A program made the position numbers and the translations under genes. 64,000 bases of DNA. Origin: Prescottella equi. Lineage in GTDB: Bacteria > Actinomycetota > Actinomycetes > Mycobacteriales > Mycobacteriaceae. Where the stretch lies: assembly GCF_020171745.1 (NCBI RefSeq), contig NZ_JAIVAH010000007.1:1-64000 (forward strand), read 5' to 3'. Position 1 is the first letter of the stretch; each line of letters starts with the position of its first letter. Shown piece by piece: positions 1 through 64,000 of the stretch. Below the pieces are notes generated by a model that saw only the letters and a list, made by a program, of their open reading frames with translations, searched no databases and was not told the origin of the DNA.

Positions 1-57
1 GTTTTGCGCACTTATCGCGCGTCCCGGCCCCTCCGGGCCGCGATAAGTGCGCAAAAC
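1..57. repeat. 57-bp palindrome of the GCGCACTTATCGCG repeat family
   Basis: Two 19-bp arms, 1-19 and 39-57, are exact reverse complements, each containing the core GCGCACTTATCGCG. They enclose a 19-base spacer with its own small stem (CCCGG at 23-27 and CCGGG at 33-37). The same core recurs six times in direct orientation at 21770-21877 and 22416-22522. It lies 120 bases before the first gene. A hairpin transcript or a protein-binding palindrome are both possible. It may continue beyond the left edge of the window. Confidence 0.85.
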
Positions 58-178
58 GCGGGGGGACCGAGGTTCCCGACGGGCGTGAACCGATTCGCGC
101 CATACCCGGCGCAGACCAGCCGGTTGTGTTTGGCTTGACGGGTCGATCCCGCCGCCGAACCGAGGTTGGTGAGCCGCT

Positions 179-892
179 GTGACCAGCATGGACGAACACG
201 CCGGGTTCTCGGAGCCCGTCAGTCCCGCACTCGCCGTGCGCGCGGACGGGCTTACCCGCAGCGGTTCCCTGGGGCCGGTCTTCGGCCCCGTCGACCTGCG
301 CATCCCGTTCGGCGGCCTCGCGGTGGTCCAGGGATTCGCCGGATCGGGCCGGACGTCGCTGCTGCTGACGCTGAGCGGGAGGATGCGGCCGTCGTCGGGC
401 AAGCTACGGGTGCTCGGACGCACCAAACCGGCCGCGATCCGCGCCGTCTCCGCGATCGCCGGATTCGCGGGCATCGACACGATCTCCGAATCGGTGACCG
501 TGCGCGACCTCATCACCGAGCAGATCCGGTGGGACGCCACGTGGTACCTGCTGATCCGCCGGGCCGGACAGCGTGAACTCGAGCAGGTGTGCGCGCCGGT
601 CTTCGGAAACCGCCCGCTGCCGAAGCTGACCGACTACGTCAGTGATCTCGGTGAACTCGACAGCATGCTGCTGCGCATCGCCGTCGCGAACACGAAGGTG
701 CCGCCGCTGCTGCTGATCGACGACCTCGAGCAGGTCCGTGAGGAGCAGGATCGGGCGCGACTCGTCGAACACCTCGCCATGCTCGGGGCACGGCAGACGG
801 TGATCGCGTCCGCCGTCAATCCGCTGCCGCCGAATTCGCCTGCCCACGAATTCCACCCGCTCTCGGACGTCGCACCGGAAGGCGAGGAGTAG
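179..892 (+). CDS. Degenerate ABC-type ATPase paired with a YhgE/Pip protein
   Basis: A 237-residue protein with ABC ATPase architecture. Walker A reads GFAGSGRTS near residue 57 and a Walker B-like hydrophobic strand ends in LLLIDDLEQ. The LSGGQ signature is not recognisable (LGELDS at the expected place), the catalytic Glu position after Walker B is Asp, and no clear switch His is visible. The GTG at 179 gives the longest form, and an in-frame ATG follows at 188. The stop is 2 bases before the next gene, which encodes a YhgE/Pip membrane protein with an ABC2-like C-terminus, so the two are probably co-translated partners. It could be an active exporter ATPase or a regulatory nucleotide-binding subunit; the lost motifs favour weak or atypical ATPase activity. 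The call as ABC-like is sound; the substrate is unknown. Confidence 0.7.
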   Translation: MTSMDEHAGFSEPVSPALAVRADGLTRSGSLGPVFGPVDLRIPFGGLAVVQGFAGSGRTSLLLTLSGRMRPSSGKLRVLGRTKPAAIRAVSAIAGFAGIDTISESVTVRDLITEQIRWDATWYLLIRRAGQRELEQVCAPVFGNRPLPKLTDYVSDLGELDSMLLRIAVANTKVPPLLLIDDLEQVREEQDRARLVEHLAMLGARQTVIASAVNPLPPNSPAHEFHPLSDVAPEGEE

Positions 893-894
893 CC

Positions 895-2787
895 ATGCTC
901 GCAGGGATGTCGCTCGGCACCGAACTCAAGCGGTTCTCGCGCGGTCTGATGCCGCGGGTCGCGCTGGTGACGATCGTGCTGATGCCGCTGCTGTACGGCG
1001 CGCTGTACCTGTGGGCGTTCTGGGATCCGTTCAGTGCGGCGAACAAGATCCCCGTCGCCCTGGTCAACAGCGACCACGGCACCGTCGTCGACGGCAAACC
1101 CCTGAACGCCGGCGACCAGGTGGCGCAGGGCCTGATGGACTCCGGGGAACTCGACTTCCACGAGGTCACCGCGTACGAGGCGTCCACGGGCGTCGCGGAC
1201 GGGCGTTACTACTTCTCGGTGACCCTGCCCGGCGACTTCAGCCAATCCGTGGCCTCCCCCACCGGGCCGGACCCGCAGAAGGCCCGAATCATCTTCACGT
1301 ACAACGACGCCAACAACTACCTCGGCACGATCATCGGACAGAACGCCGCCCAGCAGATCCTCAACGTGGTGGGCGCGCAGATCGGCGAACAGTCGGTGGA
1401 CCAGGTGCTCGTCGGACTCGGGGCGGCCGGCGACGGCCTGCGCAAGGCCGCCGACGGCGCCGGACAGCTCTCCACCGGCGCGCAGGCCGCCGATGCCGGT
1501 GCCCAGCAACTCGCGGGCGGATCCCGCACCCTCGCCGACGGCCTCGGGACCGCGAAGGCCGGTTCTACCGCCCTCGCCGACGGCACCGCGCAGCTGTCGG
1601 CGGGCATCGACACCGCATCCGGCGGCGCGTCAGCGCTCGCCGGTGGCCTCGACCAGCTCTCCGGGGCGACCACCCAACTCGGGGACGGGGCGGGGCAGGT
1701 CAGCGCCGGGGTGAACCAGCTCGTCGACCAGGTGACCGGCGCGCTCGGCGCGGTGCTCGACCCGGCCACCCGGGCGCAGCTCACCCAATTGCGGGACGGC
1801 GCCCAGCAACTCGCCTTCCAGCTCGGGGACCCGTCGAGCCCGTACCGGGCCGGGATGACGCAGGCCGTCGGCGGCGCCGGACAACTGCGCGACGGACTGA
1901 CCCAGCTGCAGGGAGGCGGCCAGCAGGCGGCGTCCGGCGCCCGCACCCTCGACGACGGCCTGGGCCAGTTGTCGAGCGGCGGTGAGACGCTGGCGCAGGG
2001 CGCCGGGCAGCTCGCCGACGGTACGACCCAGCTGAAGGACGGCTCGGGAGAACTGGCGTCGCAGTTGAAGGAGGGCAGCGAGCAGGTGCCGCAGTGGGAT
2101 CCGCAACAGCGCACCGCCGTCGCGCAGACACTGGCGGCGCCCGTCGCACTGGATCAGCAGCACGACAACCGCGCCAAGACGTTCGGGACCGGGTTCGCGC
2201 CGTTCTTCCTCCCGCTGGCCCTGTTCGTCGGCGGCATCATCACCTGGATGCTGTTGCGGCCCATCCAGAACCGCCCGATCTCGACCGGGCTGGGCGCGCT
2301 GCGGGTGGTGCTCGCGTCGTACTGGCCGGCCGCGCTCATCGCGATCGCGCAGGTGCTGGTGATGTACGTCGTGGTGCACTTCGGCGTCGGCCTGGTCCCG
2401 GTCTACGTGTTCGGCACCATCGCCTTCCTCGGCCTTGTGGGCCTCACTTACATGGCGCTGATCCAGGCATTCAACGCGATCTTCGGCCCCGCCGTGGGCC
2501 GCGTCGTGACGCTCGCGTTCCTGATGCTGCAACTGGTGTCGGCGGGCGGCATCTACCCCGTGGAGACCACCGCGAAACCGTTCCAGATCCTGCACCCGTT
2601 CGACCCGATGACCTACGCCGTCAACGGACTACGACAGCTCACCGTCGGCGGCATCGACTCGCGGCTGTGGGTCTCGATCGCGGTGCTGCTGGGCCTGCTG
2701 CTCGCATCCCTGGGCGCGAGCGCCCTCGCGGTGCGGCGGGACCGGACCTGGACACTGATCCGGTTGCACCCGCCGATCGAGGTGTGA
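895..2787 (+). CDS. YhgE/Pip family membrane protein
   Basis: This 630-residue protein has one N-terminal membrane segment (about residues 20-40), a long extracytoplasmic region, and a block of about five hydrophobic helices after residue 430. The middle (about 180-400) is built of Ala/Gly-rich repeats of the form LxxGxxQLxxG, which is the hallmark of the YhgE/Pip family, whose members include the phage infection protein of lactococci. The C-terminal half resembles ABC2-type permeases. A GAGGAG ribosome site overlapping the end of the upstream ATPase gene fixes the ATG at 895. Co-transcription suggests the two form one membrane complex. Its cargo cannot be told from sequence; related actinobacterial proteins are annotated only as YhgE/Pip or ABC transporter permease. 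Confidence 0.85.
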   Translation: MLAGMSLGTELKRFSRGLMPRVALVTIVLMPLLYGALYLWAFWDPFSAANKIPVALVNSDHGTVVDGKPLNAGDQVAQGLMDSGELDFHEVTAYEASTGVADGRYYFSVTLPGDFSQSVASPTGPDPQKARIIFTYNDANNYLGTIIGQNAAQQILNVVGAQIGEQSVDQVLVGLGAAGDGLRKAADGAGQLSTGAQAADAGAQQLAGGSRTLADGLGTAKAGSTALADGTAQLSAGIDTASGGASALAGGLDQLSGATTQLGDGAGQVSAGVNQLVDQVTGALGAVLDPATRAQLTQLRDGAQQLAFQLGDPSSPYRAGMTQAVGGAGQLRDGLTQLQGGGQQAASGARTLDDGLGQLSSGGETLAQGAGQLADGTTQLKDGSGELASQLKEGSEQVPQWDPQQRTAVAQTLAAPVALDQQHDNRAKTFGTGFAPFFLPLALFVGGIITWMLLRPIQNRPISTGLGALRVVLASYWPAALIAIAQVLVMYVVVHFGVGLVPVYVFGTIAFLGLVGLTYMALIQAFNAIFGPAVGRVVTLAFLMLQLVSAGGIYPVETTAKPFQILHPFDPMTYAVNGLRQLTVGGIDSRLWVSIAVLLGLLLASLGASALAVRRDRTWTLIRLHPPIEV

Positions 2788-2796
2788 CCGGGGACG

Positions 2797-4839
2797 CTAC
2801 CCGCCGGGGGTGGGCGACGGCGGCGTGCTCGCGCCCTCCGACGGCTTGGGCGCCGGTTCGTTCGACACGCACTTGACGATCGGCACCGGGTCGTAGCGGA
2901 CGGTCCGGGTGTTGCGGGAGATCTCCGCGCCGGTGTTCGCGTCGGTGATGATCCGGGTGTCACTCGTGGTGAATCCCGGTGCGCCGCTGGACGGCACGCA
3001 GTGCGGCCCGGCCGGCAGCGTGATCGTGTTGGGAGAGGTCTGGTTGCTCCGGCCACCGGTGACGGATTCGACGTCGACGGTCTTGGTGCCCCAGACGCGC
3101 ACCGTGATGTTGGAGTTCGTGCCGATGGTCTGGATCATGACGCCCGTCTTCGACGGGTTCTTGAACTTGAGGTCGATCGCGCCCTCGAACACCGTCGCCT
3201 CGCGCGCTGCCGGGTAGCGCGAGATGTAGTAGCTGTGCTCGGTGTGCTCGACGTCCTCCATGCCCGCGAAGTACGTCGCGTTGTAGAGGGTGGTCGCGAG
3301 CTGGCTGATGCCGCCGCCGACCGCCTTGTCCGGACGGCCGTTGTTGATGATGCCCGAGTCGACGTAGCCCTGCGCCGAGCCGCGGGGTCCGGTCTCGGCA
3401 TCGAACGAGAACGTCTCCCCCGGCTTGACGATGACGCCGTTGATCGCGCTCGCCGCGAGCCGGATGTTCACGCCCGACGCGTATTCGAAGCCGCCGGTGG
3501 TGAACTCGCCGATCACCTCGCGGATGCCGAGCGCCTTCGCGCCGTCGGTCGTGAGCGCGGGCTCGGCCGGCTCGTAGATCGCGGGCGTGGTCCGCGGCCC
3601 CGACGCCGCCAACAGCGTGGGCAGCGGCTCGAGGGTCTTGGGCCACTGCACCATCTCACCGGTGACCGACGGGATCACCTCGGGCGACCCACTCGCCACG
3701 CTGATCTGGGCATCCTTGGGCTTGGTCTCGGTGCTCGCGAGCTGCGGCGACAGGATCGCGGTGGCCGCCTCGACGTTGTACTGCGGCGTCAGTCCGCCGC
3801 TGCCGTCGGGCACGAAGCTCAGGACCTTGCCGACCTGGTCGCGCGGCAGCGTCGCGACGACACCGTTCTTGCCGGTCACCTCGACGTTCGCCGACACGGC
3901 GGGCGTCGCGACGTCGCGGACCGCGGTGTCGACGCCGGCCTGTGTCACGGTGACGTCGACGACGTCCACCGGCAGATCGACCGTGGTGCCGTTGGCCCAG
4001 TCCGCGACGAAGGTGTCCTTGGCGGGCTCCACCTGTAGGTTCTGCCCGGGCTGCGGCGCGATCGGCACCACCTCGGTGCCCTCGAACACGACGTTGCCCT
4101 CGCGCGGCGCGCGATCGGACTGCTGCTGCACGCCGACGATCGCGCCCGTCAGCGCGGCATCGTCGACCGTGGACACCACACCGATCTCCTGGTTGGTGAA
4201 CAGCGACGACAACCGGGTGAACGGGTTGATCGGCTGCTCGCCCGCGCGCTCGACGGTCGCGGACCAGTCGATGCCCACGCCGGCCTGCGCCGGAACGATC
4301 GAACTGTCGGTGGTCCCGGCGCGCACCGGTACCGGCTGATCGACGCGGGGACCGAGCGCCGCCCGCAGCGTCGCCTCGGCGTCCTGCGGATCCTGCCCAC
4401 CGATCTCGACACCGGCGACGGTGACCCCGCGGGGCACCCGATCCGACGACACCGCGAAGTCGACGGCGTACGCGACGACCGCCACGGCCGCGACACCGCC
4501 CGCGACGGCGGCGTACTTCACCCAGCGTCGCCCACCGGACGCATCCGGGGAAGCACCCGCCTCGGCTCCCGCTTCCGGCGCCGACTCGGGTTCCGGCTCG
4601 TCAGCGGCGAGAGGTGCCGGCTCGTCACCGGCGGGAGGTTCCGGGTCGGTGGGGGTGGCCGCGAAGACCTCGGTGGGCGCGTCGGAAGAGTCCGCAGAGG
4701 CGTCGTCCGATGCGTCGTCCGATGCCGCCGCGGGCACCGCGGGGAGGATCTCGGTGGGGTTGTCGTCGGGCTGGGGGCCGTTCGGACCGTTCTCCCGGCC
4801 GTCTCCCTGGTCGTTGACGCGGTCGCGCTCGTCGCTCAT
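2797..4839 (-). CDS. VanW family protein with YoaR-like domain
   Basis: A 680-residue protein with a cytoplasmic N-terminus rich in Asp, Pro and Ala (about residues 1-110), a single membrane anchor (about 113-135) and a long extracellular part. It contains a peptidoglycan-binding-like YoaR region and then the VanW domain, recognised by the segment [11 protein letters not shown], the [14 protein letters not shown] motif and [14 protein letters not shown]. VanW proteins occur in some vancomycin-resistance clusters and widely in Gram-positive bacteria, with an undefined cell-wall role. The start at 4839 is chosen because GGAGGG lies at the right distance upstream; an upstream extension to 4941 in the same frame lacks this. 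It is convergent with the YhgE/Pip gene, with only 9 bases between them. The tail is Pro/Ser rich. Confidence 0.85.
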
Positions 4840-4995
4840 GAAGGGCCCTCCTGCCGAACCGACACCGTGCTGGGCCGTCGCATTACGTGTTCTCCCGTGA
4901 GGATAGTCGCGGTGACACGAACGCCCGGTCGGGATTTCCACCTGACGGCGGCGGAAGAATCATTCCACGTGGTCTGCCGACCCTCGAACGCAGAG

Positions 4996-5044
4996 TGGCT
5001 CCGCGTCGTTGCCAGGTCGGGGGTCAGGCAACAACGCGGAGCCA
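4996..5044 (-). terminator. Hairpin downstream of fadA2
   Basis: The arms 4996-5013 and 5027-5044 pair at 17 of 18 positions around a 13-base loop. It lies 78 bases beyond the fadA2 stop and upstream of the VanW gene, both on the minus strand, so it probably ends the fadA2 transcript. No T-run follows, which is usual in this kind of genome. Confidence 0.65.
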
Positions 5045-5121
5045 ACTGGATTATCGAACCCGTACCGGGAGCGTTACAACTCACTTTGCGAGTCGTTCGG
5101 TTTCCCGGACGAACGCGGCGG

Positions 5122-6471
5122 TCAGACCTCGACGATGGCCGTGACGCCCTGACCACCGGCCGCGCAGATGGAGATCAGGCCGCGGCCCGAACCCTTCTCT
5201 GCCAGCATCTTCGCGAGCGAGGCGACGATCCGGCCGCCCGTGGCCGCGAACGGGTGCCCGGCCGCGAGCGACGACCCGTTGACGTTGAGCTTGGACCGGT
5301 CGATCGACCCGAGGGCGCCGTCGAGACCCAGGCGCTCCTTGCAGTACTCGTCGGACTCGAACGCCTGCAGCGTCGCGAGCACGACGGAGGCGAACGCCTC
5401 GTGGAACTCGTAGAAGTCGAAGTCCTGCAGAGTGAGACCGTTGCGCTCGAGCAGGCGCGGGATCGCATACGTCGGCGCCATCAGCAGGCCGTCGCCGCCG
5501 TGGATGTAGTCGACGGCCGCGGTCTCGGAGTCGACGAGATGCGCGAGCACCGGCAGGTTCCGCTCGGCCGCCCACTCGTCGGTGGACAGCAGCACCGCGG
5601 ACGCGCCGTCGGTCAGCGGCGTCGAGTTGCCGGCCGTCATGGTCGCGTCGCCCAGCTTGGTGCCGAACACCGGCTTGAGCGTCGCCAGCTTGTCGACGTT
5701 CGAATCGGGACGCAGGTTGTCGTCGCGGGTCAGCCCCAGGAACGGGGTGACGAGGTCGTCGAAGAAGCCCCGGTCGTAGGCGGCGGCCATGTTGCGGTGG
5801 CTCGCGGCGGCCAATTCGTCCTGGTCCTCGCGGCGGACACCGAACTCCTTCGCGGTGATCGCGGCATGATCGCCCATCGACAGCCCGGTGCGCGGCTCCC
5901 CGTTGCGCGGGATCTCGATACCGAGCATCGACGGGCGCACCTGGCCGAGCAGCTTCACGCGGTCCGCCGCGGTCCGGGCGCGGTTCATCGACAGCAGGAA
6001 CTCGCGCAGTTCGTTGTTCACGCCGATCGGCGCGTCCGACGTGGTGTCCACGCCGCCACCGACGCCCGCGTCGATCCGCCCGGACGCGATGGCGTCACCG
6101 ACCGCGATGATCGACTGCAGGCCGGTGCCGCACGCCTGCTGCAGGTCGTAGGCCGGGGTGTAGGGGCTCAGCGCGCTGCCGAGGACACACTCGCGCATGA
6201 GGTTGAAATCGCGGCTGTGCTTGAGGACGGCGCCGCCGACGACCATGCCGAGCCGCTCGTCCTGCAGCCCGAAGCGGCTGACCAGCCCGTCGAGCGTCGC
6301 CGTGAACATGTCCTGGTTGGACGCGTGGGCGTAGGCCCGGTCCGAACGCGCGAACGGAATGCGGTTGCCGCCGACGATGGCGACGGGGCGAAGCTGCCGA
6401 CCACCGGACTGCGGTGCGGATGCCGGCTTGGCGTTGCGGTTACGGGCTCTGCTGGTCACGTCGGTCTCCAT
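5122..6471 (-). CDS. fadA2: Acetyl-CoA C-acyltransferase (thiolase) FadA2
   Basis: A 449-residue thiolase that would cleave 3-ketoacyl-CoA (or condense acyl-CoAs) in fatty-acid metabolism. The nucleophile Cys sits at about residue 114 in [10 protein letters not shown], the His of the second motif is in EFHEAFA, and the C-terminal acid/base Cys is in ICAAGGQG. Long stretches match my memory of M. tuberculosis FadA2 (Rv0243), for example NQDMFTA and [17 protein letters not shown]. It is transcribed away from fabG4-htdX, as in mycobacteria. The ATG at 6471 is preferred; the GTG at 6459 has a better placed GGAG and would give 445 residues. A palindrome at 6541-6560, probably a TetR operator, lies in the divergent promoter. 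Confidence 0.9.
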
Positions 6472-6540
6472 GTAGCTGGGGGATCTGCTCGAGATCCGCA
6501 TGTCGATCCGCCTCGGCGGTGGTTCCTACACTCGACATCT

Positions 6541-6560
6541 AACTTACTGCAGAGTAAGTT
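6541..6560. promoter_or_regulatory. Putative TetR operator in the fadA2/fabG4 divergent promoter
   Basis: AACTTACTGCAGAGTAAGTT has 8-base perfect inverted arms around a 4-base centre. The inner 16 bases match CTTACTCTAGGGTAAG found just upstream of the TetR gene (11667-11682) at 13 of 16 positions, including both half sites. It lies about 60-70 bases from both the fadA2 and fabG4 starts, so it could control both. That the TetR protein at 11036-11635 binds here is inference. Confidence 0.65.
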
Positions 6561-6618
6561 CAATGTCGACACCGCACCCGGATGCACGGGTGCCCGATTG
6601 CGACAAAGAAGGTGGACC

Positions 6619-7965
6619 GTGGCAGCCAGCAAGGGCGCTCCCGACCTCTACTCACAGTTCCTCTCGTCCGCGCCGGGCGCGTTCATCGCCAAGCAGGCCG
6701 GGTTGCCGCAGCCGGAGAAGCTGCGCCGCTACAAGGCCGGCGAGCCCGCACTGGCCGGCCCGATCCTCATCGGCGGCAAGGGCCGCCTGGTGGAGCCGAT
6801 CCGGGAACTGCTGTCGGACTACCCTGCCGCGCAGCCGCACGACGACCGCTACGGCGCACTCGTGTTCGACGCGACCGGCATCGGCCAGGTCACCGAACTG
6901 GTGCAGCTGTTCGAGTTCTTCCAGCCCGTCATCCGCAATCTCGCGTCGTGCGCCCGCGTCGTCGTGCTCGGTACCACCCCCGAGCTGACGTCCGGCGTCG
7001 ACGAGCAGATCGCCCAGCGCGCGCTCGAGGGCTTCACCCGCAGCGTCGGCAAGGAGATCAAGCGCGGATCGACCGCTCAGCTGGTCTACGTCTCCCCCGA
7101 CGCCGCACCGGGCCTGTCCGGCCTCGAGTCGACGCTGCGCTTCCTGCTGTCCGCCAAGTCCGCGTTCGTCGACGCCCAGGTCATCCGCGTCGGCGCCGAC
7201 GACTCCGTCGCCCCCGCCAGCTGGGACCGCCCGCTCGAGGGCAAGGTCGCGGTCGTGACCGGCGCCGCCCGCGGCATCGGCGCCACCATCGCCGAGGTGC
7301 TCTCCCGCGACGGCGCGCACGTCGTGTGCGCCGACATCCCGGCCGCCGGCCAGGCGCTGTCGGAGACCGCGAACAGGGTCGGCGGCACGTCGCTGGCCCT
7401 CGACGTCACCGCCCCCGACGCGGCCGACAAGCTGGCCGAGCACCTCACCGAGCGCCACGGCGGCGTCGACATCATCGTGCACAACGCCGGCATCACCCGC
7501 GACAAGACGCTCGCCAACATGGACGAGGCCCGCTGGAACAGCGTCCTCGGCGTCAATCTCCTTGCCCCGCAGAAGATCACCGACGCCCTCGTCGCCAAGG
7601 GCCTGCTGCGCGAGGGCGGCCGCGTGATCGACGTGTCGTCCATCGCCGGCATCGCGGGCAACCGCGGCCAGACCAACTACGGCACCTCGAAGGCCGGCGT
7701 CATCGGCCTGGTCCAGGCCACCGCGCCGGTGCTCGCCGAGAAGAAGATCACCATCAACGCCGTCGCCCCGGGCTTCATCGAGACCGCGATGACCGCCGCC
7801 ATCCCGTTCGCGACCCGCGAGGCCGGACGCCGGATGAGCTCGCTGCTGCAGGGCGGCCAGACGGTGGACGTCGCCGAACTGGTGTCGTACTTCGCGAGCC
7901 CCGCCTCCAACGCCGTCACCGGCCAGATCGTCCGGGTGTGCGGCCAGTCCCTGCTGGGCGCGTGA
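6619..7965 (+). CDS. fabG4: 3-oxoacyl-thioester reductase FabG4
   Basis: This 448-residue enzyme is a high-molecular-weight short-chain dehydrogenase that reduces 3-ketoacyl-CoA/ACP with a nicotinamide cofactor. The N-terminal 200 residues form a degenerate flavodoxin-like/SDR domain. The C-terminal SDR domain has the dinucleotide motif TGAARGIG at about residue 214, NNAG-like HNAG, the catalytic Ser in DVSSIAG and the YGTSK motif with Tyr at about 354. The GTG at 6619 has AGGTGG just upstream; reading the frame further upstream runs through the promoter and overlaps fadA2. Length and sequence match M. tuberculosis FabG4 (Rv0242c) as I remember it. The stop overlaps the htdX start (TGATG), so the two are co-translated. 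Confidence 0.92.
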
Positions 7966-8837
7966 TGGCGGGCCGCAAGAGCACCCTCGTGCAGCTGCGC
8001 GAGCAGCCCGGCGCCCTCGACAACTACGCCCGCGCCGCCCTCGGTGCGCTGCCGTTCGTCAAGCCGTCCGGGCGGCGCAGCCTGCCGCAGGAGACGCTGG
8101 CACTGTCGGGTCTGCGCGTCGACCCGGACAACCTGGCCGCGTACGCGAAGGTGTGCGGGCTGCGGTTCGGCGACACCCTGCCGATCACGTACCCGTTCAC
8201 GCTCGTGTTCCCGACCGTGATGCGTCTACTCACTGCACGCGAGTTCCCCTTCCCGGCAATCGGTTCCGTGCACACCGACAACGTGATCGAGCAGCTGCGC
8301 CCGATCTCGGTGAGCGAGCCACTGGACCTGAAGGTCCGCGCCGAGAACCTGCGCCCGCACACCAAGGGCACGCAGGTGGATTTCGTCAGCGAGATCTCGG
8401 TGGGCCGCGAACTCGTGTGGCGTCAGGTCAGCACGTTCCTCAAGATGCACCCCACGGGCGCGCCGAAGGAACCCCGGACCGAGCACAAGGCCGAGGTGCC
8501 GCCTCCGCCGACCCGCACCCTGCGGGTGGACCAGAAGACCATCAGCCGGTACGCGGCGGTGTCGGGCGACCGTAACCCGATCCACGTCTCGTCGCTGGGG
8601 GCCAAGGCATTCGGCTTCCCCGGCACGATCGCGCACGGCATGTGGAGCGCCGCCGCGGCACTGCAGCCGCTCGAGGGCCGAGTGCCCGACGCGGTCACCT
8701 ACAGCGTCCGCTTCGGCAAGCCGATCGTGCTGCCGGCCACGGTGAACGTGTACGCCGACCGGACCGCCGACGGCTGGGATCTGGCACTGAAGAACCCCAA
8801 GAAGGGCTACCCGCACCTGAGCGCGACCCTGCGCTGA
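7965..8837 (+). CDS. htdX: 3-hydroxyacyl-thioester dehydratase HtdX (MaoC-like)
   Basis: A 290-residue double-hotdog hydratase/dehydratase. The C-terminal hotdog carries the MaoC hydratase-2 motif, with SGDRNPIH at about residues 200-208 supplying the catalytic Asp and His, followed by FPGTIAHGMW. It would interconvert 3-hydroxyacyl and trans-2-enoyl thioesters, working after FabG4 in the same operon. It corresponds in place and sequence to Rv0241c (HtdX), one of the mycobacterial (R)-specific dehydratases. The ATG at 7965 shares one base with the fabG4 stop. A strong hairpin follows at 8844-8889. Confidence 0.9.
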   Translation: MAGRKSTLVQLREQPGALDNYARAALGALPFVKPSGRRSLPQETLALSGLRVDPDNLAAYAKVCGLRFGDTLPITYPFTLVFPTVMRLLTAREFPFPAIGSVHTDNVIEQLRPISVSEPLDLKVRAENLRPHTKGTQVDFVSEISVGRELVWRQVSTFLKMHPTGAPKEPRTEHKAEVPPPPTRTLRVDQKTISRYAAVSGDRNPIHVSSLGAKAFGFPGTIAHGMWSAAAALQPLEGRVPDAVTYSVRFGKPIVLPATVNVYADRTADGWDLALKNPKKGYPHLSATLR

Positions 8838-8843
8838 CACAGC

Positions 8844-8889
8844 CGACGCCCGGGCGCCCCCGCATCACCGCGAGGGCACCCGGGCGTCG
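8844..8889. terminator. Bidirectional terminator between htdX and the MerR gene
   Basis: Arms 8844-8854 and 8879-8889 are an 11-bp perfect inverted repeat (CGACGCCCGGG), with further partial GC pairing inside. It lies 7 bases after htdX and 24 bases beyond the stop of the convergent MerR gene, so it can serve both. Confidence 0.75.
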
Positions 8890-8912
8890 TCGTTCCCACT
8901 GCCCGATTTGCG

Positions 8913-9218
8913 CTACTGCCCGAGTTCCGTTCGCAGACGCTCGTTCTCGGTGGCCAGTTCCGCGTTGGCCGCCTCCAGGTCGAGGATCTGCCGGATACCC
9001 GTGAGATTGACGCCCGCCTCGACCAGTTCCGACACCCGGGACAGCCGGTAGATGTCGTCCTCGCTGTAGCGTCGCGTGCCACCGCCGGTGCGCGACGGGT
9101 TGATCAGCCCACGCCGCTCGTACAACCGGAGAGTCTGCGGACCGATTCCGGTCAGTTCCGAGGTGACCGAAATTCCGTAGACTCCGCGGGTCGAGCGGGG
9201 CGGAGACTGTTGCGTCAT
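8913..9218 (-). CDS. MerR family regulator, HspR-like
   Basis: A 101-residue DNA-binding protein. The winged helix-turn-helix of the MerR family is clear: VTSELTGIGPQTLRLYERRG, then the GGGTRRYS wing, and a C-terminal leucine-rich coiled coil (about 75-100) for dimerisation. The sequence resembles HspR, the heat-shock repressor, more than metal-sensing MerR proteins, because there are no Cys residues. No dnaK-grpE-dnaJ genes lie nearby, so it is either a paralogue or an HspR at a separate locus. The ATG at 9218 has AAGG 5 bases upstream; the ATG at 9230 would add four residues. It is convergent with htdX. Confidence 0.8.
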   Translation of the reverse strand: MTQQSPPRSTRGVYGISVTSELTGIGPQTLRLYERRGLINPSRTGGGTRRYSEDDIYRLSRVSELVEAGVNLTGIRQILDLEAANAELATENERLRTELGQ

Positions 9219-9425
9219 CGTGGCCTTCATATCGCGTCGAGTTCGGTCGCGCGGGAACGCGCGTGCGGGCAGTTCACCCAGCCCTGTCCAGAAATCCAGG
9301 GCCTCGTCTTCGCACCGTCCGCGAGCTTGTGCTGACAACTCACCGTAGCACCGACCCCGCATCTAATGTGCGGCGGTGGACGAAGATTCCCTGTGCTGCG
9401 GATTAGGGGGAACCGGCGTCGGGAA

Positions 9426-9800
9426 TCACACGTCGTTCGGGGTGCTCAGCTCGCCGAGTTCCATGTCCGCCTCGATCCGATTGCCGGTGCGGCCGAGTTC
9501 GGCGATCGCCCGGTCGAAGGCGTCCACCAACCACTGATGCTCCGCCGAGACGAGCTCGTCGGCACCGCCGTCCGCGACCGCCTGGAAGAACCGCACGGTC
9601 CAGTGATCGGCGGCGGCGTGGTCGTCCGAAAGCCCGTCGACCTCGTGATTGGTCGCCAGCAGGAAGCGGTTGTACTCGAAATCCACGCGGATCGCGTAGC
9701 CGGCGCCGGTGTTGACCACGCTCGCGGGACGATGCGTCGCCGCCGCGAGCACGGTGAGCGCGTCGGCGTAGTGATCGGCGTGTTCGCGGGTTCGTGGCAC
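9426..9800 (-). CDS. Hypothetical cytosolic protein
   Basis: I do not recognise this protein of about 124 residues. It is acidic with no membrane segment or signal peptide. Visible stretches include RVDFEYNRFLLATNH and EHQWLVDAFDRAIAEL, which suggest a small alpha/beta fold. Codon use is like its neighbours, with strong G/C at third positions. The GTG at 9800 follows AGAGG at a workable distance; GTG at 9809 or 9827 would add 3 or 9 residues. It is 207 bases upstream of the MerR gene on the same strand, so a shared transcript is possible but unproven. Confidence 0.6.
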   Translation of the reverse strand: MPRTREHADHYADALTVLAAATHRPASVVNTGAGYAIRVDFEYNRFLLATNHEVDGLSDDHAAADHWTVRFFQAVADGGADELVSAEHQWLVDAFDRAIAELGRTGNRIEADMELGELSTPNDV

Positions 9801-9827
9801 TTCTGTCACCTCTGTCGGAAAGACCAC

Positions 9828-10230
9828 CGCAAGGGATGCGGCGGCTGGGGACGAGGTACCGCGGCCCGAAAGCCCTCGCGATCACATCCCCGCAACGAAC
9901 GTTACGCGTCCACCGGACCGCAACGGTGCGCCAGCCGTCGCAAATCTCGCCGATCCGACACGCGCGAACAATCCCCTCCCACCAGCGACGAAGATCCGAT
10001 CCACGCGTTGTTTCAATTAATCTGCTTTGACGGACACAGATTTTGTTGTACGGTTCAGGAGTCAAAGCTTCCAGATGCAAGCGAAGAAGAGTGAGACGGA
10101 GCTGTCAGACCAGGCCGCACCAGCGGCGGACGGATGCACTCCCCCCACCGGTCTTCCGAACCCGGGCAGCGAGCCGAGAGGCCTCGCCCCCACACCGGGT
10201 GGGCCGTATCAGAAGAAAGGATGACCACAC
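9828..10230. other. 403-base stretch without a convincing gene; upstream region of the whiB cluster
   Basis: The part from about 10005 to 10080 is distinctly A/T richer than its surroundings and contains TTGACG at 10025-10030, a reasonable -35 element for the rightward genes. The long distance from there to the first gene suggests a long leader, common for whiB genes. A 49-codon frame at 10075-10224 exists but has no well-spaced ribosome site. Nothing else was recognised. Confidence 0.45.
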
Positions 10231-10371
10231 GTGAGTGCACACCGCTCGGCCGCCGCAGGCCGCTCCTCGGCGACCTGGTCGCTCAGCACCGAGGAACTCA
10301 AGCGTCGACTCGACAGCATGTTCGCCGACGTCCCCCACATGGACGACACACCCGAACTCAGCGCCGCCTGA
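10231..10371 (+). CDS. Small hypothetical protein upstream of whiB
   Basis: A 46-codon frame starting with GTG. The product begins SAHRSAAAGRSS and has a helical segment WSLSTEELKRRLDSMF followed by an acidic tail. I do not recognise a family. Support for coding is the strong G/C bias at third codon positions along the whole length, an AAAGGA box about 10 bases upstream, and the position 49 bases before whiB on the same strand. An alternative frame starting at ATG 10221 overlaps it but has an ill-placed ribosome site and an Arg-rich product. It could be a small partner or leader peptide of the WhiB gene. Confidence 0.5.
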   Translation: MSAHRSAAAGRSSATWSLSTEELKRRLDSMFADVPHMDDTPELSAA

Positions 10372-10420
10372 CGGCACCAGACGCGATCGACAGTCCACGA
10401 AGAATCACGAGGAGCATTCG

Positions 10421-10720
10421 ATGACCGGAATCAGCCCGAACCTCGCACCCCTGGCCGACACCTGGGAATGGCAGCAGAACGGCAACTGCCAGGGCATGGA
10501 CGAATCGATCTTCTTCCCCCCGACCGGCGAGCGCGGCAACGCCCGCATGATGCGTGAGCGGCGCGCGAAGGCGATCTGCGCGACCTGCCCCGTCATGAAG
10601 GCCTGCCTCGAGCACTCGCTCACCCTCCCCGAACCGTTCGGCGTGTGGGGCGGCATGGGCGAGTCCGAGCGCGCTATCGCCCTGCGCGGACGGCGCATCC
10701 GGCAGCGCCCCGCGGCCTGA
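10421..10720 (+). CDS. WhiB family iron-sulfur regulator (WhiB3-like)
   Basis: A 99-residue WhiB protein. The four cluster-ligand cysteines are present as one Cys in NGNCQGM, then CATC (C-x2-C), and a fourth Cys five residues later in PVMKACLEH. They are followed by the turn motif GVWGG and a basic tail (RGRRIRQR) for DNA contact. WhiB proteins bind a redox- and NO-sensitive [4Fe-4S] cluster and act with the primary sigma factor. The WxWQxxGxCxGMD start and the ERRAKAIC stretch are closest to WhiB3 in my memory, but subclass assignment needs a tree. A GAGGAG box 5 bases upstream fixes the ATG at 10421. Preceded by a 46-residue frame and followed by an 18-bp tandem repeat and a DUF6131 gene. 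Confidence 0.9.
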   Translation: MTGISPNLAPLADTWEWQQNGNCQGMDESIFFPPTGERGNARMMRERRAKAICATCPVMKACLEHSLTLPEPFGVWGGMGESERAIALRGRRIRQRPAA

Positions 10721-10736
10721 CCGGCATCGAGCTTCT

Positions 10737-10807
10737 CCCCTACCGAAAGAACGCCCCCTACCAGAGCAACGTCCCCTACCAGAGCACCGCTCCCCTACCG
10801 AAAGCGC
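10737..10807. repeat. Four tandem 18-19-bp units between whiB and the DUF6131 gene
   Basis: Units begin at 10737, 10755, 10773 and 10792, each starting CCCCTACC followed by RRAG and a variable GC-rich tail, e.g. CCCCTACCAGAGCAACGT. The period of 18, 18 and 19 bases puts the units less than two helical turns apart. They end 13 bases before the DUF6131 start codon. They could bind a regulator or affect the leader mRNA; function is unknown. Confidence 0.8.
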
Positions 10808-10819
10808 AAGGTACGCAAC

Positions 10820-10975
10820 ATGATCACTCTCGGCATCATCCTGCTCGTCATCGGCCTGCTCATCAAGATCCCGATCCTGTGGACGCTGGGCGTCATCGCA
10901 CTCGTCGTCGGCGCGGTACTACTGATCCTGGGTGCCGCGGGCCGCGCGGTCGGTGGCCGCAAACACTGGTACTGA
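10820..10975 (+). CDS. DUF6131-like small membrane protein
   Basis: A 51-residue hydrophobic peptide. Two membrane segments (about residues 1-20 and 21-42) surround a KIPILW turn, and the tail is GRAVGGRKHWY. This pattern fits the DUF6131 family of short actinobacterial membrane proteins of unknown role. AAGG 8 bases upstream supports the ATG at 10820. It follows whiB after a tandem-repeat leader, and a strong terminator lies 10 bases beyond its stop. Whether it shares the whiB transcript is unclear. Confidence 0.75.
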   Translation: MITLGIILLVIGLLIKIPILWTLGVIALVVGAVLLILGAAGRAVGGRKHWY

Positions 10976-10985
10976 TCGAGAGAAA

Positions 10986-11020
10986 CGAGTGGCCCCGGGC
11001 AGCAAGCCCGGGGCCACTCG
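10986..11020. terminator. Terminator between convergent DUF6131 and TetR genes
   Basis: A perfect 15-bp stem (arms 10986-11000 and 11006-11020) closes a 5-base loop. It lies 10 bases after the small membrane protein and 15 bases beyond the TetR stop, so it can stop transcription from both sides. Confidence 0.85.
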
Positions 11021-11035
11021 CACGTTCGGCAGGTT

Positions 11036-11635
11036 CTACTTCTTCTTGGTCGGGCCCGCCAGACCACGCCACGCGAGACTGTCGAGCAGGTCGACGGCCG
11101 CGTCCACGTCGATCTCACCACCGGCCACCCGGTCCGCGACCGCCTCGCCGGCGCCGACCAGTGCGACCGCCATGATGGAGAAGTCCGTCCCGGCGTCGGG
11201 ATCCTTGGTGCTCGACTCGAGCAACTTCGCCGTCAGTTCGATCAACCGATCGCGACTGCTCCCGACCTGCGACGCGAACGTCTGCTGACCGATCGCCTGC
11301 CGGTACAGCACCATCCACGAGCGCCGGTTCGCGTCGACGAAGCCGAGGAAGCCGGTGAGCGCGGCGCGCAACTGTTCGCGCGGGGGAAGGTTGGGATCGC
11401 CCGCCGGCGAGATGGCCTCGACGAACCGCACACCCTCACGATGGATGCACGCGGCGAACAACTCGTCCTTGGACCCGTAGTAGAGGTACAGCATCGGCTT
11501 CGAGATGTTCGCCTTGGCGGCGATCGCATCCATCGAGGCGTCGTGGAAGCCGTTGTCGGAGAAGACCTCGATCGCAGCGTCGAGCATCTGCTGCTCGCGC
11601 ACAGCCCTCGGCAGCCGCTTGGTGCCTCCAGCCAT
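11036..11635 (-). CDS. TetR family repressor (Rv0238-like)
   Basis: A 199-residue regulator. The N-terminal TetR helix-turn-helix is clear: MLDAAIEVFSDNGFHDASM, then AAKANISKPMLYLYYGSKDEL. The ligand-binding C-terminal domain runs to a basic end (PTKKK). It sits in the same place and orientation as Rv0238 of M. tuberculosis, next to lpqI and near the fabG4-htdX locus. GGAGG precedes the ATG at 11635 by 4 bases; the adjacent ATG at 11638 is too close. An 18-bp palindrome 31 bases upstream resembles one in the fadA2/fabG4 intergenic region, so I infer autoregulation and control of those lipid genes, probably released by an acyl-CoA-like ligand. Its DNA and ligand specificity are untested here. 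Confidence 0.85.
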   Translation of the reverse strand: MAGGTKRLPRAVREQQMLDAAIEVFSDNGFHDASMDAIAAKANISKPMLYLYYGSKDELFAACIHREGVRFVEAISPAGDPNLPPREQLRAALTGFLGFVDANRRSWMVLYRQAIGQQTFASQVGSSRDRLIELTAKLLESSTKDPDAGTDFSIMAVALVGAGEAVADRVAGGEIDVDAAVDLLDSLAWRGLAGPTKKK

Positions 11636-11665
11636 CATTCCTCCAACCACAGGTAAGAGATGCCA

Positions 11666-11683
11666 TCTTACTCTAGGGTAAGA
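11666..11683. promoter_or_regulatory. Putative autoregulatory TetR operator
   Basis: TCTTACTCTAGGGTAAGA is an 18-bp palindrome with one mismatched pair. It lies 31 bases before the TetR start codon. It shares the half sites CTTACT and GTAAG with the palindrome at 6541-6560. A further GTAAGA half site at 11653-11658 partly overlaps the region, so more than one dimer might bind. Confidence 0.65.
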
Positions 11684-11719
11684 AGATCAACGGTCACCCC
11701 ATTGTGACCCAGGCGATCC

Positions 11720-12901
11720 TCAGCAGCTCACAGCGCCCTTCGCGCGCGCGACGGTGAGTACCGACGCGTCCACCTGAGACTGCGGCAGCCGTCCCTTCGC
11801 GACCGCGTCCTCGAGATGGTCCAGTACCCGGGGGACGTCGTTCGTCGTGAGCCACAGCGCCGACGTAACGCCGGACTTCAGTGCCTGCTCCACCGCGTCG
11901 GCGATGTCGAACCGATCGGTGATCGCCTTCATGCCGCTCAGATCATCGGTGAAGATCACGCCGGTGAACGGCGGCGCGTCATAGCCGGTCCCTTCGCGGA
12001 GCAGTTCGACGGCCTGCGGGCTCAGGCTCGCGGGTAGCCCGTCGGTGGTCAGACCCGGAACACTGAGGTGCCCCAGCATCACACCGACCTCGGTGTCCAC
12101 CAGATTCCGGAACGGCACCAGGTCGGTGTCCTGCAACTGGTCGAGCGGCGGGGTGGTGACGGCACCGGTGTGCGAGTCCCCGGACGCCGACCCGTGACCC
12201 GGGAAGTGCTTGAGCACGGGCAGGATTCCGGCGTCCCGCATGCCACGTGCGTAGGCGTCGGCGTACTTCGTCACCACGTCGGGGTCGTCCGAGAACGACC
12301 GGTCGCCGATCACCGAATCGTCCGGCTGGCTGCTGACGTCGACGTCGGGGGCGAAGTTGACGGTGATCCCGACGCTGCGCAGCTGACGGCCCCGTTCGAG
12401 CGCCATCTCGTAGGTCTGGTCCGTGGTCATGGTGCGCGCGACCTCGCGGGCCGACGGGTCCGGCCCGAACAACTGGTCCACGCGGGACACCCGGCCGCCC
12501 TCCTCGTCGATCGTGACCATCAGCGGCACCGCGCTGGCGTCCGCGACCTGCGCGACCTCACCGTTCGCGAGCATCGACTCGTCGGTCCAGCTGCCGATGA
12601 AGATGCCGCCGATGCCCTCGGACTTCACGACGTCCAGGGCGTCCGCGGTGCCCGTGACGCCCACCGTGAGCAACTGCGCGAGCTTCTGCCGCTCGGTCAG
12701 CGACTTCACGAAGGCCGGGCCGCACACCGCCGAGCCGAACGGCCCCGGCGCGGGAGGCGCCTGCCAGGTCGACGTCGCGGAAGTCGTCGCAGTCTCGGAC
12801 GACGGCTGGGACGTCGCGGTGGTGTCGGTGCCGTTCCCCGACGAGCACCCGGCTGCGAGGCCGGCGCACAGGACGAGGGCGAACGCATGTCGGATTCGCA
12901 T
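11720..12901 (-). CDS. lpqI: Beta-N-acetylhexosaminidase lipoprotein LpqI (GH3)
   Basis: A 393-residue secreted lipoprotein. Residues 1-19 form a lipoprotein signal ending in the lipobox LAAGC. A Ser/Thr/Pro linker follows, then a glycoside hydrolase family 3 domain. The NagZ-type motif KHFPGHGSASGDSHTG carries the His-Asp pair used as acid/base, and the nucleophile Asp is in FTDDLSGM. It should release N-acetylglucosamine from peptidoglycan muropeptides outside the membrane for recycling. The position and orientation match Rv0237 (lpqI). It lies 84 bases upstream of the TetR gene on the same strand but the operator between them suggests separate promoters. Confidence 0.9.
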   Translation of the reverse strand: MRIRHAFALVLCAGLAAGCSSGNGTDTTATSQPSSETATTSATSTWQAPPAPGPFGSAVCGPAFVKSLTERQKLAQLLTVGVTGTADALDVVKSEGIGGIFIGSWTDESMLANGEVAQVADASAVPLMVTIDEEGGRVSRVDQLFGPDPSAREVARTMTTDQTYEMALERGRQLRSVGITVNFAPDVDVSSQPDDSVIGDRSFSDDPDVVTKYADAYARGMRDAGILPVLKHFPGHGSASGDSHTGAVTTPPLDQLQDTDLVPFRNLVDTEVGVMLGHLSVPGLTTDGLPASLSPQAVELLREGTGYDAPPFTGVIFTDDLSGMKAITDRFDIADAVEQALKSGVTSALWLTTNDVPRVLDHLEDAVAKGRLPQSQVDASVLTVARAKGAVSC

Positions 12902-13031
12902 GGTTCCGACCGTAGTCGAGATCGATCCGCGCTGTTTCCGAGCCGCGCGGCAGGGGTAATGGCAAGGTAATCTTCAAGAACGGAAGCCGAAGGCCGCCAC
13001 CGGCGGTCGACCCCGATTCCAGGAGGTCACA

Positions 13032-13499
13032 GTGCCTGCAGATCTCATGCTCATCGCTTACGACGGCTCCGACAACGCCAAGCGGGCGATCCAGTACGCC
13101 GGCCGATTCCTGGCCGCCGATCGCGCCGTGGTGGTCACCGCGTGGGAACCGATGGTCCGCCAGGCGGCGCGGATGTCCGGGCTGTCCGGGGTCATGCAGC
13201 CCGAGTGGGTGCCGGACGAGCAGTCCGAGGACGTCGCCCTCATCGACGCGCGCACCACCAACGACGAGGGCCTGGACCTCGCGCTGGCCGCCGGACTCAA
13301 CGCGGAGGGCCGCTGTTGCGAGTCGTCGACCGCGATCTGGGCCGCGATCGTCGAATGCGCCGACGAACTGAACGCCGACATCATCGTCACCGGCACGCGC
13401 GGCACCACCGGGCTGCGCTCGCTGCTGCAGAGCAGCTGTGCCGACCACGTGCTGCGGCACAGTCACCGGCCCGTGCTCATCGTTCCGCCGGGTAAGTAG
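13032..13499 (+). CDS. Universal stress protein family
   Basis: A 155-residue single-domain UspA-fold protein. The first strand carries LIAYDGSDNAKRAI, the usual start of the family, and the C-terminal part has VTGTRGTTGLRSLLQSSCADHVLRHS. The ATP-binding pattern G-x2-G-x9-G-S/T is only partly kept, since the last Gly is replaced, so it may not bind ATP. The ending PVLIVPP is typical. AGGAGGT four bases upstream fixes the GTG at 13032. It is transcribed divergently from lpqI and is followed 55 bases later by the isochorismate synthase gene. Confidence 0.85.
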   Translation: MPADLMLIAYDGSDNAKRAIQYAGRFLAADRAVVVTAWEPMVRQAARMSGLSGVMQPEWVPDEQSEDVALIDARTTNDEGLDLALAAGLNAEGRCCESSTAIWAAIVECADELNADIIVTGTRGTTGLRSLLQSSCADHVLRHSHRPVLIVPPGK

Positions 13500-13554
13500 C
13501 GGCGCGAACCTGCGGGCGGCCGTCCCCGGTGCCCCGACTATCGTCGGCTGCATC

Positions 13555-14694
13555 ATGGACGGCTTCCTGCTCTCGCGTTCCGATCGGACTCTCCGCACCG
13601 CCGGGACGCGCGACCACTTCGGCACCGTCGACGCCGCGGCCGCCGCGCTCGCCGACGGTCGCGCCGCGCTGGTGGTGGGCGCGCTGCCGTTCGATCCGTC
13701 CGCACCCGCCGCCCTCACGGCACCGGTGACCGCGTCGTGGACCGACGGGCCGTGGCGTCCGGACGCGGTCGCACCGCTGCCCCGGGTGACCATCGCCGGC
13801 GAGGTCCCGAGCCCGGCCGAGCACGTCGTCCGCGTGCGTCGGCTCGTCGAGCGGCTCCGCGGCGGCGAGTTCGACAAGGTCGTGGCGGCGCGGGCCGTGC
13901 GTCTGGTCGCCGACGCCCCGATCGACCCCGAGGCGCTCGCGGCCCGGATGATCGGGCGCCACGCCTCCGCCAACGGGTTCGCCGTCGACCTCTCCGCGGC
14001 AGGTGAGTCCTACCGCGGTCACACCCTCGTCGGGGCCAGCCCCGAGATCCTGCTCAGCCGCCGCGGCGACGTAGTGACGTGCCGGCCGCTCGCGGGTTCC
14101 GCGCCGCGCCGCGCCGACCCGGACGCCGACCGCGCGGAGGGCGCGGACCTGCTGGCGTCGGCGAAGAATCTCGCCGAACACGCGTACGTCGTCGAGTGGA
14201 TCCGCGCCGTGCTCGCCCCGCTGTGCGCGGAGCTCGACGTGCCGGCCACCCCGGAACTGACCCGCACCGGCGAACTGTGGCACCTGGCCAGCCCGATCCG
14301 CGGACGGCTGCTCGACGCGTCGGTGACGGCGCTCGACCTGGCGCGGCGTCTGCATCCCACGCCAGCGGTGTGCGGCACCCCCACCGACCGGGCGCTGGAC
14401 GCGATCCGGGACGTCGAGGGCGACCGCCGCTTCTACGGCGGCGCCGTGGGCTGGTGCGACGCCGCCGGCGACGGCGACTGGGTGGTCGCGATCCGCTGCG
14501 CCGAGATCGACGCCGACGGCACGTCGGCCCTCGCGTGGGCCGGCGGTGGGATCGTCGCGGCGTCGGATCCCGACACCGAACTCGACGAGACCACCACGAA
14601 ACTCGGCACCCTGCTCGGGGCGCTCGGCGTGGACGCCCACGCCGCCGCCCCCGCAGGTGATACCTTGACCCGGACATCACGTACGCACGAGTAG
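13555..14694 (+). CDS. Isochorismate synthase (chorismate-binding family)
   Basis: A 379-residue chorismate-utilising enzyme. The conserved C-terminal domain is present: FDKVVAARAV, the GASPEILLSRRGD stretch, CRPLAGSAPR, AEHAYVVEWIR, LWHLASPIRG, HPTPAVCGTPTDRAL and RFYGGAVGW. These fit isochorismate synthases (EntC/DhbC/MenF) better than anthranilate or aminodeoxychorismate synthases, because the HPTPAVCG block and DxELDETTTKL ending are typical. The product isochorismate feeds menaquinone or a salicylate/2,3-dihydroxybenzoate siderophore; no menaquinone or siderophore genes are adjacent, so which pathway is unclear. The ATG at 13555 gives the family's normal length; the frame continues upstream into the stress-protein gene. 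Confidence 0.85.
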   Translation: MDGFLLSRSDRTLRTAGTRDHFGTVDAAAAALADGRAALVVGALPFDPSAPAALTAPVTASWTDGPWRPDAVAPLPRVTIAGEVPSPAEHVVRVRRLVERLRGGEFDKVVAARAVRLVADAPIDPEALAARMIGRHASANGFAVDLSAAGESYRGHTLVGASPEILLSRRGDVVTCRPLAGSAPRRADPDADRAEGADLLASAKNLAEHAYVVEWIRAVLAPLCAELDVPATPELTRTGELWHLASPIRGRLLDASVTALDLARRLHPTPAVCGTPTDRALDAIRDVEGDRRFYGGAVGWCDAAGDGDWVVAIRCAEIDADGTSALAWAGGGIVAASDPDTELDETTTKLGTLLGALGVDAHAAAPAGDTLTRTSRTHE

Positions 14695-14733
14695 TACTCG
14701 CGTACCCGGCGGCTTGACCATGGGAGATCCGAG

Positions 14734-14907
14734 ATGGCGAAGTTCCTTGTCCCCGGCGTTGCCAGCGCTGTGATCGGCGCAGTCGTCGGCGCCGGTGCCG
14801 TTCTCGGGGTCACCGCGGCCGCCCAGGACAACACGCTCCCGGACATCGACCGCACCGGAAACGCCAACTCGTCGATCCTCAACCAGGTTGAGTACGGCAG
14901 CCGCTGA
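14734..14907 (+). CDS. DUF2613 family small secreted or membrane peptide
   Basis: A 57-residue peptide with a hydrophobic N-terminal segment rich in Gly/Ala (about residues 5-30) that is either a signal peptide or a membrane anchor. The polar tail ends NQVEYGSR. It matches Rv0236A of M. tuberculosis, a DUF2613 protein located immediately before aftD, with the similar ending NRVEYG. GGGAG upstream fixes the ATG at 14734. The likely aftD start at 14888 lies inside this gene, so the two are translationally coupled, suggesting a role alongside AftD in arabinan assembly. Its function is unknown. Confidence 0.85.
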   Translation: MAKFLVPGVASAVIGAVVGAGAVLGVTAAAQDNTLPDIDRTGNANSSILNQVEYGSR

Positions 14908-17900
14908 GCCCGCAGGCATCGCGCGTTCCCGCACGTCCCCCTCGTCCGGCGGTCCCGCCGACGGGGGGCTTTCCGTCGAACCCTCGACTGAACCACTGAC
15001 CCGGCGCTGGCTCTACGGCGCCGGGTTCGTCGCGTCGATCCTGAGCCTGCTGCAGTCGCCGGGCCTGGTCGTCGCCGACACCAAGTACGACCTCACCGAG
15101 AATCCCATCGGATTCCTCACCCGCGCCGCCCACCAGTGGAGCAGCATCGCCCCGCTCGGCCAGGTGCAGAACCAGGCCTACGGCTACTTCTTCCCGCACG
15201 GCGCCTTCTTCGCGTTCGGCGAGTTCCTGCACATCCCGCCCTGGATCACGCAACGCGTGTGGTGGGCCCTGCTGATCGTCGCCGGATTCTGGGGTGTCAT
15301 CCGCGTCGCCGAGGCTCTCGGGATCGGCAGCCGGTCGTCCCGCATCGTCGCGGCCGTCGCGTTCGCGCTGTCGCCGCGGGTGCTCACCACGATCGGCTCC
15401 ATCTCGTCCGAGTCGCTGCCGATGATGCTGGCGCCGTGGGTGCTGCTGCCGGTGATCCTCGCGACCTCCCCGACCTGGCGCGCCGACCGGACGCACAGCC
15501 TGGGCCGGCTCGCCGCGCAGTCCGCGCTCGCGGTCGCCCTCATGGGCGCGGTCAACGCCGTCGCCACCGCGGCCGCCTGCCTGGTCGCCGGCCTGTGGTG
15601 GATCGCCCACCGGCCCAACCGGCGCTGGTGGGTGTTCACGGCGTGGTGGATCCCGTCGCTGCTGCTGGCGACGCTGTGGTGGATCGTCCCGTTGCTGCTG
15701 CTCGGCCGGGTGAGCCCACCGTTCCTCGACTACATCGAATCGTCCGGCGTCACGACGCAGTGGACGTCGCTGACCGAGGTGCTGCGCGGCACCGACAGCT
15801 GGACGCCGTTCGTCTCCCCCGAACGCGTCGCCGGCACGGTCCTGGTGACGCAGCCCGTCGCGGTCGTCGCCACCGGCCTGATCGCCGCGGCCGGCCTGGC
15901 CGGGCTGTGCATGCGCCGGATGCCCGCGAAGGGACGGTTGACGCTGATCCTGCTGGTCGGCATCGCCGGACTCGGCGCCGGCTACATCGGCGAGCTGGGA
16001 TCCCCGATCGCCGACCAGGTCCGGGCGTTCCTCGACGGCACCGGCGCCCCGCTGCGCAACGTGCACAAGCTCGAGCCGCTGGTCCGGCTGCCGCTGGTCC
16101 TGGGACTGGCGCACCTGCTCGCGAAGGTGCCGCTGCCCGGATCGGTGCCGGTGCGCCGCTGGCGCAGCGCGTTCGCGCACCCCGAACGCGAACCGATGGT
16201 CGCGGTGACGACGCTGCTGCTCGTCGCGCTCACCCTCACGACGTCGCTCGCGTGGTCCGGCCGGCTCGCCCCCCGCGGCGCATACGACGAGGTGCCGTCG
16301 TACTGGCACGACGCCGCACAGTGGCTGGCCGACAACGCCGCCGGAACCGGCACCGGCGCGGACGCCGAACGCGCGCTCGTGGTGCCCGGCGCCCCGTTCG
16401 GCGCACAGGTGTGGGGCCTCACCCGCGACGAACCGCTGCAGGCCCTCGCCTCCACACCGTGGGCGGTGCGCGACGCCGTCCCGCTCGTGCCGCCCGGCGC
16501 GATCCGCGCACTCGACTCGGTGCAGCGGATCATCTCCGACGGCCGGCCCTCCGCCGGGCTCGCCGACACCCTGCTCGGGCAGGGCATCCGCTACGTCGTC
16601 GTGCGCAACGACCTGGACCCCGAGACGTCCCGGTCGGCGCGCCCACTGCTGGTCCACCAGACCGTCGACGGATCGCCCGGTCTCGAGAAGGTGGCCGAGT
16701 TCGGCGACGAGATCGTCCCGGACACCGTCGACGACGTCGTGATCGACAGCGACCTGCGCCCCGGCTACCCGGCCATCGAGATCTACCGCGTCACCTCGCC
16801 CGACGGCACGACGCCGGCCGCCGGACCGTACGCCGTCGACCTGGACCGGGTGCCCGTCGTGCAGGGCGGCTCGGAGTCGCTGCTGCGGCTCGCCGAGAAC
16901 GGCACCGTGACCGGGCCGGCGCTGCTCGCGTCGGATGCGGCGCGCGCCGGCATCGACGCCGGATCGGTGACGGTCACCGACACCCCCACGAACCGGGAGA
17001 CCGACTTCGGGCAGGTCGACAACCACAGTTCCGCGCTGCGCGGCCCCGACGACGAGCGCCGCACCTACAACGCGGTGCCCGACTACCCGGTCCCGGGCGC
17101 CGCGCTGGTGCAGGGCGAATGGTCCGGCGCGACGATCAGCGTGTCGAGCGCCGCGTCCGACGCCACCCAGTTGGGCGGCACCGCCCCCGGCAGCGGACCC
17201 GCGGCGACCGTGGACGGCGACCCGGCGACGGCGTGGCTGAGCAACGGCCTCGAGACCGCCCGCGGGCAGTGGCTGCGCCTCGACTTCGACACCCCGATCA
17301 CGCGCGGCATGCTGCACCTGACCACCAGTCCCGCCGCGTTCGGCCCGCCCGTCAAGTGGATCCGGGTGGAGACCCCCAACGGCTCGACGTCGGTCCGAGT
17401 CGACGAGCCCGGCAAGCCCGTCGACGTGTCGCTGCCGTCGGGCACGACGCCGTGGCTGCGGATCCTGGCGACCTACACCGAGGACGGCTCCCCCGGCTAC
17501 CAGTTCGGCCTCAGCGAGATCTCCGTCGACGACTATTCCACCGGCACCGCGCTGCCCGTCCCGATCGTCCACCGCACCGTGCTGCCGGCGACGCCGGCGG
17601 GTGCGCAGGTGCGTGGCTGGGACCTGGGACAGGAACTGCCCGGACGCGCGGGCTGCGCCGACGGCCCGGACCGCGTGCACTGCAGCGGCTCGCTGGTCCT
17701 GCCGCCCGAGGAGCCCGGCACCTTCAGCCGGACCCTGTCGGTGCCCGAATCGACCACCGTCGCACCGCAACTGACCCTGCGTCCGCGCCCCGGCGCCGCC
17801 CTCGAGGGCCTCGTCACCGACCCGGCCGCGGTGTCCGCGACCGGTGCCGCCGACGGCGTCGAACTGCGCGGCACCGCCGCCGCGGCCGTCGACGGGGACG

Positions 17901-19252
17901 TCGCGACGTCGTGGACGGCGCCCACCGACAGCGCCCAGCGCAAGGGCGGGCTGCCGACGCTGACGATCCGGCTGCCGCAACCCCGGTTGGTGACCGGGCT
18001 GCGGCTCACCCCCAGTCCCGGCAGCCTGCCCGCCGCGCCCAGCCGGGTCGCGGTCAACCTCGGCAACGGACCGCAGACCCGCGACCTCGACACCGAAGAC
18101 GGTGCGCCGCAGACCGTCTCGCTCGAGCCGCACGTCACCGACACGATCGTGCTGAGCCTCGTGCGATGGGACGACGTCCTCGACCGCACCGGGCTCGGCT
18201 TCCTGCAACTCCAGCCGCCCGGACTGTCCGAGGCGGTCGTGCTCGGCGATGGCGGCCAGCCGGTGCCGGGGAGCGCGACCGCGCCGTCCACCCGCACCGT
18301 CACCGTCGGCTGCGACGTCGGCCCGACGATCTCCGTCGGCGGCACCCTCGTCCGGATGTCCGTCACCGCGACCGCGCAGCAGCTGGCGTCGGGACAGCCG
18401 GTGACCGCGACCGTGTGCGACCCGGCGCCCGTCCCCCTGGCGGCGGGCCGTCAGGACGTCGTGGTGGCGCCCGGCCCCGCGTTCACCGTCGACAACCTGC
18501 GTCTCGATGCGGCGCCCGCGCCCCCGGCCGCCCCGGTGTCGTCGCCGGCCGTCGGCCGCTGGACCGAGAACCTGCGCGAACTCGACGTCGCGGCCTCCGG
18601 CACCGATCAACTGCTGGTGGTGCCCGAGAGCACCAACATCGGCTGGGTGGCGACGGCGCCGGACGGCACCGAACTGCAACCCGTCGTCGTCGGTGGCTGG
18701 CAGCAGGGCTGGATCGTGCCCGCCGGCACCGACGGAGTCGTGACGCTGACGTTCCCGTCGGACCGCTGGTACCGCGCGGGCATCGCGTTCGGCCTGCTGC
18801 TGTTGATCCCGCTCGCGCTGCTGGCGCTGGTGCCGCGACGCCGGGAGCGTGACAGCGGACCTGCGCCGCGCCCGTGGCACAGCGTGGTCGCGGCATTCGT
18901 CGGCGTGACCGCGGTGGCGACCCTCGTCGCGGGACTGGTCGGGACGGGTGTCACGGTGCTGATCGCCGCGGCATCGTTCGGGCTGGCCCGGTGGCGCGGC
19001 GACGCCTTCGCGGCCCGGTTCCTCGTCGGAACCGCCGGGGTGTCACTCGTGATCGCAGCGGCGCTGCTGTCCACCGGGCCGTGGCGCGCCGCCGACGGCT
19101 ATGTCGGGCACTCGTTCCTGATTCAGCTGTTCGCGCTGATCGGCGTCGTCTGTGTCGGCGTCGCCGCGTTGCCGCTGACCCGCTCACCGATGTGGCGGCG
19201 CTTCTCCCAGCGGTGGACGGCCCGTCGGGCCGGTTCCTCGACCAGCGCGTAG
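14888..19252 (+). CDS. aftD: Arabinofuranosyltransferase AftD
   Basis: A protein of about 1454 residues, the size expected for AftD (about 1400), the membrane enzyme that adds branching arabinofuranose from decaprenyl-phosphoarabinose to arabinogalactan and lipoarabinomannan. The N-terminal 420 residues hold about ten membrane helices of GT-C type with the acidic first loop VVADTKYDL. The periplasmic part contains at least two discoidin-like carbohydrate-binding modules, each with a VDGDxAT.W motif near residues 775 and 1001. Membrane helices return after about residue 1295. The start is uncertain: TTG at 14888 overlaps the DUF2613 gene by 20 bases and is the best in-frame candidate; no ATG or GTG follows for a long way. 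The 3' end overlaps the convergent acyltransferase gene by 130 bases. Confidence 0.88.
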   Translation: MSTAAAEPAGIARSRTSPSSGGPADGGLSVEPSTEPLTRRWLYGAGFVASILSLLQSPGLVVADTKYDLTENPIGFLTRAAHQWSSIAPLGQVQNQAYGYFFPHGAFFAFGEFLHIPPWITQRVWWALLIVAGFWGVIRVAEALGIGSRSSRIVAAVAFALSPRVLTTIGSISSESLPMMLAPWVLLPVILATSPTWRADRTHSLGRLAAQSALAVALMGAVNAVATAAACLVAGLWWIAHRPNRRWWVFTAWWIPSLLLATLWWIVPLLLLGRVSPPFLDYIESSGVTTQWTSLTEVLRGTDSWTPFVSPERVAGTVLVTQPVAVVATGLIAAAGLAGLCMRRMPAKGRLTLILLVGIAGLGAGYIGELGSPIADQVRAFLDGTGAPLRNVHKLEPLVRLPLVLGLAHLLAKVPLPGSVPVRRWRSAFAHPEREPMVAVTTLLLVALTLTTSLAWSGRLAPRGAYDEVPSYWHDAAQWLADNAAGTGTGADAERALVVPGAPFGAQVWGLTRDEPLQALASTPWAVRDAVPLVPPGAIRALDSVQRIISDGRPSAGLADTLLGQGIRYVVVRNDLDPETSRSARPLLVHQTVDGSPGLEKVAEFGDEIVPDTVDDVVIDSDLRPGYPAIEIYRVTSPDGTTPAAGPYAVDLDRVPVVQGGSESLLRLAENGTVTGPALLASDAARAGIDAGSVTVTDTPTNRETDFGQVDNHSSALRGPDDERRTYNAVPDYPVPGAALVQGEWSGATISVSSAASDATQLGGTAPGSGPAATVDGDPATAWLSNGLETARGQWLRLDFDTPITRGMLHLTTSPAAFGPPVKWIRVETPNGSTSVRVDEPGKPVDVSLPSGTTPWLRILATYTEDGSPGYQFGLSEISVDDYSTGTALPVPIVHRTVLPATPAGAQVRGWDLGQELPGRAGCADGPDRVHCSGSLVLPPEEPGTFSRTLSVPESTTVAPQLTLRPRPGAALEGLVTDPAAVSATGAADGVELRGTAAAAVDGDVATSWTAPTDSAQRKGGLPTLTIRLPQPRLVTGLRLTPSPGSLPAAPSRVAVNLGNGPQTRDLDTEDGAPQTVSLEPHVTDTIVLSLVRWDDVLDRTGLGFLQLQPPGLSEAVVLGDGGQPVPGSATAPSTRTVTVGCDVGPTISVGGTLVRMSVTATAQQLASGQPVTATVCDPAPVPLAAGRQDVVVAPGPAFTVDNLRLDAAPAPPAAPVSSPAVGRWTENLRELDVAASGTDQLLVVPESTNIGWVATAPDGTELQPVVVGGWQQGWIVPAGTDGVVTLTFPSDRWYRAGIAFGLLLLIPLALLALVPRRRERDSGPAPRPWHSVVAAFVGVTAVATLVAGLVGTGVTVLIAAASFGLARWRGDAFAARFLVGTAGVSLVIAAALLSTGPWRAADGYVGHSFLIQLFALIGVVCVGVAALPLTRSPMWRRFSQRWTARRAGSSTSA

Positions 19253-20322
19253 CTGGCCGACGCCACCGCGATGCTCAGCACCGTGGTGACGGCGAGGACG
19301 AACCAGAAGTTCCCGTTGAACGGCGCGATACCGAACATCGGGAACACGATCGTCAGCACCGCGAGGTGCCAGATGAACAGGCTGTACGACCAGCGTCCGA
19401 CGGCCAGCGCCACCGGGCTCGCGAGGATCCGGTGCCGGTGACCGGCGAGGACCAGCGGCGCCAGCAGCGCGAAACTCATCACCGCACCGAGCGCGATCTT
19501 GGTGGCGTACTGCCACGGCTCGGCGCGGACGAGCCCCTCCGGGCCGGCCAGCCACGTCGTCGACAACCCGAACGCCACCACCGCGATCGCACCCATCCAC
19601 ACCCGGCGCTCGGCCAGGCGGTGCACCCATGTCCCGCCCACCATCGCGAGTTCGGCGAGCAGCATGCCGACGGCGAACCATGGGATGTAGCCGGGCAACC
19701 AGTTGTCGTGGTGGATGCCGTCCGGCGCCGGGACCGGCAGGAACGCCCAGGTGAGACTGATGATCGCCAGGGCCAGGAGAACTGGGACCCGGAACCGGGC
19801 GCTGCCGCCCCGCAGCTTGACCAACGCCAGCGCGATGATCGGCAGCAGCAGGTAGAACGCCACCTCGACCGACAGACTCCACATCTGCGTCAGGCCCTCG
19901 GTGAGCGTGAGCGGGACGAACACCTGGAGCAGCGCCAGGTTCGACATCCACACCTTCCAGCCGCCGCCGGCCGCGGGCAGGAACGCCAGCACCAGGACCA
20001 CCAGCACCCAGTACGCGGGCAGGATGCGCGCCGCCCTGTTGAGCCAGTACCTGGCGATGCCCGGGGGTTGCCCGAGACCGCGGGCCGCGGCGGCGTGCGG
20101 GCGCCACAGCAGGAAGCCGGAGAGCGCGAAGAATACCGCGACCGCCAGATCGAACCGCCCCCAGATCCGGCCGATCACCAGATCACCGGTGGCACCGGTC
20201 TGGAACGCGACGTGCGTGACGAGCACACCGAGAGCGGCGAACCCGCGCATCCCCTCGAGCGCCGGAACGAACGCCCGCGGATTGCCGACGGGCGCGGGCG
20301 TGGCGAGGTGTGCGCTGTTCAT
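19123..20322 (-). CDS. Acyltransferase 3 family membrane protein
   Basis: A 399-residue integral membrane O-acyltransferase. The family start is clear, with RAFVPALEGMRGFAALGVLVTH carrying the conserved Arg-Gly and His, then SGFLLWRPHAAA and an Arg near RYWLNRAARILPAYW. Ten or so membrane helices follow, ending ALVEEPARR. Such OafA-type proteins move acyl groups to sugars of surface glycans or lipids. It sits where Rv0228 sits in M. tuberculosis. The ATG at 20322 is preferred to the TTG at 20331. Its last 130 bases are antisense to the end of aftD. A role in acylating envelope glycans made by the neighbouring genes is inference. Confidence 0.85.
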   Translation of the reverse strand: MNSAHLATPAPVGNPRAFVPALEGMRGFAALGVLVTHVAFQTGATGDLVIGRIWGRFDLAVAVFFALSGFLLWRPHAAAARGLGQPPGIARYWLNRAARILPAYWVLVVLVLAFLPAAGGGWKVWMSNLALLQVFVPLTLTEGLTQMWSLSVEVAFYLLLPIIALALVKLRGGSARFRVPVLLALAIISLTWAFLPVPAPDGIHHDNWLPGYIPWFAVGMLLAELAMVGGTWVHRLAERRVWMGAIAVVAFGLSTTWLAGPEGLVRAEPWQYATKIALGAVMSFALLAPLVLAGHRHRILASPVALAVGRWSYSLFIWHLAVLTIVFPMFGIAPFNGNFWFVLAVTTVLSIAVASASYALVEEPARRAVHRWEKRRHIGERVSGNAATPTQTTPISANS

Positions 20323-20528
20323 CGCCGTCAAGTGTGCCCGGGTCGTTGCGGAACCGAAAGAGCGACGTGAACGTTCCAGAACCCCGGTGCTGACGCAAAT
20401 GGGACAACGAGACTGTTAGTGTCTGGGCTCACGTGGTGTCGCGAAACGTCAGGCACCGTGCGACCCGTGCAGCGGGCACGCTGCCGGTGGGGGTATCTCA
20501 ATTCAAGAACATTGAGTTAGGAGACAGC

Positions 20529-21665
20529 ATGGCCGAGCGCTCAGGCCCGAGCCGGATACTCGCGTGCATTCTGGTGGGCCTCGGGACCTTCCTGCTCGCC
20601 GTAGCGGTCCTCATTCCCGCGTACACCGTCGACAAGCTCAAGAAGACGCCGCTGGATCTCGAGGTCACCACCGTCGCCACCGGTAACGGCGACGTTCTCG
20701 ACTCCAAGGCGCTGCTCGCGGGCAAGGCCGAGGTCAACACCAACGTGCCGATCGTCGCGCAGCGGTACGTCATCACCGAGCAGCCGTCCGACGCCGAGGT
20801 CATCTCGCTGCAGGCCGGCCAGACGCTGATCCGCACCGACAAGCAGGGCGAGAGCGGCCTGCTGACCGCGACCGTGGACCGGCTCACCGCCGACCGCGTC
20901 AGCTCGATGCCGGTGGAGCCGCCCGTCGGCACCATCCAGACGTCGTCGACCGAGCCGGCCGAAGAGGTCTCGCACACCGGCCTGCAGTACAAGTGGCCGT
21001 TCGATGCGGAGAAGAAGAGCTACCCCTACTTCGACCTGAACTCGCGCACCACGCAGGACATCAATTTCGTTGAGGAAACCGAGATCAACGGAATGAAGGT
21101 GTACCACTACAACCAGAAGATCGAGCCGGTCGACCTGTCGAAGGTCGTGCCGTCGGCGCCCACCAACAAGCTGACGCTGCCCGCCAAGACGTGGGGCGTG
21201 CCCGGTGAGGACCAGCCGGTCACGATGATCCGCTGGTACACCAACGAGCGCGACGTCTGGGTCGACCCGGTCACCGGTGTCGTCATCAAGGGCCAGGAGA
21301 AGCTGTACCAGTACTACGCCCGCGACAAGGCCAAGCCCGAGGTCACCGTCCTCAAGGCCACGCTGCCGTTCGACGAGAACACCATCGAGTACCAGATCGG
21401 CCAGGCCAAGGACGGCCAGGACAAGCTGTCGCTGTTCGGCCGCACCCTGCCGATCGTCGCCGGCATCCTCGGCGTGATCTCGCTGATCGCCGGCATCTTC
21501 CTCGGCCTGCGCGGTGGACGCGGCAACAAGGGCGCGACCGCCGGTGGCCCGGCGAACCCGCCCGCCGGATCCGGTAGCAACGACTGGACCTCCGACAAGA
21601 CCGAGGAATTCCCCACGGTCAACATGGACAAGGGTGGTTTCACCGAACCGCCGCGCCAGCAGTAG
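20529..21665 (+). CDS. DUF3068 (porin PorA-like) membrane protein
   Basis: A 378-residue protein with one N-terminal membrane helix (about 8-30), a large extracytoplasmic domain (about 30-325) and a second helix near residues 330-352 before a Gly/Pro/Asp-rich cytoplasmic tail. The external domain has the DUF3068 pattern, with YVITEQPSDAEV, GLQYKWPF, YPYFDLNSRTT and NGMKVYHYNQKIE. It corresponds to Rv0227c, a conserved membrane protein whose family is linked to the envelope of mycolic-acid bacteria. TAGGAG upstream supports the ATG at 20529. A perfect 16-bp terminator stem follows 28 bases after the stop. Confidence 0.85.
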   Translation: MAERSGPSRILACILVGLGTFLLAVAVLIPAYTVDKLKKTPLDLEVTTVATGNGDVLDSKALLAGKAEVNTNVPIVAQRYVITEQPSDAEVISLQAGQTLIRTDKQGESGLLTATVDRLTADRVSSMPVEPPVGTIQTSSTEPAEEVSHTGLQYKWPFDAEKKSYPYFDLNSRTTQDINFVEETEINGMKVYHYNQKIEPVDLSKVVPSAPTNKLTLPAKTWGVPGEDQPVTMIRWYTNERDVWVDPVTGVVIKGQEKLYQYYARDKAKPEVTVLKATLPFDENTIEYQIGQAKDGQDKLSLFGRTLPIVAGILGVISLIAGIFLGLRGGRGNKGATAGGPANPPAGSGSNDWTSDKTEEFPTVNMDKGGFTEPPRQQ

Positions 21666-21693
21666 TCGGCGCAGCCCGACGCTCTGACAGACC

Positions 21694-21729
21694 ACGAACC
21701 CCCGCACGGATCACCGTGCGGGGGTTCGT
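21694..21729 (+). terminator. Terminator of the DUF3068 gene
   Basis: A perfect 16-bp stem (arms 21694-21709 and 21714-21729) with a 4-base loop ATCA. It starts 28 bases beyond the DUF3068 stop and precedes the repeat array at 21770. Confidence 0.88.
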
Positions 21730-21769
21730 CGTTGTGGGTGGGGTCGGTCGCACCGCGGCCCCCTCCCCT

Positions 21770-21877
21770 CTCGCGTTTCGCGCACTTATCGCGGGATTCC
21801 GGGCCGCCCCTCGCGCTTTGCGCACTTATCGCGAGGGGTGGGACCTCAGGCGCCGCGCTTTGCGCACTTATCGCGAA
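21770..21877. repeat. Repeat array, left copy: three GCGCACTTATCGCG units
   Basis: Core units lie at 21780-21793, 21820-21833 and 21862-21875, all in the same direction and 40 and 42 bases apart. The middle unit is enclosed by 9-bp inverted repeats CCCCTCGCG and CGCGAGGGG (21807-21815, 21830-21838). The whole stretch is about 90% identical by eye to 22416-22522, including the sequences between units. It fills the space between the 3' ends of the convergent DUF3068 gene and the small membrane-protein gene. Confidence 0.9.
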
Positions 21878-22351
21878 CTAGGCCGACGAGGGAGCCCCCG
21901 CCGTGCGCTGCGTCCACACCTTCCACAGCGCGTACGTCCCGGCGAGGCTGATCAGTACGAACGGCGCGCCGAAGACGACCTCGCCTGCGGCCGACAGCCG
22001 CGGCGCCCACGACGTGCCGTCGTCGGGCCACTCCGGGCGGTCGGTGATCTCGGCGACCGCGAAGTCGGCGGCGCCGAGGAGGCCGGGCGCCGCCAGCACG
22101 ACGAGCCCGACCGTCGCGACGATCTGGCCGAATCGTGTCGGCTGGGGAAGGCAGTATCCGCCGTACGCGGCGAGCATCATCGCGGGCACGAGCGCGACCG
22201 AGCCGAAGGCCAGCACGAGCATCCAGTTGGCCGCGACGTCGTAGAGATGGTGGCTCGAGTCCGCGAGGGCCTCGATGCTGATCACCGCGACGACGAACAA
22301 CACCAACGGGGCCGCCGCCACCCCGTAGGTCCATCGCTGGGCAGTGCGCAT
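21878..22351 (-). CDS. Hypothetical four-helix membrane protein
   Basis: A 157-residue protein I do not recognise. Four hydrophobic helices are visible at about residues 8-28, 40-64, 76-98 and 122-145. Between helices three and four lies an acidic loop with DRPEWPDDGTSW. There is no catalytic motif. It starts with ATG at 22351 and ends 2 bases from the left repeat array; the right array begins 65 bases upstream of its start. It is therefore flanked by directly repeated sequence on both sides and is absent from this place in the M. tuberculosis order as I remember it, which suggests an inserted gene. Confidence 0.7.
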   Translation of the reverse strand: MRTAQRWTYGVAAAPLVLFVVAVISIEALADSSHHLYDVAANWMLVLAFGSVALVPAMMLAAYGGYCLPQPTRFGQIVATVGLVVLAAPGLLGAADFAVAEITDRPEWPDDGTSWAPRLSAAGEVVFGAPFVLISLAGTYALWKVWTQRTAGAPSSA

Positions 22352-22415
22352 CCGCCCAGCGTCACACGGGATTCACAGCAACCGGGACAACTCGCCCACA
22401 ACGGCGATCCCTACC

Positions 22416-22522
22416 CTCGCGCTTTGCGCACTTATCGCGGGATTCCGGGCCCACCCCTCGCGTTTCGCGCACTTATCGCGAGGGGTGGGACCTCAGCGGC
22501 GCGAGTTGCGCACTTATCGCGC
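22416..22522. repeat. Repeat array, right copy: three GCGCACTTATCGCG units
   Basis: Core units lie at 22426-22439, 22467-22480 and 22508-22521, 41 bases apart. The middle unit is again enclosed by CCCCTCGCG and CGCGAGGGG (22454-22462, 22477-22485). The third unit extends into the flippase-like gene: its bases, read on the minus strand, supply the last two codons and the TAA stop at 22514-22516. Confidence 0.9.
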
Positions 22523-23722
22523 GACGGGGGCCGAGCGGGTGCTGCGGACGGCCAGCACCGCGGCCGTCGCGGCGGTCACCGTGGCCACGCACATCGCGAC
22601 GGTGACGAACTCGCGGACCGTGTCGGCGACGGTGAAGAACAGCACCACCTCGACGACGAGACCCACCCACGCGACGATCGCGAGATGCGTGCGTTCCCCC
22701 GCGATCGCGGACAGCAACGCGCCCTGCAGCACCGCGAGCGCGGCGCCGTTCCACGCGAACATCCACAGCATCCCCTGGACGGACGCGTAGTCGTCACCGA
22801 ACAGGATCGGCGCGAGCGGGGCCGCCAGGGCCGCACCGACGACGAGCACAGCGCCGAGTGCGACCAGCACACCGAGCGCCGACCGGACGGCCGCGGCCGA
22901 GTGCTCCGGGTTCGCCATCTTGGGATAGAGCACGACGCCGATCGCCTGCGGGAGCCAGAACGCGGCCTTCGTCGCGACGGCCCCCGCCGCGTACAGGCCG
23001 GCGTCGTGGGAGTCGAGCACCATGCGGGCAACCACGAGGTCCACCGACGTCAGCGCGATGAGCGCCAACTGCACCTGCGACGCCCGCAGGACCGTCGCGA
23101 CCCCGATCGTCGTCGCGTCCGACGGCTCGCCGGCGCCGGACGGTCGTCGGCTCGCGATCAGGTGCGCCACGAACGCCATCACCCCGGTGCCGGCCGCGCC
23201 CGCCAACAGCGTCGGGCCCGGCCCGCCGCCCACGGCCAGCACCGCGACGGCGGGTGCCACCCGCACGACGCCGGCGCCCGCCAACACCACGCTCAGTTCC
23301 GCGAACCGCCCGGCGCCCTGCAGCAGTCCCTGTTCGGTGCCGAGCAGCACCAGCAGCGGCGCCGCGACGAGTGCCGACGCCGTCGCGGCGAGGCTCGTGT
23401 CGAGCGCCCACGACATGACCGGGACGAGCGCGAGTGCCACCACCGCGACGATCGCGGCGCAGCGGTAGCCGAGCGCCCGCAGGACCGGAACCGGCTTGCC
23501 GTGCACCACTTCCCGGGCCACTACGGTCTGCAACGCCAGCGCCGGCACCGCGAGCACCAACTGGGCCGCGAGCAGCGCCGCGAACTCGCCGTATCCGGCG
23601 GGGCCGAGCCACCGCACGGCGGGCAGCGCAAGCAGGTAGGCCGCGATGTTCGCCGTCATCGACCCGGCGGTCACCATCGTCATCCCGGCGACCGTGGAAC
23701 CGGTCAGCGATTGGCGTGGCAT
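22514..23722 (-). CDS. Polysaccharide flippase-like membrane protein (MATE/Wzx type)
   Basis: A 402-residue protein with about twelve membrane helices. The arrangement resembles polysaccharide exporter flippases of the MOP superfamily: an early Gly-rich GPAGYGEFAALLAAQL, then LVLLGTEQGLLQGAGRF, the central LTSVDLVVARMVLDSHDAGLYAAGAVATKAAFWLPQ signature of Wzx-like proteins, and the loop MANPEHS. It may translocate a lipid-linked sugar made with the adjacent glycosyltransferase. The ATG at 23722 is chosen over in-frame GTG codons slightly upstream. It is divergent from the next gene with 32 bases between the starts. The stop codon is provided by the repeat array, so its C-terminus was altered or defined by the repeat. 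Confidence 0.75.
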   Translation of the reverse strand: MPRQSLTGSTVAGMTMVTAGSMTANIAAYLLALPAVRWLGPAGYGEFAALLAAQLVLAVPALALQTVVAREVVHGKPVPVLRALGYRCAAIVAVVALALVPVMSWALDTSLAATASALVAAPLLVLLGTEQGLLQGAGRFAELSVVLAGAGVVRVAPAVAVLAVGGGPGPTLLAGAAGTGVMAFVAHLIASRRPSGAGEPSDATTIGVATVLRASQVQLALIALTSVDLVVARMVLDSHDAGLYAAGAVATKAAFWLPQAIGVVLYPKMANPEHSAAAVRSALGVLVALGAVLVVGAALAAPLAPILFGDDYASVQGMLWMFAWNGAALAVLQGALLSAIAGERTHLAIVAWVGLVVEVVLFFTVADTVREFVTVAMCVATVTAATAAVLAVRSTRSAPVAR

Positions 23723-23754
23723 CCGCTCATGATGCACCACGTAAGGTGCCGCTC

Positions 23755-25521
23755 ATGACGCCACGGCACCCGAGTCTCGCGCGCGCCGCGCCGTCGTTGT
23801 ACAGCCTGGTGCTGACCACGCTGATCCTCGGCCCGCTGCTCGGCCCCGGCTATCTGCTGCTCCGCGACGCGGTGAGCACGCCGCGGTCGTACGTCACCGA
23901 CTCCGCGCTGGGGCTCACCGACGCCGCGGCCCGCGCGGTGCCGCAGGACTGGTTGATCGCGGTGCTCAGTTCCGGCGTCGACGGCGGGGTCGTGGTGAAG
24001 GCGATCCTGGTCGCGGCGCTGTGGCTGGCCGGGTGGGGAGCTGCCCGCATGGTCGCGGCCCTGCTGCCCGGCGTCGGGCTGGGGCCGCAGCTGGTGGCAT
24101 CGACGGTGATGCTGTGGAACCCGTACGTCGCCGAACGTCTGCTGCAAGGACATTGGAGCCTGCTCACCGGGTACGCGGCACTGCCGTGGGTCGCGTGCGC
24201 GGCCGTCGCGATCCGGCGCGGACGCCCGGGCGGCTGGGCGACGCTGACGCTGTGCCTCGCGGCCGCGGGTCTGACGCCGACCGGCGCGATCCTGGCGGCC
24301 GTCGTCGCCCTCGCAATCTTGGCGTGCCCCGGCGGGCACGGCGCGGTCGCGACCCGACTGCTCGGGACCGTCGCGCTGTTCCTGGCCGCGTCGGCGCCGT
24401 GGCTGACGGCGACCGCGCTGTCCGGGGGCGGCGGGACGTCGGACCCTGCGGGCGTCGCGGCGTTCGCGGCCCGCGCCGAGCCCGGGCTCGGCACCATCGG
24501 CAGCCTCGCCGGATTGGGCGGGGTGTGGAACTCCACCGCGGTCCCGGGATCGCGGACGTCGCTGTGGGCACTGGCCGGCACAGTACTGCTGCTCGCCGTC
24601 GTCGCGTGCGGGCTGCCCGCGCTGTGGCGCCGACGCCGCCACCCGGTAATCGCCGCGCTCGTGGTCCTCGCCGGGCTCGCGGTGCTGCTGCCCGCGCTCG
24701 GCGCGACCGGGTGGGGGCTGGCGGCCGGCGAATGGGCCGTCGTGCACGTGCCCGGCGCCGGGCTGCTGCGCGACAGCCAGAAGTGGGTGGCCCTCGCCGC
24801 GCCGCTGTACGCACTGGCCGCGGCCGCCGGGGTGCGGGCGTTGTCGAAGCGGGTGTCGTTGCCGGGTGCGGTTCCGGTCGCGGCGATCGTCGCGGTCGTG
24901 CTGGCGCTGCCGGACCTGGTGTGGGGCGTCGGCGGCGCGCTGAAGCCCGTGCAGTACCCGGCGGCCTGGCAGCAGGTCGCGCAGCATCTGGCGCTGTCGA
25001 AGGAGGCGGGCGACGTCGCGGTGCTGCCCGCCGGCATGTTCCGCAAGTTCCCGTACAGCGGCGACGCGCCCGTTCTGGACCCCGCGCCGCGGATGTTGCC
25101 GCGGGACGTGCTGCAGACCGGGCAGCTCGTCGTCGGGCAGGCGGCGACCGTCGGCGGTGAGGGGGCGCGCGCGACCCGCGTCGAGAACCTGCTGCTGTCG
25201 GGCAGTGACCCGCGGTCGCTCGTCGACGAACACGTGCGCTGGGTGCTCGTCGAGCGCACCACCCCGGGCCCGCTCGGGGATTCGCAGCGCACCCTCGACC
25301 AGCTCGAGCCGGTCTACGCGGACAATGAACTGGCGCTGTACCGGGTGCCGGGGGGCATACCGCCGGATCTCCGCGAAGGGCGGGGCGAGGCCATCGCGGC
25401 GCACCTGCTGTGGGCGGCGCTGCTGGTGGGCGGCGGGTCAGGCGTCCTGCAGGCCCGGCGACGGGGTCGCCGCGGCTTCGGCGCCGGAGATCAGCCCCGA
25501 CACGTGCCGTCCCGCGGCTGA
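23755..25521 (+). CDS. Conserved polytopic membrane protein (Rv0226c-like)
   Basis: A 588-residue protein with a GT-C-like layout: about ten or more membrane helices over residues 10-400, then a soluble domain of some 130 residues and a final hydrophobic segment near 560. The stretch MLWNPYVAERLLQGHWSLL is like membrane glycosyltransferase or YfhO-related proteins. It occupies the position of Rv0226c, a conserved transmembrane protein of unknown activity. AAGG upstream supports the ATG at 23755. Its last 84 bases are antisense to the 3' end of the glycosyltransferase gene. A role in building an envelope glycan with its neighbours is inferred. Confidence 0.75.
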   Translation: MTPRHPSLARAAPSLYSLVLTTLILGPLLGPGYLLLRDAVSTPRSYVTDSALGLTDAAARAVPQDWLIAVLSSGVDGGVVVKAILVAALWLAGWGAARMVAALLPGVGLGPQLVASTVMLWNPYVAERLLQGHWSLLTGYAALPWVACAAVAIRRGRPGGWATLTLCLAAAGLTPTGAILAAVVALAILACPGGHGAVATRLLGTVALFLAASAPWLTATALSGGGGTSDPAGVAAFAARAEPGLGTIGSLAGLGGVWNSTAVPGSRTSLWALAGTVLLLAVVACGLPALWRRRRHPVIAALVVLAGLAVLLPALGATGWGLAAGEWAVVHVPGAGLLRDSQKWVALAAPLYALAAAAGVRALSKRVSLPGAVPVAAIVAVVLALPDLVWGVGGALKPVQYPAAWQQVAQHLALSKEAGDVAVLPAGMFRKFPYSGDAPVLDPAPRMLPRDVLQTGQLVVGQAATVGGEGARATRVENLLLSGSDPRSLVDEHVRWVLVERTTPGPLGDSQRTLDQLEPVYADNELALYRVPGGIPPDLREGRGEAIAAHLLWAALLVGGGSGVLQARRRGRRGFGAGDQPRHVPSRG

Positions 25522-26667
25522 CGACGCCAGCACCGCGTGCACGCCGGCCGCGGTCTGCTCCCACGAGAACTCGTTGGCCCGCAGCCGCGCCTTGCGGCCG
25601 AGGTCGGCGCGCAGATCGGCGTCGAGCAGCAGCGATTCGACGGCCGACGCCAGCGCCGGGACCGCGGCGGCCTGGTCGGCGACGGCCTCGCCACCGACCA
25701 GCAGCCCGGTCACCCCGTCGATGATCGAATCGGTGAGGCCCTTGGAGCTGCGGTAGCCGACGGTGGGGACGCCGTGCTGCGCGGCCTCGATGACCGCGAG
25801 CCCCCAGCCCTCCTTGCGGGACGGCATCACGTGCACCCAGGACCGGGCGAGCAGTTCGTGCTTACGGTCCTCCGGGACGTGGCCGTGGAAGGTGACCGCG
25901 TCGCCGATGCCGAGTTCGTGGGCACGCTCGCGCAGGTTCTGCTCCCACCAGCCGCCACCGATGACGTCGAGGTGCAGTTCGGGGATGGTCCGGCGCAGCT
26001 GCGCGACGGCGGCGAGGGCGTCCTCGATCTGCTTGTGCGGCACCAGCCGCGACAGCACGCACACGCTCGGGTGCGTCGTGCGGGTCGCGTCGTCGCCGGG
26101 CTCGACACCGGCCGGGATCGCGTCGGCACCGTTGCGCACCACGGCAATCCGGTCCCGTTCGACGCCGAGGTCGGTGAGTTCGTCGGCCGACGGCAACGAC
26201 ACCGTCAGGTACTGGCTCTCGCGATGCACGCGCGGCGACAGCCACGATTCGATCCACCAGCCGACGTGCCCCATCAGCCGGCCGGCGACCGGCCACTGCT
26301 CGCGGTGGCAGTGGTGGACCAGCACCGTGACCGGCGCACCCGCGACCGTGCGGGAGAAGAACGGGATGCCGTTCTGGGTGTCGATGACGGCGTCGGGGCG
26401 CAGTCCGGCGAGCGGGCCCAACCCGAGCCGTCCGGCGACGATCGCACCGAGCGCCCGCGGATACACCGTGAGCCGGCCGCCGCCGCGCACGATCCGGATG
26501 CCGTCGACCGTCTCCTCGCGCGGGGCGCCGGGATACCCGGCGGTGCGGAGGGTGACCTTGATGCCGCGACGTGCGAGACCGGCCCCGACTTCCTCGAGGT
26601 ACCGCTCGCTGCCGCCGCCTTGGGGATGACCCGTGTCGCGCCAGCACAGCAGGAGAACCTCTCGCAC
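25438..26667 (-). CDS. GT4-type glycosyltransferase (Rv0225-like)
   Basis: A 409-residue cytoplasmic GT-B fold enzyme. The N-terminus has WRDTGHPQGGGSERYLEEVG, the acceptor-side glycine loop, and the C-terminal half holds the donor-binding motif GWGLAVIEAAQHGVPTVGY with the E-x7-E pattern usual for retaining family 4 enzymes. VLVHHCHREQWP matches a group of mycobacterial glycosyltransferases. It corresponds to Rv0225. The GTG at 26667 follows GAGGGGG. The donor sugar cannot be read from the sequence. It is convergent with the membrane protein gene and divergent from the methyltransferase gene. Confidence 0.88.
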   Translation of the reverse strand: MREVLLLCWRDTGHPQGGGSERYLEEVGAGLARRGIKVTLRTAGYPGAPREETVDGIRIVRGGGRLTVYPRALGAIVAGRLGLGPLAGLRPDAVIDTQNGIPFFSRTVAGAPVTVLVHHCHREQWPVAGRLMGHVGWWIESWLSPRVHRESQYLTVSLPSADELTDLGVERDRIAVVRNGADAIPAGVEPGDDATRTTHPSVCVLSRLVPHKQIEDALAAVAQLRRTIPELHLDVIGGGWWEQNLRERAHELGIGDAVTFHGHVPEDRKHELLARSWVHVMPSRKEGWGLAVIEAAQHGVPTVGYRSSKGLTDSIIDGVTGLLVGGEAVADQAAAVPALASAVESLLLDADLRADLGRKARLRANEFSWEQTAAGVHAVLASSAAGRHVSGLISGAEAAATPSPGLQDA

Positions 26668-26804
26668 GTGCGTGCCCCCTCACTGGCTCGGCTCGGACGG
26701 TCGCCTGCGACACACCTTATCGGCTGGGCCCGCCGCGCCCTACCGTCAAGTAGCGGAAACCGGCGAACGCGGCCGCGATATGTCCGATCGCTAAGGTTCC
26801 TCCC

Positions 26805-27584
26805 GTGACCAGCGCCCGATCACCCCGCGTGACCCGCTACTTCGCCCGCCGCGCGACCCTGAAACGGTCGGTCGGACTCCTGAGCGACTTCCGGTACGAG
26901 CAGACCGACCCCGACCTGTTCTACGGCGCGCTCGCCCGCGACTCCGTCGAGCTGATCGGCGACCTGTACCGCGGGCACACCGAGCGGGATCTCACCGGCA
27001 CCACGGTCCTCGACGTCGGCGGCGGCCCCGGCTACTTCGCCGACGCGTTCTCCCGCGCGGGCGCCCGATACGTCCCCGTCGAACCGGACCCGTCGGAGAT
27101 GCACGCGGCCGGACTGAGCGTCGGCGACTCGATCCGCGGATCCGGGCTGGCGCTGCCGATCCGCTCCGACGCCGTGGACGTGTGCTTCTCGTCGAACGTC
27201 GCCGAGCACGTCGCGCAGCCGTGGGTGATGGCCGAGGAGATGCTGCGGGTGACCAAGCCCGGCGGGCTGATGGTGCTGTCGTACACGCTGTGGTGGGGCC
27301 CGTTCGGCGGCCACGAGACCGGGCCGTGGCACTACCTCGGCGGCGAGTACGCGGCCCGCCGCTACAAGCGCAAGCTCGGGAAGGAGCCGAAGAACCGGTT
27401 CGGCGTCTCCCTTTTCGACATCGGCGCGAAGGACGGTCTGCGCTGGGCGAAGGCGCAGACCGGCGGCGACGTCCTCGCCGCGTTCCCCCGCTACCACCCG
27501 CGCTGGGCGTGGTGGATGGTGAAGATCCCGGTGCTGAGGGAACTACTGGTCAGCAACCTCGTCCTGGTAGTCCGCAAGCGCTGA
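26805..27584 (+). CDS. SAM-dependent methyltransferase (Rv0224c-like)
   Basis: A 259-residue class I methyltransferase. The SAM-binding motif is VLDVGGGPGYFADAF at about residues 68-82, with an acidic VEPD following, and SSNVAEHV at the motif IV position. The C-terminal KIPVLRELLVSNLVLVVRK resembles Rv0224c, whose place it takes. The substrate is unknown; the neighbouring glycosyltransferase and membrane genes point to a glycan or lipid. The GTG at 26805 has AAGG 8 bases upstream. Its final 35 bases overlap the end of the convergent amidohydrolase gene, which marks the left border of the inserted catabolic island. Confidence 0.85.
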   Translation: MTSARSPRVTRYFARRATLKRSVGLLSDFRYEQTDPDLFYGALARDSVELIGDLYRGHTERDLTGTTVLDVGGGPGYFADAFSRAGARYVPVEPDPSEMHAAGLSVGDSIRGSGLALPIRSDAVDVCFSSNVAEHVAQPWVMAEEMLRVTKPGGLMVLSYTLWWGPFGGHETGPWHYLGGEYAARRYKRKLGKEPKNRFGVSLFDIGAKDGLRWAKAQTGGDVLAAFPRYHPRWAWWMVKIPVLRELLVSNLVLVVRKR

Positions 27585-28800
27585 GCGCGTCGGCGAGCGC
27601 GACGGCACCGGCCTCGCTGTCGTCTGCCTCGACGTGTTCACTCGGCGAGTGGGAAATCCCCGTGGGGTTGCGGACGAAGAGCATCGCGGTGGGGACGTGG
27701 TCCTTGAGCACACCCGCATCGTGGCCCGCGCCGGTGCCCAGCACCGGGGCATCCGACAGGGTGGCTGCCAGGACGTCCCGGAGTGCGGGGTCGAAGTCGA
27801 CGGTCGGGCTGAACGACTCCTCGACCAGCACCGCGTCGCAGCCTTCCTCCGCGGCGAGCAGAACCGCCGCCTGACGGATCTGCTCCACCAGGACGGTCGT
27901 GACGGTGTCGTCGGGATGGCGCACGTCGACCCACAGGTCCACGCGGGAGGCGATGACATTGGTTCCGCCCGGCGTGGGCACCAGCCGGCCGACCGTCGCC
28001 CGGGCAGCGGACTGCCCACGAGCAAGATCCCGGATCCGTGACACCAGCCGGCCGGCCGCCACCATCGGATCACTGCGATCACACATCAGCGTGGTCCCGG
28101 CATGGTTGCCCTCACCGGCGATCGTCACCCGCCACCGGCCGTGACCGAGGATCGACGACGCCACTGCGATCGGCCGGTCCAGGTCGATCAGACCGCGCCC
28201 CTGCTCCACATGCAGTTCCACGAACACCGACATCCGCGCCAGCGCCTCGGGGTCGGGGCCGAGGTGGGCCGGATCGAGCCCGCCGCGGGCGACGATGTCC
28301 GCGAAGGTGTTTCCGTCGACGTCGGTCAGTGCCCGGGCCCGATCGGGGTCGATCGCGCCGGTCATCAACCGGGATCCGAGGCAGGCCACCCCGAATCGCG
28401 ACCCTTCCTCCTCGGGAAACACCACGATGGCGAGCGGCCGCGACCCCAGCGTGCCGCGGTCGCGGAGCACGTCGAACGCCACCAGTGCCGACGCGACCCC
28501 GAGTGGTCCGTCGAACGCGCCGCCGCCGGGCACCGAGTCCAGGTGGCTGCCGGTCACGACCGCATCGTCGCGGGACCCGTCGGGTGCGTGCCAGGCCCAG
28601 ATCGCGCCGTTGCGATCGACCTCCACCTCCAGGCCACGCTTCTCCGCGTGCGCGATGAACCACTCCCGCAGTTCGTGTTCGGCCGACGAGTGCACCGGTC
28701 GGGAGTAGCCGCCACGCTGCGGGTCCCGTCCGATGTCCTCGATCTCCGCCAGCAGACCGGAGACCGTGTCGCCCTCGACCGCTGCAACCTTGTCGCTCAT
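27550..28800 (-). CDS. M20-family amidohydrolase (N-carbamoyl-L-amino acid hydrolase / allantoate type)
   Basis: A 416-residue zinc amidohydrolase, last gene of the catabolic operon. Metal and catalytic motifs are in order: GSHLDSVPGGGAFDG near residue 85, FPEEEGSRFG near 128, ELHVEQG near 195, the lid-domain NHAGTT near 232, and GAGHDAG and ISHSPSEHV near the C-terminus. This set is typical of the hydantoinase/carbamoylase subgroup (N-carbamoyl amino acid hydrolase, beta-ureidopropionase, allantoate amidohydrolase) rather than simple peptidases. It would cleave a ureido or carbamoyl C-N bond, releasing ammonia and carbon dioxide. Its ATG overlaps the upstream stop as ATGA. The exact substrate is not deducible. 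Confidence 0.85.
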   Translation of the reverse strand: MSDKVAAVEGDTVSGLLAEIEDIGRDPQRGGYSRPVHSSAEHELREWFIAHAEKRGLEVEVDRNGAIWAWHAPDGSRDDAVVTGSHLDSVPGGGAFDGPLGVASALVAFDVLRDRGTLGSRPLAIVVFPEEEGSRFGVACLGSRLMTGAIDPDRARALTDVDGNTFADIVARGGLDPAHLGPDPEALARMSVFVELHVEQGRGLIDLDRPIAVASSILGHGRWRVTIAGEGNHAGTTLMCDRSDPMVAAGRLVSRIRDLARGQSAARATVGRLVPTPGGTNVIASRVDLWVDVRHPDDTVTTVLVEQIRQAAVLLAAEEGCDAVLVEESFSPTVDFDPALRDVLAATLSDAPVLGTGAGHDAGVLKDHVPTAMLFVRNPTGISHSPSEHVEADDSEAGAVALADALSACGLPGRGC

Positions 28801-29966
28801 CGCATCTCACCCGCGCCCACGTACGGGTGCAGGCTGGACAGCGGCCGCCCCTCGGCGAACCGTTCGAGCCGGAAGTCCGTCGCCGGGACGTCCGGGTCCC
28901 GGCTGTCGCCGTCGACGATCAGGTCGGCCATCAGATCGCCTACGGCAGGGCTGATCTTGAATCCGTGACCGCTGAACCCGGCGGCAAGGAACAGTCCGTC
29001 GATCGCGACGGGGGCGATGACGGGATTCCAGTCCGGGGTGATGTCGTAGCAGCCCGCGTAGGTGTGTGCCACCGATGCGTCCGGGAAGTCGAAGCGGTGC
29101 AACATCTTTGTTGCCGCCCTTTCGATCCCCGCATCACTGGCCTGGTTGGAGTACGCGTCCGGGTCGGCGAACTTGGGCGTGCTGTGGTCGCTGTTGCCGA
29201 CCAGCAACTGGCCGGAGCCTTCGATTCGCACGTACTGCAGGCTCACCAGATCCGACAGCGCAGGCAGGTCGTGTAGCGGTTCACCGGCGTCGACCATCAG
29301 CAGTTCCGAGCGCAGCGAGTCGATCGGCAGGTCCAGTCCGACGTCCGCCATCAATTCGCCGGACCACCAACCGGCAGCGACGACGACGGTGTCCGCCTCG
29401 AGGATCTCGCCGCTCGCCAGCTCCACGCCAGTGGCGCGGCCACCGGAGGTCAGCACCCGCGCGACAGGGGTGTTCTGCCGAACCTTCGCGCCTGCCGAAC
29501 GCGCCACCGCCCCGAAGTGCAGGGCCAGCTGTGACGCGTCCGCGTACCCACCGCGAGCCTCGTAGGAGAGGGCCGCGATGTCCTCGAGGTTGAGATGGGG
29601 CCACAGGGCAGCCGCCCGATCGTGGTCGATCATCTCCGCGTCGATGCCCAGCGACCGGTGCACTGCGGTGTTGGCGCGCAACGCATCCTCGTTCTCGGCC
29701 CCGACGGCGACCATGTAACCCACCTGGCGGAAGCCGACGTCGTCGCCCAGACGCTCGAACGTCGGCAGACTCCGCCACGCCATCGCCGCGATCGACGGAA
29801 CGCCGTAGTGGCAACGCACGATCCCACTCGACTTTCCGGTCCCCCCGCCGGCGAGGCTGTTGCGTTCGAGCACCAGCACCTCGCTGACGCCTCGTTCGGT
29901 GAGGGCGCGGGCGATCGAGAGTCCGATCAACCCACCTCCCACCACGATCACACGCCGACCGGTCAT
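28797..29966 (-). CDS. FAD-dependent amine oxidase of the DAO family (sarcosine oxidase-like)
   Basis: A 389-residue flavoprotein. The N-terminal FAD-binding motif is VIVVGGGLIGLSIARAL, followed by Glu in VLERNSLAGGGTGKSSGIVRCHYG, where the region after the motif resembles sarcosine oxidase beta subunits and iminodiacetate or glycine oxidases. The C-terminal GLFLAAGFSGHGFKISPAVGDLMADL is the second flavin-contact motif. It should oxidise a secondary or primary amine to an imine with hydrogen peroxide or an electron acceptor. AAGGAG lies 7 bases before the ATG at 29966; both ends overlap neighbours by 4 bases. In the operon it probably attacks an N-substituted amino acid released by the hydrolases. 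Confidence 0.85.
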   Translation of the reverse strand: MTGRRVIVVGGGLIGLSIARALTERGVSEVLVLERNSLAGGGTGKSSGIVRCHYGVPSIAAMAWRSLPTFERLGDDVGFRQVGYMVAVGAENEDALRANTAVHRSLGIDAEMIDHDRAAALWPHLNLEDIAALSYEARGGYADASQLALHFGAVARSAGAKVRQNTPVARVLTSGGRATGVELASGEILEADTVVVAAGWWSGELMADVGLDLPIDSLRSELLMVDAGEPLHDLPALSDLVSLQYVRIEGSGQLLVGNSDHSTPKFADPDAYSNQASDAGIERAATKMLHRFDFPDASVAHTYAGCYDITPDWNPVIAPVAIDGLFLAAGFSGHGFKISPAVGDLMADLIVDGDSRDPDVPATDFRLERFAEGRPLSSLHPYVGAGEMR

Positions 29967-30529
29967 GACAGGGCTCCTTCGGGTGATGCTGAACCGGCGG
30001 CACTCGCCGGTGCGGATCGGTCGCCGGGGTTCGGCGTCCGGGAAACGAGGTCGCGGACGTCGCCGGCGAGGTACACGAGCGGTTCGCGATCCGTGTCCAC
30101 GTCGAGCCCGAGCACCCGGAGCAGGACGATGGTGTGATCACCTGCGGGCAGCAGGGTCTGGACCTCGCACTCGAGCCACACGCCGGCACCGCGCACGAAC
30201 ACCGCGCCCTCCGGCGTCACCGCCGTGTCGATGCCCGCGAACCGATCCACTCGCCTCGCACCGATGGCGCCGCACACCGCCCCCTGGTCCGCCGCCAGCA
30301 CGCTGACGCCGAGCCGCGGCGCATGCTGCAGGCGCCGCCAGGTCCGCGAGCCGTTCATCACGCACACCGACACGAGCGGCGGATCGAGCGACACCGCGGT
30401 GAACGAGCTCACGGCCATGCCGACCACCTCCCCGTCCAGCTCCGCGCACACGGCCGTCACCCCGGAGGGGAAGTTCGCGAACGCGGCCTTGAGTATCGTG
30501 GGGTCGGTGCCGGTCGTCATCGATTGCAT
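29963..30529 (-). CDS. Flavin reductase (FMN-binding split-barrel)
   Basis: A 188-residue protein of the HpaC-like flavin reductase family. It contains ANFPSGVTAVCAELDGEVVGMAVSSFTAVSLDPPLVSVC, the family's FMN-binding core, and GAGVWLECEVQTLLPAGDHTIVLLRV near the end. These enzymes supply reduced FMN or FAD to a partner oxygenase. The nearest candidate partner is the acyl-CoA-dehydrogenase-fold protein encoded immediately upstream, which has a close relationship to flavin-dependent monooxygenases such as DszC. GGGAG upstream supports the ATG at 30529. There are 69 bases between the stop of the upstream gene and this start, the largest gap in the operon. Confidence 0.85.
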   Translation of the reverse strand: MQSMTTGTDPTILKAAFANFPSGVTAVCAELDGEVVGMAVSSFTAVSLDPPLVSVCVMNGSRTWRRLQHAPRLGVSVLAADQGAVCGAIGARRVDRFAGIDTAVTPEGAVFVRGAGVWLECEVQTLLPAGDHTIVLLRVLGLDVDTDREPLVYLAGDVRDLVSRTPNPGDRSAPASAAGSASPEGALS

Positions 30530-30598
30530 GAGCGTGCTCCCGTGGTCGTCATGGGCCGAATGTGGTGGTGCGGACGAGTGGTCAGGTCCGGGCGGCGA

Positions 30599-31774
30599 TC
30601 AGACCTCGGCGGGCGTCAGGCCGCCGTTGCCGTTGACCGAGAACCCCTCGGCGAGCAGAGTCGCCCCGAGGTTGCGGGTGTAGTTGTCCACCCGGTAGTG
30701 CAGCGAGAATGCGCGGGTGTCGCGGTAGAAGCGCTCGAGCGGGTAGGTCTTGAACATCGAGCGCGAACCGCAGACGTCGAGGCAGCGCCCGGTGACCTCG
30801 AGGGCGACCTGCTTCGCGACCGTGAGGGCATGGACTCCGCGGAACTCGCCCTCCGACCGGCGGCCCGCATCCCACACCGCGGCGGCGTCGAACAGTCCCG
30901 CGCGGGCCGACGAGAGCTTGGCCGCCAGCTCGCCCAGCTGGAACTGGATCAGTTCGCTGGCGGCCAGCTCCGGCCGCGCGCGCACCCAGTCCACCGTGAA
31001 GTCGAAGGCTCCCCGAGCGGCCCCGAGATGGTTGGCCGCGAACGCCAGCGTGAACGTGCGGGTGTCGTCGGTCTCCCACCAACCCGGCTCGCCGAAGATC
31101 GCGTCGTCGGGCAGCACGTAGTCGGTGACCTTCACGGCCCAGCTCACCGTGGAACGCATGCCGAGCACGTCCCAGTTGTCGATCAACTCGACCTCGGGGA
31201 CGTCGCGCGGCACGAGCACGGCGACGGTGCGGTGGTCGTAGTGTTCGGTGCCCGGCAGCGCCAACCAGATGATGTAGTGCGACGCGCCGGGGCCGAGGGA
31301 GGCAAAGTGCTTGGTGCAGTTGAGCACCCACTGGCCCTGTTCGTTGCGGACCAGCTGGCTGCTGGAGGTGCCGACGTTGGTCTTGCCGGGCGTCGCCTCG
31401 CTGCCCACCGAGGCGACCAGCTCGCCGGCCTTGGCGATCGGGACGACGTACTTCTCCATCTGCGCATCGGTGGCCGCGTGCGACAACATGCCGAGAGCGT
31501 GGGAGTGAACCTGGAACAGCTGCGCCGTCGGAGCGTCGACGGCCGCGAGATGCTCGATGAGCGCGTAGTACTCGGCGAAGCCGCCCTCACTCCACAGACC
31601 GGCGCCGCCCCACTTCTCGGGGAGTGTCAGCGCAAGGAGGTCCGCCTCGTACAGTTCGGCGAAGTTCTCGGTCGGAAAGATCGCCTCGTCGTCGTAGCGA
31701 CGGGCGCGGTCGCGGAAGCCCTGGGCGAGGGCGTCGATGGCTGCGAGGCGCTTGGTCTGCTCGGGGGAGTTCAT
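30599..31774 (-). CDS. Acyl-CoA dehydrogenase-fold flavoprotein, probable internal start
   Basis: This is the 391-residue 3' part of the fused frame, listed separately because AAGGAG five bases before ATG 31774 gives it an ideal ribosome site. Length and fold match acyl-CoA dehydrogenases: TLPEKWGGAGL, GSEATPGKTNVGTSSSQLV, LGMRSTVSWAVKV, FAANHLGAARGAFDF and the C-terminal CGSRSMFKTYPLERFYRD. The usual catalytic Glu position of true dehydrogenases is not evident, and the C-terminal RDTRAFSLHYRVDNYTRNLG resembles the DszC/hydroxylase branch, which uses reduced flavin and oxygen. With the flavin reductase next door, a two-component N- or C-monooxygenase is more likely than a beta-oxidation enzyme; this is inference. 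Confidence 0.75.
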   Translation of the reverse strand: MNSPEQTKRLAAIDALAQGFRDRARRYDDEAIFPTENFAELYEADLLALTLPEKWGGAGLWSEGGFAEYYALIEHLAAVDAPTAQLFQVHSHALGMLSHAATDAQMEKYVVPIAKAGELVASVGSEATPGKTNVGTSSSQLVRNEQGQWVLNCTKHFASLGPGASHYIIWLALPGTEHYDHRTVAVLVPRDVPEVELIDNWDVLGMRSTVSWAVKVTDYVLPDDAIFGEPGWWETDDTRTFTLAFAANHLGAARGAFDFTVDWVRARPELAASELIQFQLGELAAKLSSARAGLFDAAAVWDAGRRSEGEFRGVHALTVAKQVALEVTGRCLDVCGSRSMFKTYPLERFYRDTRAFSLHYRVDNYTRNLGATLLAEGFSVNGNGGLTPAEV

Positions 31775-33178
31775 GTTTTCTCCTTGGGTGGTGGAAAGCG
31801 GATAAGTCAACGCGGACAGTGGATCTACGGCAGTGAGGTCGCGGGTCGAAGAAGTCAGGGGCTCGGCGTCGAAGGCGGCCCAGTGTTCGTCGGGGACGGC
31901 GGGGAACTTGGCGCGCACCACATCCTCCCAGTGCGGATCGTCCGCGTTCCCGGCCGCGGTGCACGGCCCGCTGTCGATCGTGCGGCCGTCGGCGAGCGTC
32001 ACCGTGAGCCTGCTGCGGCGGACCGCGGGGAACCCGGCCTCGAAGTCGGGATCGACGACTACCTCGACGAGGCCCGCCATCCGCGCGATCACTGGATCGC
32101 CGAGATCGCTTGTGACGGAATCGAGTCCGAAACCGCCCGAGGTCAGGTAAGCGGCCAGCGGCCAGAGCAGATTGAACTGCGCCTCCTCGCTGGTGGACGG
32201 CACCATCCGCGCCAGGTCGGCCGCGGCCTGGAAGGTGCGCACCCGCACGCCCGTCACCTCGGCAGGATCGAGCCGCTCGCGGCCGAGGGTGCGCAGCACC
32301 TGCTCGGCGCCGGCCAGGGCCGGATGCACCCAGCGACAGCACGGGAAGGGCTTGACGTACGTGTGCATCACCTGCCACTCGGCGCCCAGGTCCGCGGCGC
32401 CGTGGCGCAGCCGGTCGGCGACGAACTCGGAGCGGTGAGCAGTGAAGCCCGCCGCGGCGAGCTGGGCGCTGGTGACACCGACGTGCGCGCCCCAGCCCAT
32501 CGCGTCCTTGGCCATGGTGGGCTCGGCTACCGCCCGCATGATCAGGTCGACCGGCGCGTGGTACTCCGCCAGCCCGATCGCGGCGTCCACCTGCTCGGGG
32601 GACAGCTTCAGCAGCCTGGCGCTCGCGGCGGCGGCGCCGACGGCACCCCAGGTGCCGCTGCTGTGGAAGAGCGGCCAGCGGTCGTGCTGCGCCATCCCGG
32701 CACGGATACCCACCTCGTAGCCGATGAGCATGGCCAGGAGGAACTCCTCGTGGCTTGCGCCCGTCGCCTCGGCCACCGCGAGCGCAGCCGGGATGATCAC
32801 CGCTCCCGGGTGCCCCTTGGCCAAGGGGTGCCCGTCGTCGTAGTCGACGGCGTTCATCACGGTGCCGTTCGCGAGCGCGGCACCGGGTGCCGAGACGCGG
32901 CGCCCGTCGAGCACGCAGGTGGCCTCGTCGCCACTCATCGCGGTGGCGACATAGTCGGTCATGATGCGCGCCGAGCTCAGAAGAGTTCCGGCGCGGGCCG
33001 CGACCGAGGCATCGAGCGTCAGCATGCCCAGGCGGCGTCGCACCTCGGACGGCACCTGCTGCCATGTGAGTCCCACGACGAACTTCAGGACGTCGCCGAC
33101 CTGACTAGTTGCGTTATCCACAACTGGCGTCGTCATATTTGCAACACCCGGAAGACAAGTGGGTGCGTCGAGCGTCAT
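30599..33178 (-). CDS. MmgE/PrpD domain fused in frame to an acyl-CoA dehydrogenase-fold flavoprotein
   Basis: One uninterrupted 859-codon frame. Residues 1-468 form an MmgE/PrpD protein of normal family length: GLTWQQVPSEVRRRLGMLTLD at the start, NGTVMNAVDYDDGHPLAKGHPG with the DDxH-like active-site region, and YVKPFPCCRWVHPAL. Residues 469-859 form a complete acyl-CoA-dehydrogenase-like domain. No stop codon separates them; the linker reads LTAVDPLSALTYPLSTTQGEN. The second part has its own strong AAGGAG and ATG (31774), so both a fusion and a free second protein may be made. The start at 33178 has GGAGG upstream and overlaps the M20 gene stop. MmgE/PrpD members include methylcitrate dehydratase and iminodisuccinate epimerase. 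A lost stop or a sequencing error must be excluded. Confidence 0.8.
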   Translation of the reverse strand: MTLDAPTCLPGVANMTTPVVDNATSQVGDVLKFVVGLTWQQVPSEVRRRLGMLTLDASVAARAGTLLSSARIMTDYVATAMSGDEATCVLDGRRVSAPGAALANGTVMNAVDYDDGHPLAKGHPGAVIIPAALAVAEATGASHEEFLLAMLIGYEVGIRAGMAQHDRWPLFHSSGTWGAVGAAAASARLLKLSPEQVDAAIGLAEYHAPVDLIMRAVAEPTMAKDAMGWGAHVGVTSAQLAAAGFTAHRSEFVADRLRHGAADLGAEWQVMHTYVKPFPCCRWVHPALAGAEQVLRTLGRERLDPAEVTGVRVRTFQAAADLARMVPSTSEEAQFNLLWPLAAYLTSGGFGLDSVTSDLGDPVIARMAGLVEVVVDPDFEAGFPAVRRSRLTVTLADGRTIDSGPCTAAGNADDPHWEDVVRAKFPAVPDEHWAAFDAEPLTSSTRDLTAVDPLSALTYPLSTTQGENMNSPEQTKRLAAIDALAQGFRDRARRYDDEAIFPTENFAELYEADLLALTLPEKWGGAGLWSEGGFAEYYALIEHLAAVDAPTAQLFQVHSHALGMLSHAATDAQMEKYVVPIAKAGELVASVGSEATPGKTNVGTSSSQLVRNEQGQWVLNCTKHFASLGPGASHYIIWLALPGTEHYDHRTVAVLVPRDVPEVELIDNWDVLGMRSTVSWAVKVTDYVLPDDAIFGEPGWWETDDTRTFTLAFAANHLGAARGAFDFTVDWVRARPELAASELIQFQLGELAAKLSSARAGLFDAAAVWDAGRRSEGEFRGVHALTVAKQVALEVTGRCLDVCGSRSMFKTYPLERFYRDTRAFSLHYRVDNYTRNLGATLLAEGFSVNGNGGLTPAEV
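33108..33145. promoter_or_regulatory. Two copies of the putative IclR motif at the 5' end of the PrpD fusion gene
   Basis: GTTGCGTTATCCACAAC (33108-33124) and GTCGTCATATTTGCAAC (33129-33145) each match the 17-bp motif at 38979-38995 at 13 positions (the first on the opposite strand). Their spacing is 21 bases, two helical turns. They lie within the first 25 codons of the fusion gene. They may be operators of an internal promoter or chance similarity. Confidence 0.4.
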
Positions 33179-34380
33179 CGATGGTCCTCCTGGTTCGGCA
33201 GGTGAGCGGAAAGCCGGCCGGCATGGCCGATCAGGGCGGCGAGCAGCGCCGTGCGCGGGACGACCGAGTCGCGCTCCACCGTCTCGGCGCGGCTGCACTG
33301 ATCGAAGGCAGTGGGTCCCAGACCGTCGAGGACGAACGGCGCGAACTGTCCGACGAGGCTGGCGTCCGAGCCGCCCATCTCGTCGATCCGGCGCATCGCC
33401 AGTCCGGCCGGGGCCGCCAGGTCCTCGGCGAGTGTGTAGACAGGATCGGTGACCGCCCGCGGGAGCGCGGGCCTGGTGATGCCGCCGGAGATCTCGACGG
33501 TGACGCCGCCTCCTGCCCGCGCCTCCGCGCGTCGACGGACCTCGGCCACCAGCGCCGCACCCGCCTCGTCGTCCGGGGCCCGCAAGTCGACGTGGATCTC
33601 CGCACGGTCGGGGACCACTTGACGCGCCGTGCCGCCACGCAGAATGCCGACGCTGCACAGCGTGCGGCGTGCACGGTCGGTGAGCGACTCGAGTTCCTCG
33701 ACGAGCGGTGCGAGCGCATGCAGGGCACTCGCACCGGTGTCGTCGGTGCAGTGCGCCGTGCGCCCGCGCGCTGTGATGATCATGGCCCCGACCGCGCCGC
33801 GGGACACGATCACTCCCCCGCCCGCCAGTCCTGCTTCGAGCGCGAGGCACACGTCCGTGCGCCGCCCCAGGTCCGCCAGCCAGTCGCGGCTGCCGACGCT
33901 GCCCAGTTCCTCGTCCGGCACCAGCGCGTAGGTGATCGACTCGACGCCCGGTACCGAGGTCTCGAGCGCGGCCTCGATCGCGTGGACCGCCATGGACAGA
34001 GCGCATTTCATGTCACCGAGACCGGGCCCGGACATGATCGGCTCCTCGGTCACGATCGGCCAGTCTGCGGACGTTCCCTCGGGCCACACCGTGTCTGCGT
34101 GACCGAGCACGAGGAGGCGGAGCCCGGGTTCGCCGGTCTCGAGCGTCGCCTCGAACGCCTGGCCCCGGCACGAGGCGATCGGGTGCCGGCGTGAGGTGAA
34201 TCCCAGCGCTTCGAGCCGCTCGGCAATCAGGTCATTCACTCGGTCGACGCCCGCGGGAAGGAATGATCCGCTCTCGACCTCGGTGAGTCGGGTGGCCAGG
34301 TCGAGAATGCTCGGCAGCCGCGGCTCGAGCATCGCGCTGAGTTCGACGACGGAGGCAGGTGCGGGTGTCAGCTCAGACAT
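33175..34380 (-). CDS. M20 family metallopeptidase (carboxypeptidase G2-like)
   Basis: A 401-residue zinc-dependent hydrolase. Motifs are GHADTVWPEGTSADWP near residue 92 (metal His and Asp), SGPGLGDMKCAL with the bridging Asp, and PDEELGSVGSR with the catalytic Glu pair near 150. The lid domain has GRTAHC in place of the usual GxxxHA. Similarity is greatest to the glutamate carboxypeptidase (CPG2) and acetylornithine deacetylase group, enzymes that cut an amide next to a carboxylate. GGGGAGG upstream fixes the ATG at 34380, which overlaps the DUF1028 gene by 8 bases. It follows the transporter and DUF1028 genes, so it probably acts early on the imported compound. Confidence 0.85.
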   Translation of the reverse strand: MSELTPAPASVVELSAMLEPRLPSILDLATRLTEVESGSFLPAGVDRVNDLIAERLEALGFTSRRHPIASCRGQAFEATLETGEPGLRLLVLGHADTVWPEGTSADWPIVTEEPIMSGPGLGDMKCALSMAVHAIEAALETSVPGVESITYALVPDEELGSVGSRDWLADLGRRTDVCLALEAGLAGGGVIVSRGAVGAMIITARGRTAHCTDDTGASALHALAPLVEELESLTDRARRTLCSVGILRGGTARQVVPDRAEIHVDLRAPDDEAGAALVAEVRRRAEARAGGGVTVEISGGITRPALPRAVTDPVYTLAEDLAAPAGLAMRRIDEMGGSDASLVGQFAPFVLDGLGPTAFDQCSRAETVERDSVVPRTALLAALIGHAGRLSAHLPNQEDHR

Positions 34381-35059
34381 CGACTTCCTCCCCTCCGGGA
34401 GCCACACCGCGTGCGCTTTCGGGATCGATTGCACGGCTGACGTACTCACCGGCGGACGGACCGTACAGATTCCACAGCCGACGGAGCTCGCGCAGCGGTT
34501 CCGGATGCTCGTCGACGCGCAGGTCGACGAGAGGGAACTGCTCGCTGCCGTGCACGCGCAGACAGGCCGACCGGAGCGGGTCCGGCTCGCCGCCGGCTCT
34601 CAGACCTGCCTCCAGCGCGCGGACCAGCCGCTCGCCCAGCTCGAGTCCGGCGCTGCCGTCGAAGGCCACGCTCGCAGCCTTGCCGACGACGTCGCCGACG
34701 AGGATGTTGCCGGCGACGACGTGGTCGGCGGCAGTGACGACGGACACCCCGGACGGGTCGACATACGCACCCGTCCAAGCGATTCCGGGTCCCGTGATAC
34801 CGACGGCCGCGAGCTGACGCCAGTCCGCGTGGACGCTGGAGTGGCGCACTCCGTGGACGGCCTCGGTCGCGGTTGCTCCGCGGGCCATCAGGTCGAGCAT
34901 CCGGGGCCCGAGGCGGGGATCGGTGCGATGCTGGGTGACGACGGCGCCGACCCCGGTGCGCAACCACGGCACCCTGGCTCCCACGGCGACGTCGGAGGTG
35001 GCGGTCGCGACCCCGAGCTGACCGGTGCGCTCGCACCGGGCGACGATGGAATAGGTCAT
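34373..35059 (-). CDS. DUF1028 family protein (Ntn-hydrolase-like)
   Basis: A 228-residue protein of the DUF1028 family, recognised by the start TYSIVARCERTGQLGVATAT, then VPWLRTGVGAVVTQHRTDPRLGPRMLDLM and GNILVGDVVGKA. As I recall, this family is grouped with N-terminal nucleophile hydrolases; the Thr at position 2 would be the nucleophile after Met removal. The C-terminal part carries the peptidoglycan-binding-like extension seen in some members only in short form. DUF1028 genes often lie with M20 peptidases and ABC transporters in degradation operons, as here. The start overlaps the ATPase stop by 4 bases. A role in hydrolysing an amide or imide is inference. Confidence 0.8.
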   Translation of the reverse strand: MTYSIVARCERTGQLGVATATSDVAVGARVPWLRTGVGAVVTQHRTDPRLGPRMLDLMARGATATEAVHGVRHSSVHADWRQLAAVGITGPGIAWTGAYVDPSGVSVVTAADHVVAGNILVGDVVGKAASVAFDGSAGLELGERLVRALEAGLRAGGEPDPLRSACLRVHGSEQFPLVDLRVDEHPEPLRELRRLWNLYGPSAGEYVSRAIDPESARGVAPGGEEVDV

Positions 35060-36165
35060 CGGGTCACCACCCACATGTCGGTACTGCGCCACGAAACTCG
35101 GCACGGCGCACCGACGGTGACGTCGGCGGGCAGTGTGCGACTGGCAAGATCGGCGGTGATCACACGGCCGTCGGCAAGCTCGACCCGCACCGAGGTGCGC
35201 GCGCCGAGGAAGGCGATGTCCCGCGCGATACCCGCTACCGAGAAATCTGCGGCCGCAACACCCTTTTCGGACTGGAGGCCGACCACCTCCGGGCGCAGGA
35301 TCAGCGTGACGTTCTTGTCGGCCGGCACCTCACCGACCCCGTCGACGCGGCCCTCGCCGACGCCGGGCACCACCACGTCGTACCAACCCGGGCCGGTTCC
35401 GGTCACGACGCCGTCCAAACTGTTGGAGGCGCCGACGAATCCGGCGGCGAAGCGGGTCGCCGGCTGGTGGTAGACCTCGGCGGGCGTCGCCACCTGCACC
35501 AGGTCACCGTTCTGCATGAGACCGACCCGGTCCGACATCGCGAACGCCTCCTCCTGGTCGTGGGTGACGTAGACGAAGGTGATGCCCAGTTCGTGCTGCA
35601 CCGACTTGAGCAGTACCTGCATCTGGCGGCGCATCCGCAGATCCAGCGCGCCGAGCGGCTCGTCCAGCAGAAGGACCCGGGGACCGAGAACGAGGGACCT
35701 CGCCAACGCGACGCGCTGCTGCATGCCACCGCTGAGCTGGCGCGGCCGGTGATTCTCCTTTCCACTCAACTCGACCAGGTCGAGGAAACGGGACACCTTC
35801 TCCGCGACGACCTGCTTGCTCTCCTTGCGCTCACGGAGCCCGAAGGCGACGTTCTCGAAGACCGTCAGGTGCGGGAACAGCGCGTAGTTCTGGAAAACGG
35901 TGTGCACCGGCCGCTTGTGCGGCGGCACACCCTGGATCTCCTTGTCGTCCACGAGAATACGACCCGCGTTGGACTGCTCGAGACCGGCGATCATTCGCAG
36001 CGTGGTCGTCTTGCCGCAGCCGCTGGGGCCGAGGAGCGAGAAGAACTCGCCACCCTTGATGTCGAGGTCGATGCCCTTGACGACGTGGTGGTCGCCGAAG
36101 GAACACGCGAGGTTCTCGAGTCTGAGCGAGGCGGGGCTGTAACCCGGTTCGGCGGTGGTTGTCAT
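35056..36165 (-). CDS. ABC transporter ATPase, PotA-like
   Basis: A 369-residue ATPase. Walker A is GPSGCGKTTT near residue 43, the Q-loop is FQNYALFPHLTVFENVAFGL, the signature is LSGGMQQRVALAR, Walker B is LLLDEPLGALD and the switch His is in VYVTHDQEEA. The last 110 residues form a TOBE domain typical of the spermidine/putrescine and iron-type importers (CUT1/POT families). It overlaps both neighbours by 4 bases (ATGA) and energises the two permeases encoded just upstream. The transported compound is probably a small organic amine or amino-acid-like molecule. Confidence 0.9.
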   Translation of the reverse strand: MTTTAEPGYSPASLRLENLACSFGDHHVVKGIDLDIKGGEFFSLLGPSGCGKTTTLRMIAGLEQSNAGRILVDDKEIQGVPPHKRPVHTVFQNYALFPHLTVFENVAFGLRERKESKQVVAEKVSRFLDLVELSGKENHRPRQLSGGMQQRVALARSLVLGPRVLLLDEPLGALDLRMRRQMQVLLKSVQHELGITFVYVTHDQEEAFAMSDRVGLMQNGDLVQVATPAEVYHQPATRFAAGFVGASNSLDGVVTGTGPGWYDVVVPGVGEGRVDGVGEVPADKNVTLILRPEVVGLQSEKGVAAADFSVAGIARDIAFLGARTSVRVELADGRVITADLASRTLPADVTVGAPCRVSWRSTDMWVVTR

Positions 36166-36974
36166 GACAGTTCTTCTTCCGAGGTGACGCGACGCGCCTG
36201 CTTCGAAGGCCAGAGGGAGGCCAACGCGACCAGACACATCAGGACGAGCGAGACGAACATGAAGGCCACGGCGATCGCGTTGATCTCCGGCGACGTGCCG
36301 TGCCGCGACAGGCTGAGGATGAGCACCGGCAGCGTCTCGGTCTCCGGCCCGGCCAGGAAGACGGTGCTGACGACGTCGTCGAAGGAGAACGTGAAGGACA
36401 GCAGCGCCGCGATGACGACCGCAGGCATCATCATCGGCCACAGGACCCGCAGGAATACCCGACGCGGCGGAGCACCCAGGTCTGCGGCGGCCTCGTCGTA
36501 CGTACCCGTCAAGGTCGCGAAGCGGGACTGGAGCACCAATGTCGCGTAGGCGGAACAGAAGACGATGTGCCCGGCCACGACCGACCAGGTACCGGTACTG
36601 AGCCCGAGACGCTGGATGACCACCAGGATGCCCGCGGCGATCACGACCTCGGGGATCATCAACCGGGCATACGTGAGGGTCTGCAACACCGCGCCGGCCC
36701 GCTTGGGCAGGCGGGAGACCGCCATCACCGCAGCCAACGACAACGCGACCGCGACCACGGTGGACAACAACGCGATCAGACAACTGGTGAGGAAGTCCTG
36801 ACGAACCCGTTCGTCGGCGAACGCGCCGGTGATCCACTCGAGCGTCGCGCCGCCCCAGCCGACGAGGCTCTCGTCGGCGTTGAACGCGTTGACGATCACC
36901 ATGCCGATAGGCAGGTAGAGGAAGGCGAGGACGGCAACTGTCACAGCCGCCGCGGGACTGATCCGGCGCTTCAT
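36162..36974 (-). CDS. ABC transporter permease, PotC-like
   Basis: A 270-residue inner-membrane permease with six helices. The EAA loop that contacts the ATPase is TYDEAAADLGAPPRRVFLRVLWPMMMPA near residue 170. The N-terminus, LAFLYLPIGMVIVNAFNADES, and FSFDDVVSTVFLAGPETETLPVLI match the PotC group of polyamine-type transporters. The ATG at 36974 overlaps the stop of the other permease gene (ATGA). Confidence 0.9.
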   Translation of the reverse strand: MKRRISPAAAVTVAVLAFLYLPIGMVIVNAFNADESLVGWGGATLEWITGAFADERVRQDFLTSCLIALLSTVVAVALSLAAVMAVSRLPKRAGAVLQTLTYARLMIPEVVIAAGILVVIQRLGLSTGTWSVVAGHIVFCSAYATLVLQSRFATLTGTYDEAAADLGAPPRRVFLRVLWPMMMPAVVIAALLSFTFSFDDVVSTVFLAGPETETLPVLILSLSRHGTSPEINAIAVAFMFVSLVLMCLVALASLWPSKQARRVTSEEELS

Positions 36975-37912
36975 GTGATGTCCCCCAATCGATCCAAGCG
37001 CTTGCGTGAGGCGAACAGCACGGCGAGCATGACGACCATCAGCGTCGTAGCGATGGCGGCACCGAACGGATAGTTGCCGGTCGCGAGGAACTGCTCGGCC
37101 TCGACGTTGCCGACCATGAGGGTCTTGGAACCGCCGAGGATGGCCGGGATGGTGTATTCCCCGGTCGCCGGGATCCCTACCAGCAGCACGCCCGCGATAC
37201 TGCCGGGCATGGCCAGCTTCACGGTGATCTTCCAGAACGCCCGGCGCCGGCTGAGCCCCATGTCTGCGGCCGCTTCCTGCAGCGCCGGGTCGATCCGGTC
37301 CAGCGCCATGAACATCGGCAGGATCATCAGCGGCAGGTAGCCGGCAACCATCCCGACGCCGATCGCGAAGGTGGAGTAGCCGAGTTGGGTGCCCTCCGGA
37401 ACGACTCCGAAGAACGCAGCCACCTTCGAGACGAAGCCGGTCGGCGACAGCAGTTCGAGCCAGGCGTAGGTGCGCACGACGAAGCTGATCCAGTACGGCA
37501 CGATCACCGCGACCAGGAGCAGGGCCTTGACCCGGCCACTGGCGCGGGCGATGGTGAGCGCGACCGGGAATCCGAGGACCACGCACACCGCGGTCATGAC
37601 GACCGTCATTGCCAGCGACCGCAACACTGCGCCGACGTAGGTGCCGCTGAAGAGCTCTCGGTAGTTCTCGAGAGTGAACCCCGACCGCACCTGGAAGGTG
37701 AGTAGATCGAATTTCATGACGCTGTACACCGCGAGGAGCACGAGCGGGGCGACGAAGAAGACCACGACGTAGGCCGTCATCGGCGCCGCGAGCAGGATCC
37801 CGGACCAGCGCCGGCCGCGTCGGGCCACGCCTCGGTCATTCGATGCGGGCTCCGCCCCCTCGCTCCGGCGTACCGGAGCGTCTGGGCGGGCCACTGGTGG
37901 TGCCTGGGTCAT
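36971..37912 (-). CDS. ABC transporter permease, PotB-like
   Basis: A 313-residue permease with a cytoplasmic basic N-terminus of about 40 residues and six membrane helices. The EAA loop is ALQEAAADMGLSRRRAFWKITVKLAMPG near residue 205, and GEYTIPAILGGSKTLMVGNVE is a hallmark of PotB proteins. It forms the membrane channel with the PotC-like partner. The ATG at 37912 shares one base with the stop of the binding-protein gene (TGATG); an upstream ATG in frame would overlap more. Confidence 0.9.
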   Translation of the reverse strand: MTQAPPVARPDAPVRRSEGAEPASNDRGVARRGRRWSGILLAAPMTAYVVVFFVAPLVLLAVYSVMKFDLLTFQVRSGFTLENYRELFSGTYVGAVLRSLAMTVVMTAVCVVLGFPVALTIARASGRVKALLLVAVIVPYWISFVVRTYAWLELLSPTGFVSKVAAFFGVVPEGTQLGYSTFAIGVGMVAGYLPLMILPMFMALDRIDPALQEAAADMGLSRRRAFWKITVKLAMPGSIAGVLLVGIPATGEYTIPAILGGSKTLMVGNVEAEQFLATGNYPFGAAIATTLMVVMLAVLFASRKRLDRLGDIT

Positions 37913-38964
37913 CAGGAGGCCTTGATCCGGTTCCACATCTTGGCCCGCGCCTCGGTCGCCTCAGCCGACAGGAATCTCTCGGCCACGAACTGCGACCCGG
38001 TGTTCTGCTGGAGCGCAGGGTTTTCCAGGAGTCTGGGCTCGATGAACTGCTCGGCCGACGGCATCAGGTAGGAGGCACCGGTGTTGTTGATGAACCCGCC
38101 GTAGGTCTGCGGTTCGAGGCGGAAGTCGAGGAACTTCAGCGCTTCCTCGGTGTGCTTGCTCCCAGGCAGGAGCGCGACACCCTCGATGTAGCCCGGCGTG
38201 CCCTCCGTCGGCGACACCCATCCCAGCGAGGTGTCGTCCGCGCCCGTGAAGGCGTAGTCGTAGCCGACCGCGATGAGTGCCGAGCCGTCGGTCACCGATT
38301 TCGCCTGGCCCGTGCGCTGGAACGCGAGCAGGTGCGGCTTGATCTCCTTGATCTTCGCCTCGGCCTCGTCGAGTTCGCCGCCGTCGGTGGTGTTGATGTC
38401 GTAGCCGAGTGCCAGCAGTGCGATCGCCTGGACGTCGAGGTCGTAGTCCGGCAGCACGATCTTGCCCGTCCACTGGTCGGCGTTGTCGAAGAGTTCCTTC
38501 CACGACGTCGGCGGATTCGGGACCTTCTCCTTGTCGTAGATGATCCCGACCTTGCCGAGGTCGGTGGGGATCCCCCACGGGAACTCGTCGCGGTACTCCT
38601 GCGGCATGTTCGCCAGGTTCGGGACCGATGCGGGGTCGAAGTCGGCGAGCAGATTGCCCGCCTCCAGTCGGGCCGCCGTGGCGTTGCCCACCGCGACGAG
38701 GTCGTACACGCCCTTGTCCTTGGCCAACTGGGCCGCCAGGGCCGACGAGCCACCGTCCGGCAGAGCGAACTGCTCGATCTCGATCCCGGGGTTGGCGGCC
38801 TCGAAATCCGCGATCTCCGTTTCCCCGACCCAGTCGCCGTAATTGAGGAACTTCAGGGTCACGGTGCCGGAATCGCCGGATCCTCCACCACACGCCGACA
38901 GTGCGGCCCCGAGCACCACACACGCGCCGGCAGCGGAAAGTACTCGCCAGGTCTTGCCACGCAT
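37912..38964 (-). CDS. Extracellular solute-binding lipoprotein, PotD-like
   Basis: A 350-residue lipoprotein, first gene of the catabolic operon. The signal ends in the lipobox LSAC at about residues 22-25. The mature part starts GTVTLKFLNYGDWVGETEI, as in polyamine-binding proteins, and includes YDLVAVGN, PWGIPTDLGKVGIIYDKEKV and GYDYAFTG. It captures the substrate outside the membrane and passes it to the permeases. The acidic and aromatic residues in the expected pocket fit a cationic or zwitterionic amine, but this is only a guess. A copy of the putative IclR motif lies 15 bases upstream of the ATG at 38964. Confidence 0.88.
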   Translation of the reverse strand: MRGKTWRVLSAAGACVVLGAALSACGGGSGDSGTVTLKFLNYGDWVGETEIADFEAANPGIEIEQFALPDGGSSALAAQLAKDKGVYDLVAVGNATAARLEAGNLLADFDPASVPNLANMPQEYRDEFPWGIPTDLGKVGIIYDKEKVPNPPTSWKELFDNADQWTGKIVLPDYDLDVQAIALLALGYDINTTDGGELDEAEAKIKEIKPHLLAFQRTGQAKSVTDGSALIAVGYDYAFTGADDTSLGWVSPTEGTPGYIEGVALLPGSKHTEEALKFLDFRLEPQTYGGFINNTGASYLMPSAEQFIEPRLLENPALQQNTGSQFVAERFLSAEATEARAKMWNRIKAS

Positions 38965-39117
38965 GACCCCTCATCTCTGTTGTCATTATCGCAACCACAG
39001 TTGCCGTATGGACACTTGAAGTATTCGGCGGCGGTATGCCCGACCGGTGTCGTCACCGTTACAAGTTCGTTTCCTATGTTGCGAATAAGCCAATTCATGT
39101 TGTGCTCACTGCAATTC
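38965..39117. promoter_or_regulatory. Divergent promoter region with two candidate IclR sites
   Basis: This 153-base region between the binding-protein gene and the iclR gene is A/T-richer than its surroundings. It contains GTTGTCATTATCGCAAC at 38979-38995 and a relative, GTTGCGAATAAGCCAAT, at 39078-39094 on the other strand (12 of 17 matching). One site lies near each start codon, which would suit repression of the operon and autoregulation. Confidence 0.55.
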
Positions 39118-39927
39118 ATGACCGAAGCTCGTGGCATGCCACCCACACGCGACACCAGCATTCGCCGGGGTCTGGAAGTCCTGATGACCCTCCAGACCCG
39201 CCGCGCCCGCGAGAGCGGCGGACTCGGCGTCACCCAACTCGCCGAGATCCTCGACATGGACAAGAGTCAGATCTCCCGCAGCCTCAAGGTCCTCACCGAG
39301 TACGGCATGGTCGACCGGGACCCCAAGACACGCGCCTTCCGCCTCGGATGGCGAATCTTCAACATGGCGCAGGTCAGCGGCGACCAGCGCCTGCTGGAGT
39401 GCGCGGGCGGGGTCCTCGATGGGTTGCTCAACCGGTTGAACGAATCGGTGTACCTCTCGGTGCGTTCCGGCTACGACGCGCTGACCGTGGCCGAGCGGAC
39501 CGCCAACCACTCGATCCAGGCGATGCCGGCGCACTGGTCGCTGTACTCGACATCGGTGGGTCGCGTTCTCCTCACCGACAAGACATCCGCCGAGATCCGC
39601 GAGATGTACGCCGGCCAGAAGCTCAGCAGTGCGCGTGTGGGCGGCGTCGGGTCCGTCGACGACCTGGTGGAGTCCGTCGCCCGAACCCGGGAGGACGGGC
39701 ACTCCATCGTCGTGGACGAGTTCGAGGTGGGACTGGCTGCCGTCGGTGTGCCGGTGCGTGACTATCGCGGCGTCCTCATCGCCGCCCTCGGGGTCTCGGG
39801 CCCCACCTTCCGCCTGGAACCCAAGATCGATCAGTCGGTGTCCGACCTGAAGGAAGCCGCGCACGAACTCGAGGACCTCCTCGCCCTCCGCAACGGTGAG
39901 CGCTTCCCCCTCGGGCGGGACGCATGA
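39118..39927 (+). CDS. IclR family regulator of the catabolic island
   Basis: A 269-residue transcription factor. The winged helix-turn-helix is at about residues 15-80 (LGVTQLAEILDMDKSQISRSLKVLTEYGMVDRD). The effector-binding domain follows, with VAERTANHSIQAMPAHWSLYSTSVGRVLL, typical of IclR. It is transcribed away from the ten-gene operon and overlaps the amidase gene by 4 bases. IclR proteins generally respond to the pathway substrate or an intermediate, so this is the likely specific regulator. The ATG at 39118 is the best start; ATG 39136 is an alternative. Neither has a strong ribosome site. Confidence 0.88.
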   Translation: MTEARGMPPTRDTSIRRGLEVLMTLQTRRARESGGLGVTQLAEILDMDKSQISRSLKVLTEYGMVDRDPKTRAFRLGWRIFNMAQVSGDQRLLECAGGVLDGLLNRLNESVYLSVRSGYDALTVAERTANHSIQAMPAHWSLYSTSVGRVLLTDKTSAEIREMYAGQKLSSARVGGVGSVDDLVESVARTREDGHSIVVDEFEVGLAAVGVPVRDYRGVLIAALGVSGPTFRLEPKIDQSVSDLKEAAHELEDLLALRNGERFPLGRDA

Positions 39928-40760
39928 CCGAGCAGGCGCACGTGGTCGTGGCCCAACTGGATCCCCGACTTCTCGACTTCGACGCCAACGCCGAAATGAC
40001 TTCGACCGCAATCACATCTGCGCGGTCCAGCGGAGCCGACATCATCGTCCTGCCCGAGTTGTGCCTGAGCGGCTACATGTTCGAGACAGTCGACGAAGCC
40101 CGTTCCTGCGCAGTCACACCCACGCATCCGATCTTCTCGGAGTGGGCGCATGCGCTCGGCGGTTCGTCCGGTCTCGTCGTGGGCGGCTTCGCGGAACGCT
40201 CGGGTCCCGACCTGTACATCAGCGCAGCCATGGTCGGCGCCCAGGGAATCCGAGCCGTCTACCGCAAGACCCATCTCTGGAACAGGGAGAAGCGCTTCTT
40301 CACCCCGGGCAGCGACGCGCCTCCGGTGGTCGACACCGCATTCGGGAGGGTGGGCGCGCTGATCTGCTACGACCTGGAATTCCCGGAGATGGCGCGCAGT
40401 CTGGCGATGCGGGGCGCCGACCTGATCGCCGTACCGACTAACTGGGCTCTCGATCCTCGCCCGTACGGGGACGAACCCCCACAGGTCATGCTGGCGCGCG
40501 CCGCCGCACGGGCCAACCACGTCCATGTCGCGTGCGCGGACCGCTCAGGAGTGGAACGGGACCAGGAGTTCACGGGCGGCTCGGCAATCATCGACACGGC
40601 CGGGTGGGTGCTCGACTTGCCCGACGCCGACGGGGTCGTGCACGCCACCCTGACCCTGTCGTCGGCGCGCGATCGGCAGATCTCCGACGTCAACCACGTC
40701 TTCGGGGACCGCCGTCCCGAGCTGTACACCGGCATGTTCGAGGTCGCGGGCACGGTGTGA
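39924..40760 (+). CDS. Carbon-nitrogen hydrolase (nitrilase superfamily amidase)
   Basis: A 278-residue enzyme with the full nitrilase-superfamily triad: Glu in LPELCLSGYMF near residue 46, Lys in YRKTHLWNREKRFF near 116, and the nucleophile Cys in GALICYDLEFPEMAR near 151. Members are aliphatic amidases, omega-amidases or N-carbamoyl-D-amino acid hydrolases; nitrile hydrolysis is less likely given the sequence around the Cys. It overlaps the iclR stop by 4 bases. It is the fourth C-N bond hydrolase in the island, pointing to a substrate with amide or ureido nitrogen. Confidence 0.85.
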   Translation: MTEQAHVVVAQLDPRLLDFDANAEMTSTAITSARSSGADIIVLPELCLSGYMFETVDEARSCAVTPTHPIFSEWAHALGGSSGLVVGGFAERSGPDLYISAAMVGAQGIRAVYRKTHLWNREKRFFTPGSDAPPVVDTAFGRVGALICYDLEFPEMARSLAMRGADLIAVPTNWALDPRPYGDEPPQVMLARAAARANHVHVACADRSGVERDQEFTGGSAIIDTAGWVLDLPDADGVVHATLTLSSARDRQISDVNHVFGDRRPELYTGMFEVAGTV

Positions 40761-40856
40761 GCTCACCGCTTCGTCGACGCGGACGGCAACCGGCATCGAC
40801 ATGACGAGGTTGCGACGAGCCGGACCCGTCACGGAGGCGGCCACTAACCTCGAACC

Positions 40857-41744
40857 ATGACCGCACTCGCGCTCGACGTCGGCGGCACCAAGATGGCGTC
40901 GTCGCTCGTCGGCGACGACGGCCGACCCCGGGGCGCGGTGACCGTCCAGACACCCGAGTCGGGCGTGTGGGACGCGTGCTCGGCGCTGCTGCTCGAGGTC
41001 GCCGGCGATGCGACGGTGACCAGCATCGGCATCGCCTCGGCCGGCCCGGTCGACACCACCACGGGCACGGCCGCCCCGGTCAACATCGGCGAGTGGCGCG
41101 GCGGCTTCCCCATCGTCGACGCGGTCCGCTCGCTGTTCCCGTCGGCGACCGTGCACCTCGCCCTGGACGGCGCGGCGGCCGCCTTCGCCGAACACCGCCT
41201 GGGCGCGGGTCGCGGGGTCCCCGACCTGCTGGGCGCCGTGGTGTCGACCGGCGTGGGCGGCGGACTGATCCGCGGCGGCCGCATCGTGGGCGGACGCACC
41301 GGCAATGCGGGCCACATCGGGCACATGGTGGTCGCGGGCGCCGACGAGCACTGCGGATGCGGGGCCGTCGGCTGCCTCGAGACCGTCGCGAGCGGGTCCG
41401 CGGCACTGCGCTGGGCGCGGGCCAACGGCTGGACCGGCGCGACGGGCGCCGACCTCGCCTTCGACGCCGAACTGGGCGAACCCACCGCGGCCGCGGCGCT
41501 CGAGCGGGCCGGGGTAGCGCTCGGGCAGGCATTCGCGTCGGCGGCGGCCCTGCTCGACGTCGACCTCGTCGTGGTCGGCGGCGGCTTCGCGCAGGCCGGG
41601 CCCGCGCTGTGGGGGCCGATGACGGCGACGGCGTCCGAGCACGCCCGGCTGTCGTTCCTGCGCGAGCTGCGGTTGGCCCCCGCGGAACTCAGCGTGCTGG
41701 GCACACTCACCGGCGCCGGACTACTCGCGATCGAGGCCGTCTGA
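40857..41744 (+). CDS. ROK family sugar kinase
   Basis: A 295-residue ROK protein. The N-terminal phosphate motif is LALDVGGTKMA, followed by DGAAAAFAEHRLGAGRG with the catalytic-region Asp, GNAGHIGHMVV, and the zinc-binding CGCGAVGCLE typical of ROK kinases such as glucokinase or N-acetylmannosamine kinase. No DNA-binding domain is present, so it is a kinase rather than a repressor. The preferred sugar is unknown. It lies between the catabolic island and the aldehyde dehydrogenase gene on the same strand, 96 bases after the amidase gene. Confidence 0.85.
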   Translation: MTALALDVGGTKMASSLVGDDGRPRGAVTVQTPESGVWDACSALLLEVAGDATVTSIGIASAGPVDTTTGTAAPVNIGEWRGGFPIVDAVRSLFPSATVHLALDGAAAAFAEHRLGAGRGVPDLLGAVVSTGVGGGLIRGGRIVGGRTGNAGHIGHMVVAGADEHCGCGAVGCLETVASGSAALRWARANGWTGATGADLAFDAELGEPTAAAALERAGVALGQAFASAAALLDVDLVVVGGGFAQAGPALWGPMTATASEHARLSFLRELRLAPAELSVLGTLTGAGLLAIEAV

Positions 41745-41830
41745 CCGGGCGATGGAGCCTCGCCTATTCCAACTCGCTGTAACGTGTTCTAGTGTGACCC
41801 AGGGCACTCCACAAGAGCGAGGATGAATTG

Positions 41831-43279
41831 ATGACCGACTACGACAAACTCTTCATCGGCGGACGATGGGTCGCGCCGGCCACCGACCAGCGGTTGGAGG
41901 TGTTCTCCCCCGCCACCGAGGAGCGCGTCGGCAGTGTTCCCGTCGCGGCGCCCGCGGACATCGACGCCGCCGTCGCCGCGGCCCGCGCCGCACTCGAGTC
42001 CGGCCCCTGGGCCGAGACCACGCCCGCACAGCGCGGCGAGATCCTCTCCAAGGTCGCCAAGCTCATCGAGGAGCGCAGCGCCGAACTGGTCTCCACCATC
42101 TCCGACGAGATGGGCGCGCCGGCGTCGGGCGTCGAGACGATGCAGAAGATCATGTCGCTGGCGACGCTCAACTACTACGCCGGTCTCGCCACCGAGTTCG
42201 CGTGGGAGGAGACCCGCAACGGCGCGTTCGGCCAGACCAAGGTCTACCGCGAGCCGGTCGGTGTCGTCGGTGCCGTCATCGCGTGGAACGTCCCGCTGTT
42301 CCTCGCCGTGAACAAGCTGGCCCCGGCCCTGCTCGCCGGTTGCGCCGTGGTGCTCAAGCCGGCGCCGGAGACCCCGCTCAACGCGAACATGCTGGCCGAG
42401 ATCTTCACCGAGGCGGGCCTGCCCGAGGGCGTGCTGTCGATCGTGCCGGGCGGCGCCGAGACCGGCGAGTACCTCGTCTCGCACCCCGACGTCGACAAGG
42501 TCACCTTCACCGGTAGCACCGCGGTCGGCCGCAAGATCGGCGCCATCGCCGCGGAGCAGCTCAAGCGCTGCTCGCTCGAGCTCGGCGGCAAGTCGGCCGC
42601 GATCCTGCTCGAGGACATGGACGTCGCCGCGACCACGCCGATGCTGGTGATGTCGGGCCTGATGAACTCCGGTCAGGCGTGCGTCGGCCAGACCCGCATC
42701 CTGGCGCCGCGCTCGCGCTACGACGAGATCATCGAGGCGATGATCCAGTTCGCCGGCTTCATGCCCGTCGGCATGCCGGACGACCCGGGCGCCCAGCTGG
42801 GCCCGATCATCACCGAGAAGCAGCGCGACAAGGTCCTCGGTTACATCGAGAAGGGCAAGGCCGAGGGCGCGCGCGTCGTGCTCGGCGGCGGCGTCCCGGC
42901 CGGGCTGGAGAAGGGCTGGTTCGTCGAGCCGACCATCTTCGCCGACGTCGACAACTCGATGACGATCGCCCGCGAGGAGATCTTCGGACCCGTCCTGTCG
43001 GTGATCCCCTACGACACCGTCGAAGAGGCCATCGCGATCGCCAACGACTCGGACTACGGCCTCGCCGGTTCGGTGCACACCACCGACATCGAGAAGGGCA
43101 TCGAGATCGCCAAGCAGATCCGCACCGGCACGTACGCCATCAACTGGTACGCGTTCGATCCGGGTTCGCCGTTCGGTGGCTACAAGAACTCGGGCATCGG
43201 CCGCGAGAGCGGACCGGAGGGCCTCGAGGCGTACTGCGAGCTCAAGTCCGTCCTGATGCCCCCCGGCTACACCGGCTAG
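41831..43279 (+). CDS. Aldehyde dehydrogenase (Rv0223c-like)
   Basis: A 482-residue NAD(P)-dependent aldehyde dehydrogenase of standard length. The cofactor motif FTGSTAVGRKIG, the general base Glu in LELGGKSA, the nucleophile Cys in NSGQACVGQTR and the EEIFGPVL motif are all present. It matches Rv0223c in place, orientation and length. The substrate is unknown. AGGATG upstream supports the ATG at 41831. It marks the point where the M. tuberculosis gene order resumes after the catabolic island. Confidence 0.9.
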   Translation: MTDYDKLFIGGRWVAPATDQRLEVFSPATEERVGSVPVAAPADIDAAVAAARAALESGPWAETTPAQRGEILSKVAKLIEERSAELVSTISDEMGAPASGVETMQKIMSLATLNYYAGLATEFAWEETRNGAFGQTKVYREPVGVVGAVIAWNVPLFLAVNKLAPALLAGCAVVLKPAPETPLNANMLAEIFTEAGLPEGVLSIVPGGAETGEYLVSHPDVDKVTFTGSTAVGRKIGAIAAEQLKRCSLELGGKSAAILLEDMDVAATTPMLVMSGLMNSGQACVGQTRILAPRSRYDEIIEAMIQFAGFMPVGMPDDPGAQLGPIITEKQRDKVLGYIEKGKAEGARVVLGGGVPAGLEKGWFVEPTIFADVDNSMTIAREEIFGPVLSVIPYDTVEEAIAIANDSDYGLAGSVHTTDIEKGIEIAKQIRTGTYAINWYAFDPGSPFGGYKNSGIGRESGPEGLEAYCELKSVLMPPGYTG

Positions 43280-43298
43280 GCGTCACAGTTCTCCGTCA

Positions 43299-43331
43299 GG
43301 CGCGGCTCTCGATCACCTCGGGGGCCGCGCC
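43299..43331. terminator. Hairpin between convergent ALDH and LuxR genes
   Basis: Arms GGCGCGGC (43299-43306) and GCCGCGCC (43324-43331) form an 8-bp GC stem. It sits between two genes whose 3' ends face each other, 20 bases after the dehydrogenase stop. Confidence 0.55.
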
Positions 43332-43368
43332 CGACGCGTTCGTGGGGACTTCCCGCGACCTGGCCCGG

Positions 43369-44931
43369 TCACAGCAACCGCAGCACCGCCGCCCGCCGCA
43401 CCGCGTCGTCACGCGAATGCACGTCGAGCTTGCGGAACAGCGAACGCACCTGCGACCTCACCGTGTTCTGTGAGACGAACAGATCGGCCGCGATCTCCGG
43501 CACCGACAGCCCGTCCGCCAGTGCCGCGAGCACCACCTGTTCACGATTCGTCAGGTCCACCAACGCAACGGTGTCGGGGAACACCGCCCCACGGTCGGTG
43601 TGCCCGGATTCGGCCCACCCACGCGGGAACGACGCTCCGGCCGCGACGAGTTCCTTCGCAACCGCGGGCGGCAACAGCGCGAACGGCCGCATCGCTCCAT
43701 TCGTCTGGGCCTGCACCATGGCTCGGCGGCAAGCCTCGACCGCGTCCGACTCCGAACCGAGCCGAATGGAAGCGGCAGCCTGGACGAGCAGCGCGTCGAC
43801 CAGCGCTCGTTGTTCGTCGCGTCCGGCCACGGCCGTGATCCGGACCGACGCCGTGAGCGCCGCCTCCTCGTTCCCGGTCAACAATTCGAGCCTTGCCCGC
43901 GAAACCGCCACCAACGGGTGGGCATCCGAACGACCGTTCAGCGCGGTTCGTGCGTTGTTGCCTCGACCGAGTGCACAGTGCAGGTCGACCGACACCGACC
44001 GCAGCAGGTCCTCCGCATCCGATCCCGGTGTGCACCAACGCGAATTGACCGTGGTCAGCTGATCGACCCGATCGATCGCCTCCTGCGCGTACCCCGACAG
44101 CAGCCCGTACTGGGCGCGCGCGAACAGCGCGTAGGCCCACAGTTCTTCGTTGTCCCCGAGCTCGCCGAGCGTGTCCGACGCTTCTTTCGCGGCCGGTAGA
44201 TCGAGTTCTTCGAGCGCGATCAGCATGCGCGCCACCAGCCCCGACACCCGGACTCGCGATTCGAGCATCACAGCCCCCGGATCCGTCTCCTCCCAGAGCG
44301 TGAGCCACTTGCGGGCGGCCGGCAGGTCGCCCGACAGCACATGGCTCATCGCGAGGCTTCCCGCCGCGTTGCGGACCACGAAGTCGATGCCGACGGCCCG
44401 CGCGCCGGCGTATGCCAGCCTCAGGAGGGTGATCGCGTCGTGATGACGTCCCGCAAGCTGACACGTGATCGCCCACTGCAGACGCACGATGGGTACCGCG
44501 GCAGCGACGACGTCGGGTTGTGCGCTCACCGCGCTCGACGCGACACGTTCGAGTCGGTAGGCCAACTCCGCTGCCTGCGTGAACATTCCGGAGAATCGCA
44601 GCAGGCATGCCTGCACCGTGCCGATGACGAGTACGTCGGAGACCCTCGCCGATGCGCCCAGATCCGCCAGTTCGTCGGCCCGGGACGGCAGCGGGCCGGG
44701 GAACTGCCCACTGGCGCCCCAGCCGACGATCACCTCGCGGGCGGCTCTGAGGACCGGCTTGGCCTCGATCACCGACTCCGGGAAGGCGACGAGCGCGTCG
44801 CGCACCCTGTCCATGTGATTCCCGACCAGGAACGCCCAGTCGTCCTCGAGGATCTCCGTCGCGGAGTTCCAGTCTTCGTTCGCCAGCGCGACGCGGAGTC
44901 CTGCCAAACTCTTCGTTGTAGAGCGACTCAT
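43369..44931 (-). CDS. LuxR-type transcriptional regulator with helical repeat domain
   Basis: A 520-residue regulator. The C-terminal LuxR helix-turn-helix is clear: LTNREQVVLAALADGLSVPEIAADLFVSQNTVRSQV, then LFRKLDVHSRDDAV. The first 440 residues are alpha-helical repeats like the TPR region of MalT-type (LAL) regulators, but the ATPase domain that normally precedes them is absent. So it is a shortened STAND-like regulator or a separate family. GGAG lies 10 bases before the ATG at 44931. It is divergent from the CDF transporter gene. Its targets are unknown. Confidence 0.8.
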   Translation of the reverse strand: MSRSTTKSLAGLRVALANEDWNSATEILEDDWAFLVGNHMDRVRDALVAFPESVIEAKPVLRAAREVIVGWGASGQFPGPLPSRADELADLGASARVSDVLVIGTVQACLLRFSGMFTQAAELAYRLERVASSAVSAQPDVVAAAVPIVRLQWAITCQLAGRHHDAITLLRLAYAGARAVGIDFVVRNAAGSLAMSHVLSGDLPAARKWLTLWEETDPGAVMLESRVRVSGLVARMLIALEELDLPAAKEASDTLGELGDNEELWAYALFARAQYGLLSGYAQEAIDRVDQLTTVNSRWCTPGSDAEDLLRSVSVDLHCALGRGNNARTALNGRSDAHPLVAVSRARLELLTGNEEAALTASVRITAVAGRDEQRALVDALLVQAAASIRLGSESDAVEACRRAMVQAQTNGAMRPFALLPPAVAKELVAAGASFPRGWAESGHTDRGAVFPDTVALVDLTNREQVVLAALADGLSVPEIAADLFVSQNTVRSQVRSLFRKLDVHSRDDAVRRAAVLRLL

Positions 44932-45069
44932 CGGTACCAGGCTCCTCCGTGCGGTAACGCGCCGACTTCCCCGCACGAATTGTCGCCAGCGGCCACTCGT
45001 TAGTCAAAGCAATGGTAAAGCGGGCGTTTCTCATTCGCAGTCCCACTCGTCCGCGCCTAGCCTGAGGCG

Positions 45070-46020
45070 ATGGCGACGTCCCCCGAACAGACCGGCGGCG
45101 AGAGCACCCTCACCGTCGTCGTGGCATTCGTGGCGAATGCCTTGATCGCACTGGCGAAGTCGGTGGCCGCGGTGGTCACCGGGTCGGCGTCGATGGTCGC
45201 GGAGGCCACGCACTCGTGGGCCGACACGGGCAACGAGATCCTGCTGCTCGTCGCCGACCGCCGCGCCCGCAAGGCACCCGACCGCGCGCATCCGCTGGGG
45301 TTCGGCCGCGAGGCCTACATCTGGTCGCTGTTCGCGGCGCTCGGGCTGTTCGCGGTGGGCGCCGGGGTGTCGATCACGCACGGCATCCAGGAGCTCGCGA
45401 ACCCGCAGCCGGCGAGCGACTTCGGCGTCGCGTACACGGTGCTCGGCATCGCGTTCGTCCTCGAGGCGATCTCGTTCCGGCAGGCGTTCAAGCAGTTGCG
45501 CGGCGAGGCACACGACGCGCACCGCGACGTCCTCGAGCACGCGCTGTTGACGTCGGATCCGACGGTGCGGGCCGTGTTCGCCGAGGACGCGGCCGCCCTG
45601 ATCGGCCTGGTCATCGCGTTCGCGGGCGTCCTCGCGCACCAGCTCACGGGCTCGCCGATCCCCGACGCGATCGGCTCCATCGCGGTCGGGATCCTGCTCG
45701 GCGTCATCGCGCTCGTGCTGCTCGACCGCAACCGCCGCTTCCTCGTCGGCGAGCCCGGCACGCCGGAACTGCGCGCGCAGGCGATCAGGAAACTGCTCAC
45801 CTACGACGAGGTCGACCGGGTCACGTACCTGCGCATGGAATTCCTGGGCCCGCACCAGGTGTATCTGGTGGCGAGCGTCGACCTGGTCGGCGACTACGCC
45901 GAGTCCCGGGTCGCGCACACGTTGCGGGCCCTCGAGGCTCGGATCACCGGCGAGACCGCCGCGGTGCGGAAGGCGGTGCTGACGCTGTCGACCGCCGAGG
46001 AACCGAGCCTGACGGCCTGA
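45070..46020 (+). CDS. Cation diffusion facilitator family transporter
   Basis: A 316-residue CDF protein with six membrane helices (residues 15-210) and a C-terminal cytoplasmic domain. Metal-binding residues in helix II are His and Asp in EATHSWADTGNE. In helix V the usual HxxxD is replaced by FAEDAAALIG, as in a YdfM-like subgroup, so metal preference is uncertain; zinc, iron or manganese export is plausible. TGAGG precedes the ATG at 45070. The permease gene follows 68 bases later on the same strand. Confidence 0.88.
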   Translation: MATSPEQTGGESTLTVVVAFVANALIALAKSVAAVVTGSASMVAEATHSWADTGNEILLLVADRRARKAPDRAHPLGFGREAYIWSLFAALGLFAVGAGVSITHGIQELANPQPASDFGVAYTVLGIAFVLEAISFRQAFKQLRGEAHDAHRDVLEHALLTSDPTVRAVFAEDAAALIGLVIAFAGVLAHQLTGSPIPDAIGSIAVGILLGVIALVLLDRNRRFLVGEPGTPELRAQAIRKLLTYDEVDRVTYLRMEFLGPHQVYLVASVDLVGDYAESRVAHTLRALEARITGETAAVRKAVLTLSTAEEPSLTA

Positions 46021-46088
46021 TTCGTCTGACGGCCCCTCCTCCGGCGAGTAGAACTGGAAGGAGTGCGGCCGACGCGGACGGAGCAGCC

Positions 46089-48086
46089 GTGGACCCTCCC
46101 GACAGTGCGGCCTCCCGGGACGCGGGGACGAGCGCACGACCCGAGCCCGTTCTGCCCGAGAGGCTCGGTTACCGGATCAAGTGTCGACTCCTCGGTCCGC
46201 CGCTGACCAGTGCGCGGCTGCACCAGGAGCGCCTGTCGAAGACAACCGCGCTGGGAGTGCTCTCGCCCGACTGCATCTCGTCGTCCGCGTACGGCCCGGA
46301 ACAGGTGCTGATCGAACTGCTGCCGTTCGCCGCGCTCGCCGCGTTCACGCTGCTGCTGCCGATCACCGGGGTCATCCTCGTCATCCTGCTGCTGCTGACG
46401 CTCTCGTACCGGCAGGTGGTGATGCTCTACACGCACGCCGGTGGGTCGTACGTCGTCGCGCGCGACAACTTCGGGCCCAAGGCCGCGCAGATCGCGGCGG
46501 TCGCTCTGCTCATCGACTACGTCGTGACGGTCGCGGTGCAGTCGGCGGCCGGCACCGTCGCCGTGGTGTCCGCGGTCCCGGCACTGGGCCCGTACAGCCT
46601 CGAGATCACGATCGGCGCGGTGCTGCTGCTCGCGTACGGCAACCTGCGCGGGCTCAAGGAGGCGGGCCGCGCGTTCGCGTTCCCGATGTACTTCTTCGCC
46701 GGATCGATGGCGGTGGTGATCGTCGTCGGCGTGATCCAGGCGCTCACCGGCAATCTCGATCGGATCGACCCCACGTCGCTCGACGGCACCGTCGACATCG
46801 CGCACGGCGACGGCCTCGTCATGGGGGCGACCATCCTGGTGGTGCTGCGGGCCTTCGCGAACGGCGGCACATCGCTCACGGGACTCGAGGCGATCAGCAA
46901 CGGCGTGAGCGCATTCCAGAAACCCGAGGGCCCCAATGCCCGACGCGCGCTCGTGATCATGGCGTCGATCCTGGCGTTCCTCGTCTCCGGCGTCGCGTTG
47001 CTCGCGTACCTCACCCGCGCCACCCCGTACGCGGCGGGCTACCCGTCGGTGATCAGCCAGGAGGCTCGGATCGTCTTCGGCTCGGGGACACTCGGCGACG
47101 TCCTGTTCATCGTCGTGCAGACCGCGACCGCACTGATCCTGTTCACCGGGGCCAACACGAGTTTCAACGGATTCCCGTTCCTCGCGAGCTTCGTCGCGGA
47201 CGACGCCTTCCTCCCGCGTCAACTGCGCCGTCGCGGCCACCGACTGGTCTTCTCGAACGCCATCATCACGCTCACCGCGATCGCGATCGTGCTGCTGATC
47301 GCGACCGACGCCAAGGTCAATGCGCTCGTGCCGTTCTATGCGATCGGCGTGTTCACCGGCTTCACGATGGCCGGGCTGGGCATGGCCCGGCACTACCAAC
47401 GGGTCAAGGGTCGGGGCTGGCAGCGGAACGTGGCGCTCAACCTCGCGGCCGGGATCACCTCGCTGATCGTGGTGGCAATATTCGCGATCGCCAAGTTCAC
47501 CGAGGGCGCGTGGGTGGTGGTGCTCGTGTTCCCGACGCTGGTGTTCGTACTGATCCGGCTCAACCGCGAGTACCGGGACGAAGCGGTCGAACTACGCGAA
47601 CTCGGTGACGCCGAGGCCGATTCGGAGGCGGTGTACTCCCACCACATCGTCATCGTGATGGTCGACGCCTACGATCTGGCGACCATCGAGGCACTGCGGT
47701 ACGGACGCAGCCTGCGCCCCAGCGAACTGCATGCGGTGCACTTCGTCCTCGACAGCGAGCACGCTGCCGCGCTCAAACGCCAGTGGGAGGCCAGCGACCT
47801 CGAGGTCCCGCTCGAACTGGTCGAATGCCCGGACCGGCGGCTCGGTCACGCGACGCTCGAGATGATCGCCCGCGCCAGCGCGCCCCGCACCGAGATCAGC
47901 ATCCTGCTGCCCCGGCGCATCTACCGATCGGTCCTCGGCCGGCTCCTGCACGACCGCACCGCCGACCACATCGCCCGGATCGTCAGCGACCTACCGCACG
48001 CCGTGGCGATCATCGTCCCGTTCGACACGTCGAGCCGGCGCGGCGTCCTGCGCGCCGCGCCGCCGCCCCCGGCGTCCACAGGCTGA
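46089..48086 (+). CDS. APC superfamily permease, KimA-like, with C-terminal cytoplasmic domain
   Basis: A 665-residue transporter. About twelve membrane helices lie at residues 80-500, with ALGVLSPDCISSSAYGPEQ as the first signature and HAGGSYVVARDNFG following. After the membrane part there is a soluble domain (about 510-655) of universal-stress type, with HIVIVMVDAYDLATIEALRYGRSL and VPLELVECPDRRL. This layout matches KimA (YdaO), a potassium uptake system in Bacillus, better than classical amino acid permeases. Potassium specificity is inference. The GTG at 46089 has GGAG 5 bases upstream. A hairpin starts 2 bases after the stop. Confidence 0.8.
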   Translation: MDPPDSAASRDAGTSARPEPVLPERLGYRIKCRLLGPPLTSARLHQERLSKTTALGVLSPDCISSSAYGPEQVLIELLPFAALAAFTLLLPITGVILVILLLLTLSYRQVVMLYTHAGGSYVVARDNFGPKAAQIAAVALLIDYVVTVAVQSAAGTVAVVSAVPALGPYSLEITIGAVLLLAYGNLRGLKEAGRAFAFPMYFFAGSMAVVIVVGVIQALTGNLDRIDPTSLDGTVDIAHGDGLVMGATILVVLRAFANGGTSLTGLEAISNGVSAFQKPEGPNARRALVIMASILAFLVSGVALLAYLTRATPYAAGYPSVISQEARIVFGSGTLGDVLFIVVQTATALILFTGANTSFNGFPFLASFVADDAFLPRQLRRRGHRLVFSNAIITLTAIAIVLLIATDAKVNALVPFYAIGVFTGFTMAGLGMARHYQRVKGRGWQRNVALNLAAGITSLIVVAIFAIAKFTEGAWVVVLVFPTLVFVLIRLNREYRDEAVELRELGDAEADSEAVYSHHIVIVMVDAYDLATIEALRYGRSLRPSELHAVHFVLDSEHAAALKRQWEASDLEVPLELVECPDRRLGHATLEMIARASAPRTEISILLPRRIYRSVLGRLLHDRTADHIARIVSDLPHAVAIIVPFDTSSRRGVLRAAPPPPASTG

Positions 48087-48087
48087 T

Positions 48088-48124
48088 GGGGCCGTTCGTG
48101 CGCCGGCAGCGCATGAACGGCCCC
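48088..48124 (+). terminator. Terminator of the KimA-like gene
   Basis: Arms 48088-48103 and 48109-48124 pair at 16 positions, one of them a G-T pair, around a 5-base loop. It begins right after the stop and lies 24 bases from the 3' end of the convergent secreted-protein gene. Its CCGTTCGTGCG arm is shared with the hairpin at 49841-49883. Confidence 0.8.
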
Positions 48125-48147
48125 TTCAGGTCTCGTGCCGAGTGTGG

Positions 48148-48756
48148 CTAGCTGCCCGCCCCGGCGAGCGACCCGAGCATCGGGAGCAGGCTCGCCAGGT
48201 CGACGCCCGCCTCGAGCGCGGTACTACCGAAGGTCAGCGCCGGCGACAGGCTGCCGATGCCGTCGGGCACGATCACCAGCTGCATCGACACGCCGACGTT
48301 GCTGGGATCGAGCACCGAGTTCCAGCCGCCGCAGGTGCCCAGGTAGATGTAGACGCCGTCGTTCACCTGGAAGGTCTTGGAATCGCTGTTCGGCCCGGGA
48401 AAGAGCAGGTTGTTGCTGGCCGCCGGGCCGATCCGCAGACCGGGAGACGTGATGATCGAGATGAGTTCGGCGTAGTCCTTGGCGTTGTACGCGATGAACG
48501 CGTCGAGGCCCTGCTGACCGTCGAGCAGCGCCGAGGTACACGTGGTCTCGCTGAACGCGCCCTCTGCCTTCTTCGGGTTGGTGAGCGTCAGCTCGAGGTT
48601 CTTGCCGTTGAAGTCGCCCTGCTCGGCCTCCAGTGTGGGGCCGTCGTACCGGTCCGCGGCGGCCGCCGTTCCGGTCCCCGCCGCCGCGAGACCCAGGACC
48701 ATCGCGGCCGACGCCACCACTCCCCCTGCAACCTTCTTCATCCTGCGCACGTTCAC
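48148..48756 (-). CDS. Hypothetical secreted protein
   Basis: I do not recognise this 202-residue protein. It has a clear signal peptide: a basic MKKVAGG start, a hydrophobic Ala/Gly stretch and the cleavage site TAAAADRYDG near residue 35. The mature part has two Cys residues (TTCTSAL and LGTCGGW) that could form a disulfide, and a hydrophobic Leu/Gly-rich C-terminus. The GTG at 48756 follows GAGGGG; ATG at 48741 is an alternative that still keeps the signal. It is likely exported by the Sec system; function is unknown. Confidence 0.75.
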   Translation of the reverse strand: MNVRRMKKVAGGVVASAAMVLGLAAAGTGTAAAADRYDGPTLEAEQGDFNGKNLELTLTNPKKAEGAFSETTCTSALLDGQQGLDAFIAYNAKDYAELISIITSPGLRIGPAASNNLLFPGPNSDSKTFQVNDGVYIYLGTCGGWNSVLDPSNVGVSMQLVIVPDGIGSLSPALTFGSTALEAGVDLASLLPMLGSLAGAGS

Positions 48757-48889
48757 GTCGCCCCTCCCATGTCGGATGTGACACCCCCGACGCCGCACAC
48801 AAATGCGGCGATCGGGCCCATCCTGACATCGAGAAACGCTGCGCTACAACGGAATCTGCTCGATGGAACGATTCGTCCGGATTCCGGCG

Positions 48890-49744
48890 TCAGTGGTTGC
48901 CGCGATACCGAAGGAACTTCCGGGCATAGGGGACGAGGCGGGTGATCGGCACCGTCCGGGGCCACGCGTCGGGGCGGAAGTACGCGTCCGAACCGCCGTC
49001 GACGAACACGACGCTGCCGCACAGGAAGCTCGCCGCGTCGGACAGCATGAACACCACCCAGTCGGCGAGTTGACCGGCATCGCCGAAGCCGCCCACCGGT
49101 ACCGGGAAACGCTTGATCATCTTGGCCTCGGCGGGTGTCGCCAACTGCTTCTCGAGCAGCGGCGTCATGATCGCGCCGGGCGCCAGCACGTTGAGCCGGA
49201 TCCCGGCACCCGCCCAGTCCCGGGTCACCGCGTTCCGGCGGACCCAGCGGGAGACGGCGATCTTCGATCCGGCGTACATCATCGGCGCGGCACCCTTGCC
49301 GAACAGTCGGACCGACCGCGCCGCCTTCGCGACGTCGCCGGACAGCAGCGCGCGCACCGTGCGGCCCGGCACGGCCGGCGTCGTGGTCGTCGAATTGCTA
49401 CCGAAGACAACCACTTTCGCGCTGCCCGACGCGGCCAGCGCGGCACGCCAGCCGTCGAGCAGTTCGACGACGCCCAGGTAGTTGACCGACGCGATCAGCG
49501 GCAGCTTCTCGGCCCCGGGCAGCGGCCCGACGCCGGCGGCCAACACCGCACCGTCGAGCGTGCCGCCCGCGCGCGAGAGCACCTCGCGGATCGCGTGCCG
49601 GCGGCCGTCGGCGGTGGAGAGGTCCGCGACGACGTCGGCGTCCCGGATGTCGACGCCGATGACGGTGTGCCCCGCCCCCGTCAGCTTGTCCACGACCGCA
49701 CGTCCCATGCCCGACGCCGAACCGGTGACCGCATAGACGCCCAT
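48890..49744 (-). CDS. Short-chain dehydrogenase/reductase
   Basis: A 284-residue SDR enzyme. The cofactor motif is AVTGSASGMG at the very N-terminus, with VDIRDADV suggesting NAD preference, AAGVG in the NNAG position, Ser in VFGSNSTTTT and the catalytic YAGSK near residue 157. It resembles 3-alpha-hydroxysteroid dehydrogenase/carbonyl reductase-like SDRs. The ATG at 49744 removes an Arg-rich in-frame extension. The substrate is unknown. It stands alone between two terminators. Confidence 0.85.
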   Translation of the reverse strand: MGVYAVTGSASGMGRAVVDKLTGAGHTVIGVDIRDADVVADLSTADGRRHAIREVLSRAGGTLDGAVLAAGVGPLPGAEKLPLIASVNYLGVVELLDGWRAALAASGSAKVVVFGSNSTTTTPAVPGRTVRALLSGDVAKAARSVRLFGKGAAPMMYAGSKIAVSRWVRRNAVTRDWAGAGIRLNVLAPGAIMTPLLEKQLATPAEAKMIKRFPVPVGGFGDAGQLADWVVFMLSDAASFLCGSVVFVDGGSDAYFRPDAWPRTVPITRLVPYARKFLRYRGNH

Positions 49745-49840
49745 GTACGCCCTCCCCACACGGCGGCGCACCGGCACCGAGGACGGTCCTCGTGGGGCTG
49801 CCACCAAGATCGACACGGTACGCGCCCGGCCCCGAAAGCT

Positions 49841-49883
49841 GAAGGGTCCGTTCGTGCGCTGTCAACGCACGAACGGACCCTTC
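49841..49883 (-). terminator. Terminator downstream of cysE
   Basis: A perfect 18-bp stem (49841-49858 and 49866-49883) with a 7-base loop lies 17 bases beyond the cysE stop. It separates the cysK-cysE operon from the SDR gene on the same strand. Confidence 0.88.
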
Positions 49884-49899
49884 GGCCGGAGAACTCGGC

Positions 49900-50478
49900 T
49901 CAGATGTACATCGCCGGGTCGATGTACGACGTCGGATCGACCAGCTGCTCGTGCTGCTTACGCGGCCGCACCGCCGCCGGGATGCCCGTCGCGATGTGGT
50001 CGGCCGGCACGTCCCGGGTGACCACGGCGTTCGCACCGATCGCACTGTCGTCGCCGATCACGAGCGGTCCGAGGACCTTCGCGCCGGCACCGATCGTGAC
50101 TCGGTTGCCGATCGTCGGGTGCCGCTTGGCCTTCGCGAGCGACCGGCCGCCGAGCGTGACGCCGTGGTAGATCATCACGTCGTCGCCGATCTCGGTGGTC
50201 TCCCCGATCACGACGCCCATGCCGTGGTCGATGAAGAACCGCCGGCCGATCGTGGCGCCCGGATGGATCTCGACGCCCGTGAGGAACCGCGTGAACTGCG
50301 CCAGCACCCGGGCCGGCCCGCGCAGTGCGGGCTTGGCCCACATGCGGTGCGCCACCCGGTGTGACCAGATGGCGTGCAGGCCCGAGTACACGACGGCGTT
50401 CTCGGCGTTGCTGCGCGCGGCCGGATCCTGGCCCCTTGCTGCCTGGAGATCCTCCCGGATCGTGCGCAGGACACTCAC
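49900..50478 (-). CDS. cysE: Serine O-acetyltransferase CysE
   Basis: A 192-residue enzyme that acetylates L-serine with acetyl-CoA, the first step of cysteine synthesis. The left-handed beta-helix hexapeptide repeats are clear: [34 protein letters not shown], with the catalytic Asp-His pair in FIDHG and the His in [10 protein letters not shown]. The C-terminus ends in Ile (PAMYI), as needed for docking into the CysK active site to form the cysteine synthase complex. The GTG at 50478 is 5 bases after the cysK stop, so the two are one operon. Confidence 0.92.
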
Positions 50479-50483
50479 AATGC

Positions 50484-51416
50484 TCAGCCTCGGATGTGCT
50501 CGAAGAGCGGGGTGGAGATGTAGCGCTCGCCGAAGTCCGGCACCACGACGACGATGGTCTTGCCGGCGTTCTCGGGACGCTTGGCCAGCTCGAGCGCGGC
50601 CCACACGTTGGCGCCGGACGAGATGCCGCCCAGGATGCCCTCGTCGGTGCCGAGGCTGCGCGCGACGCGGATCGCGTCCTCGAACTCGACGTCGATGATC
50701 TCGTCGTAGATCTCGCGATCGAGGACCTCGGGCACGAAGTTCGCGCCGATGCCCTGGATCTTGTGGGGGCCGGGCTGTCCGCCGTTGAGGATCGGCGAAT
50801 CGGCCGGCTCGACGCCGACGATCGTGACGTCGGGGTTGTACTTGCGCAGCGTGCGGCCGGTACCGGTCAGGGTGCCACCGGTGCCGATGCCGGCGACGAA
50901 GATGTCGACGGTGCCGTCGGTGTCGGCCCAGATCTCCTCGCCCGTGGTGCGCTCGTGAACCTCCGGGTTGGCGGCGTTCGCGAACTGACGCGCCAGGACG
51001 GCGTTCTCGGCCTGTCCGACGAGTTCCTCGGCCTTCTTGACCGCACCGGCCATACCCTCGGAACCCGGGGTGAGGACGATCTCGGCGCCGAACGCACGGA
51101 GCATGACGCGACGCTCGACGGACATCGTCTCGGGCATCGTCAGGATGACCTTGTAGCCGCGGGCCGCGCCGACCATGGCGAGCGCGATGCCGGTGTTGCC
51201 CGACGTGCCCTCGACGATGGTGCCGCCCGGCTTCAGGTCACCGGACGCCTCGGCGGCGTCGATGATCGCGACACCGATGCGGTCCTTGACGCTGTTGGCC
51301 GGGTTGTAGAACTCGAGCTTCGCCACGACCTGGGCGCCGAGGCCCTCGGTGAGACGGTTCAGGCGCACCAGCGGGGTGCGGCCGACCAGCTCGGTGACGT
51401 TGTTGTAGATCCCCAT
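50484..51416 (-). CDS. cysK: Cysteine synthase A CysK
   Basis: A 310-residue PLP enzyme that makes cysteine from O-acetylserine and sulfide. The PLP lysine is in [11 protein letters not shown] near residue 44, the substrate loop is [13 protein letters not shown], the phosphate-binding loop is [13 protein letters not shown], and [11 protein letters not shown] follows near 265. GAGGAGG 7 bases upstream fixes the ATG at 51416; a long in-frame upstream extension is unsupported. It forms an operon with cysE. The 238-base region upstream holds the pckA terminator and presumably its promoter. Confidence 0.95.
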
Positions 51417-51592
51417 GCCGGATCCTCCTCGCGGCCACGTCGGCAGCCGGGTCGATGTCTGTTTGCTGTCAGGTTGGTTTATTGCACCATCCTGCCGTGA
51501 ACGGAACTCCACCGGGTCCACACAGGTACGAACGTATACGCACGTCGACAAAATTCCGAGTGTTCGCCCTCCGGCCGTCACCCCCGAAACGA

Positions 51593-51637
51593 CGAATGTC
51601 ACATCGGTTCAGTCGAACTGAACCGATGTGACATTCG
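51593..51637 (-). terminator. Terminator downstream of pckA
   Basis: A perfect 21-bp stem (51593-51613 and 51617-51637) with only 3 bases between the arms, 17 bases after the pckA stop. The tiny gap means it can also be drawn as a longer palindrome centred on TCGA. It separates pckA from cysK on the same strand. Confidence 0.88.
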
Positions 51638-51654
51638 GTCGAATCAAGAGGCGA

Positions 51655-53484
51655 TCAGGCCAGGCGCTGCTTCAGGGCCTCGAACTCGTCGCGGACGCCC
51701 GAGGGCACCTTCTCGCCGAGGAACTCGAGCCACTCCTCGATGAGCGGGATCTCGGCCTTCCACTCCTCGACGTCGACGGCCAGGGCCTCGTCGACGTCAG
51801 CAGCCTCGACGTCCAGGCCGTCCAGGGTGAGGTCGGCAGCGGTCGGCACGAAACCGATCGGGGTGCTGACGGCGTCGGCCTTGTGCTCGATGCGGTCGAT
51901 GATCCACTTGAGCACGCGGGAGTTCTCGCCGAAACCGGGCCACAGGAAGCGGCCGTCCTCGCCACGACGGAACCAGTTCACGTAGAAGATCTTGGGGAGC
52001 TTCTCCGAGTCGGCGTTCTTGCCGAGGTTGATCCAGTGGTTCAGGTAGTCGCCGGCGTTGTAGCCGAGGAACGGCAGCATCGCCATCGGGTCGCGGCGCA
52101 CGGCGCCGACCTTGCCCTCGGCGGCCGCGGTCTGCTCGGACGACAGCGTCGCACCGAGGAAGGTTCCGTGCTGCCAGTCGAAGGACTCGCTGACCAGCGG
52201 AACCGTGGTCTTGCGACGTCCACCGAACAGGATCGCCGAGATCGGCACACCCTGCGGGTCGTCCCACTCGGGGGCCAGGATCGGGCACTGCGACATCGGG
52301 GTGCAGTAGCGCGAGTTCGGATGGGCGGCGTTGGTGCCGGACTCGGGGGTCCAGTCGTTGCCCTTCCAGTCGATCAGGTGCGCCGGGGTGTCCTCGAGAC
52401 CCTCCCACCACACGTCACCGTCGTCGGTCAGGCCGACGTTGGTGTACAGGGTGTTGCCCGCCTCGACCGTCTTCATGGCGTTGGGGTTGGAGGCATGGTT
52501 GGTGCCCGGCGCGACGCCGAAGAAACCGAACTCCGGGTTGACCGCGTACAGGCGGCCGTCCTCGCCGAAACGCATCCACGCGATGTCGTCGCCGAGGGTC
52601 TCGGCACGCCAGCCCGGAATGGTCGGCTGGATCATCGCGAGGTTGGTCTTGCCACACGCCGACGGGAACGCGGCCGCGACGTAGTAGTTCTTGTTCTCCG
52701 GCGAGATCAGCTTGAGGATGAGCATGTGCTCGGCCAGCCAGCCCTCGTCGTGGGCCATCGCCGACGCGATGCGCAGCGAGTAGCACTTCTTGCCGAGCAG
52801 CGCGTTGCCGCCGTAGCCGGAGCCGTAGGACCAGATCTCACGGGTCTCGGGGAAGTGGGTGATGTACTTCGTGTCGTTGCAGGGCCACGCGACATCGGCC
52901 TGACCCTCGGCGAGCGGCGCGCCCACGGAGTGCAGGGCCTTCACGAACGGGCGGTCGGTGCCCAGCTTCTCGAGCGCGGCCTTGCCCATGCGGGTCATGA
53001 TGCGCATGGAGACGACGACGTACTCGGAGTCGGTGATCTCGACGCCCAGCTTCGGGTCGTCGGCGCCGAGGGGGCCCATGCAGAACGGCACCACGTACAT
53101 GGTGCGACCGCGCATGCTGCCGCGGTACAGGTCCGTCATGAGGGTCCGCATCTCGGCGGGGGCCATCCAGTTGTTGGTGGGGCCGGCATCGATCTGCTTC
53201 TCGGAGCAGATGTAGGTGCGGGACTCGACGCGCGCGACGTCGGACGGATCGGAATTGCCGAGGAACGAGTTCGGCTTCTTCTCCTCGTTGAGACGGGTGA
53301 ACGTCCCGGCCTCGACGAGCTGATCCGTCAGGCGCTCCCACTCCTCGTCGGAGCCGTCGGCGAAGACGACCCGGTCGGGCTGGGTCAGCTCGGCAACCTC
53401 GCGAACCCAAGCGAGCAGCTCGCTGTGCTCCGTGGGGGGCGTGCCGTCAGTTCCGTTCAGACCGGGAATGGTCGCTGAGGTCAT
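51655..53484 (-). CDS. pckA: Phosphoenolpyruvate carboxykinase (GTP)
   Basis: A 609-residue GTP-dependent PEPCK, which converts oxaloacetate to phosphoenolpyruvate for gluconeogenesis. The P-loop is [12 protein letters not shown] near residue 277, with the reactive Cys typical of GTP-type enzymes. [28 protein letters not shown] and the metal region GDDIAWM are also present. Length matches mycobacterial PckA (606). GGAG 6 bases upstream supports the ATG at 53484. The leader contains a 10-bp hairpin at 53527-53550. It holds the Rv0211 position. Confidence 0.96.
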
Positions 53485-53777
53485 CAAACTCTCCTGGGGT
53501 GGGGCCGGGAACCGGAGCGACCACATCAGCCCCGCACAGTTGCGGGGCTGAGAGGTTGAACCGATTTCCCCCTCTCGGCGGGGTGCAGCCCGCCCACTCC
53601 GCCGCTGCTCACGTACGTCACCGTGGACAACGAACGAAGGACACGGGTGCCGGGTGTCCTAGCTATAGAGGTTAACGCCGGGCGTCGTGGTTGGGGGAAC
53701 CGGGTGTCGTCGGTTAGGTCACAGGAACGATTCAGACGACACAGCCGGGTGGTACCCGGCGGGAACCTGCGGGTTTG
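53485..53777. promoter_or_regulatory. pckA upstream region with leader hairpin
   Basis: This 293-base region between pckA and the Asp-rich protein gene holds no gene. A perfect 10-bp hairpin with loop CAGT lies at 53527-53550, 43-66 bases before the pckA ATG. If transcription starts upstream of it, the stem would be in the mRNA leader and could affect stability or attenuation. No known riboswitch pattern was recognised. Confidence 0.5.
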
Positions 53778-54086
53778 CTACCCGCCGAGGGTGCCCGAAT
53801 CGGTGCGTTCCCACCGTTCGCGGCCGTCCGCGTCCCGATGGAACTCCCAGGCCGAGAAGCCGCCGTCGCCTCCGACGATCGTGACGTGGTCGGCATCGCC
53901 GTCACCGTCGGTGTCCGTCGCGACGATCAGAGCGTCGTCCACCTCGAACGTCCGGGTGTCGAGCACCCCGTCGTCGTCGACGTCGAAGACGACGTCGGTC
54001 AGGTGCACCGCGCCCGAGTCGGCGCCGAACGTCTCGGGGTCGATCTCCGGTCCGGGCATTCCCTGCAGGTCCGCTGTGCTGATCAC
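53778..54086 (-). CDS. Small Asp-rich, calcium-binding-like protein (DUF6802-like)
   Basis: A 102-residue acidic protein without a signal peptide. Two DxDxDG-type loops are visible, DVDDDGVLDT near residue 40 and DTDGDGDAD near 61, like EF-hand or VCBS/dockerin calcium loops. Each precedes a hydrophobic strand, so it may fold as a small repeated beta unit. The end reads SAWEFHRDADGRERWERTDSG. I associate this with the DUF6802 family, with moderate confidence. GAGGGAG fixes the GTG at 54086. It is 34 bases after the coiled-coil protein gene and is probably the third gene of that operon. Confidence 0.7.
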   Translation of the reverse strand: MISTADLQGMPGPEIDPETFGADSGAVHLTDVVFDVDDDGVLDTRTFEVDDALIVATDTDGDGDADHVTIVGGDGGFSAWEFHRDADGRERWERTDSGTLGG

Positions 54087-54120
54087 GCTGTCTCCCTCTG
54101 CAATGGCCGTACAACTGTCG

Positions 54121-55536
54121 TCACTGCGTTGGACGCGACGCCCGCCCGTTCGGTTCCCTCGTGGCGGTGACCGCCTCTCGGCCCTCGAGCACGGCGAGCG
54201 CCTCGACCAACACGGCCCGGTCCCGTTCGCACGACGCGAGCCGGCCGCTGCGCTCGGCCGCGAGCCGTCGGACCTCGGCATCGATGGCCGCGATCTCGTC
54301 GTCGACGGCCGCCGTCGCGGCGCGGCCGTCGGCCATCACCCGTGTCCCGACCGCGGCCTCCGTCTCGAGCAACCGGGCGAGCACCCGCTGTTCGAGCTGT
54401 GCCCGCAGTCCGGCGGTGGCATCCGACGCCCACTGCCGCAGGTGCGCCCGGTCGGCGACCAGACGGCGGGACCGGGCGAGCCACCACGCGGCCGCACCGC
54501 CCAGGGTGAGGGTGACGGGGATCGTGGCGATGTCGAGCGCCGGCACCATCGACAGCGGCGCCACGGCCAGCCGGCCGAGACCCACCCCGGCCGAGGCGCC
54601 GACGATCACCATCATCCGGTCCTCGACGCCACGGTGCCGCGGCGTCGGCGGCGGCACCGACGCGTCGGCCGGGCCCGCATCGGCGGGCGGATCCGTGAGC
54701 CCGGCACGCCCGACGAGATCGTCCAGCCGATGCCGCGCGGCCGTGTCCACCTCCACGGTGAGCGCGTCGGCGAGCTGCGCGAAGCGATCCGGGAACGCCG
54801 CCAGCTCGCGGCGGCCGGCCCGGTCGATTTCGGCACGGACGAGCGTCGACAGCTCCCGGGTGCGCACTCCCACCACGTGCACCAGGTCGATGCGGGCGCG
54901 CTGGACGTCGGACCGCACCAGCGCCGACAGTTCCGCCCGGCCGACGCCCCGGTCCGACGCCAGCCTGGCGCGGCGCTCCCGCAGCACGACGGCGTCGTCG
55001 GTGCGGACCGCCTCGGCGGTCGCGGTGATCATCCGGCACGTCTCCTCCACGAGGGAGGCCGTGGCGCGGCGCCGGTTCCGATCGACGATCGCGCCTGCGG
55101 GTCCGCCGAGCGCGTCCCGCACGGCCCGGAGCAACTCGGCCGGGCTCAGGATGCGGACTTCGGCGTAACGCGGCGAGTGCGCCCGCACCAGTGCCTCGTC
55201 GCGCTCGACCACGTCGGGTGCGTCTTCCGACGTCGTGAACAGGACGCACTCGACGTGCGCGGCGACGGCGTCGAGCGCGGACAGTTCGTCGCGGCCCAGC
55301 GCCGACAGCGCGTCGAGGACGAACACGACCACGGCCGCGTCGTCCGGCACGTCGGTGACCGGCACCTGCGCGGCCAGAGCGGCCCGGACACCATTCGGAT
55401 CGATGCCGCGCACGGTGGCGATGTGGACGGACCCCGGCTCGACGCGACGTCGGTCCCGCCATCGGCCGATGCCGTCGGGGTTCCAGCGCTCGACGACCCG
55501 CTGCGCCTCAACGGTGAGCCCCGGAACGCTGCTCAC
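54121..55536 (-). CDS. Coiled-coil membrane protein, possible dynamin stalk-like partner of the GTPase
   Basis: A 471-residue protein. Residues 1-140 look like a nucleotide-binding-like alpha/beta domain that has lost its P-loop (VVVFVLDALSALGRDELSALD). A long helical region (150-290) follows, then two membrane helices (about 305-360) around a short turn, and another helical region (365-460). The helix-membrane hairpin-helix pattern is like bacterial dynamin-like proteins such as IniA. It overlaps the GTPase gene by 4 bases (GTGA). It probably corresponds to Rv0210 by position. Membrane remodelling is a guess from topology. Confidence 0.65.
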   Translation of the reverse strand: MSSVPGLTVEAQRVVERWNPDGIGRWRDRRRVEPGSVHIATVRGIDPNGVRAALAAQVPVTDVPDDAAVVVFVLDALSALGRDELSALDAVAAHVECVLFTTSEDAPDVVERDEALVRAHSPRYAEVRILSPAELLRAVRDALGGPAGAIVDRNRRRATASLVEETCRMITATAEAVRTDDAVVLRERRARLASDRGVGRAELSALVRSDVQRARIDLVHVVGVRTRELSTLVRAEIDRAGRRELAAFPDRFAQLADALTVEVDTAARHRLDDLVGRAGLTDPPADAGPADASVPPPTPRHRGVEDRMMVIVGASAGVGLGRLAVAPLSMVPALDIATIPVTLTLGGAAAWWLARSRRLVADRAHLRQWASDATAGLRAQLEQRVLARLLETEAAVGTRVMADGRAATAAVDDEIAAIDAEVRRLAAERSGRLASCERDRAVLVEALAVLEGREAVTATREPNGRASRPTQ

Positions 55537-56252
55537 TCGGAGGTTCCCGCCGCGACGGTCCGACGGGTGCGGGCCCGACGTTCCTCGACGTCACGCCGAC
55601 GCCGGTCCCCCGCACTGTCCCCACCGAGCATCGCGGCGGACTCGGCGCCCCCGAACACGGCCGGGTCGCTCCGCAGGAAGTCCTCGATCCCGTCGCAGCG
55701 CGCGCCGCCGAGATCTGTCGCGGCCGCGGTCGCGAGCACGTCGAGCGCCTCCCGGATGCGGCGGGCCCGCGCCACCCGGACACAGTTCTCGACCGCCGAC
55801 AGGACCGCGCCGGCATCGGTCCCGGCGCGCGCCGGAACCGTCCGCACCCCGGTCTCGGCGGCGGCCGCGTTCGCGATGCGCACGGCGTCCTCCCACGATC
55901 CGAGGGCGTCCGCCTTGGCGAGCACGGCGACGGTCGATCCACTGGGCGCCTGCGCCAGGACGCGGATGTCGGGGGTGCGCAGAGCCCCGGTGAACACGTA
56001 GACCACGACGTCGGGACCGATCTCCGGGTCGGGACGTCCCGGCGCATCGACGGCAGGCGTCTCGTCGACGTTCGCGAAGCCGGATCGTTCGAGGACCGAG
56101 ACGAGCGTGCTGCGGCCGACGCCGGCGCGGCCGATCACCTGGATCCCGATCGGTCGGTGCAGCGTGTCGAGCACGCGGGCGGGTACGCCGACGACGTCGT
56201 CGACCGATCGTGTGAACGCCGCGAACTCGAACGCCCCGTATCCGTCCCCCAC
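55533..56252 (-). CDS. Small P-loop GTPase-like protein
   Basis: A 239-residue protein with a GTPase-like core. The P-loop is IGRAGVGRST near residue 40, a DAPGRPD sequence sits at the G3 position, and LAKADALG at the place of the NKxD guanine motif (Asn replaced by Ala). The C-terminal 60 residues are Arg/Glu-rich and helical. The altered G4 makes guanine specificity uncertain. GGGGGAGG supports the GTG at 56252. It is the first gene of a three-gene operon with the coiled-coil membrane protein and occupies the Rv0209 position. Together they resemble a dynamin split in two. Confidence 0.7.
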   Translation of the reverse strand: MGDGYGAFEFAAFTRSVDDVVGVPARVLDTLHRPIGIQVIGRAGVGRSTLVSVLERSGFANVDETPAVDAPGRPDPEIGPDVVVYVFTGALRTPDIRVLAQAPSGSTVAVLAKADALGSWEDAVRIANAAAAETGVRTVPARAGTDAGAVLSAVENCVRVARARRIREALDVLATAAATDLGGARCDGIEDFLRSDPAVFGGAESAAMLGGDSAGDRRRRDVEERRARTRRTVAAGTSE

Positions 56253-56476
56253 CGCGCATTCCTCCCCCTGCCGTCCCCCGACGCCGGATGCCGATTGTGT
56301 CAGCGCGCTATTTCGACGGCAAGGGTGCGTGAACTCACGGGATGCGGCCGCAGGGGAGCGACTACCAGCAGGAACGCGGCCACCGGTGACGGTGCGACAC
56401 GGAAGTCGATCAAAGACTCCATAGTATCTTCCGACCGAGTCGGCCCGTGATCACGCCGATACGTGACAATGGTCGG

Positions 56477-57241
56477 GTGAACGACGCCGATCAGGACACT
56501 CCCGACACCTCGAACGACGACCTCGAGACCTCTGCCGCAGACGATTCTGCCGGTGCATCGAAGGGCTCGCGTCTGTACCCGCGGGTGACGAGTTTCCGCT
56601 CCCGCCGCGGTTCGCTGACCGAACCTCAGCAGGGTGCGTGGGATCGGATGTGGCCGAAGATCGGCCGCGACGTCGGCGACGATCTGATCGACACCACGGC
56701 ATGGTTCGAGCGCGACGCGCCGCTGATCGTGGAGATCGGTTCCGGTACCGGCACCGCGACGGCCGCGATGGCGAAGGCCGAGCCGCACGTGAACCTGATC
56801 GCGGTCGAGGTCTACCGCCCCGGTCTGGCGCAACTGTTGCAACTCGTCGAGCGGAACGAACTCACGAACGTGCGCGTTCTGCGTGGCGACGCAGTCGAGG
56901 TGCTCGAGCACATGGTCGCCCCCGAATCGCTGACGGGCGTCCGCGTGTTCTTCCCGGACCCGTGGCCCAAGGCGCGCCACCACAAGCGCCGGCTGCTGCA
57001 GGGCCCGACGTTCGCGCTGATCGCGAGCCGGTTGAAGCCGGGCGGCGTGCTGCACGTGGCCACCGATCACGCCGAGTACGCCGAGGCGATCCGGGAAGCC
57101 GGCGACGCCGAGCCGCTGCTCACCGAGCTCGACTGGGAGTCGCCGATGACGCACGAGCGTCCGGTGACGAAGTTCGAGGACAAGGCACACAAGGTCGGAA
57201 GCACGATCACCGAACTCATCTGGGGGAAGATCAAGCCATGA
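56477..57241 (+). CDS. trmB: tRNA (guanine-N7)-methyltransferase TrmB
   Basis: A 254-residue SAM-dependent enzyme that methylates G46 of tRNA. After an acidic disordered N-terminus (about 40 residues) come VEIGSGTGTATAAM (SAM site) and the family signature FFPDPWPKARHHKRRL near residue 160. The C-terminus has the TKFEDKAH substrate motif. The GTG at 56477 is chosen; it has no clear ribosome site and may be leaderless. The stop overlaps the next gene by 4 bases. This is the Rv0208c position. Confidence 0.93.
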   Translation: MNDADQDTPDTSNDDLETSAADDSAGASKGSRLYPRVTSFRSRRGSLTEPQQGAWDRMWPKIGRDVGDDLIDTTAWFERDAPLIVEIGSGTGTATAAMAKAEPHVNLIAVEVYRPGLAQLLQLVERNELTNVRVLRGDAVEVLEHMVAPESLTGVRVFFPDPWPKARHHKRRLLQGPTFALIASRLKPGGVLHVATDHAEYAEAIREAGDAEPLLTELDWESPMTHERPVTKFEDKAHKVGSTITELIWGKIKP

Positions 57242-57921
57242 GTCTCAGCGAAGGCACGTCCGACACCGATCTGACGCGCGGCTCCAACGACGGCAACGCG
57301 CGAGAGACCAAGCGCGTACTCCTGGTCTGGGACGCACCGAACCTCGACATGGGGCTCGGCGCGATCCTGGGCGGACGCCCGACGGCCGCCTACCGGCCCC
57401 GGTTCGACGCTCTGGGCCGCTGGCTGCTGTCGCGCACGGCCGAGCTGTCGGCCACCGAGAGCGCGACCCTCGAGCCCGAAGCCACCGTCTTCACCAACAT
57501 CGCCCCTGGTAGCGCGGATGTTGTCCGCCCCTGGGTCGAGGCCTTGCGTAATGTGGGCTTCGCGGTGTTCGCCAAGCCGAAGGTGGAGGAGGACAGCGAC
57601 GTCGATGCCGACATGCTCCACCACATCGAGCTCCGCCGTGGTGAGGGTCTGGCAGGCGTCATGGTCGCCTCCGCCGACGGTCAGGCGTTCCGTGAGCCGT
57701 TGGAGGACATCGCAGCAGCCGGCGTGCCGGTGCAGGTCCTCGGGTTCCGCGAGCACGCCAGCTGGGCGGTCTCGTCGGACATCCTGGACTTCGTCGATCT
57801 CGAGGACATCCCCGGCGTCTTCCGTGAGCCGCTGCCACGGGTGAGCCTCGAGTCCCTGCCCGACGAGGGTGCTTGGCTGCAGCCGTTCCGTCCACTGTCC
57901 GCCCTGCTCGTCGGGCGCTGA
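57238..57921 (+). CDS. NYN domain protein (Rv0207c-like)
   Basis: A 227-residue protein with a NYN (PIN-like nuclease) fold. VLLVWDAPNLDMGLGAILGG near residue 27 carries the conserved first Asp and Asn. EDSDVDADMLHHIELRR and MVASADGQAF supply further acidic residues of the metal site. Such domains usually cut RNA. It lies between trmB and mmpL3, exactly as in mycobacteria, overlapping trmB by 4 bases and 11 bases before mmpL3. The substrate is unknown. Confidence 0.85.
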   Translation: MSLSEGTSDTDLTRGSNDGNARETKRVLLVWDAPNLDMGLGAILGGRPTAAYRPRFDALGRWLLSRTAELSATESATLEPEATVFTNIAPGSADVVRPWVEALRNVGFAVFAKPKVEEDSDVDADMLHHIELRRGEGLAGVMVASADGQAFREPLEDIAAAGVPVQVLGFREHASWAVSSDILDFVDLEDIPGVFREPLPRVSLESLPDEGAWLQPFRPLSALLVGR

Positions 57922-57932
57922 GGAGTCCATAC

Positions 57933-60581
57933 GTGTTCGCTCGCTGGGGAGATCTGGTCTACCGAGCCCGTTTCACCGTCATCGCGGTGATGGTGGCCGG
58001 GCTGTTGGCGCTGGGCGCCTACGGTTCCGGTCTCGGTGCCCACCTCAGTCAGAGCGGCTGGGACGACCCCGGGTCGGAGTCGGTGGCCGCCGCGAAGCTC
58101 GCGGACGGCACGTTCGGCCGCGACACCAACGGCGACGTCGTGGCGATGTACACCGCGCCCGAAGGCAAGACGGTCGACGACCCGGCGTTCGCCGCGCAGG
58201 TCTCGGACAGCCTGCAGCAACTGCTGCAGGAACACCCGGATCAGGTCGCGAAGGTGAACGGCAGCTATTTCCAGCTGCCGAACACCCCGCGGCTGCCGGC
58301 GATGGCCACCGCGGACAAATCGCACGCGATCGCGAGCATCGCACTGAAGGGCGACAACGACACCGCGATCACGAACAACTTCCGCGAGATCCGGGACGCG
58401 TTCGCGATCGACGGCGTCGAGGTCCAGCTCGCCGGCATGCAGCCGGTGGCGAGCGCGATCAACGACACGATGGCCAACGACCTCCACCGGATGGAGATCA
58501 TCGCGATCCCGGCGGTCGCGGTGCTGTTGTTCTTCGTGTTCGGCGGCGTCATCGCCGCCGCGCTGCCGCTGATCGTCGGCGGCCTGACGATCCTCAGCGC
58601 CAACGGCATCGTCCGGGTGATCACGCACTTCACCGAGGTCAACGCGTTCGTCGCGTCGGTGGTGTCGCTGATCGGCCTGGGCCTGGCGATCGACTACGGC
58701 CTGTTCATCGTCAGCCGGTTCCGAGAAGAACTCGGCGACGGGTACGACACCCGGACGGCGGTGCGGCGCACCGTCATGACCGCGGGCCGGACGGTGTTGT
58801 TCTCCTCGACGATGATCGCGGTGAGCATCGGTGGATTGATCCTCTTCCCGCAGGGCTTCCTCAAATCGGTCGCGTACGGCGCGATCGCGACGGTGCTGCT
58901 GGCGGCGTTCACCTCGGTCACGGTGCTGCCCGCGATCCTGAGCATCCTCGGCAGACGCATCGACAAGTTCGGCCTCAAGCGGTTCGGCCAGATCAAGTCG
59001 ACCGAGGAGATCGAGAACAGCGTCTGGGGCCGGCTCACCCGCTGGGTGATGCGCAACCCGCTCAAGGTGACGATCCCGATCGTCGTCAGCCTGCTGCTGC
59101 TCATCATCCCGATGACGGGCATCAAGTTCGGCGGCATCAACGAGGACTACCTGCCGCCGGACAACGCGACCCGCGTCGCGCAGGAGCAGTTCGACGAACT
59201 GTTCCCCGGCAACCGCACCGAGCCGGTGAAACTGGTCATCGCCGGCGCCGAGGGCGCCCAGGTCGGCCAGATCATGAAGTCCGCCAGCGAGGCACCCGGA
59301 CTGGTCGAGAAGTTCTCGATCACCGGCCCCGCGAAGGACGGCGTCCAGGTCCTCAAGGCCGGCCTGGTCGACCGCAACAACTCCGCCGAGACCATCGACT
59401 ACCTGCGCTCGATGCCCGTTCCGGACGGCGTCCAGGTCCTCGTCGGCGGCACACCCGCGATCGAGCAGGACAGCATCAGCGCGCTGCTCGACAACCTGCC
59501 GCTCATGGTCGCGTCGGTCCTGATCATCACGACGCTGCTGATGTTCCTGGCATTCGGCTCGATCGTGCTGCCCATCAAGGCCGTGCTGATGAGCGCCCTG
59601 GGCCTGGGCTCGACGCTCGGCATCCTGACCTGGATCTTCATCGACGGCCACGGGTCGAGCGCGCTCGGGTTCACGCCCGGACCGATCACCTCACCGGTCC
59701 TCGTGCTGATCGTCGCGATCATCTACGGCCTGTCGATCGACTACGAGGTGTTCCTCCTCTCCCGCATGGTCGAGGCCAGATCGCAGGGAGCCAGCACCAC
59801 CGAGGCCATCCGGATCGGCACCGCGCACACCGGTCGGATCATCACCGCGGCCGCACTGATCCTCATCGTCGTCACCGGCGCGTTCGGATTCTCCGAACTG
59901 GTGATGATGAAGTACATCGCCTACGGCATGATCGCCGCGCTCATCATCGACGCGACGCTGATCCGCATGTTCCTGGTGCCGGCCGTCATGAAGCTCCTCG
60001 GCGACGACTGCTGGTGGGCACCGGCCTGGATGAAGCGCATCCAGCAGAAGATCGGGCTGGGCGAGCCGATCCTCGACAGCGAACTCGTCCCCGCCGACGT
60101 CCCCGACCTGACCGCCACCGACGCGCCGGTCCCGGCCCCCGCCGAGCCTGCGGGTGCACCGGCCCAGGCGGCCGCACCGCGCGGCGCAGCCACCGCCGTC
60201 CTCGATCGCGCGCCGGAGCCGGAGCCGCTGACGATGCCGCTCCCCCGCGTGACCGCGGCGCTGCGTGCCCGCTCGGCGACCCAGCGTCCTGCCACCGAAC
60301 GCCCGGAACCGGTTTCGCCGCCGAAGCCCGACGTCCGTCCGCGCCCGGAGGCACCCGTCTCCCGTGCCGACGGCGAAGAGGTGGCGTGGCTCGCGGCGCT
60401 CAAGGCCCCGAACACGGGAGTGATGCCTGCCGTGCAGGTGACGCCCGAACCGGTGGAGAACCCGGCCGAGCCCGGCCCGGGTGAGAATCCGGCCGATCCG
60501 GAGAATCCCGGTCGGCACCGCAGCGGGGACAAGGCCGTGAGCGTCAGCGAGCTCCTGGCCCGCCACCGCGACGACGACTGA
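57933..60581 (+). CDS. mmpL3: Trehalose monomycolate transporter MmpL3
   Basis: An 882-residue RND transporter that exports trehalose monomycolate for outer-membrane assembly. Twelve membrane helices are arranged as 1+5 and 1+5 around two periplasmic porter domains. Proton-relay pairs are present: Asp254-Tyr255 in LAIDYGLF and Asp603-Tyr604 in LSIDYEVF. MKLLGDDCWWAPAWMKRIQ begins the cytoplasmic tail, which is Pro/Ala/Glu-rich and ends SVSELLARHR. GAGGAG 7 bases upstream fixes the GTG at 57933. Its presence shows the organism makes mycolic acids. It is convergent with the DUF1707 gene, with no space between. Confidence 0.96.
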   Translation: MFARWGDLVYRARFTVIAVMVAGLLALGAYGSGLGAHLSQSGWDDPGSESVAAAKLADGTFGRDTNGDVVAMYTAPEGKTVDDPAFAAQVSDSLQQLLQEHPDQVAKVNGSYFQLPNTPRLPAMATADKSHAIASIALKGDNDTAITNNFREIRDAFAIDGVEVQLAGMQPVASAINDTMANDLHRMEIIAIPAVAVLLFFVFGGVIAAALPLIVGGLTILSANGIVRVITHFTEVNAFVASVVSLIGLGLAIDYGLFIVSRFREELGDGYDTRTAVRRTVMTAGRTVLFSSTMIAVSIGGLILFPQGFLKSVAYGAIATVLLAAFTSVTVLPAILSILGRRIDKFGLKRFGQIKSTEEIENSVWGRLTRWVMRNPLKVTIPIVVSLLLLIIPMTGIKFGGINEDYLPPDNATRVAQEQFDELFPGNRTEPVKLVIAGAEGAQVGQIMKSASEAPGLVEKFSITGPAKDGVQVLKAGLVDRNNSAETIDYLRSMPVPDGVQVLVGGTPAIEQDSISALLDNLPLMVASVLIITTLLMFLAFGSIVLPIKAVLMSALGLGSTLGILTWIFIDGHGSSALGFTPGPITSPVLVLIVAIIYGLSIDYEVFLLSRMVEARSQGASTTEAIRIGTAHTGRIITAAALILIVVTGAFGFSELVMMKYIAYGMIAALIIDATLIRMFLVPAVMKLLGDDCWWAPAWMKRIQQKIGLGEPILDSELVPADVPDLTATDAPVPAPAEPAGAPAQAAAPRGAATAVLDRAPEPEPLTMPLPRVTAALRARSATQRPATERPEPVSPPKPDVRPRPEAPVSRADGEEVAWLAALKAPNTGVMPAVQVTPEPVENPAEPGPGENPADPENPGRHRSGDKAVSVSELLARHRDDD

Positions 60582-61256
60582 TCAGCCCAGCATCCTGCGC
60601 AGCGTGGTGCCGAACGGGTAGCGCGCTGTGATCGAGCCGAATCGCACCCGTCCGCGAACGACGAGGTGTAGCGGACCGTACGGGGGGCCGGTGCGGACCT
60701 TGTTGGACACCGAACCTCCGACGGAGTCGATGTCGTTGAGGTCCGCGGTCGCCTGCTCCGGCAGGACGAGCGTGACGGATCCGCAGAAGTCCTCGACGGT
60801 CAGGTGCACCACCTGGGTCTGCATGACGGCCTCGGTGAAGTCGAGTGTCGTGCTGCCCATTCGTGAGTCCAGGACCAGCGCGGGCGGCACCTGCCAGCGG
60901 CCCTTGCGGGTGACGGTCGACATGCGACCGCGGATGACGAGCGGCTGCGACGCCGGGTAGCCACCGACGCTCGGCTGCGGCGCGGGTTGCGGCGGCGCAG
61001 GGGGTGCGTATGAAACCGACGGAATCTGCGCGGGAGGCGCCGGGTATGCCCCGTTCACATATTCCGGGTTGATCTGCATGCCCGGCAGATCCGCGAGGAC
61101 GGCGTTGAGTTCACCGCGAGTCTTCGCGGCGAGGGCCGTGTCCATGCGTTCGGTGAACTCGCCGAGCGAGAGCATGCCCTGCCCCACCGCGCGCTGGAGC
61201 AGTTCGCCGACGTGTTCACGCTCGGCATCGGACACCCGCAGATCTCTCGCCTCCAT
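60582..61256 (-). CDS. DUF1707 protein with LiaF-like C-terminal domain
   Basis: A 224-residue protein. The N-terminal DUF1707 domain is recognised by LRVSDAEREHVGELLQRAVGQGMLSLGEFTERMDTALAAKTRGEL. A Pro/Tyr/Ala-rich linker (about 68-105) follows, then a beta-rich domain (115-224) like the cell-wall-active-antibiotics response/LiaF-type domain. No membrane helix is present. The role is unknown; similar proteins occur widely in actinobacteria. The stop adjoins the mmpL3 stop. The AI-2E-like gene lies 15 bases beyond the start, oppositely placed in the same direction, so it may be transcribed with it. Confidence 0.82.
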   Translation of the reverse strand: MEARDLRVSDAEREHVGELLQRAVGQGMLSLGEFTERMDTALAAKTRGELNAVLADLPGMQINPEYVNGAYPAPPAQIPSVSYAPPAPPQPAPQPSVGGYPASQPLVIRGRMSTVTRKGRWQVPPALVLDSRMGSTTLDFTEAVMQTQVVHLTVEDFCGSVTLVLPEQATADLNDIDSVGGSVSNKVRTGPPYGPLHLVVRGRVRFGSITARYPFGTTLRRMLG

Positions 61257-61271
61257 GCGGACAACGATAAA

Positions 61272-62480
61272 TCAGTCCGGCGACCGCGCATCTCCAGCGC
61301 TCGGCGGCGGCCCGTCCGGCTCGTCGGGTGTCGCGGGGAACATCGGGATCGACGGGTCGGCGCCGGCGAGGGATTCGTAGACCTCCTCGGCCTCGTCCGT
61401 GCTCTCGGCGCACAGCGACCGGATCGCCGTGTTGAGGAAGGCAACGATCGGCACCGCGAGCAGGCCGCCGACGATTCCCGCGAGGACGATGCCGGTGGTG
61501 ATCGCGAGCACCACCGCGAGCGGGTGCAGGCGGACGGCGCGGCCCAACAGCAGCGGCTGCAGGACGTGGCCCTCGAGCTGCATGATGCCGATGATGATGC
61601 CGAGCACGATCAGCGCGGTCAGCAAGCCCTTGGTGACCAGGGCGACGAGCACCGCGAGGAAGCCGGTCACGAACGCGCCGACGATCGGGATGAACGCGCC
61701 GACGAAAACGAGCGACGCCAGCGGCAGGGCGAGCGGGACGCCGAGAATCGCGAGGCCGGCGCCGATGCCGATCGCGTCGACGGCAGCGACCGCGACCGTC
61801 GCGCGGGTGTAGCCGACGAGCGAGTTGAAGCCCTGCCGGCCGGCCAACCGGACGCGACTGCGGGTGTTCTTCGGAACGATGCGGGTGACGAACTCCCACA
61901 CCTGGTCGCCGCCGTAGAGGAAGAACACGAGGGTGAACAGGGCGAGGAAGGCTCCCGCGAAGATCTCCCCGATCACCGTCGCCGTGGTCAGCGCGCCGCT
62001 GGTGAGGGCTTCCTGGTTGGACTGGATCGCCTTGACGACGTTGTCGCCGGCGTGCCGGATCTGGTCCTCGCTGAAGTGCAGCGGCCCGTCGGTCAGCCAC
62101 TCCTGGGCCTTGGTGACGCTGGTCGTGAACTGGTCGCTGAGGTCGGGCAGACCCTCGACGAACTGCTGCACGACGAACGACAGGATCGCGCCGACGATGC
62201 CGATCGTGCCGACGACGGCGACCAGCACCGCGGCGGACCGGGGAACCCCGCGCCGGTGCATGTGGTCGACGGCGGGCATGAGGAAGGCGGCCAGCAGCAG
62301 CGCGAGCGCGACGGGAATGACGACGGCCTCGAGTTTGGAGACGACGTATCCGAGCGCGAGCAGCCCGGCGAACAGGACGAGCAGTCGCCACGTCCAGGCC
62401 GCACCGAGACGGACGAGCGGATGTACGGACTCCACCGAGTCCCGCTGTGCTCCGGCCTCCCCCGACTGGCTCTCGTTCAC
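61272..62480 (-). CDS. AI-2E family transporter (Rv0205-like)
   Basis: A 402-residue protein with about eight membrane helices. Family features are the paired helices LEAVVIPVALALLLAAFLMP, a soluble segment with helical DQFTTSVTKAQEWL, and FVGAFIPIVGAFVTGFLAVLVAL followed by GHVLQPLLLGRAVRLHPL. It corresponds to Rv0205. Members export small molecules or exchange ions; the substrate is unknown. The GTG at 62480 is used. The DUF1707 gene begins 15 bases after its stop, so the two form a likely operon. Confidence 0.88.
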   Translation of the reverse strand: MNESQSGEAGAQRDSVESVHPLVRLGAAWTWRLLVLFAGLLALGYVVSKLEAVVIPVALALLLAAFLMPAVDHMHRRGVPRSAAVLVAVVGTIGIVGAILSFVVQQFVEGLPDLSDQFTTSVTKAQEWLTDGPLHFSEDQIRHAGDNVVKAIQSNQEALTSGALTTATVIGEIFAGAFLALFTLVFFLYGGDQVWEFVTRIVPKNTRSRVRLAGRQGFNSLVGYTRATVAVAAVDAIGIGAGLAILGVPLALPLASLVFVGAFIPIVGAFVTGFLAVLVALVTKGLLTALIVLGIIIGIMQLEGHVLQPLLLGRAVRLHPLAVVLAITTGIVLAGIVGGLLAVPIVAFLNTAIRSLCAESTDEAEEVYESLAGADPSIPMFPATPDEPDGPPPSAGDARSPD

Positions 62481-62590
62481 CGCGCGAGCCTATCCGGACC
62501 TGCGCCGTCCACGGCGGAGAAACGACCGCCGACCGCGGCAACCGTGTGCGCTGCCCGGCCGCGAACTATGTCCCGCTAAGTTATGAGATC

Positions 62591-64000
62591 GTGTGGGCCT
62601 CGTACCGAGCAGTGACGCTGACGATTCGTAGTCGTTGGCCTCTCTACATGCTCTCGATGGCCGGGGCGAACCTGATCGGCGCCGTGCTGGTCTTCGCCTT
62701 CGTCCGCTACGGCATCCCGATCCCGGAATCCGCGGACATCATCAACGACCACGTCCGCAACTTCGCCGTCTTCAGCGTCTATCTCGTGTTCGCCGGCCTG
62801 GTCAGCCTCACCGCGGCGGCGATGATGCTGCGGTCGGTGATCCGTTGGCAGCTGCGCGGCGGTCCGCCGACACGGGCCGAGCAGATGGCGGCGCTGCACG
62901 CACCGCTGCGCCAGGCGATCGTGCATCTGGTGCTGTGGTTCCTCGGCGGCGTGATCTTCGTGCTGCTCACGGTCGAGGAGATGCCCGAGCTCGCGGTCGC
63001 CGTCATCGTCACGGTGGGCATGGCCGCGACCACCACGTTCGGTTTCACGTACATGCTCGGCGAGCGAATCCTGCGTCCTGTCGCGGCGCAGGCCCTCAGC
63101 GAGGGCCAGTTCGACCGGACGATGGCGCCGGGTGTCGGCACCCGCATGGCGATGACGTGGGGCCTGGGCACGCTGATGCCGGTGATCGGCATCATCCTGC
63201 TGTGCGTCACGCAGCTGACGACCGACCTGGAGTTCGCGCCGAGCGCGCTCGCGTGGGCAATCCTGCTGCTGTCGATCATGGCGATCGGGCAGGCCTTCGC
63301 GCTGTCGATGCTGACGGCGAGTCAGATCTCGGATCCGATCCGGCAGCTGCGGCGCGCGATCGAGCGGGCCCAGAAGGGCGAGACGGACGTCCGCGTCGAG
63401 GTGTTCGACGGCTCCGAGATCGGCCGCCTGCAGGTCGGCTTCAACCGGATGATGCGCGAGGCCGACGAGCGACGCCTGCTGCGCGAGCTGTTCGGTCAGC
63501 ACGTCGGCGAGGACGTCGCTCGTCGTGCGCTGCAGTTCGGCACCGAACTCGGCGGTGAGACGCGCTTCGTCGCGGTCCTGTTCGTCGACATGGTCGGCTC
63601 GACGGGCGCCGCCGCGGAGCGGCCCCCGGGCGAGGTCGTCGAGTTGCTCAACGAATTCTTCCGGGTGGTCGTCGACGTCGTCGACCGGCACCACGGCTTC
63701 GTCAACAAGTTCATGGGCGACGCGGCGCTCGCGATCTTCGGCGCCCCGCTGGACCGCCCCGACGCCCCCACCGCGGCGCTCGCGGCCGCCCGCGAGCTGC
63801 GGTTCGCGCTCAACGAGATCACCGGCCTCGACATCGGCATCGGCGTGTCCGCGGGCCTGGCCGTCGCGGGCAACATCGGTGCCGCCGAGCGTTTCGAGTA
63901 CACGGTGATCGGTGATCCGGTGAACGAGGCGTCGCGCCTGACCGAGCTCGCGAAGCTGCGGCCCAGCCGCGTCCTCGCGTCGACCAGCGCGCTGTACTTC
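62591..64000 (+). CDS. Membrane adenylate cyclase with HAMP domain, cut by the window end
   Basis: At least 470 residues are seen, and the gene continues beyond 64000. Six membrane helices (about residues 10-255) precede a HAMP linker (SDPIRQLRRAIERAQKGETDVRVEV) and a class III cyclase catalytic domain. Its metal-binding aspartates are in VLFVDMVGST and FMGDAALAIFG, and VIGDPVNEASRL holds the transition-state Asn and Arg. The Lys in VNKFMGD fits adenine recognition. It resembles the M. tuberculosis Rv1318c-Rv1320c cyclases. The GTG at 62591 is the best start, without a strong ribosome site. Confidence 0.88.
   Translation, partial: MWASYRAVTLTIRSRWPLYMLSMAGANLIGAVLVFAFVRYGIPIPESADIINDHVRNFAVFSVYLVFAGLVSLTAAAMMLRSVIRWQLRGGPPTRAEQMAALHAPLRQAIVHLVLWFLGGVIFVLLTVEEMPELAVAVIVTVGMAATTTFGFTYMLGERILRPVAAQALSEGQFDRTMAPGVGTRMAMTWGLGTLMPVIGIILLCVTQLTTDLEFAPSALAWAILLLSIMAIGQAFALSMLTASQISDPIRQLRRAIERAQKGETDVRVEVFDGSEIGRLQVGFNRMMREADERRLLRELFGQHVGEDVARRALQFGTELGGETRFVAVLFVDMVGSTGAAAERPPGEVVELLNEFFRVVVDVVDRHHGFVNKFMGDAALAIFGAPLDRPDAPTAALAAARELRFALNEITGLDIGIGVSAGLAVAGNIGAAERFEYTVIGDPVNEASRLTELAKLRPSRVLASTSALYF

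Follow-up and report, generated by a model that had tools for sequence, protein, structure and literature searches.

The window analysed here, a stretch of 64,000 nucleotides from Prescottella equi, carries a 13-kb gene block, referred to below as the island, in which ten minus-strand genes are divergent from an iclR gene and a CN-hydrolase gene. Its features are as follows:

27550..28800, minus strand: carb, M20-type amidohydrolase, proposed N-formyl-amino-acid (N-formylglutamate-like) amidohydrolase (NF006770, 594.6 bits, cut-off 372; hut context of the family; tree)
28797..29966, minus strand: DAO-type flavoprotein oxidase, SoxB-like, proposed N-methyl-amino-acid (N-methylglutamate-like) oxidase (PF01266, 1.1e-61; TIGR01373 soxB, 140 bits, under cut-off; neighbours of relatives)
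29963..30529, minus strand: flavin reductase (HsaB/HpaC type), proposed partner of the ACDH-like monooxygenase (PF01613, 4.4e-37; pairs of reductase and ACDH relative elsewhere)
30599..31774, minus strand: ACDH-fold protein (SfnB/DszC-like), proposed two-component flavin monooxygenase, in frame with PrpD (family scan; the catalytic Glu of short-chain acyl-CoA dehydrogenase faces Tyr)
31775..33178, minus strand: MmgE/PrpD-family protein of isomerase, dehydratase or epimerase type (PF03972, 3.9e-44; PF19305, 8.7e-20; frame runs on into ACDH)
30599-33178, minus strand: PrpD-ACDH shared open frame, with no stop between the two parts
33175..34380, minus strand: M20 metallohydrolase, carboxypeptidase G2-like (PF01546, scan on 33175-34449; solved relatives)
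34373..35059, minus strand: DUF1028 protein (PF06267, 1.6e-59, scan on 34373-35104)
35056..36165, minus strand: PotA-like ABC ATPase (family scan)
36162..36974, minus strand: PotC-like permease (family scan on 36162-36971, which lacks the start codon; start ATG read from the sequence)
36971..37912, minus strand: PotB-like permease (family scan)
37912..38964, minus strand: PotD-like solute-binding protein (family scan)
38991..39004, strand not assigned: candidate IclR operator GCAAC-N4-GTTGC, 26 bases upstream of the potD start codon
39118..39927, plus strand: IclR-family regulator (PF01614, 9.8e-23; PF09339, 8.8e-9)
39924..40760, plus strand: nitrilase-superfamily CN-hydrolase, amidase type (PF00795, 4.5e-39)

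Adjoining minus-strand genes overlap by 1-8 bases at eight of the nine junctions (from potD to carb, in order, overlaps of 1, 4, 4, 4, 8 and 4 bases, a 69-base gap, and two overlaps of 4 bases), figures that rest on start codons of PotB, PotC, M20 and DUF1028 picked by us from the sequence. The two plus-strand genes overlap by 4 bases. The initial annotation had described ten tightly overlapping minus-strand genes and an iclR-amidase pair on the opposite strand, and the reading frames and families agree with both descriptions. The candidate operator, a pattern picked after the site had been seen, has one match in 64 kb against 0.05 expected; its arms are kept in all three species, while the spacer is variable.

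The island is so far known from three species of one bacterial genus. Gene order is identical in P. equi and Rhodococcus sp. OK519, and two island loci (L007 and L008) keep it at 73.6-97.8% identity. Two of the 13 congeners drawn carry the island, and in all 11 without it the methyltransferase, ROK and aldehyde dehydrogenase genes of its flanks are found side by side, with a methyltransferase-to-ROK spacing of ~20-930 bases. This empty site marks the island as a discrete insert, and bears out the earlier observation that it interrupts an otherwise continuous block, which would correspond to M. tuberculosis Rv0224c to Rv0223c. In a genome of another genus (L142), the methyltransferase was the only flank gene found in the stretch. 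A search for a characterised pathway with the island's gene set found none, as had been noted before.

The PrpD and ACDH parts share a single stop-free frame, open in three of three species, and to this extent the fusion proposed initially stands. However, the Shine-Dalgarno-like AAGGAGA directly before the ACDH ATG makes separate translation also possible, so that the conserved frame may give two proteins in vivo. In the ACDH part, the ITEIYE of short-chain acyl-CoA dehydrogenase (SCAD), whose last residue we take to be the catalytic Glu, aligns to AFSLHY, with Glu facing Tyr. The flavin reductase gene lies 69 bases downstream, beside its oxygenase-like partner as in two-component monooxygenases, and the reductase also adjoins an ACDH relative in Arthrobacter (L032) and, by annotation, in Aminobacter. 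Because the catalytic glutamate is absent and a flavin reductase is encoded in the operon, the ACDH-like part is probably a two-component flavin monooxygenase. The same two traits characterise the ACDH-fold monooxygenases DszC, SfnB, KijD3 and the nitrososynthases, from which the island protein differs in sharing one open frame with a PrpD protein; its best plasmid relative is only 32% identical.

The M20 enzyme has, at E<=1e-15, three carboxypeptidase G2 sequences and no others as solved relatives, and scores 170 bits against the Carboxypeptidase G2 / glutamate carboxypeptidase model (NF004788), below the cut-off of 349. The DUF1028 protein has a structural-genomics relative, 2imh, and in four of the five plasmid loci looked at the annotation places DUF1028 beside or close to argE (M20) and RidA. 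These RidA-DUF1028-ArgE clusters of proteobacterial plasmids have in common with the island the DUF1028 protein, the M20 enzyme and a Pot-type importer (near three of the four clusters, with an IclR regulator in one), but the island lacks RidA. No PrpD, ACDH or carb relatives were found in these plasmid stretches.

The carb product belongs to the same M20 family as L-carbamoylase and allantoate amidohydrolase, its nearest solved relatives, and at 594.6 bits lies well above the cut-off of 372 of the Allantoate amidohydrolase equivalog NF006770. This cut-off is exceeded in 69 of 148 sampled genomes, and no further match at E<=1e-100 occurs in the island's own genome. As for the genomic context of the members examined, among 20 loci fetched of 72 places found, hutF and/or hutU are present in 17, gmaS-mgsABC-like genes in two, and neither in one. 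By gmaS we mean a type III glutamate-ammonia ligase, and by mgsABC a GlxB-type amidotransferase, glxC and an FMN-binding glutamate synthase, which together would make N-methylglutamate in the use of methylamine. These family labels follow PMC6237917 and also fit ordinary glutamine and glutamate synthases. In the 17 histidine-utilisation loci, the enzyme beside hutF and/or hutU is ~50% identical to carb (66% in L102), and N-formylglutamate would be its logical substrate. Six relatives outside the island reach 63-75% identity: five have gmaS-mgsABC-like genes (L103 and L104, found via carb; L024, L119 and L120, found via the DAO), and the sixth, L102, has hut genes. In the tree, carb groups with relatives mostly in the gmaS-mgsABC-like context (support 98/96 and 100/100), while several deep forks are weakly supported.

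Carb thus resembles the enzyme beside hutF/hutU in histidine utilisation, a route that joins HutF to an N-formylglutamate hydrolase, but the island has no hut genes. Its own genome has HutU and a partial HutG-family match (35.5 bits, cut-off 28.9), whereas a profile search gave no match for HutF. One carrier of the island, G307, which by its coordinates is OK519, has HutF above cut-off, and a role of its carb in histidine use is therefore conceivable. The hut setting of the carb family, together with the recurrence of carb with the DAO beside gmaS-mgsABC-like genes, points to N-formyl/N-methyl chemistry of glutamate type. We propose that carb hydrolyses an N-formyl-L-glutamate-like substrate. 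Of the ureide or amide hydrolysis first suggested, we revise the ureide option, since carb is unlikely to act as a ureidase or an allantoate amidohydrolase.

The nearest relatives of the DAO are sarcosine oxidase beta subunits, although its 140 bits against the heterotetrameric sarcosine oxidase beta subunit model TIGR01373 fall short of the cut-off of 529. In the alignment, no His occurs opposite the SoxB stretch with the covalent-FMN His. In 18 of 23 loci, a relative of the DAO has gmaS-mgsABC-like genes beside it, and in nine a carb relative, carb being absent from the fetched stretch in the other 14. Among the 16 loci L115-L130, carb is adjacent in all seven with a DAO identity of at least 68% and in none of the nine below 60%. 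The partner carb in L115-L118 and L121 belongs to another lineage, near the hut copies in the tree, so the pairing of DAO with carb seems to have arisen on more than one occasion. The second DAO of the island's own genome (L023) lies beside a gmaS-mgsABC-like set with no carb nearby, which, with the 14 loci lacking carb, indicates that a DAO need not work with carb. For the island enzyme we propose oxidation of an N-methylglutamate-like amino acid.

These neighbourhoods recall the N-methylglutamate pathway (gmaS-mgsABC-mgdABCD) of methylotrophs, with the island DAO resembling the SoxB-like oxidase family, and with DAO and carb relatives adjoining gmaS-mgsABC-like genes in other actinobacteria. 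According to PMC6237917, this route ends in the four-gene dehydrogenase mgdABCD with formaldehyde as reported product, and Gram-positive bacteria use methylamine oxidase; mgdABCD has also been predicted to give methylene-tetrahydrofolate (PMC5023235). The island differs in having no four-subunit dehydrogenase and, among its family assignments, no gmaS or mgsABC (a set lies elsewhere in the genome, at L023), and in having importer, amidase, PrpD and monooxygenase genes.

The gene set, its conservation and discrete insertion, the recurrent pairing of DAO with carb and the two genomic contexts (hut and gmaS-mgsABC-like) are observed; from them we infer all the reactions of the island, their order and the substrate. 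In our best explanation, held tentatively and at somewhat less than an even chance, this IclR-linked operon serves to import an amide-bonded nitrogen compound and to release from it an amino acid that is N-methylated and probably glutamate-like, with a DAO-carb step at the end. The PotABCD-type importer would take up an amide-bonded nitrogenous organic acid, whose amide bonds would be cleaved by the CPG2-like M20 enzyme, the DUF1028 protein and the CN-hydrolase. PrpD may isomerise, epimerise or dehydrate an intermediate, whose oxygenation by the ACDH-like monooxygenase and the flavin reductase would give the N-methylated amino acid. The DAO would then oxidise the N-methyl group to an N-formyl (or related N-acyl) product, from which carb would release formate along with the free amino acid, so that the N-methyl carbon perhaps leaves as formate via an N-formyl intermediate. 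The original idea of an IclR-linked, discretely inserted catabolic operon for a nitrogenous organic acid is supported, and import, amide cleavage, flavin-dependent oxygenation and amine oxidation stay plausible steps in it.

Several observations count against this explanation. The usual products of a SoxB-like oxidase are an imine and, from it, formaldehyde, and oxidation on to the N-formyl stage is an unproven step for such an enzyme. The DAO and carb could act in the opposite order. The island itself has no gmaS-mgsABC genes, and its PrpD, ACDH, DUF1028 and M20 proteins have no place in a simple N-methylglutamate route. Other points given above weigh the same way: the DAO loci that lack carb, including the second DAO at L023, the HutF of OK519 and the partial HutG-family match of the island's own genome, the weak deep forks of the carb tree, the ambiguity of the gmaS-mgsABC labels, and the use of methylamine oxidase by Gram-positive bacteria. 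Finally, the L102 relative of carb (66% identity) sits in a hut setting, and the DAO-carb pairs of L115-L118 occur without hut and without gmaS genes.

These last pairs would also suit a ureide or creatinine-type route, in which carb cleaves an N-carbamoyl amino acid, for example N-carbamoylsarcosine, and the DAO oxidises the freed sarcosine to glycine and formaldehyde. The solved relatives of carb and the sarcosine oxidase affinity of the DAO fit this route, which we consider unlikely: the families assigned to the scanned island genes include no creatininase, creatinase or hydantoinase, and the hut context of the carb family favours formyl substrates.

The PrpD part scores only 29.4 bits against 2-methylcitrate dehydratase PrpD (NF042438, cut-off 950), and its solved relatives include IDS-epimerase (80 bits, 2e-21). 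An iminodisuccinate epimerase-like role, with C-N bonds cleaved by the monooxygenase and the DAO, would turn the island to the catabolism of aminopolycarboxylate or opine-like chelators; in its favour, the island does encode a DAO and a flavin reductase that is paired with an oxygenase-like protein. We regard this as quite improbable, since B. subtilis IRG1 is a slightly better match to PrpD (87 bits), none of the island genes was assigned to a C-N lyase family, and M20, DUF1028 and carb would have no clear role. Furthermore, the known NTA and EDTA monooxygenases are luciferase-type, whereas that of the island is ACDH-type.

Catabolism of polyamines or N-acylpolyamines through the PotABCD importer is very unlikely. 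In its favour, PotA-C score best against polyamine systems (PotA at 355.3 bits is just under the TIGR01187 cut-off of 355.6), and a search of the class at E<=1e-50 gave a single further PotD relative (G569, 35% identity; L146), which is adjoined by PotA-C relatives and has nearby an aldehyde dehydrogenase relative and a gene that by eye looks like an FAD oxidoreductase. Against it, the PotD-like protein reaches 58.5 bits where the PotD cut-off is 582, many different solutes are bound by proteins of the PotD type, and the island's assignments include no aldehyde dehydrogenase, aminotransferase or gamma-glutamylpolyamine gene. Least probable of all is that the ACDH part, whose nearest solved relatives include acyl-CoA dehydrogenases, works as a genuine acyl-CoA dehydrogenase on a CoA ester, with an incidental flavin reductase, given the Tyr at the glutamate position, the reductase gene here and beside ACDH relatives elsewhere, and the absence of any CoA ligase or CoA transferase among the island's assignments.

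Returning to the proposed DAO-carb step, the pair is a possible two-enzyme substitute for N-methylglutamate dehydrogenase, a lead that extends outside the island. On a broader and rather doubtful view, DAO and carb would form a recurrent actinobacterial N-demethylation module that replaces mgdABCD without folate and that, in the R. equi group, was joined to a new importer-amidase-PrpD-monooxygenase block feeding it from an N-methylated natural compound. In this module the SoxB-like oxidase would carry an N-methyl amino acid (N-methylglutamate where gmaS-mgsABC adjoin) to the N-formyl stage, and the hut-type amidohydrolase would split off formate and leave the free amino acid. Methylamine and N-methyl amino acids commonly serve as sources of nitrogen and carbon, and if DAO and carb do the job of mgdABCD with formate as the end product, an N-methyl route would so far have gone unrecognised in many actinobacteria. 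The substrate search for the island would then be narrowed, and the label 'allantoate amidohydrolase', borne above cut-off in the 69 sampled genomes, would be wrong for at least the hut-linked members, found in 17 of the 20 loci examined.

The gene set and coordinates proposed by the initial annotation, for an island between 27550 and 40760, are recovered by the open reading frames and family scans of the window. Ten of the genes form a run on the minus strand, with potD (38964) first and carb (27550), encoding a carbamoylase-family amidohydrolase, last. With the start codons that we chose, eight of the nine junctions are overlaps of 1-8 bases, and at the remaining one 69 bases separate the ACDH part of the PrpD-ACDH gene from the flavin reductase gene. 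Two further genes, which share a 4-base overlap, lie on the opposite strand to this run:

39118-39927, opposite strand to the ten-gene run, iclR, overlapping the CN-hydrolase gene by 4 bases
39924-40760, opposite strand to the ten-gene run, CN-hydrolase gene, overlapping iclR by 4 bases

A single open frame runs through PrpD and ACDH and is uninterrupted in all three species compared, namely in the window, in Rhodococcus sp. OK519 (locus L007), where the linker differs in length yet stays in frame, and in Prescottella equi DSM 20307 (locus L008). Because all three also have a ribosome-binding-like AAGGAGA immediately 5' of the ACDH ATG, the product may be a fusion of 859 residues, two separate proteins, or both. 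Regarding control of the run, a putative IclR site is offered by the palindrome GCAAC-N4-GTTGC, located 26 bases 5' of the potD start, with its arms retained in the three species; it is the single match in the window against 0.05 expected for a pattern that was picked after being seen. The promoter and terminator scans gave results near chance (0 versus 0.6, and 5 versus 3.6).

The full gene order is kept in Rhodococcus sp. OK519 and Prescottella equi DSM 20307, at 73.6-97.8% protein identity, and these genomes (G307 and G308, as matched by contig coordinates) are the only two of the 13 congeners drawn that carry a DAO, i.e., a SoxB-like oxidase, about 90% identical to that of the island. They also hold the two ACDH relatives detected in the genome-contig scan, which is sensitive to close relatives only. 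The remaining 11 congeners have the island-free arrangement, with the upstream methyltransferase, ROK, and aldehyde dehydrogenase genes together, and the earlier proposal that the island interrupts a block is therefore confirmed. Since the flanks are contiguous in these congeners, the island is a discrete insertion at one site, or was lost elsewhere. No mobile-element ends were recognisable among the repeats, and no integrase or transposase families were assigned among the genes scanned. A wide occurrence of the island is not borne out: searches with its distinctive genes, run over class or order genomes, gave almost nothing outside the genus. The ACDH search (E ≤ 1e-50) hit 1 of 394 class genomes, which is the source genome, and the PrpD search (E ≤ 1e-60) hit 3 of 298 order genomes, with the source among them; DUF1028 (E ≤ 1e-55) and PotD (E ≤ 1e-50) were matched in 1 and 2 of 374 genomes, respectively. 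At the intergenic site occupied by the island in three species, the congeners L131-L133 instead have other sequence, about 0.9 kb long, between their methyltransferase and ROK genes, so that the site may be an integration hot spot.

The surroundings of DAO and carb show two genomic contexts. The closest relatives of DAO are sarcosine oxidase beta subunits, though the match is far under the family cut-off, and DAO has no His in the stretch aligned to the one that bears the covalent-FMN His in SoxB. Relatives at E ≤ 1e-100 occur in 23 of 296 class genomes, at 24 places, and 23 DAO loci were examined: 16 of these places (L115-L130), six given by the relatives search (L023-L028, with L023 counted here and also among the 24 places), and a plasmid locus, L031. 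Genes resembling those of N-methylglutamate synthesis, a gmaS-mgsABC-like set, adjoin DAO in 18 of the 23 loci (all except L025 and L115-L118), and carb is by or near DAO in nine. Within L115-L130, carb adjoins DAO in each of the seven loci with a DAO identity of at least 68% and in none of the nine below 60%. L119 and L120 are arranged gmaS-mgsABC-DAO-carb, at 68-70% identity to the island DAO and 68-75% to its carb. Members of the Amt transporter family can import methylammonium, and an Amt-like gene is found in 11 of the 20 set-bearing loci, L103 and L104 counted. The latter two, longer stretches around the carb-family loci L081 and L087, contain genes for a type III glutamate-ammonia ligase, a glutamine amidotransferase, GlxC, and an FMN-binding glutamate synthase, and have a distant DAO-family gene (26-28%) adjoining carb. 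The comparison in PMC6237917 gives these four as the families of the best GmaS, MgsA, MgsB, and MgsC relatives, and the N-methylglutamate pathway is outlined likewise in PMC5023235. PMC6237917 also assigns methylamine oxidation in Gram-positive bacteria to methylamine oxidase, so that N-methylglutamate use in actinobacteria is a proposal made here. The gmaS-mgsABC-like clusters of L119-L130, L023, L024, L026-L028, and L031 have one SoxB-like DAO in place of the mgdABCD of methylotrophs, the four-gene N-methylglutamate dehydrogenase.

The second context is that of the carb family at large. The island carb scores 594.6 bits with NF006770, the NCBIfam "allantoate amidohydrolase" model (cut-off 372). 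Matches over this threshold occur in 69 of the 148 class genomes scanned and in none of 14 control genomes. Among the 20 loci fetched out of 72 places (L072-L091, three of which end early at contig ends), 17 have HutF and/or HutU of histidine utilisation within the stretch; the others are L081, L087, and L076, at 69%, 63%, and 51% identity to the island carb, respectively. HutF produces N-formylglutamate, and for this reason the neighbouring carb-family enzyme is most simply read, from its HutF/HutU context, as an N-formylglutamate amidohydrolase. Allantoate was set aside as the carb substrate once the hut and gmaS-mgsABC contexts emerged, and with 17 of 20 members linked to hut genes the allantoate label looks wrong for most of the actinobacterial members examined. 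As the role of the island itself, HutF-type histidine degradation was rejected for the source genome because a HutF match is absent; the HutG family does have a partial match there, above its cut-off (35.5 versus 28.9 bits). In the island carrier G307, HutF is above its cut-off, on a contig other than that of the island.

In the carb tree, the island carb groups with that of L119 (98/96) within a nine-row clade (100/100) made mostly of copies from gmaS-mgsABC contexts, while the deep forks are weak and the bootstrap is not fully settled; in the DAO tree, the island DAO falls in a ten-row clade (100/99) with L115-L121. The copies of carb that accompany DAO in L115-L118 and L121 group among the hut copies, which suggests that the DAO-carb pairing arose more than once. 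Several observations count against a simple story: the island carb clade contains one hut-context copy (L102), L115-L118 bear the DAO-carb pair in neither a hut nor a gmaS-mgsABC setting, and carb is absent from the stretch in 14 of the 23 DAO loci. The second DAO of the source genome (L023, contig C12), which has the gmaS-mgsABC-like set, with carb not nearby, counts against it too, as do the HutF of G307 and the HutG-family match of the source genome.

On the most likely reading of the operon, DAO and carb would demethylate an N-methylated amino acid, the carbon possibly leaving as formate via an N-formyl intermediate. This final step is backed by two genomic contexts; we infer every reaction and the substrate. 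Homarine provides a precedent in which N-methylglutamate is an intermediate. Outside the island, the two enzymes of the pair might stand in for N-methylglutamate dehydrogenase in actinobacteria, which may be the most interesting part of these findings. The genome paper of R. equi (PMC2947987) places this species in soil, manure, and the intestine of herbivores, habitats that would plausibly offer N-methylated compounds from plants and animals as substrates; its text contains neither "methylamine" nor "amidohydrolase". All protein families of the island are already known, and the initial statement that no characterised pathway has this gene set holds for the open-licence literature searched. 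The same literature, a weak basis for absence, yielded nothing on N-methylglutamate oxidase, on N-methylglutamate and N-formylglutamate treated together, or on DUF1028, and "MmgE PrpD" was not found in those of its reports that cover flavin reductase, monooxygenase, M20, and a gene cluster together.

Upstream of this step, uptake would be the task of PotABCD, an importer akin to polyamine systems, although its PotD is far under the PotD cut-off. Oxygenation would fall to the ACDH-like part and the flavin reductase. The ACDH alignment has AFSLHY facing ITEIYE of short-chain acyl-CoA dehydrogenase, the final residue of which is the catalytic Glu. The flavin reductase gene shares the operon with the ACDH part, and plasmids of Arthrobacter and Aminobacter carry relatives at 30-32% identity that likewise adjoin one; together these features support a two-component monooxygenase. 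On plasmid p1 of Aminobacter niigataensis DMFA1 (L033), two ACDH-fold relatives (29-30%) are each annotated beside a Xaa-Pro peptidase gene, and genes for flavin reductases and an ectoine-type importer lie between the two or alongside.

PrpD would catalyse an isomerisation or dehydration. Among solved structures it is closest to B. subtilis IRG1 and iminodisuccinate epimerase, and 2-methylcitrate chemistry was rejected at 29 bits against a cut-off of 950. The eight loci examined with relatives at 35-41% are in other clusters, five of them with a CN-hydrolase relative, and gave no clue to the substrate. In L029, L030, L035, L036, and L040, PrpD relatives (38-41%) are repeatedly accompanied by a CN-hydrolase relative and by an ABC importer, the latter of glycine-betaine type as annotated (L035, L036, L040) or by eye (L029, L030); L035 and L040 additionally have Rieske-type oxygenase and DAO-family genes.

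Amide bonds would be cut by M20, DUF1028, and the CN-hydrolase. Carboxypeptidase G2 frees glutamate from amides, and three of its sequences are the sole solved relatives of M20 at E ≤ 1e-15; DUF1028 has one structural-genomics relative among solved structures. In the five plasmid DUF1028 loci examined, out of 313 records, ArgE-type M20 and RidA genes adjoin or are near DUF1028 in four, and a Pot-type importer is near it in three. RidA-DUF1028-ArgE clusters are present on plasmids of four proteobacterial genera (L092, L093, L095, L096), and in three of these a Pot-type importer is close by.
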